Assembly: GCA_905221605.1 (NCBI GenBank)
Contig: CAJNDS010000020.1
Coordinates: 62,001 to 126,000, forward strand
Source of the DNA: Symbiodinium natans
Taxonomy: Eukaryota > Sar > Dinophyceae > Suessiales > Symbiodiniaceae
Length of the DNA: 64,000 nt
Direction of reading: 5' to 3'
The notes under the pieces were generated by a model. That model searched no databases. It saw nothing but the letters and a program-made list of their open reading frames with translations, and had not been told where the DNA came from. Each line of letters starts with the position of its first letter. Within the stretch, counting starts at the first letter, position 1. This document shows, one piece after another, positions 1 through 64,000 of this stretch. The position numbers and the translations under genes are program-made.

Positions 1-109
1 CCCTAAACCCTAAACCCTAAACCCTAAACCCTAAACCCTAAACCCTAAACCCTAAACCCTAAACCCTAAACCCTAAACCCTAAACCCTAAACCCTAAACC
101 CTAAACCCC
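1..109. repeat. Edge CCCTAAA telomere-type array
   Basis: About 15 near-perfect CCCTAAA units start at the first base. The C-rich strand reads 5' to 3' inward, which is the orientation expected at a left chromosome end. The array is short and similar arrays occur throughout the window, so it could also be an interstitial array at a window boundary. Confidence 0.85.
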
Positions 110-111
110 CC

Positions 112-200
112 ATTCGTCTTGAGGAGACGGCGGAGATCCGCCCGCCCGCCATGAGCCTCGGGGACTGCCCAGCAGAGGTGGCCCAAGGAGAGTTTTGGTT
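112..200 (+). CDS. Exon-like island between telomeric arrays
   Basis: GC-rich unique sequence with a continuous frame (R-L-E-E-T-A-E-I then M-S-L-G-D-C-P-A-E-V-A-Q-G-E). It runs directly from the CCCTAAA array into a TTTAGGG array. The composition is protein-like and there is an internal ATG at 151. No confident splice sites are visible and the product is unknown. It may be an exon fragment captured at the chromosome end. Confidence 0.3.
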
Positions 201-202
201 TA

Positions 203-300
203 GGGCTTGGGGTTTAGGGTTTAGGGTTTAGGGTTTAGGGTTTAGGGTTTGGGGTTTGGGGTTTGTGGTTTAGGGTTTGGGGTGTAGGTTTTGGGGTTAA
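203..300. repeat. Degenerate TTTAGGG array
   Basis: TTTAGGG units mixed with TTTGGGG variants, opposite in orientation to the edge array. The two arrays flank the island at 112-200 as an inverted pair. Confidence 0.8.
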
Positions 301-1250
301 GGGGTTTGGGGGGTGTAGTCCGCTACCCAAATTAACGACGCTGAAAATTAGGGTTTAGGGGGCTTGGGTTTAACGTCGAAGTTCATCTCTGCTTAAACAG
401 GGTTGTACAAGGTTGTAAGCAGAAACAACTACAAGTCGTGTCCGGCGACAACTTTGTTTATTCCGGGAACCAAGCCCCCAAGCCCTAAAACCAAACCCTG
501 AGCCGATGACCATGAAGCTTGCGGGGCTCCCTTTGCTTTGTGAGAACCGGACAGAAAGGAACTGCTCTATCTTGGGATGATCCCCCCCCAGGTTCGAACA
601 ATCCTAATAGGTAAACCCTAAACCCTAAACCCTAAACCCTAATAGGGATCATAATCGGTGGGTGCTCTCCAGCGTTTGGGTTTACTCCATGGATAGTCCG
701 GCCGAGGAGATCGACGAGTCCATGTACATGTATATGTATGTATATTATAGATAGATAGATAGATAGATATATATACTAGAAGAGGGATGGCCCGAAAGCA
801 TCGATTTGCCGTGCGTTGACTCCATGCACTTGATTCTTTGTAATCGAACTGTATGCACTTGGAGAAATGTATGCCCTTACATGGTTGCATAGTCACTTGT
901 ACACTGCACTTGTATGCACTGGAACCGCATGGCATTCAAGTGTGTGGAGTTGAATGCCATGCACTTGTGGTCAACTCTGTAGACTTTTCATCGGCGTTGA
1001 AGACAACGCCGAGCTCCAGCGGCCGGTCGCGGCACGCACCTGCGCCGGTGCAAGGAAAGAAGCAGAAACCACACAAGCACAAAAACAGACAAAAGAGGTG
1101 GAGTCTAAGTAAGGGCCGTGCATGTTGGTCGCCATGGAATACCTGCGCGCAGAAAACAGCTTCACTTGCAAGTCGGTCGACAAAGGTGCCAATCGTCCCG
1201 GGCGGTCCTAGCTGCATTTTCACACACGCGTGCGTCGCACCGTCATATTA
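301..1250. other. Stretch without a recognised gene
   Basis: Holds a four-unit CCCTAAA patch at about 613-640, a short TAGA/TATA microsatellite at about 745-772, and imperfect repeats of TGCACTTG and ATGCACTT at 825-970. A 24-codon ATG ORF at 507 is too short to support. I see no convincing exon. Confidence 0.5.
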
Positions 1251-1274
1251 AACAGAGGTGGCCGCGCCGTCGTA

Positions 1275-1292
1275 CTTTCGCAAGACAGCGTC
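1275..1292 (-). repeat. 18-bp GACGCTGTCTTGCGAAAG motif copy
   Basis: One of ten copies of an 18-mer in this window (also 2496, 3621, 4255, 4385, 4521, 6924, 7783, 7885 and 30754). Read on the minus strand it can encode D-A-V-L-R-K. All copies fall in the minus-strand gene blocks. Confidence 0.7.
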
Positions 1293-1485
1293 CGTTTGGG
1301 GAACCCACATGTGTATTTGTCTGACATGTGGCACCCGCGCTCCGAATTGACACGCTGCCTTGCAGAGGCTAACCTTTTCATCGCAAGCGCGCCGTCGACT
1401 TGAAATCATGTGCGCCAGCTTCCCACTCCGGGTCGCGTCGCGCTTCCCTCTCCATTCCGGATTGACGTTACTACTTACTACAAAG

Positions 1486-2235
1486 CTACTCAGCAACTTC
1501 GAACTGAAAGGACAGCTCAACTGGCTTGGTCCAGCCCAGCATGGACCTTGGCCGCCCTCCCACCGACACGGGCATCTTGAAAGCCATGACGTCCAGGACC
1601 ACCCAGCCGAAAAACCGCTTAGCACCCGAGGACCACCAATCGAATGGACTGTCGACCTCGATGAGCGTATCCTGCCTGTGAGAGTCGAAGTCCCGATCGT
1701 CCAAGAACTCGGTCGCCCCAGCAAAGGTGATGATGCCCAGGACCTGAGCCCGTGAAGGAGGAGGGCCAATCTCCGTGTCCACGATGGCACCCTTGGTGGA
1801 CCCGGCGCCGACGGTCTCTATGAGGAAGAGCTGCTCGCCCTCCGAAAAGCACTGGTAGTGACCGAGGGCGTACTTCCTCACCTCCATCTTTTTGCGCCCA
1901 AGCATCAACAGCCGACTCCATGGGTACTGGACATTGAGGCCGCAAAGCGAGAGGCGCTGAGTCGACAAAAAAACTTCATTGGACACCGAAGCAGGCAAGT
2001 TAGGATCTTTCAGCCGTGCTGCGCGAGCGACCAACTCGGCCGCCGTGCCGCATTCTCGCATGGATTTCAAGTCTGCAAGAGCTTTCCTTCTGCTGTCACG
2101 CAGCGGACCTCTGATCGAAGTGTCCTTCTCCTCGCAGATGCGGATGTGCGCAAAATGCGCTCGCCAGCCATATCCATGCTTCTCCACGATCCCGCGCTGG
2201 CTAAGTTCCTGTGACTTTCTACCGAGACCCGCCAT
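1486..2235 (-). CDS. AP2-like DNA-binding plus ASCH domain protein
   Basis: A 249-codon open frame starts with ATG at 2235. Residues about 10-60 (G-Y-G-W-R-A-H-F, then I-R-G-P-L-R-D-S-R-R-K-A-L-A-D-L) resemble the single AP2/ERF-like module common in dinoflagellate proteins: a Trp in a strand, then a G-P-x-R turn and a helix. Residues about 95-215 look like an ASCH domain, a PUA-like RNA-binding fold: L-S-L near the start, P-W-S-R-L-L, the G-R-K-K-M-E-V-R segment, L-F-L-I-E, G-I-I-T-F, and the closing F-F-G-W-V-V-L. A nucleic-acid-binding role is inferred from the folds. The frame ends at a stop at 1486. It may be one exon of a longer gene, since the upstream region ends in AG near the ATG. 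It lies downstream of the phosphatase ORF on the same strand. Confidence 0.6.
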   Translation of the reverse strand: MAGLGRKSQELSQRGIVEKHGYGWRAHFAHIRICEEKDTSIRGPLRDSRRKALADLKSMRECGTAAELVARAARLKDPNLPASVSNEVFLSTQRLSLCGLNVQYPWSRLLMLGRKKMEVRKYALGHYQCFSEGEQLFLIETVGAGSTKGAIVDTEIGPPPSRAQVLGIITFAGATEFLDDRDFDSHRQDTLIEVDSPFDWWSSGAKRFFGWVVLDVMAFKMPVSVGGRPRSMLGWTKPVELSFQFEVAE

Positions 2236-2312
2236 GCTGCAACTTCACACCTGCCTCGAGCCAAGGTAGAGATCACAACAAAACTCTGAGCGCAGGAGAA
2301 GATCCACAACAC

Positions 2313-2350
2313 CGTCCCCAAGTTGTTTGCGAGGATTTCAAAGCTCCATG
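2313..2350. repeat. Single copy of the 35-36 kb satellite seed
   Basis: The stretch containing CCGTCCCCAAGTTGTTTG and the following GCGAGGATTTC recurs nearly unchanged at about 35523-35560 and 35960-35990, where it leads into a 42-bp satellite. Here it is single copy, just upstream of the AP2/ASCH gene. Confidence 0.75.
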
Positions 2351-2537
2351 CGCTCGGGCCATCCCTCTAGAAGCACGCATGCGTGTAGAGCATCCGATGG
2401 AATGTGTGACGGCGCATATGTGTGCATGTTGAGGCGCAGGCAGGAGGCCAAGCAGCTTTGCATTTTATATCTTGGGCTGGTACACACGAAAGACCCTTTC
2501 GCAAGACAGCGTTGAGGGGAGTAAGCAAGGGTTCAAA

Positions 2538-3260
2538 CTAGCGAGAGTTCTGCAGGCGGTGCAAAGCCAAGAGAGCATAATCTCTGCATTTCCACGGTTG
2601 CAGAGCTGGCCGAGCCGACAAGATGCAGTCCACAGCTTCATCTGCGCTGCATTGGCCGTCCAGCACCAGCCAAGCGCAGAGGGCAGCAGGACTGCGATTA
2701 ATGCCACCGAAGCAATGGAAGAGCACGTTGAACTCCTCGCTCGCCTGTTGGCACTGCTCGCGCAGAGTGCGCAAAGTCTGAGCCATGTCTGTCCAAGCCT
2801 GGGCGCACCGCTCTGCGCTCTCGAAGAACCAGGAAGCATCCCGGTTGCATTTGATTCTGGGGTCGTCCAATTCAACTTGGACGTGCCGCACACCAGAGCG
2901 GGAAAAGTGCTCGCGCCAGTCTTGGGGAGCCCCCCTGACTCGCAGCTCAGCTGGCCGGCACACGCTCACCACAACCGTCACAGAAGTGTTGGTGCTGACC
3001 TCGACGTGGAAGATGTCGGCAGCCGAGCGCACGCTGCCCAGCAAGCAGCTCTCACCAGGCTTCGCAGACCGCACCACCACGGCATCGAGAGGCCAGTCGG
3101 AGATGTCGCCCAGGTTGTAGGAAGCTCTCCAAACAGTATAGTCCATGTCTGACCAAGGTCCCTCATTGTATTTTGTGGAGATGTCGAGCTGCCTCTGTCG
3201 AATCCAGCACATCTCCGCGTCGGACATTGTCGGCCCAGAAGACGTCAGCGAGGACTCCAT
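2538..3260 (-). CDS. Dual-specificity/tyrosine phosphatase-like protein
   Basis: A 240-codon open frame. ATG is at 3260, with another in-frame ATG at about 3228 (M-S-D-A-E-M-C-W). Near residue 184 it has H-C-F-G-G-I-N-R-S, which fits the CX5R signature of protein tyrosine and dual-specificity phosphatases: a nucleophilic Cys, a phosphate-binding Arg, then Ser. It is followed by P-A-A-L-C-A-W-L and a helix with R-P-A-L, as in DSP folds. An acidic D-D-P-R segment about 50 residues upstream could hold the general acid. The substrate is unknown. The N-terminal half is not recognised. It lies between the Cys-rich exon and the AP2/ASCH ORF on the same strand. The stop follows the last helix closely, which fits a complete C-terminus. 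Confidence 0.65.
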   Translation of the reverse strand: MESSLTSSGPTMSDAEMCWIRQRQLDISTKYNEGPWSDMDYTVWRASYNLGDISDWPLDAVVVRSAKPGESCLLGSVRSAADIFHVEVSTNTSVTVVVSVCRPAELRVRGAPQDWREHFSRSGVRHVQVELDDPRIKCNRDASWFFESAERCAQAWTDMAQTLRTLREQCQQASEEFNVLFHCFGGINRSPAALCAWLVLDGQCSADEAVDCILSARPALQPWKCRDYALLALHRLQNSR

Positions 3261-3599
3261 GCATATGCAGAAAGCAGCAAGGAGGTTTCACTGCAGACCG
3301 CTCGTCGGGCCAAAACTAGCTTTTCGAGCCAAAGCCAGCAGCGCAGCCAGGTCTGCGGGTTTAGGGTATCTTGTTCAGAAGAGTGAGGGGCTGAGGTTCT
3401 GGGGTTCGGGCAGAACAATGTCAGAATGACATTCCCACACAGACAGACACAAAACCACGTCATCGACTGGCCTAAAGCTCGGGATGTCTCCCATCCACGG
3501 TCAACGTCAAAGGCGAAGAGAAGTTGAGGTCAAGAAGAAGGCTACAGAAGAAGCACTGTTTCAGTCCTGCGCTCTAGTGAGAAACGAACTTGCCCAGTC

Positions 3600-3657
3600 C
3601 CGCGGGCTGCATCCCCACACCTCCGCAAGACGGCGTCCATGCGGTTCCGCAGCCGCG
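3600..3657. repeat. 58-bp fold-back element, copy 1
   Basis: Begins CGCGGGCTGC and ends GCAGCCGCGC, so the ends are imperfect inverted repeats. It contains the 18-mer motif at 3621 and is followed by a degenerate partial copy to about 3712. Related copies are at 6904, 7766 and 7865. Confidence 0.6.
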
Positions 3658-3813
3658 CATCTTCGCAACAGAGCGGCCATGCGGTTCCACGGTCGCGCTA
3701 CATGTGTGCGGTGGCGTGAAACACACGTAGCCGCTCAGACCGCCGGGATACGTCAGCACCGCCCCTAGTCATCATGCCGATGAGCAGCCTCAGATGAAAG
3801 ATGCGGGAGAGAC

Positions 3814-4003
3814 CTCAAGGCAGACATTCGCACATCTTCCTCGTTGTACCAATCCACAATGCAACGTGCGCAATAGTGCGCCTGATGTCCATACTTCGTT
3901 CTCATGCACGGACGGTCGTGCATCTCGCAGGAGAAAGTACAACTGCCTCTTCGCGGCGGGCAAAGATTCCCCATTGCGGCAAGGAGCAAAAGGGCGCGGT
4001 CAC
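3814..4003 (-). CDS. Cys/His-rich exon, possible zinc-binding
   Basis: Predicted exon between an acceptor (TTTGCTTAG) and a GTCTCT donor. It encodes about 63 residues with Cys/His spacing C-x5-C-x3-C-x6-C-x6-H-x2-H-x1-C-x2-C ending in H-Y-C-A-R-C, then I-V-D-W-Y-N-E-E-D. The pattern suggests a zinc-binding module. The family is not recognised. It lies upstream of the phosphatase ORF and downstream of the RPA-like gene, so it could be an exon of either or a separate gene. Confidence 0.45.
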
Positions 4004-4212
4004 CTAAGCAAACGTCGCAAAAAGGTGCTGCGGCGCCCACACGAATGCACGCATGTCACCATGCACTCAGACATCATGCCAACGTGTGAGTTGTGTCAAG
4101 TGAGTCCAAGGAGACATGCCATGTCATTCTCAGTCCAGGGAGACACGCAGTCTTTTTAGCAGGAGCTGCGAGAGTGTGCGCATGCCCACAGGCGCTGCAG
4201 GCGCTGACTGAC

Positions 4213-4568
4213 CTGTCCAGGGCGAGCCTTCCGCCGTGTCCGGCGCCGGCGCACCTTCCGCAAGACAGCGTCGGGCGCGCGGCGCCGGGGTCAGGCTCCG
4301 GCAAATAAACATCCGCAAAACTGGACCCTAGAGTCTCGAGTGCTGTCTAGGGCGAGGCTTCCGCCGTGTCCAGCGCCGGCGCACCTTTCGCAAGACAGCG
4401 TCGTGTGCGCAGCACCGGGGATGGGCTCCGGCAAATAGACATCCGCAAAACTGGACCCTAGAGTCTCGAGTGAAACATGTCTATAGGGCGAGGCTTCCGC
4501 CGTGTCCAGCGCCGGCGCACCTTTCGCAAGACAGCGTCGCGCGCGCAGCAGCGGGGACGGGCTCAGGC
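4213..4568. repeat. Tandem repeat, unit about 130 bp, 2.7 copies
   Basis: Units begin near 4213, 4343 and 4479. Each holds GCGAGGCTTCCGCCGTGTCC, then GCGCACCTTTCGCAAGACAG, then a CTCCGGCAAATAGAC stretch. The first two end in GGACCCTAGAGTCTCGAG. Each unit carries one 18-mer motif. The third copy runs into the 3' end of the RPA-like gene. Confidence 0.85.
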
Positions 4569-5611
4569 AACGTCCCAGGCTGCGCACTTCACCTTCGTCG
4601 GCGTCTCCTCGATGAGACTGGTGGCCGGGCGCTTGTTGCTCTGCAGCGTCGGCTCCCCCGCGAGCAAGTCCCAGACCATGGCGCGCTCTGTCTCCAGGTT
4701 GCGAACTTGAGCCTCCGTCGCCCGGGACATCCACTCCACGTGCAAGACCACAGCGTCCGTGGCCTCGTTCCTGAGTACGCGTCCCACCAAAAACCGTGGT
4801 TGGCCGTCTGCCATGTTGAAGAGGTGACAGCTGGTGAAGTGACAAAAGGCCTCGATCGCGAATGGCTGGGCGCCGTCCATGTGTGGGTACGAAAAGACCT
4901 GCTGGTGCTTGGTGACCAAATGCTTCTCGCCGCCAATGTCCACCTCGTCCATGGACGGCTCGTCCTTGGCGAAGGCCAGCAGCGTCACGCACTCCGCGAA
5001 CACGGAACCGCGCGTGAAGAAGGTCCCGAGGTCCGAGCAGGACAAGTCTGAGAACAGACTCTGCACAGGCAGGACCGCGCCATCCCTCATTTCATTTACC
5101 AGGCGCGTCACCTTCTTGACCATGGGACGCGCGCGCTCATCGTAAGCTTCTCCGAAGGAAGGACGAGCTGCTAAGATCTGAAATTGCGTCGGAGCACTTG
5201 CGGATGCCTGCGAAGCTTGCGAGGACTGCAGCAAAGCGCCGCGGGGCTGCCCCAGCCGCTGTGAAGTACCCAAGCGAGCATCGAAGGGCCCCTTGAAGCA
5301 AAGCGCCTGCGGGCCCTTGTCCCGAAGCAACTGGGCCAGCGCCTGCTCGTCCGCGACCCGGGCCAGCACTGCGAGCTCCGCTCCTCCCACCAGGACATTG
5401 TCCAGCTGCCCCGTCCAATCCGCCACGTGCACGGTGGCCAGCACGCGAGCAGCCTCTGCGGGCTCCGTCTGGCAGCCACTGGTGTCAGCACGCTTGCACT
5501 TGCCGCTGACGTCATCAATCTTGGTCTGACAGTGTCTACACGGGGTGTAGACCGGATCTCCAAGCACGTTGACCAGCCAAATGCTGTGCATCGCCACTTC
5601 GACTTTTTCCT
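4563..5611 (-). CDS. RPA70-like protein, C-terminal exon
   Basis: Predicted exon after a CTCGCAG acceptor at 5612-5614. It encodes about 349 residues ending at a stop at 4563. Near the start, V-Y-T-P-C-R-H-C-Q-T-K-I, then G-K-C and S-G-C form a four-Cys ribbon. This is followed by V-L-A-T-V-H-V-A-D-W-T-G-Q-L-D and a helix-rich stretch. That order matches the zinc-ribbon OB fold (DBD-C) of the replication protein A large subunit and of RPA-like proteins carried by some Helitrons. The C-terminal 200 residues are not recognised. The exon lies directly downstream of the DBD-B-like exon at 5691-6629 on the same strand, so the two probably form one gene in the correct domain order. The role inferred is single-stranded DNA binding. 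Confidence 0.55.
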
Positions 5612-5690
5612 CTGCGAGCGAAGCTGTGATGCAAAATTAAGGAAGCAAACAAAAAATAAAATCACACCTTCAGGCTTCAGGCTTTAGGGT

Positions 5691-6629
5691 TTAGGGTTCA
5701 GGGTTCAGGGTTTTTTGGGTTCTGCGGTCCTGTGTAGCTCCTTGCTCCATTGCCGAGCCGAAGGCATTCATGGTTGCGGCACATGCGACAACACAAGGCC
5801 CCATGTCGGAAGTCAACCTGCCGCCGCCAGTCAAGGACGGGCACCACGGCTTGGAAATGCGGTCGCCCTGGTCTGTGCCGAGTTCGCGAAGCTTGTCTGC
5901 CCGCAAGCCAGGTGGGTCCACGTGCAGCGCAGAAAAGCCGTGCTTGTCATTGTCAAGGAAATGTTCAGCCGTTCCTTCCAGGGAGGAGTCTTCTCGCTTG
6001 ATGAGGCCGCAATTGTCAAGTTGGATGACCTGACCTGGTTGCACATTCGTCAGCAGATCCACGTGCCGTCTGCCCCACACGTTCACCAGCATTTCCTTGC
6101 CGGACAAGTCTTTCAGCCAGAGATTCGCTTTGGGCTTGCTGGTTGGTGGCAAGTCCAACTGCGTGACCACGCCAACGATGTCGGCGCGCTCTCGACCCTG
6201 GCACTGTTGCTCCATCACCTGAAAGTCGGACCGCGCAATGGGGAAGACCTTCTGCATCTCCATCGCCTGGGGGTGACCTTGAGCCACCGGGTGCGCCTTG
6301 GCCTTGGACCCCTTCTCAGACAAGTCCAGGAAGTGACCAGCGAAATATCTGTGCTTCACCAGCTTCAGGTCGGCGGCAAAGAAAACGTCCTTCGTCCAAG
6401 GCGCGGCAGCTTTCTGAACGGACTCGAGGCTGCCGCGAATCTCTGCGTAGACGCCCCTGGCTTCCTTGTCCACGAAGCGCAGGACCATCTTGCACCAGGG
6501 TCCTCGCGCTCCTGACATTTCTTTCGTCTCAGAATAGACGTGGCGTAGCAGAACCTTCATGTGACTGCTGTTCTGAGCAGTCAAACGGTCCAGCGTGCCT
6601 TCCCAAGTCTTGGACTGCTGTGGCTGCAT
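5691..6629 (-). CDS. RPA70-like protein, N-terminal exon (OB folds)
   Basis: Open frame from ATG at 6629 (M-Q-P-Q-Q-S-K-T-W-E-G). Residues 40-110 include V-Y-A-E-I-R-G-S-L and V-F-F-A-A-D-L-K-L-V-K-H-R-Y-F-A-G, like an RPA DBD-A-type OB fold. Residues 125-210 (F-P-I-A-R-S-D-F-Q-V, then E-R-A-D-I-V-G-V-V-T, L-W-L-K-D-L-S-G-K-E, V-N-V-W-G, G-Q-V-I-Q-L-D-N) match an RPA DBD-B-type fold well. The last 15-20 codons read telomere-like intron DNA, so the true exon ends earlier, near 5870. The donor is not resolved. It probably splices to 5611-4563. A damaged copy lies upstream at 6990-7491. Confidence 0.6.
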   Translation of the reverse strand: MQPQQSKTWEGTLDRLTAQNSSHMKVLLRHVYSETKEMSGARGPWCKMVLRFVDKEARGVYAEIRGSLESVQKAAAPWTKDVFFAADLKLVKHRYFAGHFLDLSEKGSKAKAHPVAQGHPQAMEMQKVFPIARSDFQVMEQQCQGRERADIVGVVTQLDLPPTSKPKANLWLKDLSGKEMLVNVWGRRHVDLLTNVQPGQVIQLDNCGLIKREDSSLEGTAEHFLDNDKHGFSALHVDPPGLRADKLRELGTDQGDRISKPWCPSLTGGGRLTSDMGPCVVACAATMNAFGSAMEQGATQDRRTQKTLNPEP

Positions 6630-6903
6630 GGCTCACTGTCGTGGCAGAGTGCGTGGAGGTCGCTGCAGCGCCGCAAGGAGGGACACGCTCCTGGGAAATG
6701 CGCAAGAGCCCAGGCTGCAGCAGCAGTCGGAACACTACAGACAAGACAATGCATGGCGCTGCAGTTCTGAAGTGACGTCAAGGCTTTCTGACAACTGACA
6801 AAAGGCTGCGTGGCAGACCAAGAATGCAGGCAGCGAGCGCTTTCCGGAATTTTGCCGAGAAAGGTCTACAGAGTCAAGCAAAATTACAGCAGGTAGCCCA
6901 GAC

Positions 6904-6963
6904 ACGCGGGCTGCATCCCCACACTTTCGCAAGACGGCGTCCATGCGGTTCTGCAGCCGCGCT
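6904..6963. repeat. 58-bp fold-back element, copy 2
   Basis: Same layout as the copy at 3600, with ACACTTTCGCAAGACGGCG in the middle and a GCAGCCGCGC end. It sits just 3' of the duplicated RPA exon. Confidence 0.65.
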
Positions 6964-6989
6964 TTCGGGCCCTGCCTCCGCTGGGACGT

Positions 6990-7491
6990 CAAAAACTCAG
7001 CATTTCCTTGCCGGATAAGTCTTTCAGCCAGAGATTCGCCTTGGGCTTGCTGGTTGGTGGCAAGTCCAACTGTGTGACCACGCCAACGATGTCGGCGCGC
7101 TCTCGACCCTGGCACTGTTGCTCCATCACCTGAAAGTCGGACCGCGCAATGGGGAAGACCTTCTGCATCTCCATCGCCTGGGGGTGACCTTGAGCCACCG
7201 GGTGCGCCTTGGCCTTGGACCCCTTGTCAGACAAGTCCAGGAAGTGACCTCCTTCGTCCAAGGCGCGGCAGCTTTCTGAACGGACTCGAGGCTGCCGCGA
7301 ATCTCTGCGTAGACGCCCCTGGCTTCCTTGTCCACGAAGCGCAGGACCATCTTGCACCAGGGTCCTCGCGCTCCTGACATTTCTTTCGTCTCAGAATAGA
7401 CGCGGCGTAGCAGAACCTTCATGTGACTGCTGTTCTGAGCAGCCAAACGGTCCAGCGTGCCTTCCCAAGTCTTGGACTGCTGTGGCTGCAT
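6990..7491 (-). pseudogene. Broken duplicate of the RPA-like N-terminal exon
   Basis: The sequence repeats 6090-6629 nearly base for base, including the same ATG context (M-Q-P-Q-Q-S-K-T-W). It lacks about 50 bp that corresponds to 6341-6392, the D-V-F-F-A-A-D-L-K segment. The loss shifts the frame, so two overlapping partial frames remain. The 3' part of the OB fold is missing beyond about 6990. The flank to about 7760 also repeats 6640-6900, so the duplicated unit is about 850 bp. It is a recent tandem duplication with decay in one copy. Confidence 0.75.
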
Positions 7492-7765
7492 GGCTCACTG
7501 TCGTCAGAGTGCCTGGAGGACGTTGGTGCCGCAAGGAGGGATACGCTCCTGGGAAATGCCCAAAAGAGCCCAGGCTGCAGCAGCAGTCGGAACACTACAG
7601 ACAAGACAATGCATGGTGCTGCAGCTCTGAAGTGACGTCAAGGCTTTCTGACAACTGACAAAAGGCTGCGTGGCAGACCAAGAATGCAGGCAGCGAGCCC
7701 TTTCGGAATTTTGCCGAGAAAGGTCTACGGAGTCAAGCAAAATGACAGCAGGGGGCCCAGACACG

Positions 7766-7823
7766 CGGGCTGCATCCCCACACTTTCGCAAGACGGCGTC
7801 CATTCTGTTCTGCAGCCGCGCTT
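7766..7823. repeat. 58-bp fold-back element, copy 3
   Basis: Same element as at 3600 and 6904, within the duplicated flank of the RPA-like exon. Confidence 0.65.
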
Positions 7824-7864
7824 TCGGGCCCTGCCTCCGCTGTGACGTCAAAACTCGCCCTGCC

Positions 7865-7923
7865 CCGCGGGCTGCGTCCCCACACTTTCGCAAGACGGCG
7901 TCCACGTGGTTCCGCAGCCGCGC
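7865..7923. repeat. 58-bp fold-back element, copy 4
   Basis: Follows copy 3 by about 40 bp. It abuts the 3' end of the hypothetical exon at 7926-8402. The same adjacency of a Y-V-x-F-T reading to this element is seen near 3660-3730. Confidence 0.65.
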
Positions 7924-7925
7924 TA

Positions 7926-8730
7926 GGCGTGCGTCTGCGCTTTGGTGAAACGCACGTAGGCGCTCAAGTAGCGCATGTGCAGGAACGTGATGCTCACTGC
8001 TTGGGCCGCCGCGGATTCCATTTCGGACGCGGACATCTGAAAGCCTCGCCACTGCAAGGCAATGCTCCAGTGCAAGTCCTTGTCCGCCGGAGAGATGTCC
8101 TCGAAAGGGCAGGCTCGGACCTTAAGCCAGGCGAGAAGGGCATGGACCACCTGCGGCAGCTTCTCCGGCAAGAAACCATAGGCCTGCACTTCTCCCGTCT
8201 GTTCGCAGCAGTCTGCAGTGATGTGTTCAGCAAGTCGAGAGATCATGCGATGCTCGGCAAACTTCATCATTCCTTCTCGAGTCTGCTGGCTGGATCTGGC
8301 CGGCTGCTCCAAGGGCGTTGCCTTGACGCCATCAGGCACCCGGCCGTCCACGCTGCAGCGGTCCAGTGGCAAGAGGACGTGGAGGTTCTGGAGCAGGGCC
8401 TTCTGCAAAGACAGGATAAATGCAGAAGAAGAGCGGCAAAGGAAGAGAGAGGAGCAAAGAGAAGAAAAAACAGCAGCAAATGGTAGGTTCAAAACAACAC
8501 TGCGCGCAGCAAAGCATCGGTCAAGGGCTTGTGCTGAAAGCTCGGCAAGTCCTTGTGCTTGGATTTCTTGCCTTGGCGCCCATACGTGTCCCCCTCAGCT
8601 TCATGCTCTTCCCGCGTGCGGGCAGAGGGACCCACCGTCTTCCGCGTGTAGCCTCTGGCGGCCGCTGTGTCCGAAGGCTTGTTGAAGAAGCCTCTCTGGT
8701 CGGCCGGTATGTCTATGTTGTGGACCTTGC
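7926..8730 (-). CDS. Unrecognised protein, two predicted exons
   Basis: Exon 1 is about 8730-8516. It is rich in charged residues (V-H-N-I-D-I-P-A-D-Q-R-G-F-F-N-K, then R-T-R-E-E-H-E-A-E-G-D-T-Y-G). It ends at a GC-type donor (ACCGAT|GC). The intron is about 113 nt with a long pyrimidine tract ending TTTGCAG. Exon 2 is 8402-7926: K-A-L-L-Q-N-L-H-V-L-L-P-L-D, then H-M-R-Y-L-S-A-Y-V-R-F-T. I recognise no domain. The first exon has no clear start, so more 5' exons are likely. It is the most upstream member of the minus-strand block and next to the duplicated RPA exon. Confidence 0.4.
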
Positions 8731-8881
8731 AAACCTAAACCCTGCAGAATTTTTGTTGTTTCGGGAAAAACTGGTTTTACCCAGTTGAGGGCGGAAAACC
8801 CATGAGATGGCGGAAACAGCTGTTGGAGGGCCTGGTAGGCCGGAATTGAGATTGAAGTTTTTTGTGTAAGGGTTGTTTGGA

Positions 8882-8920
8882 AGATGCCTTTTTTTTGAAT
8901 TAGGGATTGCGTTTTTCATA
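8882..8920. repeat. Dispersed repeat, shared with 28646-28683
   Basis: GATGCCTTTTTTT and TAGGGATTGCGTTTTTC recur at 28646-28683 with small changes. In both places a MATGGCGGAAA-type stretch lies nearby. A related short piece is near 18717-18735. It is probably an old transposon fragment. Confidence 0.5.
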
Positions 8921-8926
8921 TGCTGA

Positions 8927-9014
8927 AGTAGCGTTTTTGGAGGTGGCAGCTCGTTATACTCCAGCGACCAGGGAGTAGCATTTCTGGAGGTGGCAGTGTG
9001 CTATTCCAGTGACC
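8927..9014. repeat. Two-copy tandem repeat, unit about 46 bp
   Basis: AGTAGCGTTTTTGGAGGTGG and AGTAGCATTTCTGGAGGTGG head two successive units that both end in CAG(C/T)GACCAG. Confidence 0.7.
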
Positions 9015-9029
9015 AGAGAATCTCATCGA

Positions 9030-9600
9030 GCCCTCAATACATAAAACCCTAAAACCCTGCTAGATACCCGAAGAACTAAAACCCCAATACCCGCAACCGT
9101 AAAAACTCAAAGCCCCAAAACGCTAAAGACCTTGAAGCCCTGAAACTCTCAAACCCTGAAACCCCCAAACCCTGAAACCATCAAACCCTGCAACCCCCTA
9201 AGCCCTGGAACCGTCAAACCCCTCGAACCCTCAAAGAAGCGCAACGCTGAACTGGGGCCATCGTGCAGAGCCTGATAGGGGTTTGTATAGTTGCTTTAAC
9301 TTAAGCCGCAGAAAACCCGAGAGCTTTTGGCCTGCTTTGCCCAACGCCTGTTTCTACCCCTAAAAAGGCCTGGTTAACAGCTGTCGGAAAGCAGAATTCA
9401 GATCCATGTCGCTCGAAGGGCGGGGGGGGGGGCAGGGCGGCAAGAAAAAACAACAACAAAGTAGGCAAAGCAACTGAATACATGGGGTACCTAGATGACT
9501 GCCATGGTCAGGGAAGAACAAATAAGCCTATATAGACCCCAAACCCAAAACCCTAACACACTGAACTTTCGTGCGATGGCTCCACATGCACCTGGGCATT
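9030..9600. other. Decayed telomere-like tract, no gene seen
   Basis: From 9040 to 9235 the sequence is a degenerate run of AAACCCT-like units with many substitutions. A poly-G run is at 9421-9431. No exon is supported. Confidence 0.5.
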
Positions 9601-9658
9601 AGACGGTGCCCCCGCCGCTTTGCATTTGCTTTGCTGTTGCACGCTGTGCTCGTGCCAG

Positions 9659-10371
9659 GATGCAGCAAACAATGTTTGCAAGTCTTGCTTTTTGGCCGGC
9701 CTGAACCATGCTCAAGTCAGGCAGCGATCGAGTGAGGTAAGGTGCTGCATCGACACTCGTTTCAGCAAATCTTGTAGCTGTGCAAATCTGGATCAGCATG
9801 GCTCATCGACTTGCTTCGTTGGCAGAGTGTTCTTCTTCCTCTGTACAGAAGGCCTTCGAGGAAGGCTGGGTTTGAGCAGGTTGCTTGCCCGAACCCCGAG
9901 CCCGGGCGTCTGAGTTTCCGCGTGTTCATGGGCGCATATCCTCTGTAGAGCTGGAGCAGGTTTGATGCATATGCCGCCAGCATACTGGGCCAGCTGTCTG
10001 ACTGCGATGTACAATGGTGAGGACAGTACTTACAAATAGAGTCCCTATGTGTGTGTGTGTGTGTGTGTCAAGCAGATCTGCAAAGCCCTTCGTTACAGGA
10101 GCCCCCCACGTCAGGAGATGATATCGTGACAATGGTGGTAGAAAATATCAAGCTGGATGGTGTTTGCAAGCACTTTCGTGAGCTCTTCAACGAAGCAGCC
10201 CCTCGACCTTTTTTTATACCATCGTGCATCAATCTAGCAGCAGCTCCAGCAGAAGCCCTGCACCTGCCCAGGCATGTGTTCAACCTAGTGATGGCCCCCG
10301 TGAGCAGCCGTGAGTTGATCGCGGTCGTGCGGGTCTTGTCTCGAGCTTCTTCTACAACAGCCCAAGTTTAG
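9659..10371 (+). CDS. Candidate exons of an unrecognised gene
   Basis: Exon 9659-9736 lies between a CTCGTGCCAG acceptor and a GTAAGG donor and encodes 26 residues (D-A-A-N-N-V-C-K-S-C-F-L-A-G-L). A frame at 9766-9830 gives a similar K-S-C-S-C-A-N-L-D-Q-H-G pattern, possibly a repeated module. A third exon starts at 10099 after CGTTACAG (E-P-P-T-S-G-D-D-I-V-T-M-V-V-E-N-I-K) and stays open to 10371. The order and joins are not resolved and no family is recognised. They mark the start of the plus-strand gene block. Confidence 0.4.
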
Positions 10372-10711
10372 GTGAGGCACATGTGCTTCGATCTAGCTCA
10401 AGGCAGTTTTTGTCATGCCTCTGGGGAATCTGAGCTATCTAGCAGACATGCTCACCTGACAACATGGGTCTGCCTGGGGAGAAAGGGAGCAACACACTTG
10501 ATGCATGCGCTGTAAATGCAGCAGCGACGCTTCTAGTAAATGTGCTTGCAGTACCTACTGTACCCTGCGCAGGTGACAGATCGTCTTTGTTGGATTGATC
10601 GATTTACATGGTCCTCATCCAGCCGAGGAAGGCCAGACAGCACAACCCGAAACCTCAATGGCCGATTTAACCCTGCTTTCCTCAACCCCTAACCCCAAAC
10701 CATAAGCCCTA

Positions 10712-10808
10712 AGCCCTCTAAACCCTAAACCCTAAACCCTAAACCCTAAGCCCTAAACCCTAAACCCTAAACCCTAAACCCTAAACCCTAAACCCTAAAC
10801 CCTAAACC
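10712..10808. repeat. CCCTAAA array
   Basis: About 13 units in the CCCTAAA orientation. The rest of 10372-11170 holds degenerate units and no clear exon. Confidence 0.9.
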
Positions 10809-11176
10809 CTGCCTTGTCTCTGTAGTCTGAACAAAACCAACCTGCCTCACGGTTAACCCCACGGTGCAGGCTGTCATCTGGATCATCTGCCTGGCCTTGG
10901 CGGCCGAGGCGCGCCATTCTTTTTTTGGGGATTGTAGTTCGGGGTGGTCAGCGAAGGTTCTGTTCAAAGTGTGCGTCTTACAATATTTGCGCAGTACCAC
11001 TACAGGATGCATGAATGCCTCGGCTTATTGGGCTAGCCGATGTTGTTGGCTGCAGGCTCTGCTCTGCAGCTGCTGGACTTCACAAAGAGGCCAGTGGGAA
11101 CAAAGGTGCATTGGGAGGTTACTAGCGCCATGGCTCTTTAAAGAGTCTTGCAATGCTTTGCAAAAAACACTTACTA

Positions 11177-11296
11177 CTTGGAGGGTCATGGTACTTACTA
11201 AGAACCAATTATATGACTGTATGAAAACCATATTAAGGGGCTTAAGGGGCTTATAAGTGGTTATAAATTGGTTAATAAGTTCCATGATCCTCCAAG
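11177..11296. mobile_element. Hairpin MITE-like element, copy A
   Basis: A 120-bp inverted repeat. It starts CTTGGAGGGTCATGG and ends CCATGATCCTCCAAG, with ACCAATT/AATTGGT inner arms and an AAGGGGCTTATAAG centre. TA flanks both ends. Copy B at 22931-23053 has the same ends. No coding capacity. Confidence 0.75.
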
Positions 11297-11412
11297 TATG
11301 TCTTCCCTCTAGTAAGGCAGGAGTGCACTGCGGTTTGTGCTTGCTGGATCCCTGTTCGTCACAGTGCGGGGGTATAGTGGCGTAATCTTGGGGTTGAGTG
11401 CTGGTAGCTGCC

Positions 11413-14400
11413 ATGGCGGATGTCGACAATGAGGAAAGTGACATTCCGTGGCCTGACAAAGGCCTGCTATGCGCACGTTGGGAGCGTAGAGGTCTCATTC
11501 GGGAGCAAATGAGAGCTGATCGCGCATTATTGGGATGGCCTTCAAAAGTTTCGGTTGGTGCAGCCACTTTGCCGGCTTTGAAAATCAACCGATTCATTGT
11601 TGGCGATATCATTACGGTGTGGGCGACTACATGTGATCAGCCCAAGTCTCCGCCTATTGGTTGGCTCCGGCAGGAGGCCGGTGGTCTTGAATTTCAATCG
11701 AAGCGCCCTGTAGAGCGAAAGCCTCAAACCCTAAACCCTAAACCATAAACCCTATAAACCCTAAACCCCTAAACCCTAAACCCCTAAACCCCTAAATCCT
11801 AAACCCTAAACCCTAAACCCTAAACTCATGTAGTAGCTGCCCTAAACAGCTTCAACCCTCAAAGACCGATCCTTGAAAGCCCAAGCCAATGTGACCCCAT
11901 CCTCTCTGCATGCAGGTCTCCTTGCTGCACCAGCAACTTCTTCCGCCGCAGTCCTTAAACGCTGTGACCGAGTACGTGGATCAGTGGGGATGCAAGAGGC
12001 TGAGCTCTTTGTGTATCCGGAGGTTTCGTGCGGGAATCACCAAGTTTCGGGACTGCCTGCTGGGATTTGAATGGGTTTGGTTTTAGGTTGTAGGGTTTAG
12101 GGCTTAGGTTTTAGGGTTTTAAGGTTTTTGGGTTTTAGAGGTTTAGGATTTAGGGTTTATGGGTACCCTAGCCCTGAAACCAACCCATTTTAAACCAAAC
12201 CATAAAGAGTAGATGTAACTAAATAAATATAAATATAAATAAATAAATAAATATAGATATATATATATATATTTATGGTATATAGGCTTATATACCCTCT
12301 CATCCTGTAATCATGTTTTCTTCGTGCTGCTAGTGCAGGACTCTGCCTTAAACTTTTTGATGGAGCTTATGTTTGACGCCTGGGGTGACACAGCACCTGC
12401 GCCCGCACCAGCAGCTGCACCCGCGCCTGCAGCTGCACCCGCGGCTGCAGCTGCGCCCGCGCCAGCAGCACCGGTGCCTGCACCCGCACCTGCAGCTGCA
12501 CCGGCTGCACCTGCAGCACCAGCCGCTCTGGCCATGCCAGCTTCTGCTGCAGCAGCCCCACCAGTTCCCACACCAGTGGCCCCTGCAGCCACAACTGCAA
12601 CCGCAGTTTCAACACCACTTGTGCCAGCTGCTGCAGCAGCTCCGCCAGTTCCCGCACCGGTGCCCTCTGCTGCGGCTGCAGCAGGACCGGGGGCACCCCC
12701 TCCTGCTGCGGCAGCACCTTCTGATGCACCAGCAGCGCTGGCTGGGCCCAATCCCGAACTTGCATCCACGCATTCCACGGCTGCAGCGTCTGCAGCTTTC
12801 GAGGCATCAACGCATGGTCCAGAAGAGGCCACAGATGATGACATGGAGGGTGACGATGTGGCACGCTATTTGGGCTACGATTTTGCCTTGGTTGCTGATG
12901 AAGGAACGGTGGCTGAGATCGATGCTTACATGATCCCAGGCGACGAAGCTGCGAGCGACGCAGCAATGGACCCAATCTATGCAAGCATGCTCTTGGTCGA
13001 GGACATGGTCATGGATGAGGCCACCTCATCTGCAGATGATGGTGGCAGCCGGCGCATGAATGGGTCTGCAGAGCATGACTTTGCAGGAGAGGGTCCTGCC
13101 GTTGAGGACATGGTCATGGATGAGGACACCTCATCTACAGATGATGCTGGCAGCCTGCGCATGAATGGGTCTGCAGAGCATGACTTTGCAGGAGAGGGTC
13201 CTGCTGTCGTGGATGCAGCGCCTGTCGAAGCTATCAGGCATGAGTGCGAGGAGCCAGCTGAAGGCAGCCTGGACGCAAGTGCGGGCAGCAAGGAGGAGAT
13301 GCCACAGGTCCTTCCTAAGATCGAAGGGCCCAATGTGCTTTCAAATGCTGCCACGCTTGAAATGCACCCAAGCAGTGCGCCCTCCGAGCCAGAGCCGTGT
13401 GATCCCCCAAAGAAATCCCAAGCCGAACTTCTCGCGAAGCTCGCAGAGCTCCAGACGCTTGCTTTCAATGTTGTCGTATATTTTTTTTTGCATTTATGCG
13501 GGGATAGTCTAGCATGGCCCGGGCTTGCAATTTTGCTTTTTAAGGCAACGGTTGGCCGCGAGGAAAGCAGCCAAGCAAGCAGCCAAGCGGGCCGAGCCGC
13601 CTGCAAATCTTGATCGTGATCCCTGTCGACACGAGACTCAGCAGTATGATGGGGATCTGGTCGCTGCAGGCTTTGCAGCAGAATCAGTTCAGGTGGAAGC
13701 AGCTTGGGAGCGAGCCAGCACGACCACGACTGAGCCGGAGTGGCTTCCTGATGAGGCTCTGCGATCGGCCCCGACTTTGGACTTGGGTGTTGTGCGGATG
13801 GCCACCAGCTTGGACTTAGAAAATGACAGGCCTGATCACGTGCCTCGAAGTTCAAGCGACGGCCTGGGCGTGTGGTCTTACCAGGAGCTAGATGAGATCG
13901 CAGGGGAGGGCAAGTTGCAGAGCTTTGCGGACAAGAGCGCGCCAGAGAGCATGCATGGTGAACCGAGTGAGCCACGGAGCACAGATGGTGAGCTGGGCGA
14001 GCCAAAGAACACATGCGGTGAGCCAGAGCCAGAGAACGTGCATGGTGAACGACAGGATGTGTCTGCTGGCAACGAGACTGAGCAGGCCGATGCGGGTGAA
14101 GTGGCCGAGGGAGAGCCAGAGAACACGCATGGTGTGTCTGCTGGCAAGGAGACTGAGCAGGCCAATGCGGGCTTCGACGTGCTGAACTTTGAGGTTCAGC
14201 CGCCTTGCTTTGTAACTGCAGGCATGTGCGATCATGAGCATATAACTCTATCATGTGTTCTCGCGCAGGATAAGATAAGCAGAATCGAGCAGTTCAAGAC
14301 TGGCAAGAATGCTGCGGAGGACGAAGAGCCCACTGGTGGCCGTGGACGTGGCAAAGGGCCTGGCCGTGGCGGCCGTGGACGTGCCAGGGGGCGTGGCCGT

Positions 14401-15150
14401 GGCCGTGCTGCAGCCACTGACCCAGCCCCCACTGTAGTCGCAACTCCTGAAAAGAAGCAAACCGAGCCTGCTGGCGATGATGCAGACATGAGCGCGCCCA
14501 AAGAGAGCCGTGCCCCCACAAGGCTGCGCAGCAAGACGAGCCCAAAACAGCTTCAGAAAGTTGAGAAGCCAAAGGCCAAAGCTTGCCCCAAGCCGAAAAC
14601 ATCCCAGCCAAATCCCAAAGCCAGGGCCAAAAAGCCAGCCCAGGAGCCAGTCCCACTTGAGGCCGAACCCGTGAAGAAGCCCAGGCTGAGTACCGACGAG
14701 CGCCCCGAGCCAAGCCAGCCAAGCAAGGAGCCGGCCAAAGACAAGGAGCCAGCTTTTGCGAAGAGGTTCAAACCAGAGGGCCCAACCGCTTCGCGGCACT
14801 GGCTTGCAATCCGGGAAGTCTTTAACTCTGAGCTTCGAAGCCATTTCACTACCCCAGGGAAGATGCAGGACATGTGCTGTTGAAAATCTACATATAAAAC
14901 CCTAAACCCTAAACCCTAAACCCTCAACCCTCAACCCTAAACCCTAAACCCTAAACCCTAAACCCTAAACCCTAAACCCTAAACCTATGTATTTATATAT
15001 ACAGTGCACTAACATCTGTGCCAGGACATTTGGTGGAAGTTTGTCAAGCCGCACTTAAAGGCTGCTGCTGCCGAGCAGTCCTTGGAGGCTTACATCGAGA
15101 TATGTCTGACGCATGCGCAGGGTTTCCTGGAGACGCACCGGACCTCGTGA
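11413..15150 (+). CDS. Low-complexity Ala/Pro, acidic and RGG-rich nuclear-type protein
   Basis: Predicted exons: 11413-about 11690 (starts M-A-D-V-D-N-E-E-S-D), 11916-12074, 12339-13456, 13545-14193, 14269-14868 and 15025-15150. Phases agree across the joins I could test. One intron (13457-13544) needs a GC donor and one (14869-15024) a GA donor. Exon 3 opens with D-S-A-L-N-F-L-M-E-L-M, then about 110 residues of Ala/Pro. It continues with acidic repeats, including a duplicated V-E-D-M-V-M-D-E segment. Later exons have E-P-E-N-x-H-G repeats, a G-R-G-R-G-K-G-P-G-R-G-G box, Lys/Pro tracts, and a folded-looking end (R-H-W-L-A-I-R-E-V-F; W-W-K-F-V-K-P-H-L-K). RGG boxes bind RNA or DNA in known proteins; that role here is inference. 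Introns contain CCCTAAA or TTTAGGG arrays. A GTGAGA donor overlaps the final stop, so the gene may continue. Confidence 0.65.
11725..11826. repeat. CCCTAAA array inside an intron
   Basis: Lies between exons 11413-11690 and 11916-12074 of the low-complexity gene. Units include CCCCTAAA and CCCTATAAA variants. Confidence 0.85.
14898..14987. repeat. CCCTAAA array inside an intron
   Basis: About 12 units fill most of the GA-AG intron between exons ending 14868 and starting 15025. Confidence 0.9.
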
Positions 15151-15159
15151 GATTACGCC

Positions 15160-16135
15160 CGGGGTGCAGCGCTGCCCCAGCGGGCAAGCTGCCCAGAGAT
15201 TTTGTTGATCGATGGATGTACCCAAACCGATCTATATACCTCGTTGTTTTTGTCATCCCTATATAACCCCTTTAAAGCCTGAAACCCCTAAACCTAAAAA
15301 CCCTTTCTAACCCTTGCAACCCCACTAGCTGCAAAAAGCCCTGCCCCTTTTTACCCTGATCCCTGTACACCGTTTGCTCATGCTCTACGCATGCACGTAG
15401 GCAAAGCCTGCAACGCGTGCTAGCTGTGATTACGATCTTTCTATGCCTCTATCACACGGAGAGGCTGCAAAGTGAGCTGAAGTTTTTTTAGAAACTTCAT
15501 GCCTGGGGAGGAACCTCAGACTCTGTGCACATGGGGGGACTTGATGCTTTCAAGGGGAATCAGCTGTGCTACTACGACCAAGCGCAAAAAGTTGCGCTTG
15601 CACTGCACCATCCCAACCATTTTGTCTTATATAGATGGAAGATACGTTTCTCCTATATGGATATGCAGGCCCCAAAGACTGAACGCCCCGTCGAAGTGCC
15701 CCTTTCTAGACAACACCAAGCGAGCCAATTGCTTTGCAGGCCACATCATGGCTCCACGACAGAACATCAGCGGCCTGCTGAAGCAAGGGATCTCGTTTGG
15801 GTCAACCGGCAACGCTGGCTTGCTTATGTGCTGCATGGCTGAACGTGCACTTGCTCAATCCCTGTCTGTGTCCTATCCCGAAGGCCCCCCCCCCCAACCA
15901 ACTCGACTCGGCATTTCAGCCAGCTCTCATCCCAAACCCTATGCTTGGAGGTTCATGGGTAGGCTCTAATATATACATATGTATATATATATATATATGT
16001 AGGGCTTAGGGCTATTAGGCTTTAGGCTTTCGGGTTCTTAGGGTCTACAGGGTTTAGGGTTCTAAAAGTTTAGGGGGCGTTTTAGGGTGTGTAGGGTTTA
16101 GGGTCCAGGGTTTATGTTTAGGGGGCAACCAATGT
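15160..16135 (+). other. Region with weak exon candidates
   Basis: Overlapping frames at 15499-15970 include H-I-M-A-P-R-Q-N-I-S-G-L-L-K-Q-G after a TTTGCAG acceptor at about 15742. The frame is not decisive. At 15948 there is a half copy of the hairpin element end (CTTGGAGGTTCATGG). TTTAGGG-like repeats occupy 16000-16120. Confidence 0.3.
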
Positions 16136-16139
16136 CCTG

Positions 16140-18498
16140 AAAGCCAGCAGCTCAAAGACAGTCGTGGTGGAATCGTCGATGTTGACAGTGTCTGCCTCAT
16201 GTGTGTGTGTTTGTTTGTGGCATCGATCTATAATTGTACATGGCTTCCTACGCGTACATACCATGATTCCTTCAGCTCGAATGGGGCCAGCTGTGGAGCG
16301 TACAGTGAGAAGGTTGATGTCTTTGGGTGCGCCAAAGGAAGCTGGGGCTGCATCTTACGTGTACACCGTGTTTGAATTCTAGTAAGAAGATTTCACGGCA
16401 GTCAATGTTGTACCTGCAACTACAGGCCTTCTTAGCGATCATCTTGTTATGCTCTTGGCTCACGACAACGCCGCAGTTTATGTGTCGCTACAACGATGTG
16501 ATCGAGTTGTTCTCGGGTACGGGGCGAATTTGCCAGCTGGCCTTGGCTGCTGGATATTTTGCTATTGCGCATGATCGAGACTACGATCCACACGGGGGGC
16601 CTGAAGGGAGCTGCATGGACCTGAACAAAGATGCAGGCTATTTGCACCCAGTCTACAATAATGTCCCAATCCCACTAAAACCCTGAACACACTTGCAAAT
16701 CAACCCTCCACCCTGAGGGTTAAACCGTCCTCAGGCTTGCAATCCTGATGCTGCTCTCATCGCACCCGGACGGGTCTGTGGTGAACCTGGGCATCGAATG
16801 CTCATCATTTGTCTTCATGTCGCGGGGAGTCTCGCGCAGAACATGCTTGACACCAATGGGTTGCCATTTGTACCCTTGCATTGCCAGTGCCAACAAATAC
16901 ACCTCAAGGTAGGGTAGACGAAGATGAAGGTTTACTATTTGGTACTTCCTAGATGGAAACCTCAAAACCGATCTGATTAATCCGAATAATGGTGCCTGGA
17001 GGTCTTGCCTTCTGTTGATGTTGATCCACACGCTGGGCTCTATGTGGGTGGTCGAGCAACCCTCTAGTTCCCTGTTGTCTGACCACAGTGGCTTCCAGTC
17101 CATGCTCAGAAGCTTCGAGGCTTTTGGAGTTCAGGCTACTTGATAGCATATAGTGTAAGTGTGCTTGCTGTGATCTGCGAGGCAAGCCCAAATGAAACAT
17201 TCACGTCAAATCTCAACCGAGACGTATCGACAAGAGTTCTGGTTGGGCCTGTACAACCACTATATGCCAAAGAGGACAGTGGTATGGTCCAATTCTCCGG
17301 TGATCCGATTCTTGGACAAGGGGCCGTTGAGCCGACTTGCTAAATCAGTGCGTGCTAAAATGAAGAGGAATTCCTCCAAGAAAGGCTATGTGCAGTACAG
17401 GGACGCCAAAGGCCAGCGCAAAACCAAGGGCAGTTCCCAGCTGAAGCGAAGCCAGTGCCTAGGATGCACAACTCCAGTCAGGGAGATCTGCAAGTTGTTA
17501 CTTAAGTTTTGGGACCTAAACCCTAAACCCTGAACCCTAAACCCTAAACCCTAAGCCCTAAGCCCTAAACCCTAAACCCTAAACCCTAAACCCTAAACCC
17601 CAGGGCAAATTTTGGGTCCAAATTTTCCCGGTCATGTAAATTTACATGACGACTTTTGTACCCATTCCAGTTAGCTTGTCTCGCTAGTTTTGGTAGCTGT
17701 ACAGTTGTTGCCACACACATTGTGCCTGTTTTGGCCGTGCAAACTTGTGGGGAAGGGGGGGTGGAGGGGGGTGGGTGGACGGGGGTGGAGCGGGGACGGG
17801 GCCAGGGAGGGGAGGGGGGGGCCCATGTGAAGTCCCCAAGTCCTCTAAGTCTATTTCGACCTCCAACTAAACGCTCTACAAGCCCTGCAGGTCTATAAGT
17901 CCGCCCACACACAAACATCAACCCAAAGGTCACCCTAATTGCCCTCCCATTGAAACTGCTGCAGATGAAAGGCGATATCCTGCAAAGTATGCCCGGGCAC
18001 TGATTGACATGGTGCCAAAGTTCCGCTATGGCTGCAATCGGCCACAAATCCCCGAGGATCGGTCTTTCAGGGTTCCTTAAAGTATGGTCTATAGGGCTGG
18101 GGAAAATACATGGACGGTCTGTGTGGGGCTTTTTCATGGACAAATACGAGGCAGTTGTTTGTATTGGGTAAGCACAGGCCTGCTATGGAATGTGCGGAGA
18201 CAGATGAACACCGAAGCCCAGTGCAAAAGCTTGTACAACCCTCGACATCGTATGCTTCAAGCACGTATACAAGAAAATTAACATCAGTCAAAGTTGACGA
18301 AGCGAATCTTTTTTATACATGTTCCCCATATGGCAGGCAGACACGTCGAAGTCTTTGGCGGAACTCTTCGCAGATTATCCATGGGAGCAAGACTCCTGGC
18401 TTGAAGCCCAACTGCTGCCGTGCATGGCCTACCTCCGACTGAGCTCTCATGTTTCGATCCCTGCGGAGTTCAAAGCTTTGATTCCAAAGAAGCCATAG
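16140..18498 (+). CDS. Split gene with DNA cytosine-5 methyltransferase-like motifs
   Basis: Predicted exons: about 16390-16661, 16735-16908, 17002-17134, about 17185-17456, 17965-18061 and 18337-18498, plus weaker 5' pieces at 16140-16210 and 16280-16380. Exon 1 has V-I-E-L-F-S-G-T-G-R-I-C-Q-L-A-L-A-A-G, like the AdoMet-binding motif I. Exon 2 has L-G-I-E-C-S-S-F-V-F-M-S-R-G, in the place of the catalytic Pro-Cys loop (motif IV). Exon 3 has M-W-V-V-E-Q-P-S-S-S-L-L, in the place of the Glu-Asn-Val motif VI. Exon 4 has E-F-W-L-G-L-Y and Y-V-Q-Y-R-D-A-K-G. I recall this as an expanded dinoflagellate family. The 16908 to 17002 join keeps phase; the 17456 donor is GC. The final exon phase is not settled. 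Function as a methyltransferase is inference from motifs, and the usual Pro before Cys is absent. Confidence 0.55.
17517..17602. repeat. CCCTAAA array inside an intron
   Basis: About 11 units with CCCTAAG variants, between the exons ending 17456 and starting 17965. Confidence 0.9.
17750..17822. repeat. G-run tract with quadruplex potential
   Basis: At least eight runs of three or more G in 70 bases on the plus (coding) strand, inside an intron of the methyltransferase-like gene. Confidence 0.7.
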
Positions 18499-18582
18499 GT
18501 GCTCCAAATTTGAATGCACAATTCAATGTATGCCAATTACCGCAGGTGGGTGGCCTCGCAAAAGAAGGGTGCGCCGGCAGTT

Positions 18583-18708
18583 GGGCGGGGGGGTGGTTGA
18601 GGGTGGGGGTGGAGGGGTGGGGGTGGGGTGGGTGGGGGTTGGGGGGGGGGTGCGGTGGGGTGGGGGTTGGGGGGTGGGGGGTGGGGGGGGGCTGGGGGGT
18701 GGCAATTT
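18583..18708. repeat. Long G/T-rich tract, quadruplex potential
   Basis: About 125 bases of G-runs separated by T or C on the plus strand, just 3' of the last exon of the methyltransferase-like gene. The long Gly- and Pro-rich frames across it are compositional. Confidence 0.75.
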
Positions 18709-18742
18709 TTTAAATTCGAAATAGCGTTTTTGAAAAAAAAAC

Positions 18743-18905
18743 CATGGCGGAAATCGGCGGCCAAATGGCGGAAATCGGCGGCCAAATGGCGGAAATACCC
18801 GGAATGTCAGTTTTGATCAAATTCCGAAATGTCAGTTTTTGAAACCTGAAATGGCGGAATTTCTTGGAGAGCACCCGGAAATGGCGGAATTGCCTGGAGA
18901 GCCCC
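18743..18905. repeat. Short tandem and dispersed ATGGCGGAAAT repeat
   Basis: ATGGCGGAAATCGGCGGCCA occurs twice in tandem, followed by further ATGGCGGAAAT and CTGGAGAGC units. The same core recurs near 8807 and 28768. It may be the tail of a dispersed element. Confidence 0.6.
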
Positions 18906-19024
18906 CGGAAATCTTGCTGCATGCTGGCTGCTATATCTTCTGCACACACTGGTCAATGTGCTGCACATGCGAGGGATTGTGTTCACCTACAGCCGCTTTT
19001 TGTTTTCGGGGTTATATATTGGTC

Positions 19025-24544
<5,520 letters not shown>

Positions 24545-25437
24545 CCAAGCTGCATCTTCGATCAAGTGCTTCCTTGACACTGCGGGGATGCTAGCGCACG
24601 ATGCTTCGTGGGGAATAGCACTATAGATCTACAATGACTCTACAACTCTATAATTATATTGCAGCTCTATGCTTCTCGATTGTGGAGTTTAAGCCCGGGC
24701 CCCCCTCGCATGAAGCCGCAGAAGCTGGCTTGTGCTTTACAGCTGATACGTGCGCTCGCAAGTCTGTGTCTGTGGAGCACGCCTAGAAAGTGTTTGTGTG
24801 CAGACAGCAGATCCGAGAAGCATTGCAGGTGTGCAAAATGGAATGCATTACTGCGCAGCTACCTTTTACGCGCGAGCCCGATATTGTATATATTTTCATA
24901 TATCGTATCATGGCAGGGCACGACAACGATTCGGTGCAGTCGTACGCGCTTGAAGCACTGGCGCAGACAGTGGCCGATGGGGCTGCTTGGCAGCCTGTCT
25001 GATTTCTTAGCCTTACAAAGCTCAAACCTCAAATCCTGAACAATCCATTGAGATGCACTGCTGCCAGCCAATTTGCCCCACTCCGTGGCTGTCAGCTTTG
25101 GGGATTGAAAAAATGTGTCATAAAGGGAGTGGCGTTGTTGTTTAGGGTGATATAAATAAAGATTTAGGGTTTGGAGAATAGGTATATAGGGCTTTGTGTT
25201 CTGGTTTTTTTTCAGTAGACAGGGTGGGTTACCCTAAACCCTCAGCCCCCTCCCCTCCCCCCGACCCCCCCTCCCCCAGACCCCCCCCCCCCCCGCCTGG
25301 CTTCCCAGACGTTGCTGGTTTGGATCCCCCAAACCGGGAAAATTTTGGACCCCAATATTTACCCCAAACCCTAAACTAAACCCTATAAACCTTAAACCCT
25401 AATCCCTAAACCCTAAACCCTAAATTTGAAAGTATAG
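24545..25437 (+). other. Intergenic stretch with weak exon candidates
   Basis: At 24796-25003 a frame gives I-R-E-A-L-Q-V-C-K-M-E-C after CAGACAGCAG, and A-G-H-D-N-D-S-V-Q-S-Y-A-L-E-A-L near its end. One of these could be a small exon. A C-rich tract at 25246-25297 and telomere-like units at 25365-25424 follow. Confidence 0.3.
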
Positions 25438-27312
25438 AGACTTGCGTGCAAGGCTCCGGCGTGCGAAGTGGGGCGTCTGAGCCGTGCATTTCGCGCAGAC
25501 AGCTGCCAATCCTCGGCTATTCAGCAAGCGGCTGGTGTTCACGAGTCGCATGGGGAGAGGGACGCTCACAGGCTGTTTAGGCGTTTTGGACTTGTGCTCA
25601 ATGTTCCTATTTCCAAATTTAGTCTTGAGTCTGGTGATGGCTCGAAGCCTACAGATGTCCCCTTCCTGAAAATCAGCGATTTCTTCAGAACTCTGCTGTC
25701 GAAGCATGCAAAGTTGCTTTTCGGTGGGTTCGACGCAGGCCAGGAAGCACAGGAGCTGTGTGAAATGTTTTGGACACGATACGAATTGCATCACCCAGAG
25801 CATATCATTTTCCAAGAGGTGCCGCAGCAGCAGCGGCGGTTTGTGCTGCCGCTGCTGTGGCACGGCGACAAGGGCCGTGGCCATGGCAAGAACCCAGTCT
25901 TCGTCTGCAGTTTCGAGTCCCCATTTGGGCTGCCGCATGGAATCAGAGCCTCAGGGGCGAGACACATGAGGACTCAGACGAAGCAGCAGCACGGTGGCCG
26001 GCTCGGCTGGTCATGCGCTAAGAGGGCGCTGGACAGCGGCGACACTGCTGGCGATGAGGACGCTTGCTCAATCAAGCGAAGGAAGCTGGACAATGGCAAG
26101 TTCTTTGAAGCGATGCAACACAACTCCCGGGGCCACACCATGCTCACCCGCTTCCTGGTAACGGCCCTCCCGGCCAAGGTCATGAAGGCCTCGCCCGAAG
26201 TTTTCACGAAGCTTTATGAAGAAGTTTGCAAGGACCTGCAACATCTTTGGGCATCAGGGGTCGAAGTTGAGAGTGTCAAGTACCGAGCCTGTCTCATCGG
26301 CATTAAAGGGGACTATGAATACCTTATGGAGTGCGGAAATTTCAAAAGACATCATGGAAGAGTGGGGTCCGTGCGAGAGAATGCGATGTGCCCATTTTGT
26401 ATGGCAGGGTCCCCGAACGTGCCATTTGAAAATTTCTCCGAGTCACCAGAATGGCTTGCCACGGAGAACACTGTGGAGCCATGGGAGGAAGAGCCTCCCT
26501 GGGTTCGCTGCCCCTACTCCTTGCTGCGGCAGGCAGACATGTTCAAATGCGATGTTTTCCATACTCTAAAATATGGCTTCTGCCGAGACCTAGCAGCGAG
26601 CTTGCTGATTTTCCTGGGGTTCCTTGGATACTTCGACCTGGGAGGGGACCTTGCTGAAAGTAGATCAGTAGAAGCTCGGCTGGAGAGGGCGTTCAACATG
26701 TTCAGCCTGTTTTGTTTGTCCGAAGGACGAAACACGACATTGAAGCGGTTCTCCAAGCAGAACCTCCACAGGCAAACTTCGGCTTCCTTTCCTTGGCTTG
26801 GTGGCAAAGGATCAGATACGGTTCTGGTTATGATGTTTCTGGACTTCTTTGTTGGGCTGTGCCAAGCTGACCCCAAGCAGGCTTCTCACAACCAACTCCT
26901 GTGTGGTATGAGGCAGACGCTTCGCGGTGCCCTGGACTTCCTTGGCACGATGCACTCTCACGACATATATCTCCCGACTTCGTGTGCGTCTTTCTTCCTG
27001 AAGTCCGGGTACCGGCTCTTGAGGGGCTACTCGTTTTTAGCGCGAAAGGCGCTAGAACACGACCTCAAGCTTTTCGACATTCGTCCCAAACTTCACATGT
27101 TCCATCACATACTATGTCGTGTCTCCAGACAGGTGCGGGCAAACCATGCATGGGTATTATCGCCCGCAATTCACAACAATGAAGCCAATGAAGATTTTAT
27201 AGGGAGAGTTAGCCGCCTTAGCCGTAGGGTTTCCCCGCGTCTAGTTTCTGACCGAGTTTTGCGCCGCTACCTCATTGGGGCGAGGTTGGCCTTTAGACGA
27301 GCCGGTGTTTGA
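25438..27312 (+). CDS. Intronless transposase-like protein of a dinoflagellate family
   Basis: About 624 codons stay open from an AG at 25436-25437 to a stop at 27312. There is no in-frame ATG near the start, so a 5' exon is likely missing or upstream. Early residues have C-K-A-P-A-C and R-L-S-R-A-F-R-A-D-S-C. Then come F-V-L-P-L-L-W-H-G-D-K-G-R-G-H, Y-R-A-C-L-I-G-I-K-G-D-Y-E-Y-L, N-A-M-C-P-F-C-M-A-G, and near the end I-R-P-K-L-H-M-F-H-H and N-E-A-N-E-D-F-I-G. The Asp in H-G-D, the Asp in K-G-D and the Glu in N-E-D are spaced as a DDE-type transposase triad might be, with a C-x2-C between. I recall many copies of this family in dinoflagellates, and the layout is reminiscent of Plavaka-like transposases. 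The long intron-free frame contrasts with its neighbours. The activity is inference. Confidence 0.5.
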   Translation, partial: RLACKAPACEVGRLSRAFRADSCQSSAIQQAAGVHESHGERDAHRLFRRFGLVLNVPISKFSLESGDGSKPTDVPFLKISDFFRTLLSKHAKLLFGGFDAGQEAQELCEMFWTRYELHHPEHIIFQEVPQQQRRFVLPLLWHGDKGRGHGKNPVFVCSFESPFGLPHGIRASGARHMRTQTKQQHGGRLGWSCAKRALDSGDTAGDEDACSIKRRKLDNGKFFEAMQHNSRGHTMLTRFLVTALPAKVMKASPEVFTKLYEEVCKDLQHLWASGVEVESVKYRACLIGIKGDYEYLMECGNFKRHHGRVGSVRENAMCPFCMAGSPNVPFENFSESPEWLATENTVEPWEEEPPWVRCPYSLLRQADMFKCDVFHTLKYGFCRDLAASLLIFLGFLGYFDLGGDLAESRSVEARLERAFNMFSLFCLSEGRNTTLKRFSKQNLHRQTSASFPWLGGKGSDTVLVMMFLDFFVGLCQADPKQASHNQLLCGMRQTLRGALDFLGTMHSHDIYLPTSCASFFLKSGYRLLRGYSFLARKALEHDLKLFDIRPKLHMFHHILCRVSRQVRANHAWVLSPAIHNNEANEDFIGRVSRLSRRVSPRLVSDRVLRRYLIGARLAFRRAGV

Positions 27313-27466
27313 AGCTAGGGTTGCATTCAGTGCTTTGCAGTGGTTCGTATGTATAAAGTTTAAGCGTGTGGGCTGTTTTGATTCTCGCGGTACTGTGTTA
27401 TACCGCCGGCAAGTTTGAGCTGCCAGCTGCAAGGGGTTTCACTCGATCTGCGTGTGCTTGTGCCAG

Positions 27467-28019
27467 GCAAGTGCCACAATCGTGAAGATTCAGAAAATGC
27501 AAACCGAAGCTGCCCAAACTTCATCCTGAATGTACGCACCCCAAAGACCAAAGAACAACTGACCACAGTTCTCCTGCAGCCCCGTGAAGTTGTGGACCAC
27601 TTGCCGGCAACATGTGCAAGTTTCGGGAGTGCATTGGTTTAGGGTTTAGGGTTTAGGGGTTTAGGGTTTGGGTTTGATTTGGGGTTTAGGGTTTAGGGTT
27701 TAGGGGGTTGAGGGTTTTTAGGGTTTAGGGTTTAGGGTTTAGGGTTATATAGTTTAGGGTTTAGGGTTTAGGGTTTAGGGTTTAGGGTTTAGGGCTAGGT
27801 TACAAATGACAGATCCCTACTGAAGACCATGCAATTCTTCGAGGCGACAAATCCACCGATTCCAGCTTAAGGGTTTGTAGGGTTTAGGGCCCCTCAAGGT
27901 AACCCTATCCTAACCCTACGCAGATCGCTGCCTGCATGGAGCCTGTCCTTGCAAGTCCTGGGGCCTCGATTTTACGTGCGTATTCCCAACTGAACCTGCA
28001 GATTAAAAGAGTCCAGTGA
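27467..28019 (+). CDS. Three candidate exons of an unrecognised gene
   Basis: Exon 27467-27636 follows TTGTGCCAG. It encodes K-C-H-N-R-E-D-S-E-N-A-N, V-R-T-P-K-T-K-E-Q-L and V-V-D-H-L-P-A-T. It ends at GTTTAGG, the first unit of a TTTAGGG array. A second piece at 27806-27868 reads T-N-D-R-S-L-L-K-T-M-Q-F-F-E. A terminal exon 27924-28019 follows CTACGCAG and reads I-A-A-C-M-E-P-V-L-A-S-P to a stop. No family recognised. Confidence 0.4.
27637..27800. repeat. TTTAGGG array starting at a splice donor
   Basis: About 20 TTTAGGG units with a few variants. The first unit supplies the GT of the predicted donor (CATTG|GTTTAGG). Confidence 0.8.
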
Positions 28020-28731
28020 TCCGCTGCCCCAGGATCAAGGCCATCTCGAGGCCATTGCGTGTTTCGAGAGCAGGGCTTGGTGCATATATTAAGGCGTTGA
28101 CTCGGAATATCGAGTTACAAACTTTTGTACTCGGGACATACCACTTGAATGTACGAAGCCCTGCGCTTTACATCAACACGAAGAGCCTGAATCACAGGGT
28201 TGAAGAAAGCTGTAGATTGAGTGATGTGGGGTTCGAGTGGATTGGGTTGGGCTTTATCCATGGGTTTCGAAGGTCGTCATATACAAGCTGAGAGTTTGGG
28301 GTTGGGGTCATTTGGGTTTCGGGTTTTTTGAGGTGTTGAGCCACGAATGTCCGTTAGGGCTTCGGGTTGAGGGCTCAGGGCTTAGGGCCGGCTTAGGGTT
28401 TGGGTTGTTGGTTTCAGTTCTGCCGCTGTGCTTCTAGAAGCTCAAAAACCCAGCCCGAAACTCCTCAACCCTTTTCTGCATCAGGAAATCCAGTATATAC
28501 GTGAGCCTAAACCCCAGACACGAAACCCTTATAAGAGTACACACTTGCTGCAACCAGTTCCGGGGTCAGGGCCCCAAACTTGGCATATGTAAGACACAGA
28601 AACCAGCCGAACCAACATGGCCAAATGCAAGTTTTCAAAATCAAAGATGCCTTTTTTGTTTTTTGGGATTGCGTTTTTCCCATGAACCCACCTCGCAACA
28701 TGTCAATTTTTGCCTGGCAACCCCGAACCCC
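28020..28731. other. No clear gene
   Basis: Contains degenerate telomere-like units (28310-28440) and the second copy of the GATGCCTTTTTT repeat (28646-28683). Frames at 28016-28291 are open but not protein-like enough to call. Confidence 0.4.
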
Positions 28732-29364
28732 CTAAAAATGCAACATTCCAGTTTCCCGGCGAGATGGCGGAAATCTTGCAATTTCTGCCTCATTGCTTTT
28801 TTTTGAGACAGAGGGCTTGCTAGGGATGGCCTCATCGAGCGTGGCCAACGACATTTGGGGCGCAGCAGCGCGCAACTGGGCCCGGCTCACCACAACCTCG
28901 TGCCAGTCGCGCAAGTTCGCGGACCAGGTCTCGCGACGCATTTGGTCCCAGTACACCTGCGCGAGATGTCCGTGTAGATGCAGGCAACTTGCAACTTGCC
29001 CAGTTGCGTCACTCTCGCTGTTCCCGCACAGGAGCCGAACCCGCGGAAGTGCACTGTCCCGGACGTCGCCGGCCACGAGATCGGACACATCCGGACATGG
29101 ACTGGCAGCCAAAACGTGCGCGTACACCTCTTGAGTCCCCACCTGCAGGAAGTTCACGTCATGCACGTGCACGGAGCACAAGAGCTTTACCTCCTTCGCC
29201 CCCTCAACGGCCGGCGTCAAGTGGAACAGCACGAGCTCGCTCTTCGCCAGCAGCCGCTGACACACTGTCGGCCCCCATTCATGCAGAGCTCGTTCTTCGT
29301 CTTGGCGCTGCCTGAGGTCAGCAAGCATAGTTGCATCGCGGCAGTGACAATTTAGGGCCCGCAC
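28732..29364 (-). CDS. Unrecognised exon downstream of the Helitron-type gene
   Basis: A 210-codon open frame without a convincing start: V-L-F-H-L-T-P-A-V-E-G-A, K-L-L-C-S-V-H-V-H-D-V-N-F, R-V-R-L-L-C-G-N, and V-Y-W-D-Q-M-R-R-E-T-W. It contains no HUH or helicase motif. The last 20 codons enter the dispersed repeat near 28750, so the exon probably ends at about 28800. It lies 3' of the Helitron-type gene on the same strand, after a CTG repeat. It may be a 3' exon of that gene or unrelated. Confidence 0.35.
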   Translation of the reverse strand: MRALNCHCRDATMLADLRQRQDEERALHEWGPTVCQRLLAKSELVLFHLTPAVEGAKEVKLLCSVHVHDVNFLQVGTQEVYAHVLAASPCPDVSDLVAGDVRDSALPRVRLLCGNSESDATGQVASCLHLHGHLAQVYWDQMRRETWSANLRDWHEVVVSRAQLRAAAPQMSLATLDEAIPSKPSVSKKSNEAEIARFPPSRRETGMLHF

Positions 29365-29373
29365 TTCTTCCAG

Positions 29374-29375
<2 letters not shown>

Positions 29376-29408
<33 letters not shown>
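29376..29408. repeat. CTG trinucleotide repeat
   Basis: Eleven uninterrupted GCT/CTG units. Confidence 0.9.
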
Positions 29409-29409
<1 letters not shown>

Positions 29410-29463
29410 ATCCTAGATGTGATCCATTGTCGACAACAGGAACCCAGTACTCAGTAATGTGGA

Positions 29464-32400
29464 CTACAGCTCTGAAGACTGACCCGCCCTAAAGCTGGCT
29501 CGCTTGAAGGGCGGCAAACATCCCAAGACTTCTTCGAAAAATAGGGTCATCATGAGGTCAAAGAACCTCGCCTGAGACACGGGGTCGGCAGCTAGAATCC
29601 GACGCATGGCGGTCACGCACGGCAGAATAGGCTGCTCCAGATCCCAACCCAAAGAAACCTCGTAGTTCTCCACCTGCCCATCCACGCCCTGCGTGTGCAG
29701 CTGCAGAAGCAGGGCAGCGCGAGAATCTGCGAGGTTGGGCGTCATGAAGACGTGCGCGTTGCCGTAGTGCCAGCCAGCCGCATGGCCTCGAAGTCGAATT
29801 TGACTGCGATGTCCTTCTGTGCCGAGGACACTGGCGCTGGCCTGCAGCACGCCGCCTAACGCGCGCTTCAGCGACACATCCACATCCGGTGAGCGCAACA
29901 ACTCACGTATGTCGGCCTTCTCGCCGTGCAACGCCATAGCCTTCAGCAGCTGCTCCGTGCTGACCGAGGCGATCATGGCGCAGTGCCGACTGAAGCCGCT
30001 CCGTTTGACGTATGCTTTCGATGTGCGCATGAGAGAAAGTCGGCGGTTGGTGTCGTACATGACAGGCAAGAGCTGTTCCTGGCACGCAACTGTCGCTATA
30101 CAGATATAGCAAATTAAGACAGCGTCCAAAAGCGATTCAATATACTATCAAGGACAAAGTTCGACCTAACCAAATCTTAATACGACCGGGATGCGGACAG
30201 ACTCCAACGAGGAAGAAGGGGCGTCTCGGCGCTATCTCCATACGCCAGCTCCTCACGAAGTAGCAAGTACCGAAAGACTTCGCCTGCCTCCATGCCAGTC
30301 TCGCGCTTGACGAAAGGCACGCCGTCTCCCCAGGGGAAAAGATCCGGGAATGCCATGGCCCAGGTAGCCGGCTGAAACATGTTCATGGGCTCGTCGCGAG
30401 AGGGCACCACAAGTTTCTGAGGTCGCACTTCGAACATTTGGCCCTGAGCCTGGCGCTCGTGCTCCACACTGTTAGCTAGCGACTGCACCCTTCGCACGCG
30501 GCTCAGCACGCGCTGCTCCTGAGCTCCCTCGCGGCCCAACAAGCCCCCGGCATCTGCCTGCTCAGGACCCAAGTCGTTTTGAGCCCGATTGCGAAGAACC
30601 GATTCAGCCTCGGTATAGTCTTGCCGCGGCTTGCGACGGCACAATTCTTCCACATCGCGGCAGACTCGAAGCCAGCGGTTGCCCTGGTCTGAGTCATCGT
30701 TGAGGCCAACGATACTAGACACGAGATGACCTGACTCCAGCGCAGCAGGTGGATTTCGCAAGACAGCGTCCTCCGAGCTGCTACCGGCTGGCGCGGCAGG
30801 CTGCTCCTCGCGCTCGTCTTCCTCAGCTTGCCCTTGCGCGTCAGCTGGCCCCTTTTGCAAGAGTTCACGGGCCAAGTAGCTGTCAACGGCAGTCTCCAAA
30901 ACACAGCCTTCCAGCACGCTGTCCTGGAGTCTGCCCGGGTCCAGAGCAACCGAACGGTAGTAAGGCGAGGTCGTCCGAAGTTTCTCCACGGCTGCAACGT
31001 ACTCGTCTCTGGGAGCTTGCAAGACATTGCTGGACTTCAGTTCCTGTTTCTTCTGGCCGACAAGAACGAACAAGATGTTCTCGGCCATGTCCTGGTCTTT
31101 GGGGGGCAGAGTCGCCTGAATAGCTCCAGGGCCGGCCTGTGGAAGGAAAATCGTGTTGCCGATGTATCCCCTCTGCCTCTCATCGCGCGGTAGCGACAGC
31201 GGCTGCAAAACCGTCACCTGCATGCAGACCCGCACGAGAGGGAGTAACCGCTTTGTTCCAGGCGACAGGTTGCTCAGCTCGGGCAGAGAGCGTCCGATCC
31301 AGAGATCGTTAGCCAGCGCGTGCCTTGGAAGCATGAGAACGGAGCATTTCAAACTGCTGCGACACTCTCGGCAAACCGTACAAGGGTCCGAGGGTGATGC
31401 TGGCATGCGCCGTCGATGCAGCAACAGATACTGTCCCTCCATGTACGGGTGCTGGACAGCGGATGCCTGAAGTTCGGAAAGAGGTATCTGTGGCCAGCGC
31501 TCGGCGTACCGATCGATGCCCAGCAATCGGCACAGACGAGCCTGCTGACTCGGCAATACTGTCTCGGCGCCGGAGGGCACCTCGATTGAAGACATGTCTG
31601 CGTCCGGTGGCTGAAACAGGACCATGGGGTACAGCTCGTTAACCCAGAAGTGACGGGCGCAAACCACACAACCCCCTTCCGCTCGGCCAGCGTGCATTCC
31701 AGGAGGGCAGCGCAGCTGTTCGTCGAAGTTGGCTGCGATTGTACGCTGGCGGCTCATCTCAGGCACCTGACTCGTTCAAGCACGACAAAGCGTCAGACAC
31801 GTACACTTGACATGACAGGCAAAAGACACGTAGAAGGCTATTGCATGTGCCAAGGGGCCACAGGACCTCTGTGCGCTACCATTGCCAGGATTTTCTTGCG
31901 GTACTCCACGAAAGCTCGCTCTACATCCAGAGAACGCACGCAATGACTGCTCACAATGTGCTCCTTAAGGTCTGTGAGGTTCTGGCAGTTGAAGTCACAC
32001 AAGCGGCAGCAGTACCTTTCAGAAAGTACTGAAGGGTCGTCCGAGAAAGAGCGCAGCAGGTGGCCGGACACAGCTTCATTCACGGCGGGCAAGGTCGGAG
32101 AGCAATCCAGCAGCGCAGCGACACGCTCCAGCTTCCGCGTCAGAGACTTCTGCGGGTCCTGCAGCAGCCTCAGCGCTCCCATGACGACTTGGTTCGCGTC
32201 TCCAACCAGATCCTCCAAGGGGACATAACATTGCTTGCGGCACCCGCCCTCGCTCCAGCCAGGAACGGCAAACAGGAGCGCCCTCTCCGCAGCAGAACGC
32301 CAAAGAATGCCGGCTTGCGCGTCCGGGCCATTTGCTAAGCAATCCAGTGCCAACGTCGACAACGGCGCAAAGTCCGGAGGGAAAGCCTTTGTCATGGCCT

Positions 32401-34981
32401 TGACTCTTGCGGCGGCGCCCCCAGTGTAATATTTTTCCGCGCGCTTGGCCAAGACAGGGTTCTCCTCTACCGAAGGGATACGAGAACACCCTTCCACAAC
32501 CTGCCAAGAGACGAGGTCGTCCCGCAAAGAGAGCACTGCGAGGTCTATACTTTCCTCGCGAGACCTTTCCTCCGACACTGCGTTGGGGCTGTGCAGCTCG
32601 CGCACGCCAAGGCCGGCCAGCGGGTGCAGGAGCTCCGTGGCCAAGAACCAAGCAAACTGCGACCAGTCCTCGGGCTTTCGCACGTGGGCGAACGTCTGGG
32701 GCCAGCGGCATGGCTCGCCGGGCTGCGTCCGTCGCTCCCAACCGCAGCGACGCATCAGGGCGCGCAGCACGGTGGTGTCGCCCTGGTCGAACTTACGGGT
32801 CTGATACTTGTGCTGGATGACGCTCAGGACTGCCTCGCAAAACAAGCTAAGAAGCAACAGAGGGCGAGGCATCATGTCGCAGTTCTAAGACGCCCCCCCA
32901 CCTGGCCTCCATAACATCCTTGCGGTCCTCGTACCCGTCCGTGCTCTGTACTTGCGGCTCCGCCTCCAGGTTGGCCAGCAACCAAAAACGACGAGCGACA
33001 TCCACGGGGTCCGTTCGCTCAGAGCAGTCAGCTAAACGCCACCAACCTCGGCACGCTACACACATATTCACAGCACAAACGGCGGCAAAGCAAGAAAAGT
33101 GAGAAAAAGAGTAATTCTGACGCTCACCTGCTCGCTGATCTGCACGATCTTCAAGCACAGCGGCCAGAAGACATTGCTGCAAAGGCGCAGAAAGAGATGG
33201 CACTCTCACTCCTCTCAAGCTACAGCAGCTTCCCACGCAGTGCTCACTTCCGGGGCCAACGCAACATCTACCTCTGGCCAATGCGGCAGAGCCTGCAAAA
33301 GCAGCTCCGCAAGTAGCTGCTGCTCTGCAGCGGAAGAAAGATGCCTGTCGCAAAAGACTGTGGCAGTAATGTCCAGCGAGTAAGCAGCGGCAGGTCTGCG
33401 CAAGTTCACATCCTCGAAGATGTCAGGGGCAGCAAGGACCACCGCTGCAACAGTGTCTGCTCCAGCTTCGTGAGCTGCTCGGAGGGATCTCCAGACGTGG
33501 TATTTGATGTCCGCACTTGCGCTCGGAGCAGCGGCAGGACACAATGCCAGGACGATTCGCTCAGTCAAATTGCTCCTGCTCACACTCTGGAAGGCGACTC
33601 CCAACTCCGCCGCCAGTTGCTGTAAGCTGGGCCCGTCGCCTCGGAAGCGCCATTTACGAAGCCTGGCCCGAAGAGACCGAGCCGCGCTTTCGCCGAGCTC
33701 TGCTACCCAGCTCCTCAAGCCATCTGCGCTGACATCGTCCTCGACGTCTGCCTGCCCGAACGTAGAAACGTCGAGGCCAAAAAAAGCAAGCAAGATTAAA
33801 ACGTCAGGTGGCGGGCAGTAAAGGGGGGTGAGAAGAGCCTGAAACTGCCCTAGTCAAGAGACACTGCGCAGGACAAAAGCGAAGCTTTCCCCATGACGCC
33901 TCCTGCTCGGATATGCACTGCAACAGAGCGTCTAGAAGCTCCTGTTTGTTTCGCATGCCGGTGCCAGAGCCCTGCTGCACACCCGCAGCCCCAGCCAGCG
34001 CCCGCAACTGCTTGACGGTCTTCTTCGCGAGCTCCCCGCGCAGCCAAGCCACGCCGTCAGCAGCAAAACCTTCTCGCAGGCGCTGCAGCTCTTGCTGCAG
34101 CGCAGCGCCAGCTTCATCCTGTTCAAAGGTCGACAAGAAAAGCCTGAAACTGCCCTAGTCAAGAGACACTGCGCATGCGCCGCTTGAACGTAAAGCCCAA
34201 AAAAAAGCAAGCTCCAAGCCAGAAACAACCTTGACCCCAACCTGCGTAGGAATGCAAACAATATGACACACAAACCTTAGAGAAGGAGGAAACCAAGAAT
34301 ACAAAGCACAAAAATGACGCTTTCCCCAAGACGCCTCCTGCTCGGAAATGCACTGCGAGAGAGCGTCGAGAAGCTCCTCTCTGTTCCGCATGCGCGCACC
34401 AGCGCGCAGGTGCACACCCGCAGCCCCAGCAAGCGCCCGCAACTGCTTCACGGTCTGCTTCGCTAACTCCTCGCGCAGCCAAGCCACGCCATGAGCGGCA
34501 AAACCTTCGCGCAGACCGTGCAGCTCTTGCTGCGGCGCAGCGCCAGCTTCATCCTGATCACAGGTCGAGAAGAAAAGCCTGAAACTGCCCTAGTCAAGAG
34601 ACACTGCGCACGCGCCGCTTGAACTTAGAGCCCAAAAATAAGCAAGCTCCAAGCCACAAACAACATGACCCCAACCTGCGTAGGAATGCAAACCATGTGA
34701 CGCACAAACCTTAGAGAAGAAGGAAACCAAGAATACAAAGCACGAAAATGACGCTTTCCCCAAGACGCCTCCTGCTCGGAGATGCACTGCGAGAGAGCAT
34801 CAAGAAGCTCCTCTCTGTTTCGCGTGCTCGCGCCAGAGCCCTGTCGTGTGCCCGCAGCGCCAGCAAGCTCACGCAGCTGCGTGACCGTCTTTTTCGCAAG
34901 CTCCTGGCGCAGCCAACCTGCACCTTTAGCACGGAAACCGCGCCGCAGCGTCTGCATAGCATCCCCGCCGGTGTACGACAT
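29464..34981 (-). CDS. Helitron-type replicase gene, spliced and lacking Rep/helicase part
   Basis: Exons predicted with matching phase: 34981-34772, 34553-34338, 34118-33903 (SAP-like modules), 33751-33248, 33176-33128, 33055-32902, 32846-31880, 31766-about 30180, 30078-about 29467. The 33751 exon has another SAP-like segment. The 32846 exon ends with a C2H2 finger (Y-C-C-R-L-C-D-F-N-C, H-I-V-S-S-H). The 31766 exon carries C-P-P-G-M-H, A-N-D-L-W-I-G-R-S-L-P-E-L and R-V-C-M-Q-V-T, as in DUF6570, and W-A-M-A-F-P-D-L-F-P-W-G-D-G. The last exon has S-K-A-Y-V-K-R-S-G-F, F-M-T-P-N-L-A-D-S-R and Q-A-R-F-F-D-L-M-M-T-L-F-F, as in the Helitron-like N-terminal domain. The HUH nuclease and PIF1-type helicase expected downstream in Helitron proteins are not found. 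The gene looks truncated; SAP modules suggest DNA binding. Confidence 0.7.
30754..30770 (-). repeat. 18-mer motif inside a Helitron-type exon
   Basis: GACGCTGTCTTGCGAAA read in frame as D-A-V-L-R within S-S-E-D-A-V-L-R-N-P. It is the only copy outside 1.2-8 kb. Confidence 0.65.
33903..34981 (-). repeat. Triplicated SAP-like exon with its intron
   Basis: Three exon copies (34772-34981, 34338-34553, 33903-34118). The last two are exactly 216 nt and both begin GATGAAGCTGG after CAG and end CCGAGCAG. The introns between them repeat too: AAACTGCCCTAGTCAAGAGA and CATGACGC-type blocks recur at 33841, 34146 and 34578. Each exon encodes W-L-R-x-E-L-A-K-x-T-V-x-Q-L-R followed by a R-N-x-x-E-L-L-D-A-L helix. 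Confidence 0.8.
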
Positions 34982-35042
34982 GCCTGGACCTACAAAAACC
35001 CGCACGGTCCAAGCTGGCGCCAAGGTTTCACTCAATAGCGCC

Positions 35043-35327
35043 TCTCGGGCCAAAGCTAGCACGCACGCATGTAGAGCAACGCATCATGAGGTAACAGACA
35101 TACAGCACACGAACGCTAGCACCGACACACAGTGCGGGATGCCTTCTCCCCTTCATTGACGTCGGCGCGCCCCAGGACGTCCAAATCGGACATCGCCCAA
35201 ACATGTTACATTTGAGAGCAACCGCTGATCACTTCCCACAGAGAGACGAGTCTGAGCGCAGGACTGGTTGCCTTCCCTCCAAATCGAGATCACTTTTTTC
35301 CCGCTCCACTGCATGGCTGATATTTGT
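35043..35327. promoter_or_regulatory. 5' flank of Helitron-type gene, shared block
   Basis: CTCGGGCCA, then CTAG, then ACGCACGCATG and TAGAGCA at 35043-35085 resemble the same ordered blocks at 2353-2395, which lie 5' of the AP2/ASCH gene. TCTGAGCGCAGGA also recurs (35249 and 2285). These may be shared 5' or promoter sequence. No TATA-type element is identified. Confidence 0.35.
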
Positions 35328-35328
35328 C

Positions 35329-35510
35329 ATGGTTTTGGAAACAGCGAATTCGGGGACCATGGTTTTCGCGATGGTTTTGGAAACAGCTAATTCGAGTACC
35401 ATGGTTTTCGCGATGGTTTTGGACACAGCGAATTCGGGGACCATGGTGTTTGCGATGGTTTTGGAAACAGCAACTTCGGGAACCATGGTTTTCGCAATGG
35501 TTTTGGAAGC
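35329..35510. repeat. Satellite A, 42-bp unit
   Basis: About 4.3 copies of a unit reading M-V-L-E-T-A-N-S-G-T-M-V-F-A. The unit is a multiple of three, so the frame stays open. A partial copy recurs at 35893-35945. Confidence 0.9.
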
Positions 35511-35522
35511 GAATTCGAACAC

Positions 35523-36360
35523 ACCGTCCCCAAGTTGTTTGCGAGGATTTCGAAGCTCCACAATTCCGCGCCCACGCTATTTGCGAGGATTTCGAAGCCC
35601 CACAGGATTTCGAAGCCCCAGAATTCCGCGCCCACGTTATTTGCCAGGATTTCGAAGCCCCACAGTTCCGCGCCCACGTTATTTGCGAGGGTTTCGAAGC
35701 CCCACAGTTCCGCGCCCACGTTATTTGCGAGGGTTTCGAAGCCCCAGAATTCCGCGCCCACGTTATTTGCTAGGTTTTCAAAGCCCCAGAATTCCGCGCC
35801 CATGTTATTTGCGGTGTTTTCATGCGCCCAGATGTCCGTTACCATGCTCTTTGTGGTGTTTTCATGCGCCCAGATGTCCGTTACCATGCTATTTGGTTTT
35901 GGAAACAGCAACTTCGGGGACCATGGTTTTCGCAATGGTTTTGGAAGCGAATTCGAACACACCGTCCCCAAGTTGTTTGCGAGGAGTTCGGAGCTCCACA
36001 ATTCCGCGCCCACGTTATTTGCGAGGATTTCGAAGCCCCACAGTTCCGCGCCCACGTTATTTGCGAGGGTTTCGAAGCCCCAGAATTCCGCGCCCGCGTC
36101 ATTTGCGAGGATTTCGAAGGCCCACAGTTCCGCGCCCACGTTATTTGCGAGGGTTTCGAAGCCCCAGAATTCCGCGCCCACGTTATTTGCTAGGTTTTCA
36201 AAGCCCCAGAATTCCGCGCCCACGTTATTTGCTAGGTTTTCAAAGCCCCAGAATTCCGCGCCCATGTTATTTGCGGTGTTTTCACGCGCCCAGATGTCCG
36301 TTACCATGCTCTTTGCGGTGTTTTCATGCGCCCAGATGTCCGTTACCATGCTATCATTTG
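35523..36360. repeat. Satellite B, 42-bp unit
   Basis: About 17 copies of a 42-bp unit with TTTCGAAGCCCCA and TTCCGCGCCCACGTTATTTG, in two blocks split by a piece of satellite A. Each block ends in GCGCCCAGATGTCCGTTACC units. It is open in all plus frames and partly on minus, so the long ORF here is not evidence of a gene. Confidence 0.9.
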
Positions 36361-36389
36361 CGGTGTTTTCAGACGCCCAGGGTGTCCGC

Positions 36390-36880
36390 GGCGTACTACG
36401 TCTGGAGCAAGCTCCGCGTGTCCGTGGCGTACTACATTTGTACTACAAAAGTCGACTTTCCAGCCACGGAAGCTCCGGGTGTCCGCGGCGTACTACGTTT
36501 GTACTACAAAAGTCGACTTTCCAGCCACGGAAGCTCCGGGCGTCCCCGGCGTACTACATTTGTACTACAAAAGTCGACTTTCCAGCCACAGAAGCTCCGG
36601 GCGTCCCCGGCGTACTACATTTGTACTACAAAAGTCGACTTTCCTGCCACGGAAGCTCCGGGTGTCCGGGGCGTACTACGTCTGTACTACAAAAGTCGAC
36701 TTTGCAGCCACAGAAGCTCCGGGTGTCCGTGGCGTACTACATCTGTACTACAAAAGTCGACTTTCCAGCCACGGAAGCTCTGGGGGCGTCCGTGGCGTAC
36801 TACATTTGTACTACAAAACTCGATTTTCCAGCCACGGAAGTCCCCGGCGTACTACGTCTGTACTACGCAAGTCGAAAAAA
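36390..36880. repeat. Satellite C, 61-bp unit
   Basis: Eight copies with GTCGACTTTCCAGCCACGGA and GGCGTACTACATTTGTACTA. GTCGAC recurs at 36451, 36512 and 36573, so the period is 61. Because 61 is not a multiple of three, the frame rotates with each unit. Confidence 0.95.
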
Positions 36881-36884
36881 AAAC

Positions 36885-37380
36885 GCAAAAACACTACGGT
36901 TTTAGCACCGCGACCACGCGAAAACCCGCAGAGGGGTTACGTTTGTATGTCAAAAAACGCAAAAACACGACGGTTTTGGCACCGCGCCAACGCCCAAACC
37001 CGCAGAGGGGTTACGTTTGTATGTCAAAAAACGCAAAAACACGACGGTTTTGGCACCGCGCCAACGCCCAAACCCGCAGAGGGGTTACGTTTGTATGTCA
37101 AAAAACGCAAAAACACGACGGTTTTGGCACCGCGCCAACGCCCAAACCCGCAGAGGGTTGACGCGCGCACGAAAAAAATGCAAAAAACGACGGTTTTAGC
37201 ACCGCGACCCAGCGATTACCCGCAGAGGGTTGTCCGCGCACAGAAAGAAACGTAAAAAAACGATGGTTTTAGCACCGCGACGACGCCGAAACCCGCAGAG
37301 GGTTGTCCGCGCAAATCAAGAAACGTAAAAAAACGACGGTTTTAGCACCGCGACCACGCCGAAACCCGCAGAGGGTTGCA
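36885..37380. repeat. Satellite D, 72-74-bp unit
   Basis: Seven copies with AAAACACGACGGTTTTGGCA and AACCCGCAGAGGG. CGACGG recurs every 72-74 bases. Early copies share GGGGTTACGTTTGTATGTCA; later ones have GGTTGTCCGCGCA. Confidence 0.95.
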
Positions 37381-37507
37381 ATCCCGATTGGCGATGTCAA
37401 CCCAGCCCGCCGCCTTAGAAAGAGTAATTTTAATTTAGAAATCTAGGACTGGGTACGAAGGTCTAGTAAATTCTACGTAAATCTAGAAATTTGTATTCAC
37501 TGATTAC

Positions 37508-37980
37508 TAAGCTCTATGCAATTCACTCTATGCAATTCACTCTATGCACTTCCCTCTATGCACTTCACTCTATGCACTTCACTCTATGCACTTCACTCTA
37601 TGCACTTCGCTCTATGCACTTCACTCTATGCACTTCACTCTATGCACTTCACTCTATGCACTTCACTCTGTGCACTTCACTCTGTGCACTTGCCTCTATG
37701 CACTTCACTCTATGCACTTGCCTCTATGCACTTCACTCTATGCACTTCACTCTATGCACTTCACTCTGTGCTTCACTCTATGCACTTCATTCTATGCACT
37801 TCACTCTATGCACTTCACTCTATGCACTTCACTCTATGCGCTTCACTCTGTGCACTTCACTCTGTGCGCTTGCCTCTATGCACTTCACTCTATGCACTTC
37901 ACTCTATGCACTTCACTCTGTGCACTTCATTCTATGCACTTCACTCTATGCACTTCGCTCTATGCACTTCAGTCTATGTT
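37508..37980. repeat. Satellite E, 14-bp unit
   Basis: About 33 copies of ACTCTATGCACTTC with a few TGTGC, GCGCT and GCCTC variants. All three plus frames are open because of composition only. Confidence 0.95.
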
Positions 37981-38403
37981 GTTGTGTCAGGGGGCTCCGC
38001 ACGGAAGAACCCTTCGCGATGCTTTCGGGAATATATATATAAAGAAATAACAAATATATATATATATATACACTACCTGTTTACTACGATCTTCCTGGCG
38101 TTCTAATTCTACCATAAAATGCGTGTACATAGACAATATGTTGCAACTGCATTCCTGCAGTTCCCTCCTTTATAGGTTTCCCGCAGTACTGCCTTCAAAA
38201 GTAGCGTCCACTTGATTTCCGCCTTCGAGAACAACAATTCCCAAACCTCAAAGGGTTTCGGGTTTAAGGGCTTTTAGGGTTTAGGGCTTGGGGTTTAGGG
38301 TTTAGGGTATAGTATAGGGCTTAGGGTTTAGGACGGTTTTCGGGCCTTTAGAGTTTACGGACCATGAGCCCTATAAGCATCAGGGCGCTAGAAGACTCGG
38401 CAG
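37981..38403. other. No clear gene
   Basis: TATATA microsatellite at 38028-38072, then unique sequence and degenerate TTTAGGG units (38250-38340). No exon supported. Confidence 0.4.
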
Positions 38404-38515
38404 GTCTGGCACGTGGCGAAGTCCCCACTCGCACTTTCGACCCCTGTGCCTGACGGCTGGCAGCCGCCCCACTACCTTGAGGAGGCAGCCCTGCATGGTG
38501 TCGGGAATGAATCCC
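38404..38515 (+). CDS. Exon island, WW-like fragment
   Basis: Lies between a GACTCGGCAG acceptor and a GTAAAT donor, and is fully open: V-W-H-V-A-K-S-P-L-A-L, then V-P-D-G-W-Q-P-P-H-Y-L-E-E-A-A. The P-x-G-W segment recalls the start of a WW domain, but the second Trp is not in this exon. Telomere-like repeats lie on both sides. Confidence 0.45.
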
Positions 38516-38740
38516 GTAAATTCCTAGACCCTAAACCCTAAACCCTCAACCCTATCCCCTAAACCCTAAACCCAGAAACCACAAACCCTGAGGGTTTAAG
38601 TTTAGGGTTTGGGCTGGTGTAGTTCAAGCTCTGGGCTTGTGACCAAATCGAGGGTTCAGGGTATGGTTTCAAGGAGACTCAAGGAACCCTGGCCACGGGA
38701 AAAACACTGCTCGGATGCCCTCAATCGAGCATCAAGAAAC

Positions 38741-38834
38741 CCTAAACCCTAAACCACAAAACCCTAAACCCTAAACCCTAAACCCTAAACCCTAAACCCT
38801 AAACCCTAAACCCTAAACCCTAAACCCTAAACCG
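38741..38834. repeat. CCCTAAA array
   Basis: About 13 units. A further array of CCCTAAA then CCCTGAA units is at 39186-39265. Confidence 0.9.
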
Positions 38835-39492
38835 CAGTTTTTTTTTGGAATGATAGGAGCTCTGTACCGTCATGTTCATCTTTGCAGCCCTCAATGTGTA
38901 AGTCCCCAAGCTCCCTAGTAAGAACCGCTAAGTAGGCCGGCCCTAAACTCAAATCCGGAATCGTAAGGCCTAAGCCCCAAACCCTAAACCCGAAAACTAT
39001 ATAAACCCCAAACCCGATATCCTCAATCCTAAGCTCTAATCACTGTAAACCCCGAACCCGAATGAAGCTCTGAACCCAAAGCCTGAGTTAGACACAGCCT
39101 GGAAGCCGCTTCCAGGGGCTTTCATTTTTGCAACCCTTTCGAAACCTCTGGCAACAAAGTTTCTGAGCCCCAGCTCCTCCCCTAACCCCTAAACCCTAAA
39201 CCCTAAACCCTAAACCCTAAACCCTGAACCCTGAACCCTGAACCCTGAACCCTGAACCCTAAACCCAAAGCCTCTTGCAGGGTTTAGGGTTTGGGCTTCA
39301 TGTTTAGGGCGAAGATTTAGGAAGCAAGCCCAACACCCAAAGGGTTTTCTGGGGCATGTGCTGACTTCCTCTTCCCCCCCCAAAAAAAAGAAAAAACAAA
39401 CATTAAAAAAACAATAAAACATGAAGCCAGAGACCCACAACAGACGAACAACTGAAACCTAAGTCCTACGCCCGGAAGACCCAGCAACGCAG

Positions 39493-39571
39493 CTTAACGC
39501 GCCAAGGCAAGCTATGGGGCTTGGCTGAGTCGCCTAGCACAGCGCCTGCACAAGGCACCCTCCACCCGAAA
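39493..39571 (+). CDS. Exon island, weak
   Basis: After CAACGCAG the frame reads L-T-R-Q-G-K-L-W-G-L-A-E-S-P-S-T-A-P-A-Q. It runs into AAACCCGAAACCC repeats. No clear donor. Confidence 0.3.
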
Positions 39572-40175
39572 CCCAAAACCCGAAACCCGAAACCCGAAAC
39601 CCTAAACCCTAAACCCTAAACCAGAACTTAGGGGTGTGCAGAGGTTCGTAGGGGTTTAGGGCCTAGGGTGGGTTTCGGCTTGGGGTGTGCCATATCTCAT
39701 GAAGTCTGGGGGATGTCTTGGCTCTTAGAAGGATTTGGGGTTTTAGGGTTTAGGGTTTAGGGTTTAGGGTTTATGGTTTAGTGTTCCCGAAGCTTCAATG
39801 GCTAGCTTAAGAGGCTTTATTGTTTTAGGCCTCATGTGTTTTGCCAGATGTTGTTATTGCGATATCCGAACAAGGTACAAGAACACTGATGTGGACTCAC
39901 CCTAAAACCCCAGGCCAGAAGCCCTCTGCCTTCGGCTCAGAGCTTGAGTCACCTCACTGTTCGGAACGGCAAAGCTCTGAAACCCAAAAACCCTTGAAAC
40001 TCGAAGTCCTTGGCATTCTCGGCCCCAACCCTCCTTGTCCTAGCAATTTACAGACCAAAAAAACACTTCCAGGGGCCCAGGGAACACCCCAAGCCCAAAA
40101 ACCCTGCACTTTCGAAGTGCAGCTTAAACAAGGGCCCATTTCAAAGGGGAGCTCTAGCCTGCACTTTGTGAGAGC

Positions 40176-40651
40176 ATGGCGCGCGGCCGTGTGCTGGGTG
40201 GTCTGCTCTTGCTCTGCGCCGTGTGTGCTCTGCTTGGTCCATCTTTTCAACCCTCAGAGGGCGGAAGGAGCGAGGCGCGAGCGCCCTTCATCGACGCCTC
40301 CCAGATCTTCGACAAGCTGGTTTGGGTACTCTTTCGGCATGTGCTGTGCGCAGGTGGTATGATCACGGAGACTCTGGAGGCGCTTCCAAAGAAGGGTCTG
40401 CTCTCTGCACTGAAGGCCGGATTAGAGGCGCGCAGAGACTGCCTGAAGGTAATTTCCTGAGTGAGTTGTGCAATGCTGCAATGCGACCCAACGCTTGCCA
40501 CTTGGCTGCCTTCAGCTTGGCTGTTCGCCTGCAGCGGCTCACCCTTTTTTATTCTTCTTAGACTTTTTTGTCAAAACGTGGCAAGGAGTGTTTCAGGCAA
40601 GCCCTTCCCACAACCCGGGCATCGCGATCTTCGCAGAAGACCGTGCGATGA
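40176..40651 (+). CDS. Small protein with signal peptide or anchor, two exons
   Basis: ATG at 40176. Exon 1 runs to 40448 (91 codons) with a GTAATT donor. Exon 2 is 40562-40651 after CTTCTTAG, in phase, ending at TGA; total 120 residues. The N-terminus M-A-R-G-R-V-L-G-G-L-L-L-L-C-A-V-C-A-L-L-G is a typical signal peptide or anchor. It is followed by P-F-I-D-A-S-Q-I-F-D-K-L-V-W-V-L-F-R-H and an amphipathic helix (E-A-L-P-K-K-G-L-L-S-A-L-K-A-G-L). Exon 2 in this phase is basic (L-S-K-R-G-K-E-C-F-R). Another frame of exon 2 is also open, so the C-terminus is less sure. The inferred location is the secretory route or a plastid. No family recognised. Telomere-like repeats lie on both sides but not inside the gene. 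Confidence 0.5.
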
Positions 40652-41129
40652 TGATGATACAGGTCCTGAAAAACCACTGAGTTTCACCCCGCTTCTCGGA
40701 ACAGACTACCCTGAACCCTTTATGTAACCCCTCGACCCATGTGCACCGCCCGCCCAACAGTGCCTTGCGTGAGACGCAGAGGGCGTGCGCAAAATCGTGT
40801 TTTGTCGGGTGGGCTTCGGGGTAATCGGCTATCAGGTCCAGGCTTGCACCTCGCCCAGAGGTACCGTTTTGCCTCTCTTTTGTTTGTGCTCAAGGTTCCC
40901 TTAAGGTTTAGGGTTTAGGGTTTAGGGTTTAGGGTTTAGGGTTTAGGGTAGTTACCCGTATTGGATTCTGGTGACTGGGCTGCTTACTTCTGGAGTGGGG
41001 TTTCGGGTCTTGGGGATGTCGGGTTGAAGGCTTGTCGTTCCTGTGGCCGCCAGTCCCACTCATCAACGCAGAACAACGCCTACCAAAGCTCCCCCCCCCA
41101 CATACCCACATCCAAGTTTGTTTTAGGTT

Positions 41130-41400
41130 TTAGGTTTTAGGTTTTAGGGTTTAGGGTTTAGGGTTTAGGGTTTCCCAAGCACTTGACTCCCCTCCCGATC
41201 CCCACCTAACTGGCGCGCTTGGCCACAAGCTTCTGGGTCGAGATGGGACTTTGCCGTCACCGGAATCCACTTTTACGCCCAAAACACCGGATTAGAGCAC
41301 AAGGGGCCTTAATGATTAAAATAGGGTTTTGGGGGTGATTATTGGGGTTTAGGGTTTAGGGTCTAGGGTTTAGGGATTAGAGTTTAGGGTTCAAATTATT
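41130..41400. repeat. TTTAGGG patches
   Basis: Arrays at 41142-41175 and 41345-41395 flank unique DNA. An array of about eight units lies just upstream at 40903-40948. No supported exon in 40660-41400. Confidence 0.7.
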
Positions 41401-41409
41401 GTTTAATTA

Positions 41410-41455
41410 GACCGGGACCATAAGGGAACACTATTAGTAGTTACTCCGACCCCTT
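41410..41455. repeat. Dispersed repeat, inverted copy at 45050
   Basis: GGACCATAAGGGAACACTAT and TTACTCCGACCCCT recur on the opposite strand at about 45058-45100, with a few substitutions. Confidence 0.65.
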
Positions 41456-41544
41456 TCTTAGACTCTCCCCGATACGAGTTCAAGTCTGCAGCTTTGACAT
41501 TGGAGGGTTTAGGGTTGATCCTGGGTTTTGGAGTCGTATCCTTC

Positions 41545-41700
41545 AATACTTTTGGTTCTGGGTTCCTACTATAGCTATTGATACCTAAAAAGTATATACT
41601 TGAGTAGTGTAGTATACTTTAATACTTTTGGTTCTGGGTTCCTACTGTAGCTACTGATGCCTAAGAAGTATATATTTTCTTCCAGGGTCTACTCCACAGT
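41545..41700. repeat. Tandem copies of a dispersed repeat
   Basis: Two units with TTTTGGTTCTGGGTTCCTAC and TAGCTA, about 85 bases apart, ending CCAGGGTCTACTCCA. A third copy is at 46588-46665, and a related piece at 56760-56840 shares GGTACCCTAAGCAAGGTTAC-type sequence with 46700-46725. No gene in 41700-42480 is supported. Confidence 0.65.
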
Positions 41701-42503
41701 AGGGGTTCACTCCGTTGTCAGCATGTCCATGAATTTGTGTTCACCACTCTTCTTTGTTGTTGCCACTCGCGTGCCCCTCACTCGCTACAAACATCTCACA
41801 AAATGGACATTTCTGTGAGGCGCGAAGACGAAAGCAAATCTTAAAACCTGTATTTTGACGATCACTGTTTTCATATTTCCCACTCGTGATAAACAAGCAT
41901 CAGAATTCGAAGCAAGCACATTCGATTCCATATTCCCCCCGATAGGTAAAGAACGCATCAGAAAGGTCTTGGAGGTTCCAGGTATAAGCACATTTTCCTG
42001 CAATCAGAAGATGATCGAATATCCCTACGTGAACAACCGATAGCACATTCTCTTACAGGTAACAAGTCCAAAAGTTCAAGGAGGTAGCCTATCCTGACAG
42101 TATCCAAGAGCTTTGGGAACGGCTTTTCAGGATAAATCATGTTCATTACAAGCACACCTATTTTGTATTATTAGGCCAGCTGCACCCCGAGAAAGGCACG
42201 TGTGCGCATTCGCGCATGTGTGCGTACGCGCGTGGATCCGTTTGTCCGTCTGTCTGTCTGTGTATCTGTGTCTCTGTGGCTTGAGGGCAGGCTACTCTTT
42301 CGAAAGAACACTATACGTGGTACGACTTGCACCCCTCAAGTACCTCCTAGGCGGTATAGAAGGGTACCTTGACAGTGTACCTCGGATATCTGATAAGGCA
42401 ACTTGGGTGGTCTCGGGAATACGATGCAATTTCTGCACCTATTGTTCTGAGACCCTAAACCCTAAACACCCCTAAACCCTAAACCCTAAACCCCAAACCG
42501 CAG

Positions 42504-42596
42504 GTCTACCTGCCTAGAGATGTCCCGAAACGCCTGCACGTCGCCGACCTAGCACAGGCAGGAGCTCTGTGGGGAACTCACAAGTTCATGTTGGAG
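42504..42596 (+). CDS. Exon island
   Basis: A CCGCAG acceptor, then 31 codons: V-Y-L-P-R-D-V-P-K-R-L-H-V-A-D-L-A-Q-A-G and W-G-T-H-K-F-M-L-E. It is flanked by CCCTAAA before and TTTAGAGGG after. The 3' boundary is not a GT site. It could join in phase to 43952-44035. Confidence 0.45.
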
Positions 42597-42800
42597 TTTA
42601 GAGGGTTTAGAGGGTTTAGAGGGTTTAGAGGGTTTAGAGGGTTTAGAGGGTTTAGAGGGTTTGGAGGGTTTAGAGGGTTCAGAGGGTTTTCAGGGTCTTG
42701 AGTAGAATAACGGTTAGAGGGTTTAGAGGGTTTAGAGGGTTTAGAGGGTTTAGAGGGTTTAGAGGGTTTAGAGGGTTTTGAGTATAAAGATTAGAGGGTT
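42597..42800. repeat. Variant telomere array TTTAGAGGG
   Basis: About 20 units of the 9-bp TTTAGAGGG in two blocks around CTTGAGTAGAATAACGG and similar interruptions. It is homogeneous and separate from the standard array at 42893. Confidence 0.95.
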
Positions 42801-42892
42801 TAGAGGGGAAAGGCTCGTGCTTTGATGCCAGGCCTCGTTTCAGCTCTCAGCAAGTCAGGCCTGTCCCTCCTGAACCTTAAAACCTTTAATTA

Positions 42893-42986
42893 GGGTTTAG
42901 GGTTTAGGGTTTAGGGTTTAGGGTTTAGGGTTTAGGGTTTAGGGTTTAGGGTTTAGGGTTTAGGGTTTAGGGTTTAGGGTTTAGGG
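42893..42986. repeat. TTTAGGG array
   Basis: About 13 perfect units, 90 bases downstream of the TTTAGAGGG block. Confidence 0.95.
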
Positions 42987-43319
42987 GCAGCCAACACATT
43001 ACAAGAACAAGTAAAACAACCTAAACCCTAAACCCTGAGCCCGAATTTTACCCAAAAGTGTTGCGGGCAAGTATTCTTGGTTCGGAGTGCAGTGGCTGCT
43101 CTAGCCCTGAGCCCTAGCCCTAAACCCGAACACCCTTCAACACACGCTCGTCAAACGCAGGAACTCGTAATCCCAGGAACTCCCATATCTTCCTAACGAA
43201 GCCTGAAGGTTTGGGGGATTTGGGCTTAAGGCTTGGGGGGGTTCAGGAATATTCTCAAAGTCATGTTAGGACTCTTTCTACAATGTATCCTGGAATCTCA
43301 GGACTCTTTCAGCAATTCC

Positions 43320-43760
43320 AGTTTCTCTAAACGCTAGAGAGTAAACCCTAACCCCTACTTAAGAACCGTTACGAACCCTAAGCCGCAGACCCTAAACCCC
43401 AATCAAGAAACATTAAGAGCCCTTAGCCTGAAATCCTAGACCACACACCCGAAACCCAAATTAAGAGATATTAAGAACCCTAAGACCTCAACCCTAGACC
43501 CTAACCCCTGAACCCTAATTAAGAGACATTAAGAACCCTCAGTCCTGAACCCTAGACCCTAAACCCTAATTCAGAAACATTAAGAGCCCTATGCCCTAAG
43601 CCCTAAATTCTAATGAAGAGACATTAATACCCTCAGGTCTAAACCCGGAGCCCTTTGTAGGAAACTTTCAAACCCTAAGCCCTAAACCCTGGTTAAGGGA
43701 CATTGCGAGCCCTAAGCCCTAAAGACCCTAAACCCCCAATAAAGGGACGTTTCATCGATT
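43320..43760. repeat. Decayed repeat, unit about 70 bp
   Basis: Six or more units with AATTAAGAGACATTAAGAACC followed by telomere-like CCCTAAACCCTAGACC-type pieces (examples near 43400, 43460, 43515, 43570, 43615). Degenerate higher-order repeat. Confidence 0.7.
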
Positions 43761-43951
43761 AGTAACTCAAGAACCCCCTGTAACAAAAAAAACATAGTTC
43801 TATTAAGTAACTAGAGTATTCTTCCTTAAAAGGGCAATATGGTTATTTTATGGGTTTAGGGTTTAGGGTTTAGGGCTTAGGGCTTAGGATTTAGGGTTTA
43901 GCGTTTAGGGTTCTTTTAAGCAAATAGTACTAATTGGGTTTCCCTGAAAAG

Positions 43952-44035
43952 GTGGCTCCGCTCCTGTTGGCCCTGCGCTTGGACTTTGCCGCGCAGAGGC
44001 ATTGCACGGCCGAGCAGACGTGCCCGGAGCCCCAG
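43952..44035 (+). CDS. Exon island
   Basis: After GAAAAG, 28 codons: V-A-P-L-L-L-A-L-R-L-D-F-A-A-Q-R-H-C, then T-C-P-E-P-Q. The length is a multiple of three. It lies between a TTTAGGG patch and a CCCTAAA array. The donor is not canonical. Confidence 0.4.
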
Positions 44036-44091
44036 GGGTCTAAACCCTAAACCCTAAACCCTAAACCCTAAACCCTAAACCCTAAACCCTA

Positions 44092-44232
44092 CTATGGCTT
44101 TGGGCCGTTTGATGTCTCGTCCGAATACTCGGACGAAGCTCAGGGGTCAGCGTTTGCAAACGTCTGCAGAGGGAACATCAAGTCGTCTCACTCAGCCAGC
44201 AACGTGCTCGGAACTTGCTGCCCCCCCAAGAG
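44092..44232 (+). CDS. Exon island, frame ambiguous
   Basis: Two frames are open. One starts M-A-L-G-R-L-M-S-R-P-N-T; the other reads Y-G-F-G-P-F-D-V-S-S-E-Y-S-D-E-A. CCCTAAA arrays lie on both sides. Confidence 0.35.
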
Positions 44233-44449
44233 AACGGCATCCTAAACCCTATCAACCCAAGCCGACTCTCAGAGGTCTGGTGGGGTACTCTAAACCCTAA
44301 ACCCTAAACCCTGAACCCTGAACCCTAAACCCTAAACTGGGCCACAAACCCTACACCCTAAACCCTAAAGCCAACTCTCAGAGGTCTGGTGTTTCTACCA
44401 GTCGGAGAGGAGCTCTCAGTCTTCGCGTTCCTTCCTGTCTCGAGGTTTA

Positions 44450-44950
44450 GGGCTTCTAGGGTTTAGGGTTTAGGGTTTAGGCTTCTGGATTTAGGGTTTA
44501 GGGTTTAGGGTTTAGGGTTTAGGCTTCTGGGTTTAGGGTTTAAGGTTTCCAAGAGTAGGCCCTCATTCCCCCTTTTTTGGTTTAGGATTTGCAGTTTCGG
44601 GTTTAGGCTTTCTGGCCCTTATTCCCGTTTCTTCGGGTTAAGGTTCCCTTACAAGCCCCTTCAAAACAAAAAAGGGCACCCTCTTCGTTCCTAGGTTGCT
44701 CTTGGGCCTAGGCTTAGGGAAGTAAGTGATGTATCTTGGGCAATCGAGATCACGTCGTTAGCCTTCAAAGCCCTACACAAGTCAAGCTCCAAAGCACCGG
44801 ACGTGACCCCACACACCTCAAGCCCCAAAGCCCAAAGCCCGACTGGGCAGCCCAGGGGTACCCTTTTCCCTCTTTTGGGGTTCAAGGTTCCCTTATAAAG
44901 CAACCAACCCCCCAAAAAAGGGTGCCCTTATTATAATATGGTTGCTGGGC
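44450..44950. repeat. TTTAGGG patches and dispersed repeat
   Basis: TTTAGGG units with GGCTTCTGG breaks at 44455-44550. Then a dispersed repeat with GGTTCCCTTATAAAG...AAGGGTGCCCTTATT (44885-44935); relatives are at 54980-55035 and 62505-62545. Confidence 0.6.
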
Positions 44951-45057
44951 TACTAAGCCGATTTGTCGCGGCTATGTAATTCATCCCATACGCATATCCT
45001 GGGGCTATGATTCGGGTGACCTGAAAGTAGCTACAACAGGTCATACCTTGTTCATAT

Positions 45058-45100
45058 AGGGGTCGGAATCATTACGAATAGTGTTCCCTTCTGGTCCCTA
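45058..45100. repeat. Inverted copy of the 41410 repeat
   Basis: Reverse complement of 41410-45455-type sequence: AGGGGTCGGAATCATTACG then AGTGTTCCCTTCTGGTCCC. See the entry at 41410-41455. Confidence 0.65.
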
Positions 45101-45657
45101 TATAAATATACTATACTAAACCCCAAGACCCTATTCTAGTATAATCAGGCCCCTATATTAGGCAGCCTTGTCTCCCTACTTGCAGGGTGCAGTACCCATG
45201 AGCCTCCAAGAAAAGCTCGCTAGATGACCCAACCGGACGACCAACCTTACATTGCGAAGACCGTCTCGGAACCTTCATGATTGCAAAATATTGCTCTGTA
45301 GGTGTCAATTCGGGAATATAGCGGGGTATCTGGGGTAGTTGAGATCATAATTGCAACTTAGCAGTAGTATAGCGGAAACAGGTTTCATTGTGCGGGGGGA
45401 AGTGGCGCTATGAACCGCAGCCCCTTCAAGTTCACAGTTTTCGCAACAGAACGAAGGAATTTGGTAAATTCTGCTTCTCTCAGGGACTGCACCTCCTGCT
45501 TCGCCAGAGTTTGGCATAGGGCGCTTCGGGTGTGAAAAGTTCAGCATTGTCACCAAAGGCGCCGCGCAAAGCCTGGCTGATCTAGGGCACGCGGCCCTAA
45601 ACCCTAAACCCTAACACCACAAACCATAAACCCTAAACCCTAAACCCGAAACCGCAG

Positions 45658-45697
45658 GACGACGAGCCCGGCTCGTACGGAACTCAGGCGTTTGCAG
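45658..45697 (+). CDS. Micro-exon island
   Basis: A 40-nt exon between ACCGCAG and GTGAAT: D-D-E-P-G-S-Y-G-T-Q-A-F-A plus one base. It joins in phase to 46866-46918. Confidence 0.45.
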
Positions 45698-46283
45698 GTG
45701 AATGCAAGGCGTGAGGCTCCCTAACCTCTATAGACCACGTTTCGCGCCTTGCGTGTAGGACGTCGAAGCATGCAAGTACGAAAGATCTGCAACGCAACTG
45801 GGTAGGCGCTGAAATTCCTAATGTCGCGGTACTGCTTATGTACAGCAAGGTGCGATAATCTTGTTTTTTGGTAACCCGGCAAACCCTATCACAGTTTCCT
45901 GAATAGGGGAAAAGCACACGGCAATGGTCAAAGGCAACAGAAAGACATGCCAATGTGAATTCATGTGGTAGACACCATCCTGCGCTAGCTGTAAACACTC
46001 TGAGAACCCAAACCCTGGAACCCTGAAGCCCTCCACCCAAATCCTAAAACCCTAAACCCTGAACCCCTCCCTTCCTCTCTTGGTGGCGCCTCTCAGTGTG
46101 GTATCTCTCAGTGTGGTAGACCCGAGTGGTTGTAGGGCCTTCTTTTTGAGGATCTCCTATGGGAGTACACAGACCCTAGCCTATTAGGAGTATGTTAAGG
46201 GAGCCCTTTAGGGTTGCAACCTTAGGGGCACGAGCTTTAAATCCCTGGATCATGGTGACATGCAAGTAACCTTATTATCAGTA

Positions 46284-46575
46284 GAGGGTTTAGGGTTTAG
46301 GGTTTAGGGTTTAGGGTTTAGGGTTTAGGGTTTAGGGTTTAGGGTTTAGGGTTTAGGGTTTAGGGAGAGTACCTAAAGTTATGACAGGCTTGCCGTTATG
46401 CCTCAAATGTGTGAGTCCAAGCACCACACTCCAACGGCCCTCCAGGGCTTCCGGACCCCGAAGTCCTGAGCCCTTGACTTTACCTGGGTGTTGGAGTACG
46501 GTTTAGGGTTTAGGGTTTAGGGTTTAGGGTTTAGGGTTTAGGGTTTAGGGTTTAGGGTTTAGGGTTTAGGGTTTA
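46284..46575. repeat. Two TTTAGGG arrays
   Basis: 46284-46367 (about 12 units) and 46500-46575 (about 11 units), separated by 130 bases of unique DNA without a clear frame. Confidence 0.95.
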
Positions 46576-46865
46576 CTTTAATGTTTTTTTTTGGTTCTGG
46601 GTTCCCATTATAGCTACTTATACTTAAAGAGTGTATACTTTTTTCCAGGGTCTACTCCAAAGCTAAGTTACTTGAAGGCCCATGGGTACCTGTTAGGTCA
46701 GGTTGCAAGTACCCTAAGCAAGGCGATAGCCAAAGTTGCCCTACTTATTGCCCTACCTGCAAGTAACCCATCCCTGAACCCTAAACGCTAGAACTCTAAA
46801 TCCTAAACTCTAAGCCCTAAACCCTAAACCCTAACCCTAGCACTCTAAACCATGAAACCTCGAAG

Positions 46866-46918
46866 TCTCGTCTTCTGTGATCGCTGGACACTTAGGCCCA
46901 CGTCTGATTTGCTCAAAG
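46866..46918 (+). CDS. Exon island
   Basis: Between CTCGAAG and a GTGAGA donor. With the base carried from 45697 it reads V-S-S-S-V-I-A-G-H-L-G-P-R-L-I-C-S-K and ends in phase 0. A possible next exon starts at about 47138 after GATCTCAG (G-F-A-R-G-A-C-C-A-H-E-P). Confidence 0.4.
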
Positions 46919-47084
46919 GTGAGAAATGCGTGAGAGGCTCAGAAGTTGTTGGAGGTTTAGGGTTTAGGGATTGGGGGTAGGGTTTAGGATTTAGGGTTTA
47001 GGGTTTAGGGTTGCAGTATCACAAGCTATTTAGGTTCGGTGGTTACATTTTTTGGGGTTGTTGGGCTTAGGGTTTCGGGATGTC

Positions 47085-47178
47085 CATGGTCGAGTTTTTG
47101 CTTTCGAGGGCCAGATCCTTTTTCGGCTCTCTGATCTCAGGGCTTTGCAAGAGGAGCGTGTTGTGCCCATGAGCCGCA
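47085..47178 (+). CDS. Exon island, frame ambiguous
   Basis: One frame reads G-R-V-F-A-F-E-G-Q-I-L-F-R-L-S-D-L-R through E-R-V-V-P-M-S-R. A shorter alternative starts after CAG at 47137. A CCCTAAA array follows directly. Confidence 0.35.
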
Positions 47179-47179
47179 A

Positions 47180-47600
47180 ACCCTAAACCCTCAACCCTAA
47201 ACCCTAAACCCTAAACCCTAAACCCTAAACCCTAAACCCTAAACCCTAAACCCTAAACCCTAAACCCTAAACCCTAAACCCTAACAAAACGCGTTCTTGC
47301 ATCGGAATTTCTAGGCTGGCAGAGGACTGTGGGGGTCATAAGCTTGCCCCGAACCTGCCTCTGCCGCCCTGATCACATGCACACGGACCCTAATCCCCAA
47401 ACCCTAAAACCCTAAACCCTGAACCCTAATCCCTAAACCCTAAACCTAAGCCCTAAACCCTAAACCCTAAACCCTAAACCCTAAACCCTAAACCCTAAAC
47501 CCTAAACCCTAAACCCTAAACCCTAAACCCTAAACCCTAAACCCTAAACCCTAAACCCTAAACCCTAAACCCTAAACCCTAAACCCCAACCCCTAAGCCC
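47180..47600. repeat. Long CCCTAAA arrays
   Basis: 47180-47284 (about 15 units) and 47396-47595 (about 28 units), with a 110-base unique island between them that has a TTTCTAG acceptor and a short open frame (L-A-E-D-C-G-G-H-K-L). Confidence 0.95.
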
Positions 47601-47604
47601 TAAA

Positions 47605-49040
47605 ACCACAAGAGGCCTCAAAACCTTTAGAATTCTGAGCTCCTGTGGAGAGTTCGGAGGTCCTGAAGTCTCAGAACGCCCGCCCTCTTAATCCCTTAGA
47701 GCCACTTGTACCTCTAATCTAAGGGTAGTTAAAAAGCGTTTAGGGTTTAGGGTTTAGGGTTTAGGGTTTAGGGTTTCTTGTTTAGGGTTCAGTTGTTTTT
47801 GGGCTGTTTTATGGGCCCTTAGTTCCCTCACCTTCTTTCAAAGGGTTCTGAAGTAAGGGCCATATACCCTAAGACGCAACACCCCCTAAAGCCCTGTCAC
47901 CGATGGCCCTCAAAGCCTTCAATCCGAACTCCTTAATTTAACTCCCAAAGCCTCGAAACCCTAGGCTTAGGGCTTAGGGATGAGGGATGAGGGATGAGGA
48001 CCTGAATCCCTATGGCCTGATACCTGAGGTCGCGGAGGCTCCGTGGGGGTGTGGTGGATATGGGGTGCCAGGTTTTTGTTTTTTTTTTGCGGGGGGGGTG
48101 GGGGGGATTTTTCAGGGTTTAGGGTTTAGGGATCCTTCAACATAGCCCTTCAACGTAGTTGAAAGAAGGACTCTTTGAAAAGTCGTATCGGGACTGTTCT
48201 CGTATGATTTAGTGCCAAGTCCTTAATTAAGTGTTTGGGCCTTCAGCTTAAGGTCTCAGTGCTTTAGTGTTCTTTGTGAGGAGGGTCTCAGGGTTTTGAG
48301 ATTTCGCATGTTTGGGCATTTCAGGGTTTGGGGGTTTGAGGTTTCGCTTTAGTACGTTTAAAGGCTTTTGGGCGGCTGGCGCCGCGAAGTCACGCTCTAA
48401 ACCCTAAACCCCCTCAACCTTCAAGCTTCCAAGACTTCGGGGTTGCCATATGTGCTGTTTTTCGGGTCCGCAGCTCGCAGTTGAGGGTTTAGGGTTTAGG
48501 GCTTACGGTTTAGGGTTTAAGGATTAGGGTTTAGGGTTTAGGGCTTTGAGCAGGGTTTCTGCCATTCTTGGCAAAAGGCTTCGAGACTAAGCCCCTCGAC
48601 CCTACGCGCGACAAGCCCCCAGACCCAGAGTCGCACCCCAAGCTCTAAACCCTAAACCCTAAACCCTAAACCTTAAACCCTAAACCCCTAAACCCTAAAC
48701 CCTAAACTCAAGTTCTTCTCAGAAGCTGATCTGGCGCTTCTGGCCTTGAGCCCTAAACCCTAAACCCTAAAAAACCCTAAAGAACCCTAAACCGTAAAGG
48801 CTTGTGGCCTAAAGCCCTGAGACCCAAGCCCTTAAGCCATTAAACCGATGAAGCCTTCCTTCTCCAGGACCCCAAGCCCCTGAATCCCAAAAGCCCCAAA
48901 CCCCACAAAACCCTAAGCTCCTTAAACCCTAAAAACCCCAGCCCATCAAGCCCTTGAATTCCCTAAACCCTGAACTCCTTAAGCCCTTAAAGGCTCCTAA
49001 AGCAGACAGCCCTTGTAAGCCCGAACCCCCTGATGCCGCT
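47605..49040. other. Mixed telomere-like repeats, no clear gene
   Basis: TTTAGGG at 47740-47776, 48480-48545; CCCTAAA at 48645-48710 and 48755-48792; a poly-T/poly-G run at 48077-48110. Spacers are degenerate CCCTAAA-like text. Small open pieces exist near 48722 but are too short. Confidence 0.5.
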
Positions 49041-49044
49041 GCAG

Positions 49045-49080
49045 GACTTCACCACCTGGGATGAGCTCGCTCGGGCCTGA
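49045..49080 (+). CDS. Possible terminal micro-exon
   Basis: A GCCGCTGCAG acceptor, then D-F-T-T-W-D-E-L-A-R-A-stop. A TTTAGGG array follows at 49095. Confidence 0.35.
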   Translation, partial: DFTTWDELARA

Positions 49081-49195
49081 GGGCTCTTAGGGTTCAGGGG
49101 TTTAGGGTTTAGGGTTTAGGGTTTAGGGTTTAGGGTTTAGGGTTCAGGGTTTAGGGTTTAGGGTTTAGGGTTTGAAGTTCAGGGTTTAGGGTTTC

Positions 49196-49292
49196 GGGCA
49201 TACTGCGCGGAGGGCCATCCTTGGGTCTTCATCAGCACCAGCCATGACTTCGGCCCTACCATTTTTTGTATGTTACCTGAGAGTCCTATCAG
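49196..49292 (+). CDS. Exon island
   Basis: Reads A-Y-C-A-E-G-H-P-W-V-F-I-S-T-S-H-D-F-G-P between two TTTAGGG arrays (49095-49190 and 49293-49325). No clear splice sites. Confidence 0.35.
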
Positions 49293-49805
49293 GGTTTAGG
49301 GTTTAGGGTTTAGGGTTTAGGGTTTTACAAGCAGAGCCTACAAAAGAGGAGTCGGGGCTTCTTAAGATAGGGTTCTTGGGACGTTGAAGAGGTCAGTTTG
49401 GTTCGCTTTGTTTTCAGAGGGTTTAGGGGGCCAATGTAGATGCTCGGAACCCTGAAAGCCCTAAACCGTAAACCCTAGCCTAATTTCGAACACGCCTGAA
49501 CCCTGAACCACCTGAACTTTGTTTGGGGCCGTGACGCCTGGGGTTCCATTGTTTCTTTGAGGAATGAGTATGAGTATCTTTCTCTCTGATTAAATAATAG
49601 ATATAAGTATATGTATATGCGCATGCATCGTATATGCATATGCACATATATATATATATGCACACATGTGTATGTCTGTACATATATATATAGACAGGAG
49701 ATGGAGGCGCCTACACATGTATGCACATGTGTGTGTGTGTGTCTCTCTCTCTCTCTCTCTGTGTGTGTCTGTCTGTGTGTGTGTGTGTGTGTGTCTCTGT
49801 GTGTG

Positions 49806-50203
49806 TGTGTGGAAACAGGTATTTGCATCCTGGAAAGGCTTCACCGCCAAAATCTACATGTCGAGCAGGGGGCGGATGGACTCATTGCTTGGCATCCGCC
49901 AACGAAGACCCAAGCAATGTAGTCGTGAAACGTACCTGTTCGCCCGCACCTGGGGTCCGGGGTGGCCAGCTGGTGAGGCATCATTTCACTTTCATCTTCA
50001 TCTCATTTCGTGCTACGTTATTCCTTCGTGTCTGGCGTAACAAGGGGCTGAAACCATTCCCCGCACGGATCATCTCATCTTGTGTTTGTGTGCCATTCCT
50101 GTGGTCTGGCACACACGGTACAAAAATCTCATTTCATCATCATGACAGGCGCAGGTGAAAAGGTTGTACTCCACACAGTCACCAATGCATCAGTGTGTGA
50201 CTT
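49806..50203. repeat. Direct duplication, copy 1
   Basis: About 390 bp from TGTGTGGAAACAGGTATTTG to CACCAATGCATCAGTGTGTG, repeated at 50707-51097 with only a few small indels. TG/TC microsatellites precede it (49725-49810). No supported gene. Confidence 0.9.
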
Positions 50204-50706
50204 CGGTTGGGCTTTCCCTCCTGGGCGCCCGCCAACGGCGAGTAGCCGAGCCTCCCGTTGGAGGTAAGATCATTCGAAGCTTTTAGGATGTGACGGTCCG
50301 TGCAAGCCAAGGGTTGTCCTCCCGATTCAATCTCTCTTGGTTTTGATCCGATGTCTCCGAGAGACGGGTGTCGAGCTGATGTATGTTCCCGCCTGAGGTC
50401 GTGTTTTGTCAGGTTGCCGGGGGCGTGGGCAGGCGCACATCCCCTCCCTCCTCTCGCCTCAAACTACCTGCCACAGTTTTTGTTTTCCGAAAGGTGGGCC
50501 GGACCCTTATCCACCACTTTGTGGACTGGACCCGTATCCACTGAAAACCAAGTGGTGGCTCACTTTAAACATTTTTCTCGTTTTCCATGAGGGTTGTCAA
50601 ACTGGTTTTAGGCAGTGCGAGCGCCAGGGCATGTGCACTGTTGTCTAGCTTCAGTCTTTCTGCCATGAGCGAACTGTTGCGAGCTAGCCCTTTCGAGGGC
50701 AGTGTG
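50204..50706. other. Unique spacer between duplicated segments
   Basis: No telomere-like repeats here, unlike the surroundings. Frames at 50300-50650 are open (for example L-P-G-A-W-A-G-A-H-P-L-P-P) but lack splice or start support. Confidence 0.4.
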
Positions 50707-51092
50707 TGTGTGGAAACAGGTATTTGCATCCTGGAAAGGCTTCACCGCCAAATCTACATGTCGAGCAGGGGGCGGATGGACTCATTGCTTGGCATCCGCC
50801 AACGAAGACCCAAGCAATGTTCGTGAAACGTACCTGTTCGCCCGCACCTGGGGTCCGGGGTGGCCAGCTGGTGAGGCATCATTTCACTTTCATCTTCATC
50901 CCATTTCGTGCTACGTTATTCCTTCGTGTCTGACGTAGCAAGGGGCTGAAACCATTCCCCGCACGGATCATCTCATCTTGTGTTTGTGTGCCATTCCTGT
51001 GGTCTGGCACACACGGTACAAAAATCTCATTTCATCATCATGACAGGCGCAGGTGAAAAGGTTGTACTCCACACAGTCACCAATGCATCAGT

Positions 51093-51097
<5 letters not shown>
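50707..51097. repeat. Direct duplication, copy 2
   Basis: Second copy of 49806-50203. It differs by loss of one A in CCGCCAAATCTAC and a 3-base loss near 50820, and runs into the long TG repeat. Confidence 0.9.
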
Positions 51098-51934
<837 letters not shown>

Positions 51935-52059
51935 CGTACATCTTATAGGCGGATGTAAGGGTGCCTGAGTCCCTGGTTTCCCTGGTAAGAGCTTCGTGTG
52001 TTTCGCCATGACGAGAACTCGCTTGCAAGGACGTGGAAAGGCCAGCGGCCCACTCTTGG

Positions 52060-52500
52060 AGGGGGGGGGGGGGGAGTTAGGGGTTAGGGTTTAGGGTCGA
52101 AGGTCCGGGGTTTAGGGTTTGGGGTTTAGGGTTTGGGGTTTGGGGTTTTGGGGTTTGGGGTTTTGGCGGTGGGGGGGCTAGCGACGGCGGGAAGTTGACG
52201 TCGCCGTTCTTTGGGGCCTACTTGTTGGTTAAGTTCTGGGTTCAGGGTTCAGGGCTCAGGGTGTAGTTTAAAGTTTTTAGGGCTTACAAGGGTTTAGCGC
52301 TTGGGGTGGGGGTGGGGGGGGGGGCATCAGGATGCTTGAGGTGTCAAGGAGGGTTAGGCCTTCAGTTTAGCTACGCTATGACACCCTAAACCCTACACGC
52401 CTAAATCCTAAACCCTAAGCCCTAAACCCTAAACTGCCCTAAACCCTAAACCCGAAACCCTAAACCCTAAACCCTACTTTTCTTCAAAGTTAAGAAATAG
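52060..52500. repeat. Degenerate telomere-like tracts
   Basis: TTTAGGG/TTTGGGG mix at 52080-52160 and CCCTAAA pieces at 52383-52475, with poly-G runs at 52060 and 52313. No exon. Confidence 0.6.
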
Positions 52501-52548
52501 TCGAGTCTTCGAGCTCACCACCACACCCTGGAGCGCAAGGCCCCCCCA

Positions 52549-52613
52549 AGCCTTAACCCTAGAGACCCTCCAGATCTCCCCCAAGCCTTAACCCTAGAGA
52601 CCCTCCAGATCTC
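52549..52613. repeat. Two-copy 34-bp tandem repeat
   Basis: AAGCCTTAACCCTAGAGACC plus CTCCAGATCTC, twice in a row. Confidence 0.9.
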
Positions 52614-52749
52614 AAGGCCAGACATTCACCTTCCATTCCTTGCAAAACCCTAAACCCTAAACCCTAAACCTGAAACCCTGAAACCCTGAAACCCTAAACC
52701 CTACTCCCCTGAACCCTAGCCCTAGAACCTAAATCCTAAACTCCCACAG

Positions 52750-52816
52750 TGGCTGCTAGGCCGCCCTGCTTCTACCCAGCCTGCGAGCTGCCAAGTACCC
52801 TGGCCTTGGCCCAAGA
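52750..52816 (+). CDS. Exon island
   Basis: After CTCCCACAG the frame reads A-A-R-P-P-C-F-Y-P-A-C-E-L-P-S-T-L-A-L-A and runs into TTTAGGG at 52817. Confidence 0.35.
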
Positions 52817-53111
52817 GGGTTTAGGGTTTAGGGTTTAGGGTGCAGCGTCTTCAAGTTTGTTTCAAGGTACTTTGGTGGTTTTAGGGCCTTTAGGGGTTTG
52901 GGGGGGGGGGGGGGCGGTTGGTCTGTTTCATTTTTTAACTCGTGACTCGGGTACACTCGGGTATAGGGAACTTCAGTTTAAGGAATTTACAGGCCTAGGG
53001 TTCAGGGTTTTTGGATCGCTCCGAATTCTGGGAAAGCGACCTGGTTCTAAAGTGGAGCAAGGCGCCCGTGCTCCGCCCCAACCCACAGCCCTAAATGCTG
53101 ACTACACCCTA

Positions 53112-53280
53112 CATCCCCACACCCTAAACCCTAAACCCTAAACCCCAAGCCCCAAGCCCCAAGCCCCAAACCCCAAACCCCAAACCCCAAACCCCAAACC
53201 CCAAACCCCAAACCCCAAACCCCAAACCCCAAACCCCAAACCCCAAACCCCAAACCCCAAACCCCAAACCCCAAACCCCA
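53112..53280. repeat. Variant telomere array CCCCAAA
   Basis: About 4 CCCCAAG and 17 CCCCAAA units (TTTGGGG on the other strand), homogeneous, abutting a standard array at 53281. Confidence 0.95.
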
Positions 53281-53476
53281 AAACCCTAAACCCTAAACCC
53301 TAAACCCTAAACCCTAAACCCTAAACCCTAAACCCTAAACCCTAAACCCTAAACCCTAAACCCTAAACCCTAAACCCTAAACCCTAAACCCTAAACCCTA
53401 AACCCTAAACCCTAAACCCTAAACCCTAAACCCTAAACCCTAAACCCTAAACCCTAAACCCTAAACCCTAAACCCT
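53281..53476. repeat. CCCTAAA array
   Basis: About 28 perfect units directly joined to the CCCCAAA block, with a sharp switch at 53280. Confidence 0.95.
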
Positions 53477-53801
53477 ACCCTCCTCCAAGACAAAGCAAGA
53501 GAGGCTCCACAGACATGCCAGGGTCTCTCAAGAGAGCAGATTTGAGGAGTAGGTTCCTTACCCGGGTTTTAGGGTTTCGGGTTTAGGGTTTAGGGTTTAG
53601 GGTTGTGGGGGCTGGTTTCGGGTTTCGGGTTTCTTGTGGGGGGGGAGGTGAGTTTGAAGAAGCTTAGCGGGGGCTGTTCTGGGGTTTGCAGTTGCGTAGG
53701 CCCTTGGCACCATTTTCATATTCTCCCTGATTGGTTTTAAGCGGCTCCTACTTAGGAATCTTTTTCATTCTCCAGAGGTTTTCTTTTAAGGGCCCTCCTA
53801 G

Positions 53802-53902
53802 CAAAGCCTTTACGAGCTTAACAGGGGCTTCGTGCACGCTCTGCCTTCGACTGAAGCCGGAGACTGGGCCTATATGAAGGTCTCGCGGCCCACGTTCCAC
53901 AG
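53802..53902 (+). CDS. Exon island
   Basis: Between CCCTCCTAG and GTTTTATT, fully open: Q-S-L-Y-E-L-N-R-G-F-V-H-A-L-P-S-T-E, then D-W-A-Y-M-K-V-S-R-P-T-F-H. Very protein-like. It may be an upstream exon of the gene at 54123-55543, but the phase does not join directly, so another exon would be needed. Confidence 0.5.
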
Positions 53903-54122
53903 GTTTTATTGGAAAGCTGGGTGGGTTTTGGGTTTAGGGTTTTGGGTTTTGGGTTTAGGGTTTTGGGTTTAGGGTTGAGGGTTGAGGGTTTAGCCGCGCG
54001 ACTGCTTGGTCCTGAGGCGAGGCCAAACCCCAAGCCCTAAACCCCAACGGCCTAAGCCCTGCAGCCCCCCTTAAACCCTAAACCCTAAACCCTAAACCCC
54101 CAATCCTCTCCTGGCTCCCAAG

Positions 54123-55543
54123 ACGTCCGCGCTCGCGCCCCTGAAGCTTCGCAGCAGCGATGACACCGTGGCCTCCGAGGTGACCTGACATGAGTCGGGG
54201 TAAGGTGCTGGGGGTTAGGGTTTAGGGTTTAGGGTTTAGGGTTTTTGGGTGTAGGGCTTAGGGTGTTAGGGTGTTAGGGTTTAGGGCTTATAGCTTAGGG
54301 TTTAGGGGTTTAGGGTTTAGGGCTTATAGCTTGGGGTTTAGGGCTTAGGGTTGTTGAGGGATTTAGGGATGTAGGGACTTCGGGATGTAGGGATGTATGG
54401 ATTTAGGGATTTAGGGGTTTAGGGCTTAGGGTTCGGTTTTAGGGGTTCTTAAGGGTACTGGGCTCTCTGGGAACCTGCCCGTGGCATCTCCCTTGCGGGT
54501 CAGGATCTTTTCCCTGGGGATTCAAGGCGTGTGGGGTACCAACCCTAAACCCTAAACCCTAAACCCTAAACCCTAAACCCTAAACCCTAAACCCTAAACC
54601 CTAAACCCTAAGCAGGTGCTGCGGCCTCCCTCACCGCCCATGACGCACCAGAAGACAGCGCCGCCAACGCTCTCACGGATCGCCTCGGACGAGGACCCCG
54701 CTTCAGCTGCCTCTAAGGACCGTATAGAACCCAAGCCCGAAACCCTAAGCCCTAAAAAAACCCAAGGAACCCTAAGCCCTAACTCCTAAACCTTGAACCC
54801 TAAACCCGAAAAAAGCCCAAGGAACCCTGAGACGTAACTCCTACACCCTAAACCCTAAACCCTAAACCCGAAAGAAGCCCAAGACTCGGCACGCTCCGGT
54901 CCTGGTTAGGCAAGGAAGTCGCTCCGACTTGCCTTGCAGGAACCTTAGCCCAGTGGTGCCCTGTACTTTTTCTGTTCTTGGTTATGGGTTCCCTTGCAAA
55001 GTAACCAACACACACAAGGGTGCCAATGTTGTAATATGGCTTAGTAGCTGAGTGAGTACACTTTACATTTTTTGGGATACTATAACCCCCCATAGAACTG
55101 AAAGTGTACACTTTTAGGGGGGGCTTATGACCCTAAACCCTAAACTCTAAACCCTAAACCCTAAACCCTAAACCCTAAACCAAGATGGTTACTGGGCTAC
55201 CAAGAAGACTCAGACCATAGCCATCTCCTGCTCAGGAGCCCTCCTCTCCTTCCCGAGCAGGCGATTGCGGGTGAGTTGGGGTTTAGGGTTTAGGGTTTGG
55301 GGTTTGGGGTTTAGGGTTTGGGGTTTGGGGTTTAGGGTTTGGGGTTTGGGGTTTGGGGTCCAGGGTTTAGGGTTTGGGCAAGCAGTGACCTGGACCCAGG
55401 CCCTTAATTTGGTTGTGGTTCCCTCTGGTGCCCAACTCAATATCCTCTGGCACGTAGAGTACAGTGAGAACCCTGAACTCCAACCCTTACTTAGGTACCC
55501 GAATCAAGGAGCTGCCGTTGACACTTTGGTGTCCGATGTTTAG
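54123..55543 (+). CDS. Four-exon gene with telomeric-repeat introns
   Basis: Exons 54123-54179 (T-S-A-L-A-P-L-K-L-R-S-S-D-D-T), 54616-54721 (V-L-R-P-P-S-P-P-M-T-H-Q; S-R-I-A-S-D-E-D), 55214-55270 (H-S-H-L-L-L-R-S-P-P-L) and 55383-55543 (A-V-T-W-T-Q-A-L-N-L-V-V-V; W-H-V-E-Y-S-E-N-P-E). Donors are GTGACC, GTATAG and GTGAGT. Acceptors are CCAAG, AAGCAG, CTCAG and GCAAG. Codon phase carries through all three introns (0, then one base, then one base), which is unlikely by chance. Introns hold TTTAGGG (54215-54340), CCCTAAA (54540-54612 and 54840-54868, 55130-55180) and TTTAGGG/TTTGGGG (55280-55380). No domain is recognised. The 5' end is open. A stop is at 55541-55543, directly inside the first unit of another TTTAGGG array. 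Confidence 0.5.
54540..54612. repeat. CCCTAAA array upstream of an exon
   Basis: Ten units ending CCCTAAGCAG, which forms the acceptor of the exon at 54616. Confidence 0.9.
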
Positions 55544-55797
55544 GGTTTAGGGTTTAGGGTTTAGGGTTTAGGGTTTAGGGTTTAGGGTAAGGTGTAAAGG
55601 TCAAAGCTTAAACCCATCAAGGCCTTGATCCCTTCACCATTGAAAGCCTAACTCCTCAAACCTTGCAGCGCCTGTTTGTCCCTAAACCCTAAACCCTAAA
55701 CCCTAAACCCTAAACCCTAAACCCTAAACCCTAAACTCTAAACCCTAAACCCTAAACCCTAAACCCCAAACCCTAAACCCTAAACCCTAAACCCTGA
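55544..55797. repeat. TTTAGGG then CCCTAAA arrays
   Basis: TTTAGGG (55541-55590) and CCCTAAA (55680-55797) face each other across 90 bases of unique DNA. Confidence 0.9.
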
Positions 55798-55889
55798 TTC
55801 AGGGTTCGGGTGTTTTCGGGCCCAGGGCTTAGCAATGCCAAGCCCCAGACCCTAAACCTTAAACAAGCCTGAAGCCCTAAACCCAAAAC

Positions 55890-56160
55890 TTACATCGGTA
55901 GCCCAGTGGTACCCTGTTGCAGTTCTTCTGAGTTACTGGGGTACCAAGTTACAGAGTAGGCCAGGATGCCGAACTGCCCATGGAGGCTTCCATGGGGGTA
56001 GTTCAAGTAAGGCAGTGGGCCACCGACCTCCATAACGTAACCACACCTCCTAAACCCGAAGATTCCCAGGTACGACCCTGGGTTGTGTTATCTTTTCCCT
56101 TGTTGGGTTTAAGAGGGTCATGTTTCAACAAAGTCACAGGGTTTTAGGGCCCATCCTAGA
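55890..56160. other. Dispersed repeat fragment, no gene
   Basis: GCCCAGTGGTACCCTG followed by TTCTTCTGAGTTACTGGGG resembles 54948-55000. CCATGGAGGCTTCCATGG at about 55980 is a short palindrome. Confidence 0.5.
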
Positions 56161-56276
56161 AACGTTTCAATGTCTGGGGCTCTCATGTGGCATGAAATGC
56201 ATGACTTGAGCTTGCACAGTGTGGCTTCAACATGGATGTGCAAGTGGACGTTCATTTTCTTGCATTATTATTTTTT

Positions 56277-56350
56277 ATTATTGTATTATATTATATTATA
56301 TTATATTATATTATATTATATTATATTATATTATATTATATTATATATAT
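56277..56350. repeat. ATTAT pentanucleotide repeat
   Basis: About 14 units, followed by a poly-T and poly-G run (56352-56390). Confidence 0.95.
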
Positions 56351-56502
56351 ATATTTTTTTTTTTTTGGGGGGGGGGGGGGGCGGGGGAGTTACCATATCA
56401 GGGTACCTTATTGGGGTCCTTACTTTAAGGGGGTCCTACTATTTGGGGTCTATATTGGAGACCCCTTAATTTCGTAACCCCACCATTTTACCTTGTTTTG
56501 TC

Positions 56503-56622
56503 ATGGTGCGCGGGTTAACGTTTCGGTTTCGGGCTTGCTGGAGCTCAATCGCTTGGACCATCGGCACTCTGCCCGCCAGGCTCCATGCTGAAGCAGCCAG
56601 GGACTCATGTGGTTTGAACAAA
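56503..56622 (+). CDS. Exon island with possible start
   Basis: ATG at 56503: M-V-R-G-L-T-F-R-F-R-A-C-W-S-S-I-A-W. It stays open to a CCCTAAA array. A second frame (V-N-V-S-V-S-G-L-L-E-L-N-R-L-D) is also open, so the reading is uncertain. Confidence 0.35.
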
Positions 56623-57165
56623 ACCCTGAACCCTAAACCCTAAACCCTAAACCCTAAACTTGCTGTTGCCCCTGTTTTTTTTTTCAGTAGGTTGAGGGTT
56701 TGATTAGGGTTTAGGGTTTAGGGTACAAGGCTTAGAGCTCTTAGGGTTCAAAGTCTATTGTAAGGTTTGATTCTACTTGAAGGCTCATAAGTACTTATAA
56801 GTAGGGCAATAGGTACCCTAAGCAAGGTTACACCCACTTGTTGGCCTACTTATGAACGTCCCAGACTCCATAGCTACAAGAGGATCGTACTTAGTTTTTT
56901 GTTTTTATTTTTTCCGAGGGTTTCCCTGAATGGCAAACTTTTGGGGCCATCCTCGTCATAGTCAGGACCCAAGAAAAGTTCTAAGTCAGATTCCTGAAAG
57001 AGGTTTTGGGGTTTAGGGTTTAGGTTTCAGGGTTAAGGGTTCCTGTCTCGGAGGTCATGCACCGAGTGTGTCAGACTAAGATGCACGGGTTTAGGGTTTT
57101 GGGTTCATAAGGCCCAGGGCCTGGGACCCGAAACCCTAAACTCCACATGGAAACACCATGAGAAT

Positions 57166-57237
57166 ATGGACAGCAACCCTGCGCCCGACAACGCCCAACC
57201 CATCGGATCGAAGGAGGGTCCTCGGACGCTATAATCC
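57166..57237 (+). CDS. Exon island with possible start and stop
   Basis: M-D-S-N-P-A-P-D-N-A-Q-P-I-G-S-K-E-G then R-T-L-stop. Just downstream (57243-57291) lies a dispersed repeat (GGGATGTTCCCCCTTATACC) shared with 60636-60690. Confidence 0.3.
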
Positions 57238-57636
57238 ACATATTGGGATGTTCCCCCTTATACCAACAGTCCTTCATGGGGACTAGAGTACCCAACCTAT
57301 AAACCCCTATATTTACCTTTTACAGTCCCTGCCTAAGCGAAACCCTCGCATCGAAATCAGAAGCACGCTGAGGGAGGTGCGGGGGTGTGGGGGGGACGGG
57401 GGACCCCAAACCCTAAGCAACGAAAACTATGTGTCTATAGCATCACATTATACTATGTCATACATGGAGCAGACATTCTTCCCCAAGTGGGTTCGGGCTT
57501 AGGGGTGAGGCTTGGCTGCTTAGTTTTTTTGTTCATATGTTTATAGGGTCTATAGGATTTATAGGATTGAGGGGTTTGAAGTTGCTCGGGCGTAGGAAAA
57601 AGGGGGGTTGAGCGTTTAGGGCCGTAGGGTTTCAAG

Positions 57637-57976
57637 GAACTCTACGCCCAGGTCAGTGCGCAAGATCCAGATTCTCGGTGCACTTGGGGGCAAGACGGGC
57701 CGACGCCAGAGCGTCGGGAAGCCTGGCTGGCGTCTTTGCAAGGCTAGTGTGGGGCTTCGATGACCATGTCGGATCATGTCAGATGATCTGAGTCCCAAAG
57801 TGCCTTAGGAACTGGTCCTTCGGGAGTGTATCTGTGACCCACAGCAGATTATGGCGTCAGAGTTTTGCCTTTGTGCGCTTCTGTTGATCAGTGGTTTGTC
57901 TTGATGAAGTTGCCGAGGTAGCAGTTCGAAAGAAAGCGAAGGAAGCGAAGGAGATTGACATGGCGATTGCCGCTGA
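57637..57976 (+). CDS. Two-exon gene fragment
   Basis: Exon 57637-57742 follows GGTTTCAAG: E-L-Y-A-Q-V-S-A-Q-D-P-D-S-R-C-T-W-G, then R-R-E-A-W-L-A-S-L-Q. A GC donor (CAAG|GCTAG) avoids the stop at 57745. The next exon 57892-57976 after GATCAG keeps phase: V-C-L-D-E-V-A-E-V-A-V-R-K-K-A-K-E and I-D-M-A-I-A-A. It ends where telomere-like CCCTAAA text begins. Helical, charged; no family recognised. Confidence 0.45.
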
Positions 57977-58074
57977 AACCCTAAACTCCAAACCCTTCAC
58001 CTACAACTTTAGGAGCTCTTTTACCAGGGTTTTAAACCCCCAGAGATGCTACGACGACTGCTAGTACTCCTCCT

Positions 58075-58264
<190 letters not shown>

Positions 58265-58265
<1 letters not shown>

Positions 58266-58815
58266 AACTATGCACTACTTGTACGACGACGACTACGACT
58301 GGTACCATTACTGCCACGACGATGACGTTGACTACTACCTGAAATATCCTACTTACACAATATGTTGTCCTGATGCACCTAAGAAGCCCTTAGAGCAATT
58401 TCATTAGACTATAGCAGGGTCCCTTGCAGGGGTGGTTCCTCGGCCGCGCCCTTTAGTCCTTTGTGAGGTAGGGTGTGTATCACTGTGTTTGGTGACAGGT
58501 TTTTGGGTTCACCCTAAACCCTAAACCCTAAACCCTAAATATGAAGTGTCCTTTTAGTGACACAGCAGGAGCCCGAAGCTTGGAGTTTTGAACCCAACTC
58601 CCACTACACAGCTACCCCCCAAGACTCAATGCCCAAACCCTGAGCCCCAAACAGGGTTTAGGGTTTAGGGTTTAGGGTTTAGGGTTTAGGGTTTGGGGTT
58701 TAGGGTTTAGGGTTTAGGGTCCCTGAACCTCAAGCCCCAAACAGTGCCGCCCAAACCCTGAGCCCTGAACCACCAGAAGCCCCAGGGGTTAAACCCACCG
58801 ACTCCTCTCGGGCAG
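58265..58815. other. No clear gene
   Basis: A frame continuing from the ACT repeat (D-D-Y-D-W-Y-H-Y-C-H-D-D) is not trusted. TTTAGGG array at 58656-58720. Confidence 0.4.
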
Positions 58816-58820
58816 CGCAG

Positions 58821-58863
58821 GAGAACAAGATCTTCCACAAGGCCCAGATCCGCGAGAGGGAGG
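58821..58863 (+). CDS. Micro-exon island
   Basis: GGGCAGCGCAG acceptor, then E-N-K-I-F-H-K-A-Q-I-R-E-R-E. The donor is the first unit of the next array (GAGG|GTTTGG). Confidence 0.4.
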
Positions 58864-59065
58864 GTTTGGGGTTTGGGGTTTGGGGTTTAGGGTTTAGGGT
58901 TTAGGGTCTAGGGTTTAGGGTTTAGGATTTAGGGTTTGGGGTTTAGTGGTTAGGGTTTAGGGTCTAGGGTTTAGGGTTTAGGGTTTAGGGTTTAGGGTTT
59001 AGTGGTTAGGGTTTAGGGTCTAGGGTTTAGGGTTTGGGGTTTAGGGTTTAGAGTTTAGGGTCCGG
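58862..59065. repeat. TTTAGGG/TTTGGGG array
   Basis: About 28 units with TTTAGTGGT and GGTCTAGGG variants. Confidence 0.9.
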
Positions 59066-59384
59066 CGTTTTGGGTTATGGGGCTTGTTCGGGTTTGAAGT
59101 AAAGAGTGGCTGTTGAAAGAGTGGGGGCGGGGGGGATTCCAAGAGCTGTTGAGAAGGCCCCCAATCCTAAACCCTCTGACCGCCGCCCCAAAAACACTAA
59201 ACCCAAGCTCAACCGCCAAAGTCCTCAACTCTAGCTGAGCTCCTTCAAATTCAAGAACTCAAACTCGGATACCTGGGAATGCGTAGTAAATAATCCATGC
59301 AACCTTCTGGCTCCTAGTAGGAAATCAGAGAATTAGGTATTCTGTGTAATGTTCCACTAGACTTTAAGGTCAAATCGTCCGGGT

Positions 59385-59480
59385 GAAAATTCCGCGCGCA
59401 CCAGCAACCCTAGCTAAGACAGGATCTGGCATTGACAGACGTGATCCTCACCGGGCTTCTAGCCGACGGCGCGCCATGTA
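59385..59480 (+). CDS. Possible terminal exon island
   Basis: V-K-I-P-R-A-P-A-T-L-A-K-T-G-S-G-I-D-R-R then A-S-S-R-R-R-A-M-stop. Basic end. No clear acceptor. Confidence 0.3.
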
Positions 59481-59854
59481 GACGGGGTTTAGGGTTTAGG
59501 GTTCAGGTTTAGGGTGTAGGTTTTTGGGTTTAGGGTTTAGGGTTTAATTAGGCTTTCATGCTTGTGGGGCTTATAGGGCTTTCGTAGCTTGCTAGGATTC
59601 CAAGCCCCTGTGTTTTGTTTCGTGTTTGCGAGGGGTGGATTAGTTTCGGAGTTGCTTGGGGTTTTCGTTCTTTGTTTAAGGTTTGGGATTTGGGTCGTTG
59701 AAGCAGTGTGTGTGTGTGTGTGTGTGTGTTTCATTTTTGTCTGTTTGGGGGGTGGGGGGTGGGTTCCACAAAGATCCGAGCCCCAACGGTACTCTTTGTT
59801 CTCAGGGTTCGGTTCTTCTTTGACCCCTTTTTTAACCCTTGAACCCGAAACCTT

Positions 59855-60192
59855 GTGAAAGACGAAGTTCAGGGCATCGCAGAAGAGGTCCTATGCCCCA
59901 AGCCAAGCCCTAAACCCTAAACCCTAAACCCTAAACCCTAACACCTTTCTCTAAACCCTGCTCCAGCAATCGACTTGGGCCACACACATCACCGAGCCCA
60001 GATCGCGAATCAGACATGGGGGCTTCCGAAGTTACGGGCAAGCAGGTTCTTATATACTTGGAGCTAAAGAAAGGGCATCCCTTTTTTGGAAATAACAAAA
60101 ACACCCAGATCAAGGGCCTCACAGGGCTTGCAGGGCTAGATAGGGCTCAGAGCTGCAGGGTGTACAAGGGCTCCGAGGGTCCATCCTTCTAA
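59855..60192 (+). CDS. Three-exon gene 3' part
   Basis: Exons about 59855-59887 (K-D-E-V-Q-G-I-A-E-E, donor GTCCTA), 59967-60045 (after CTGCTCCAG: Q-S-T-W-A-T-H-I-T-E-P-R-S-R-I-R-H; donor GTTCTT) and 60134-60192 (after GCTTGCAG: L-D-R-A-Q-S-C-R-V-Y-K-G-S-E, stop at 60190). Phase is kept at both joins. The first intron carries CCCTAAA units (59908-59940). No family recognised; the 5' part is unknown. Confidence 0.45.
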
Positions 60193-60239
60193 AGCACTTG
60201 CAGGCTCGTCATCGGGTTTAGGGTCTATAGGGTTTACCT

Positions 60240-60355
60240 AAACCCTAAACCCTAAACCCTACACCCTAGACCCGAAACCCCAAACCCCAAACCCCAAATC
60301 CTAAACCCTAAACCCTAAACCCTAAACCCTAAACCCTAAACCCTAAACCCTAGGG
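60240..60355. repeat. CCCTAAA array with CCCCAAA variants
   Basis: Standard units at 60236-60262 and 60300-60352, with three CCCCAAA units between. Confidence 0.9.
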
Positions 60356-60414
60356 CTCGAGGGGCTGAGGGGCCTCAGCTCATGTGATCTCTCGGCCTCG
60401 GCCGTGTTCTGCAG

Positions 60415-60466
60415 GTGCCGTTTGGTCTTCCACCAGCGGCCTCTACATCGTCGTGCACTTACCTGA
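60415..60466 (+). CDS. Exon island
   Basis: GTGTTCTGCAG acceptor, then A-V-W-S-S-T-S-G-L-Y-I-V-V-H-L-P. A CCCTAAA array (60466-60563) follows at once. Confidence 0.4.
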
Positions 60467-60563
60467 ACCCTAAACCCTAAACCCTAAACCCTAAACCCTA
60501 AACCCTAAACCCTAAACCCTAAACCCTAAACCCTAAACCCTAAACCCTAAACCCTAAACCCAC
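60466..60563. repeat. CCCTAAA array
   Basis: Fourteen perfect units. Confidence 0.95.
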
Positions 60564-60692
60564 ATCAAGACTCACCACAGGGGGAGACACGCTAACGCCT
60601 TTGACTCCTCTAAGCCCTTAGAGGCCTGAACTTGGGATGTTTCCCCTTATACTAACAGTCCTGAAAAAGGGATTGTAATCTTATGGGTTCCC

Positions 60693-60802
60693 CTACTACC
60701 CCCCTCTATACTACCCCTCTATAGGTTCCCCCCTTGAATAACCTTAAATAGGCTTAATTATCCCTAAATAGCCTTAGGGGGTAGTATAGAGGGGGGTAGT
60801 AG
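60693..60802. mobile_element. 110-bp palindromic element
   Basis: Left arm CTACTACCCCCCTCTATACT and right arm AGTATAGAGGGGGGTAGTAG are exact reverse complements, extending 24-25 bases. AT-rich centre, CCC on both flanks. It sits next to the dispersed repeat at 60636-60690. Confidence 0.8.
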
Positions 60803-60804
60803 CC

Positions 60805-60925
60805 CTAAACCCTAAACTCTAAACTCTAAACCCTAAACCCTAAACCCTAAACCCCAAACCCTAAACCCTAAACCCTAAACCCTAAACCCTACGTCCTGGG
60901 CCCTAAACCCTAAACCCTAAACCTT
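60805..60925. repeat. CCCTAAA array
   Basis: About 13 units with CTCTAAA variants, ending in AACCTTACAATCGG before the exon island. Confidence 0.9.
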
Positions 60926-60939
60926 ACAATCGGGGAGCG

Positions 60940-61029
60940 ATGGCATCGGAAGCTGAGGACAGCAACGCCGCCGGCCTCGCAAGGCTGCCTCCACTTCGGG
61001 CGGTGGTGGGCTCCTGGCATGTTTTTTAA
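60940..61029 (+). CDS. Exon island with likely start codon
   Basis: M-A-S-E-A-E-D-S-N-A-A-G-L-A-R-L-P-P-L. A GTGGGC donor inside it (after L-R-A-V) would be phase 0 and could join to 62058-62132. Confidence 0.4.
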   Translation: MASEAEDSNAAGLARLPPLRAVVGSWHVF

Positions 61030-61299
61030 GGGTTTAGGGTTTAGGGTGTAGGGTTTAGGGTTTAGGGTTTAGGGTTTAGGGTTTAGGGTTAGGCCGGGTT
61101 AGGGTTTAGCTTGAGTCTCCTAAACCCCAAGCCCAGAAACCTTAAGCCCTAAGCCGTAAACTAAAGCGAGCTGCAACTACATGACCAGACCCATGTCATA
61201 GCTTGGGTGGGCGGGTCGAGAGGGAGCGCGCACCCCCCCCCCCCCCCCCTCGAGCTGCGTGGTGGTGCGCGCAGAGACACCCTAAACCCAAAACCCTAA

Positions 61300-61430
61300 A
61301 CCCTCAACCCTAACCCTAAACCCTAAACCCTAAACCCTAAACCCTAAACCCTAAACCCTAAACCCTAAACCCTAAACCCTAAACCCTAAACCCTAAACCC
61401 TAAACCCTAAACCCTAAACCCTAAACCAAA
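61300..61430. repeat. CCCTAAA array
   Basis: About 18 units. A TTTAGGG patch lies at 61028-61090 and a poly-C run at 61232-61250. Spacers 61091-61300 and 61431-61800 show no clear exon. Confidence 0.95.
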
Positions 61431-62057
61431 CTCCTTTAGAAACCCTGAGGTTGAGCCAACCCGCAGAGGTCAGGATTTTCGAGATTTTGAGATTTTACTC
61501 AATGGGAACCTGCTTCTTTTTGAATTTATGTTAGGTTGGGGGTTTCGGGTGTAGTAGGGTTTAGGGCTTAGGGATCAGGGTTTGGGATTGGTTGCTGTTA
61601 GGAGCCTAGGGTTTAGGTTTAGGGTTGGACTTGTTGCTGTTAAGAAACTTCGGATTACCCAGAGGGTCTCCGAAGATGTCTTAATTTGGGCTCTCTGAGT
61701 CGCGCGGTTGCCATATGCACTTAGACAATTCTGATTAGGTTTCCGTGCGCAGACAACCTCCAAGTAGATGGAGGCCCGTTAGTGTTGACACACGGTTTGG
61801 GTTTTTGCTGGTTTATCCCCACCCTAGACCTTATGAACTCTAAACTTTGGCCCTAAACCCTAAACTTTAAACCCTGAAGCCTGAGCCCAAAATCCTCTAA
61901 AGCACTAAACCCTAAACCTTGAAGCCTGAGCCCAAAATCCTACAAAGCACTAAACCCTGAACCCTGAACCCTAAAGCCTAAACCCTGAACCCTGAAACCC
62001 TAAACCCTATACCTACTAAGGCAGTGGACTCTGGGGTCTAGGTCGGTCTGTAGCCAG

Positions 62058-62132
62058 GCCACGACCTTCCGGACGGCAGAGCAGTTCGTGGCGCAATGCT
62101 TTCCCCAGGCCCCGGGCCTTGCCATCGTTTGA
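62058..62132 (+). CDS. Terminal exon island
   Basis: TCTGTAGCCAG acceptor, then A-T-T-F-R-T-A-E-Q-F-V-A-Q-C-F-P-Q-A-P-G and a TGA; 25 codons including the stop. A clean C-terminal exon of an unrecognised gene. Confidence 0.45.
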   Translation, partial: ATTFRTAEQFVAQCFPQAPGLAIV

Positions 62133-62147
62133 GGCTTTAAAGTTTAG

Positions 62148-62213
62148 GAGTTTAGGAGTTTAGGAGTTTAGGAGTTTAGGAGTTTAGGAGTTTAGGAGTT
62201 TAGGAGTTTAGGG
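62148..62213. repeat. Variant telomere array TTTAGGAG
   Basis: Eight units of the 8-bp TTTAGGAG, then standard TTTAGGG. Confidence 0.95.
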
Positions 62214-62760
62214 TTTAGGGTTTAGGGGTTTTATGGGGCTTTGTGGGGGTTAAGGCGTTTAGGGCTTATGGCTTCGGGGTTCGGGTTTCAGGGTTTAGGG
62301 GCTTAGGGGCTTAGGGGCTTAGGGATTGAAGTTGGTGTTCAGGGGCGTGGTGGTTTACAGCTGAAGCGGCTTGGGTTTAGGTTGGAGGGCGAACTTGCAG
62401 TCACGGACTCGGCCTTCAGCACATATTTAGGGTTTAGGGTTTAGGGTTTGGGGTTCAGGGATGACCTAGGACCCGGAGTAGGCCCTGATTTCCTTTGGGT
62501 TGGGTTTCCCTTAAAATCCCCTCAAAGCCAAGAAGGGTACCCTGTTTATTCCTAAGTTACTTCTGGGTCTAGTGACAGGCGCAGACTCGTGGTGCCCACA
62601 CCCATTGGCAGTAGATTTTTTTTGGACGTATACCCCAAACAACCACAAACCCCAACGGAATGGAGCTCGGAGTCGTAAACCCTGCAACCGTCAGCCCCCC
62701 TAAACTCTAAACTAAACCCTAGAAACCCTACGCCCTGCAACCTTAAGAGCTCTTCTGGCC
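62214..62760. other. Telomere-like patches and dispersed repeat
   Basis: TTTAGGG/GCTTAGGG units at 62214-62330 and 62427-62455. Dispersed repeat with GGGTTTCCCTTAAAATCCCC at 62500-62550. Possible tiny terminal exon at 62405-62430 after ACTTGCAG, not counted. Confidence 0.5.
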
Positions 62761-62835
62761 CTAAACCCTAAACACTAAACCCTAAACCCTAAACCCTAAA
62801 CCCTAAACCCTAAACCCTAAACCCTAAACCCTACA
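62760..62835. repeat. CCCTAAA array
   Basis: About ten units before the exon at 62856. Confidence 0.9.
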
Positions 62836-62855
62836 ACCTCGAGCTCTTTTGGCAG

Positions 62856-62960
62856 GCCTCCGGCTGCATCAACCTCACTGTCTACCGCGTCACAAGCACT
62901 CCGTGGCCCATGCCACCACAAGGACAGCGACCCCAGCCATCCCTGAAACCAACCCGATAG
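62856..62960 (+). CDS. Terminal exon island
   Basis: CTCTTTTGGCAG acceptor, then A-S-G-C-I-N-L-T-V-Y-R-V-T-S-T-P-W-P-M-P and a Pro/Gln-rich end to TAG at 62958. A TTTAGGG array (62961-63028) begins at the stop codon. Confidence 0.45.
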   Translation, partial: ASGCINLTVYRVTSTPWPMPPQGQRPQPSLKPTR

Positions 62961-63030
62961 TTTAGGGTTTAGGGTTTAGGGTTTAGGGTTTAGGGTTTAG
63001 GTTTTAGGGTTTAGGGTTTAGGGTTTAAGG
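62961..63030. repeat. TTTAGGG array
   Basis: About ten units overlapping the stop of the preceding exon island. Confidence 0.9.
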
Positions 63031-63253
63031 TAAACCCTAAACTCTGCATTGTAAACCCGAAACCTTAATTCCGCACATAAGTCCCCAAGGACCTTCAAGT
63101 GCTCCTTCTTCCGGAGAAGCCCTGAACTCTAAATCCCAACTCCTAAACCCTATAAACCCTAGAAACCCTAAACCCTGAACCCTGAACCCTAAACCCTAAA
63201 CCCCAAACCCCAAACCCTAAACCCCAAGCCCTCGCCAAGATCCCTTTAAACAG

Positions 63254-63347
63254 GCAGCTTAATCCCGGCGAAGCCCCGCGAAGTCTGCGCGGTGCGCCTT
63301 CCTTTCGTGTGCCGCTCGCGGGGCGGCCCAGCACTTTCTTCTGTTAA
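63254..63347 (+). CDS. Terminal exon island
   Basis: After TTAAACAG: Q-L-N-P-G-E-A-P-R-S-L-R-G-A-P-S-F-R-V-P to a stop at 63345. GC-rich, unlike its flanks. Confidence 0.35.
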
Positions 63348-64000
63348 GAGTTACCACTATTTGCTTAAGGAACCCCCCCCCCAAAAAAAAAAAAAACACA
63401 AGTCCCTACAGTACTCGTATAAGGAAGAATACTTTTTTTTTTTTTTGTTTTTGTTTTTTGGGGGGGGGGTTCTTAAGCAATTGGTAGGTTAGGGTGTGGA
63501 GGGTTTGGGCGTTTAGGGCCCAGGGCTTCGGGCTTCGGGCTTGGGCTGCGGGTAAGGGCTTTGGGCTCAGGGTTTAGGGTTCTCTTGCTTCTCTTACTCA
63601 TGCAAAACCCAGGGGAACATGTAGCCATCAAAGATATGTTTTTGTTTTTCTGTCACAAGGTTCAAAGGGGCAGCTCTGCTTCTAACTGACACCCTTCGGA
63701 CAATGAAATAAGTTTGATTTGAAAACCCTACGCCCGAGACCCTAAACCCTGAAGAGTCAAAGGACTAGCTTGCTGCTCGAAGGGTGCAACCCTTCAACGT
63801 AGGGCACCTAGCCTTCTTCCCTAATTGGAGAGCTAGTAAGTAGTAAGACTACGTTGTTCCTAGGGCTAAACCCTACACCCTAAACCCCGAGACCGATGCT
63901 GACAAGCTAAATCCTGAAAAGAAACCCGACAGGCTCTGACCCCTGAGTCTTAACCCCACATACTTTAAACTACCTCTGGAGCCCTACTTGTTTAGGGTTT
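63348..64000. other. No clear gene
   Basis: Poly-A (63378-63395) and poly-T/poly-G (63432-63470) runs, then degenerate telomere-like text to the end. No supported exon. Confidence 0.5.

What the first reader, a model, noticed from the sequence alone, without database searches (positions are those of the whole stretch)
38404..63347. Genes hidden in telomere-repeat DNA: exon islands joined by TTTAGGG/CCCTAAA introns
Over 25 kb, GC-rich islands of 36-170 nt with open frames and AG...GT edges alternate with telomere-type arrays. In four groups (54123-55543; 57637-57976; 59855-60192; 45658-46918) codon phase carries across the introns. Nearly all islands read on the plus strand. Telomere-type DNA as intron filler on this scale is unusual.
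Basis: partly seen in the sequence, partly recalled or inferred. Interest (0 to 1): 0.9.

Follow-up and report, generated by a model that had tools for sequence, protein, structure and literature searches.

The report
Algal exons embedded in telomere-repeat introns
In this dinoflagellate genome many genes are cut into short exons by introns packed with the DNA repeat that normally caps chromosomes, and the repeats tend to point one way near the start of an intron and the other way near its end.

Summary
The window lies inside a 759-Mb dinoflagellate genome (probably Symbiodinium natans). Two predicted S. microadriaticum proteins with consecutive gene numbers match four plus-strand islands. Exon 1 (40176-40448) has a 70% homologue. 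The other islands gained none, and the phase argument is weak: 228 of 300 shuffled sets also chain. The pattern is wide: of 33 sampled loci 15 are array-rich, 18 nearly array-free. Dynein and ankyrin genes show such introns. At one dynein position one relative has about 50 nt without arrays, another 1.2 kb full of them, so arrays probably entered an existing intron. New here: all 10 homology-defined introns with both orientations run TTTAGGG first, CCCTAAA last. I infer that splicing filters orientation, since TTTAG|G resembles an acceptor; telomerase healing remains a real rival. Closest known case: AAACCCT-rich Eimeria genomes.

The parts
40176..40448 (+). First coding exon: ATG, signal-peptide-like start (my reading), ends CTGAAG|GTAATT
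   Evidence: Open frame; 70% identical homologue P0002 and 70% match at G000:C2233, E 5.8e-26
40597..40662 (+). Probable exon 2 (ASPSHNPGIAIFAEDRAMMMIQ), AG|..|GT edges, phase 0
   Evidence: Sequence; only a weak second match at C2233 (40% identity, E 0.65)
42504..42589 (+). Probable exon (VYLPRDVPKRLHVADLAQAGALWGTHKF), just after a CCCTAAA block; 3' edge uncertain
   Evidence: Codon score, position in a C..G gap, edges; no homologue
43952..44037 (+). Exon (VAPLLLALRLDFAAQRHCTAEQTCPEPQ), TTTAGGG block upstream and CCCTAAA downstream: an exception to the polarity; edges approximate
   Evidence: S. microadriaticum P0004, 22/27 identical, tblastn E 1.7e-10; also Symbiodinium sp. KB8 P0003
45658..45697 (+). 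Island after a CCCTAAA block, candidate exon (DDEPGSYGTQAFA)
   Evidence: Sequence reading only; no homologue
46866..46929 (+). Exon ..VFCDRWTLRPTSDLLKGEKC|GTGAGA; CCCTAAA upstream, TTTAGGG downstream; 5' edge uncertain
   Evidence: P0004 residues 61-73 match at 46894-46932, 12 of 13 identical, inside an alignment of E 6.7e-5 whose tail runs into the array
54123..54179 (+). Exon TSALAPLKLRSSDDTVASE, donor GTGACC
   Evidence: P0005 residues 2-19
54180..54615 (+). Intron, 436 nt, GT..CAG; TTTAGGG blocks first, perfect CCCTAAA array ending 4 nt before the exon
   Evidence: Absent between ..ASE and VLRPP.. of P0005; block order GGC
54616..54721 (+). Exon VLRPPSPPMTHQKTAPPTL..
   Evidence: P0005 residues 20-38; piece at 54613-54672 E 2.7e-5. 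Rest of the exon without homologue
54722..55213 (+). Proposed intron with CCCTAAA-type blocks
55214..55270 (+). Candidate exon followed by GTGAGT and a TTTAGGG-type block
   Evidence: Edges and frame only
55383..55543 (+). Candidate last exon (VTWTQALNLVVVPSGAQLNILWHVEYSENPELQ..)
   Evidence: Frame continues to a stop; no homologue
60940..61020 (+). Candidate exon in a C..G gap
   Evidence: Codon score, gap list
62058..62126 (+). Candidate exon in a C..G gap
   Evidence: Codon score, gap list
62856..62960 (+). Candidate exon in a C..G gap, ends in a stop codon
   Evidence: Chain model (itself not validated), gap list
53102..53477 (.). Longest array row of the region (CTAAACC, 53 copies)
   Evidence: Tandem Repeats Finder (9 of 159 rows not shown)

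Best explanation
The region holds part of one or more plus-strand genes with short exons. Their introns are spliceosomal introns that became loaded with telomere-type heptamer arrays, as in about half of the loci I sampled from this dinoflagellate genome. Shown: arrays lie in introns of conserved genes; the stretch 54180-54615 is absent between the matching parts of a homologous predicted protein; in the homology-defined introns the sense-strand order is TTTAGGG first and CCCTAAA last. Supported by one comparison: arrays were added to an intron that already existed. Inferred: arrays enter or grow in both orientations (telomerase-type addition, recombination or slippage), and splicing then acts as an orientation filter. 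UUUAG|G repeats a ready 3' splice site every 7 nt and is tolerated mainly early in the intron; CCCUAAA has neither AG nor GU and can lie right up to the true acceptor.
For: Window: P0005 spans 54179|54616, 27/37 identical without gap; P0004 matches islands at 43949 and 46894; both are listed with a contig of 597,938 bp and gene numbers 18842 and 18843; exon 1 has a 70% homologue. Genome: dynein exons with array introns, ankyrin gene, Ank_2 7.1e-65 on 11 joined exon pieces. Same intron position (..YVTATQ|ALHL..) with about 50 nt and no array in C1757 and 1.2 kb of arrays in C1971. Polarity: of 25 homology-defined introns 18 hold an array block; the last block is C in 15 of 18 (shuffle p 0.0003), the first is G in 13 of 18 (p 0.02); all 10 with both orientations are G first, C last (sign test 0.002); heptamer bases G/C 1258/547 in 5' halves, 234/1655 in 3' halves. 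Outside the window C..G gaps are shorter than G..C gaps (109 against 221 nt, p 4.5e-5); in the rich loci they score more coding-like (z 0.92 against 0.31, one-sided p 0.023).
Against: No transcript data could be read, and the S. microadriaticum gene structure was not seen. Within the window the coding score does not differ between C..G and G..C gaps (p 0.28), and with smaller blocks its gap lengths differ little (110.5 against 130 nt). Exon 43952-44037 has the opposite flanks. Three of 18 array introns (two dynein, one ankyrin) have no final C block. Long introns without or nearly without arrays exist: 978 nt in C1899 (which may hide a missed exon) and 1,079 nt in C1831 with one G block. Exon edges in the 25 introns were set by eye from protein continuity, many only to within several nt. 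10 of the 18 come from one ankyrin gene, so the p-values are optimistic. After residue 38 P0005 no longer matches the window, nor P0004 after residue 73; KB8 protein P0003 reads the 46.9-kb island in another frame. A simple gene finder scored reversed controls higher than the real strands.
Confidence: 0.68

Rival explanations
1. Telomeric inverted-repeat introns as a working part: the TTTAGGG part pairs with the CCCTAAA part of the same intron RNA and brings the splice sites together, so the arrangement is selected for.
For: All 10 introns with both orientations have the G..C order needed for pairing. Amoebophrya introners are reported to have inverted repeats whose hairpins join exon boundaries (PMC7789003, passages).
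Against: The C block before an exon and the G block after it lie closer together (C..G gap 109 nt) than neighbouring G and C blocks (221 nt), so pairing would as easily loop out the exon. 8 of 18 array introns have one orientation only (five C, three G).
Confidence: 0.15
2. Telomere healing and refusion: breaks in introns were capped on both sides by telomerase and rejoined head to head.
For: It gives the G-then-C order on both strands without any splicing role. One-sided introns are five C-only and three G-only, which is compatible. Telomere repeats inserted at break repair are reported for mammals (PMC2246262, PMC7215372; search listing with abstract starts only).
Against: Direct head-to-head junctions (20 nt or less) are rare: 4 of 104 G..C neighbours against 2 of 101 C..G neighbours.
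Confidence: 0.18
3. Introner: each array-bearing intron was created by insertion of a mobile telomeric element into an exon.
For: Many short exons; introners are reported from dinoflagellates (review PMC11453091, passages).
Against: The same intron position exists without arrays in a close dynein relative (one position). Arrays differ in length and order among the introns read.
Confidence: 0.06
4. The islands are unrelated relics between interstitial telomere arrays, and no gene is expressed here.
For: Most islands have no homologue; phase chaining is chance-like.
Against: Homologous predicted proteins match islands in order and across the predicted splice; 70% conserved exon 1.
Confidence: 0.06

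Closest known systems
Eimeria genomes with AAACCCT/AGGGTTT repeats (E. falciformis, PMC4287421, passages seen)
   Same: Heptamer arrays of telomere type, 6-14 units, not confined to telomeric regions, in a segmental pattern; [quoted passage not shown] also alveolates
   Different: Here a 759-Mb dinoflagellate, arrays fill introns between short exons, with an orientation rule; I saw no such rule in the two passages read
Interstitial telomeric sequences of mammals and plants (PMC6410037, PMC7215372; search listing with abstract starts only)
   Same: Short tandem telomere units at non-terminal sites
   Different: Here 8.9% of the sampled bases lie in perfect heptamers, many inside genes, with polarity relative to splicing
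Dinoflagellate introners (PMC7789003 passages; review PMC11453091 passages)
   Same: Dinoflagellate introns with repeats and an inverted-repeat layout; non-canonical edges
   Different: In the one position compared the intron exists with and without arrays; no repeat family with fixed ends was seen, but none was systematically sought
Cytogenetic telomere signals in Karenia (PMC6395649 passages)
   Same: TTTAGGG repeats sometimes seen inside dinoflagellate chromosomes
   Different: Reported there as rarely interstitial; here 1.18 million (TTTAGGG)3 hits on each strand

Membership tests
Dinoflagellate nuclear genome | Spliced-leader sequence (recalled; also printed in PMC8045281, passage) | tested here: met
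   104 + 101 exact 21-nt copies, control 0
Spliceosomal intron | Precise absence from the mature product | tested here: inconclusive
   For 54180-54615 met at the level of a predicted homologous protein; no RNA read
Spliceosomal intron | GT/GC/GA..AG edges | tested here: met
   Window intron GT..CAG; dynein introns readable as GC..AG, GA..AG and GT..AG by eye, several with some nt of freedom; ankyrin edges not resolved
Interstitial telomeric sequence | Tandem telomere unit away from chromosome ends | tested here: met
   Window is C20:62001-126000 of a 254,257-bp contig
Interstitial telomeric sequence by break repair | Array-free orthologous site | tested here: inconclusive
   Array-free paralogous intron in C1757; no orthologous genome at hand
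Introner | Intron created together with the element | tested here: not met
   Same position without array in C1757; one position only
Introner | Target-site duplication and near-identical family | not tested
   No alignment of introns made
Eimeria-like segmental repeat genome | Repeat-rich and repeat-poor segments | tested here: met
   15 of 33 loci at or above 5% heptamer cover, 18 of 33 below 2%, none between; alternation along one chromosome not mapped
Telomere-telomere fusion | Direct head-to-head junction | tested here: not met
   4 of 104 G..C neighbours within 20 nt, against 2 of 101 C..G
Exostosin glycosyltransferase (my own guess for the window gene) | Profile match | tested here: not met
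   None of 38 matches on C20 (39 candidates scored); none

The most novel reading that the evidence does not exclude
Telomere-repeat DNA has become a splicing code in this lineage: an exon is marked by CCCTAAA on its upstream side and TTTAGGG on its downstream side, and the polarity (AG-free, CTAAAC-rich before the acceptor; G-runs after the donor) is used by the spliceosome to define short exons in genes tens of kb long.
Probability: 0.25. Interest if true: 0.85.

Novelty: new variant of a known kind. Interest (0 to 1): 0.64.

Why it matters
About half of the loci sampled from a 759-Mb algal genome carry chromosome-cap repeats, also inside introns of conserved genes, with an orientation tied to the direction of splicing. 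It makes two old questions testable: how telomere repeats spread inside chromosomes, and how dinoflagellates, where donors other than GT occur, recognise short exons in very long genes. It also warns that repeat masking and telomere-probe assays may misread such genomes.

Tried and rejected
Ab initio chaining of exons: reversed-sequence controls scored higher (224 and 210 against 161 and 118), so I do not use its score as evidence. Exostosin guess: not supported. Pfam and PDB with joined islands: none. First protein search with 565 aa: none. Cpn60 family search gave six matches, and its four loci carry no array blocks. Ankyrin pattern next to a TTTAGGG array: only 4 distinct places, too few to use. 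The idea that the perfect array at window 1-108 is a chromosome end is wrong, since the window starts at C20:62001. Pfam on joined open pieces from four other array-rich loci (one strand of each, some pieces left out): nothing at E 0.01. Any claim that this is not in print rests on searches of an open-access library, whose lists were partly capped (30 of 373 shown, 15 of 17).
Full report
What the window is. The window is G000:C20:62001-126000 of an assembly of 759,417,921 bases in 2,543 contigs. The 21-nt dinoflagellate spliced leader occurs 104 + 101 times exactly, with 0 in the reversed control, so this is a dinoflagellate. Size and contig number fit Symbiodinium natans CCMP2548 (762 Mb, N50 610 kb, review table seen; 2,855 scaffolds, PMC9087856 passage; 244 putative spliced leaders, PMC8045281 passage). 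The species name is my inference. No Rfam family reached its gathering score in the window and ARAGORN (bacterial code) found no tRNA.

The arrays. Perfect heptamers of either strand cover 21.1% of 38404-63347 and 4.3% of 1-38000. In the genome (TTTAGGG)3 is hit 1,185,204 and 1,184,385 times on the two strands, against 41 and 33 for the reversed pattern. I took 33 loci at places chosen by contig number outside the window's contig (L012-L044, 160,509 readable bases). 15 have at least 5% heptamer cover and 18 have less than 2%, with none between. The mean cover is 8.9%; the sample predicts 1.76 million such hits against 2.37 million found, so it is somewhat poor in arrays. The genome thus has array-rich and array-poor stretches; the window itself goes from 4% to 21%.

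Are the islands exons? Sequence alone is not decisive. A simple gene finder does better on reversed sequence. Codon-score segments exceed locally resampled sequence but are equally common on both strands.

Homology settles part of it. A search with four joined islands (170 aa) found four proteins: the window's own exon 1 (P0001), P0002, and two Symbiodinium proteins. S. microadriaticum AK812_SmicGene18843 (P0004) matches window 43949-44032 with residues 19-46 and 46894-46932 with residues 61-73, same strand and order. Its residues 2-19 match 54126-54179 and residues 20-38 continue without a gap into 54616-54672; joined, 27 of 37 residues are identical. Both are predicted proteins, and I could not see the S. 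microadriaticum gene structure. Exon 1 (40176-40448) is 70% identical to P0002 and to a place at C2233 of the same genome; these may be the same sequence. In one search, 18 of 20 rows are the window's contig matching itself and two are the C2233 paralogue. No homologue was found for the other islands, and no Pfam domain.

The same architecture in conserved genes. The dynein motor domain PF12774 gives 63 exon-level matches. Four cover all 327 positions in one open frame; other genes have exons of about 60-100 nt spread over up to 13 kb. I read pieces of eight of these genes (L054-L061). The introns read in C1971, C96 and C1812 hold many array blocks; C1844 and C1831 have one block each; those in C1899, C1757 and C1986 have none. 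At the position ..YVTATQ|ALHL.. C1757 has an intron of about 50 nt without arrays, while C1971 has 1.2 kb of arrays at the same codon boundary. The intron therefore existed before the arrays, or lost them in C1757. An ankyrin-repeat gene in L020 (Ank_2 E 7.1e-65 on 11 joined exon pieces) has 12 introns between the exons I marked, 10 with arrays.

The polarity. Of 25 homology-defined introns (12 ankyrin, 12 dynein, 1 window) 18 hold an array block. The last block is CCCTAAA in 15 of 18 (shuffle p 0.0003) and the first is TTTAGGG in 13 of 18 (p 0.02). All 10 introns with both orientations are TTTAGGG first, CCCTAAA last (sign test 0.002; 0 of 20,000 shuffles); of the other eight, five have only CCCTAAA and three only TTTAGGG. 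Counting bases, 5' halves hold 1,258 G-type and 547 C-type, 3' halves 234 and 1,655. By nearest block, C lies upstream of 15 of 18 exons (p 0.008) and G downstream of 12 of 18 (p 0.24) in the loci outside the window. Introns of one gene are not independent, so these p-values are optimistic. One span, in C1899, may hide an undetected exon; it has no arrays and does not enter the 18. Without exon knowledge the same shows outside the window: C..G gaps are shorter than G..C gaps (109 against 221 nt, n 59 and 61, p 4.5e-5). They are more GC-rich (0.582 against 0.529, n 59 and 49, window included) and more coding-like (z 0.92 against 0.31, n 54 and 54, one-sided p 0.023). With smaller blocks the length contrast shrinks (109.5 against 164 nt in the other rich loci). 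In the window itself the differences are small (110.5 against 130 nt; z 0.26 against 0.27), and exon 43952-44037 is an exception.

How it probably works. TTTAG|GG repeats a good 3' splice site every seven bases, whereas CCCTAAA has neither AG nor GT (established splice-site knowledge). If arrays arise in either orientation, splicing would remove those with TTTAGGG just before an exon and tolerate the rest. That fits the stronger effect at the acceptor and the weaker one at the donor. How the arrays arise (telomerase, recombination, slippage) was not tested. Direct head-to-head junctions are rare (4 of 104 against 2 of 101), which speaks against simple fusion, but healing of breaks also predicts the G-then-C order and remains a rival. 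Pairing of the two halves also remains possible.

What is known. Eimeria falciformis has AAACCCT/AGGGTTT, beside CAG, as its most abundant simple repeats, 6-14 units, in a segmental pattern not confined to telomeric regions; frame-incompatible repeats lie outside coding sequence in 93% of cases (PMC4287421 passages). That is the closest match, and it makes this a new variant rather than a new kind. Dinoflagellate papers seen in passages describe TTTAGGG at chromosome ends (PMC11453091, PMC7023079, PMC11508785) and only rare interstitial signals (PMC6395649). The passages of PMC8045281 and PMC9087856, which treat this species, hold no word beginning with telomer. Nothing in the listed results of the ten library searches named under Tried and rejected describes telomere-filled introns, but that library is open-access only and some lists were capped.

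Noticed in passing
window 30177-33793, minus strand: Long open frames, one with DUF6570 (5.3e-21); from memory this is Helitron-like
   Followed up: no
window 2538-3260, minus strand: Dual-specificity phosphatase match just under the Pfam cut-off (33 against 33.5 bits)
   Followed up: no
window 49801-50199 and 50701-51096: Direct duplication of 399 bp, 98.5% identical, beside (TG)n arrays
   Followed up: partly
window 35329-37375 and 37512-37978: Long tandem repeats of 42, 61, 74 and 14 nt with open frames through them
   Followed up: no
window 42596-42807; L020 1660-2020: Variant arrays, TTTAGAGGG (9 nt) and TTTTTAGGG, beside normal heptamers
   Followed up: no
L017 (G000:C400:100001-110000): GC content 0.346 against 0.48-0.59 in the other 32 sampled loci; odd stretch or another organism
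   Followed up: no
L009 (just upstream of the window): Open piece resembling an RNA-virus polymerase motif (recalled); no Pfam hit at 0.01
   Followed up: partly
G000:C1757 and C1986 dynein genes (L059, L061): Very short introns of about 42-60 nt
   Followed up: partly
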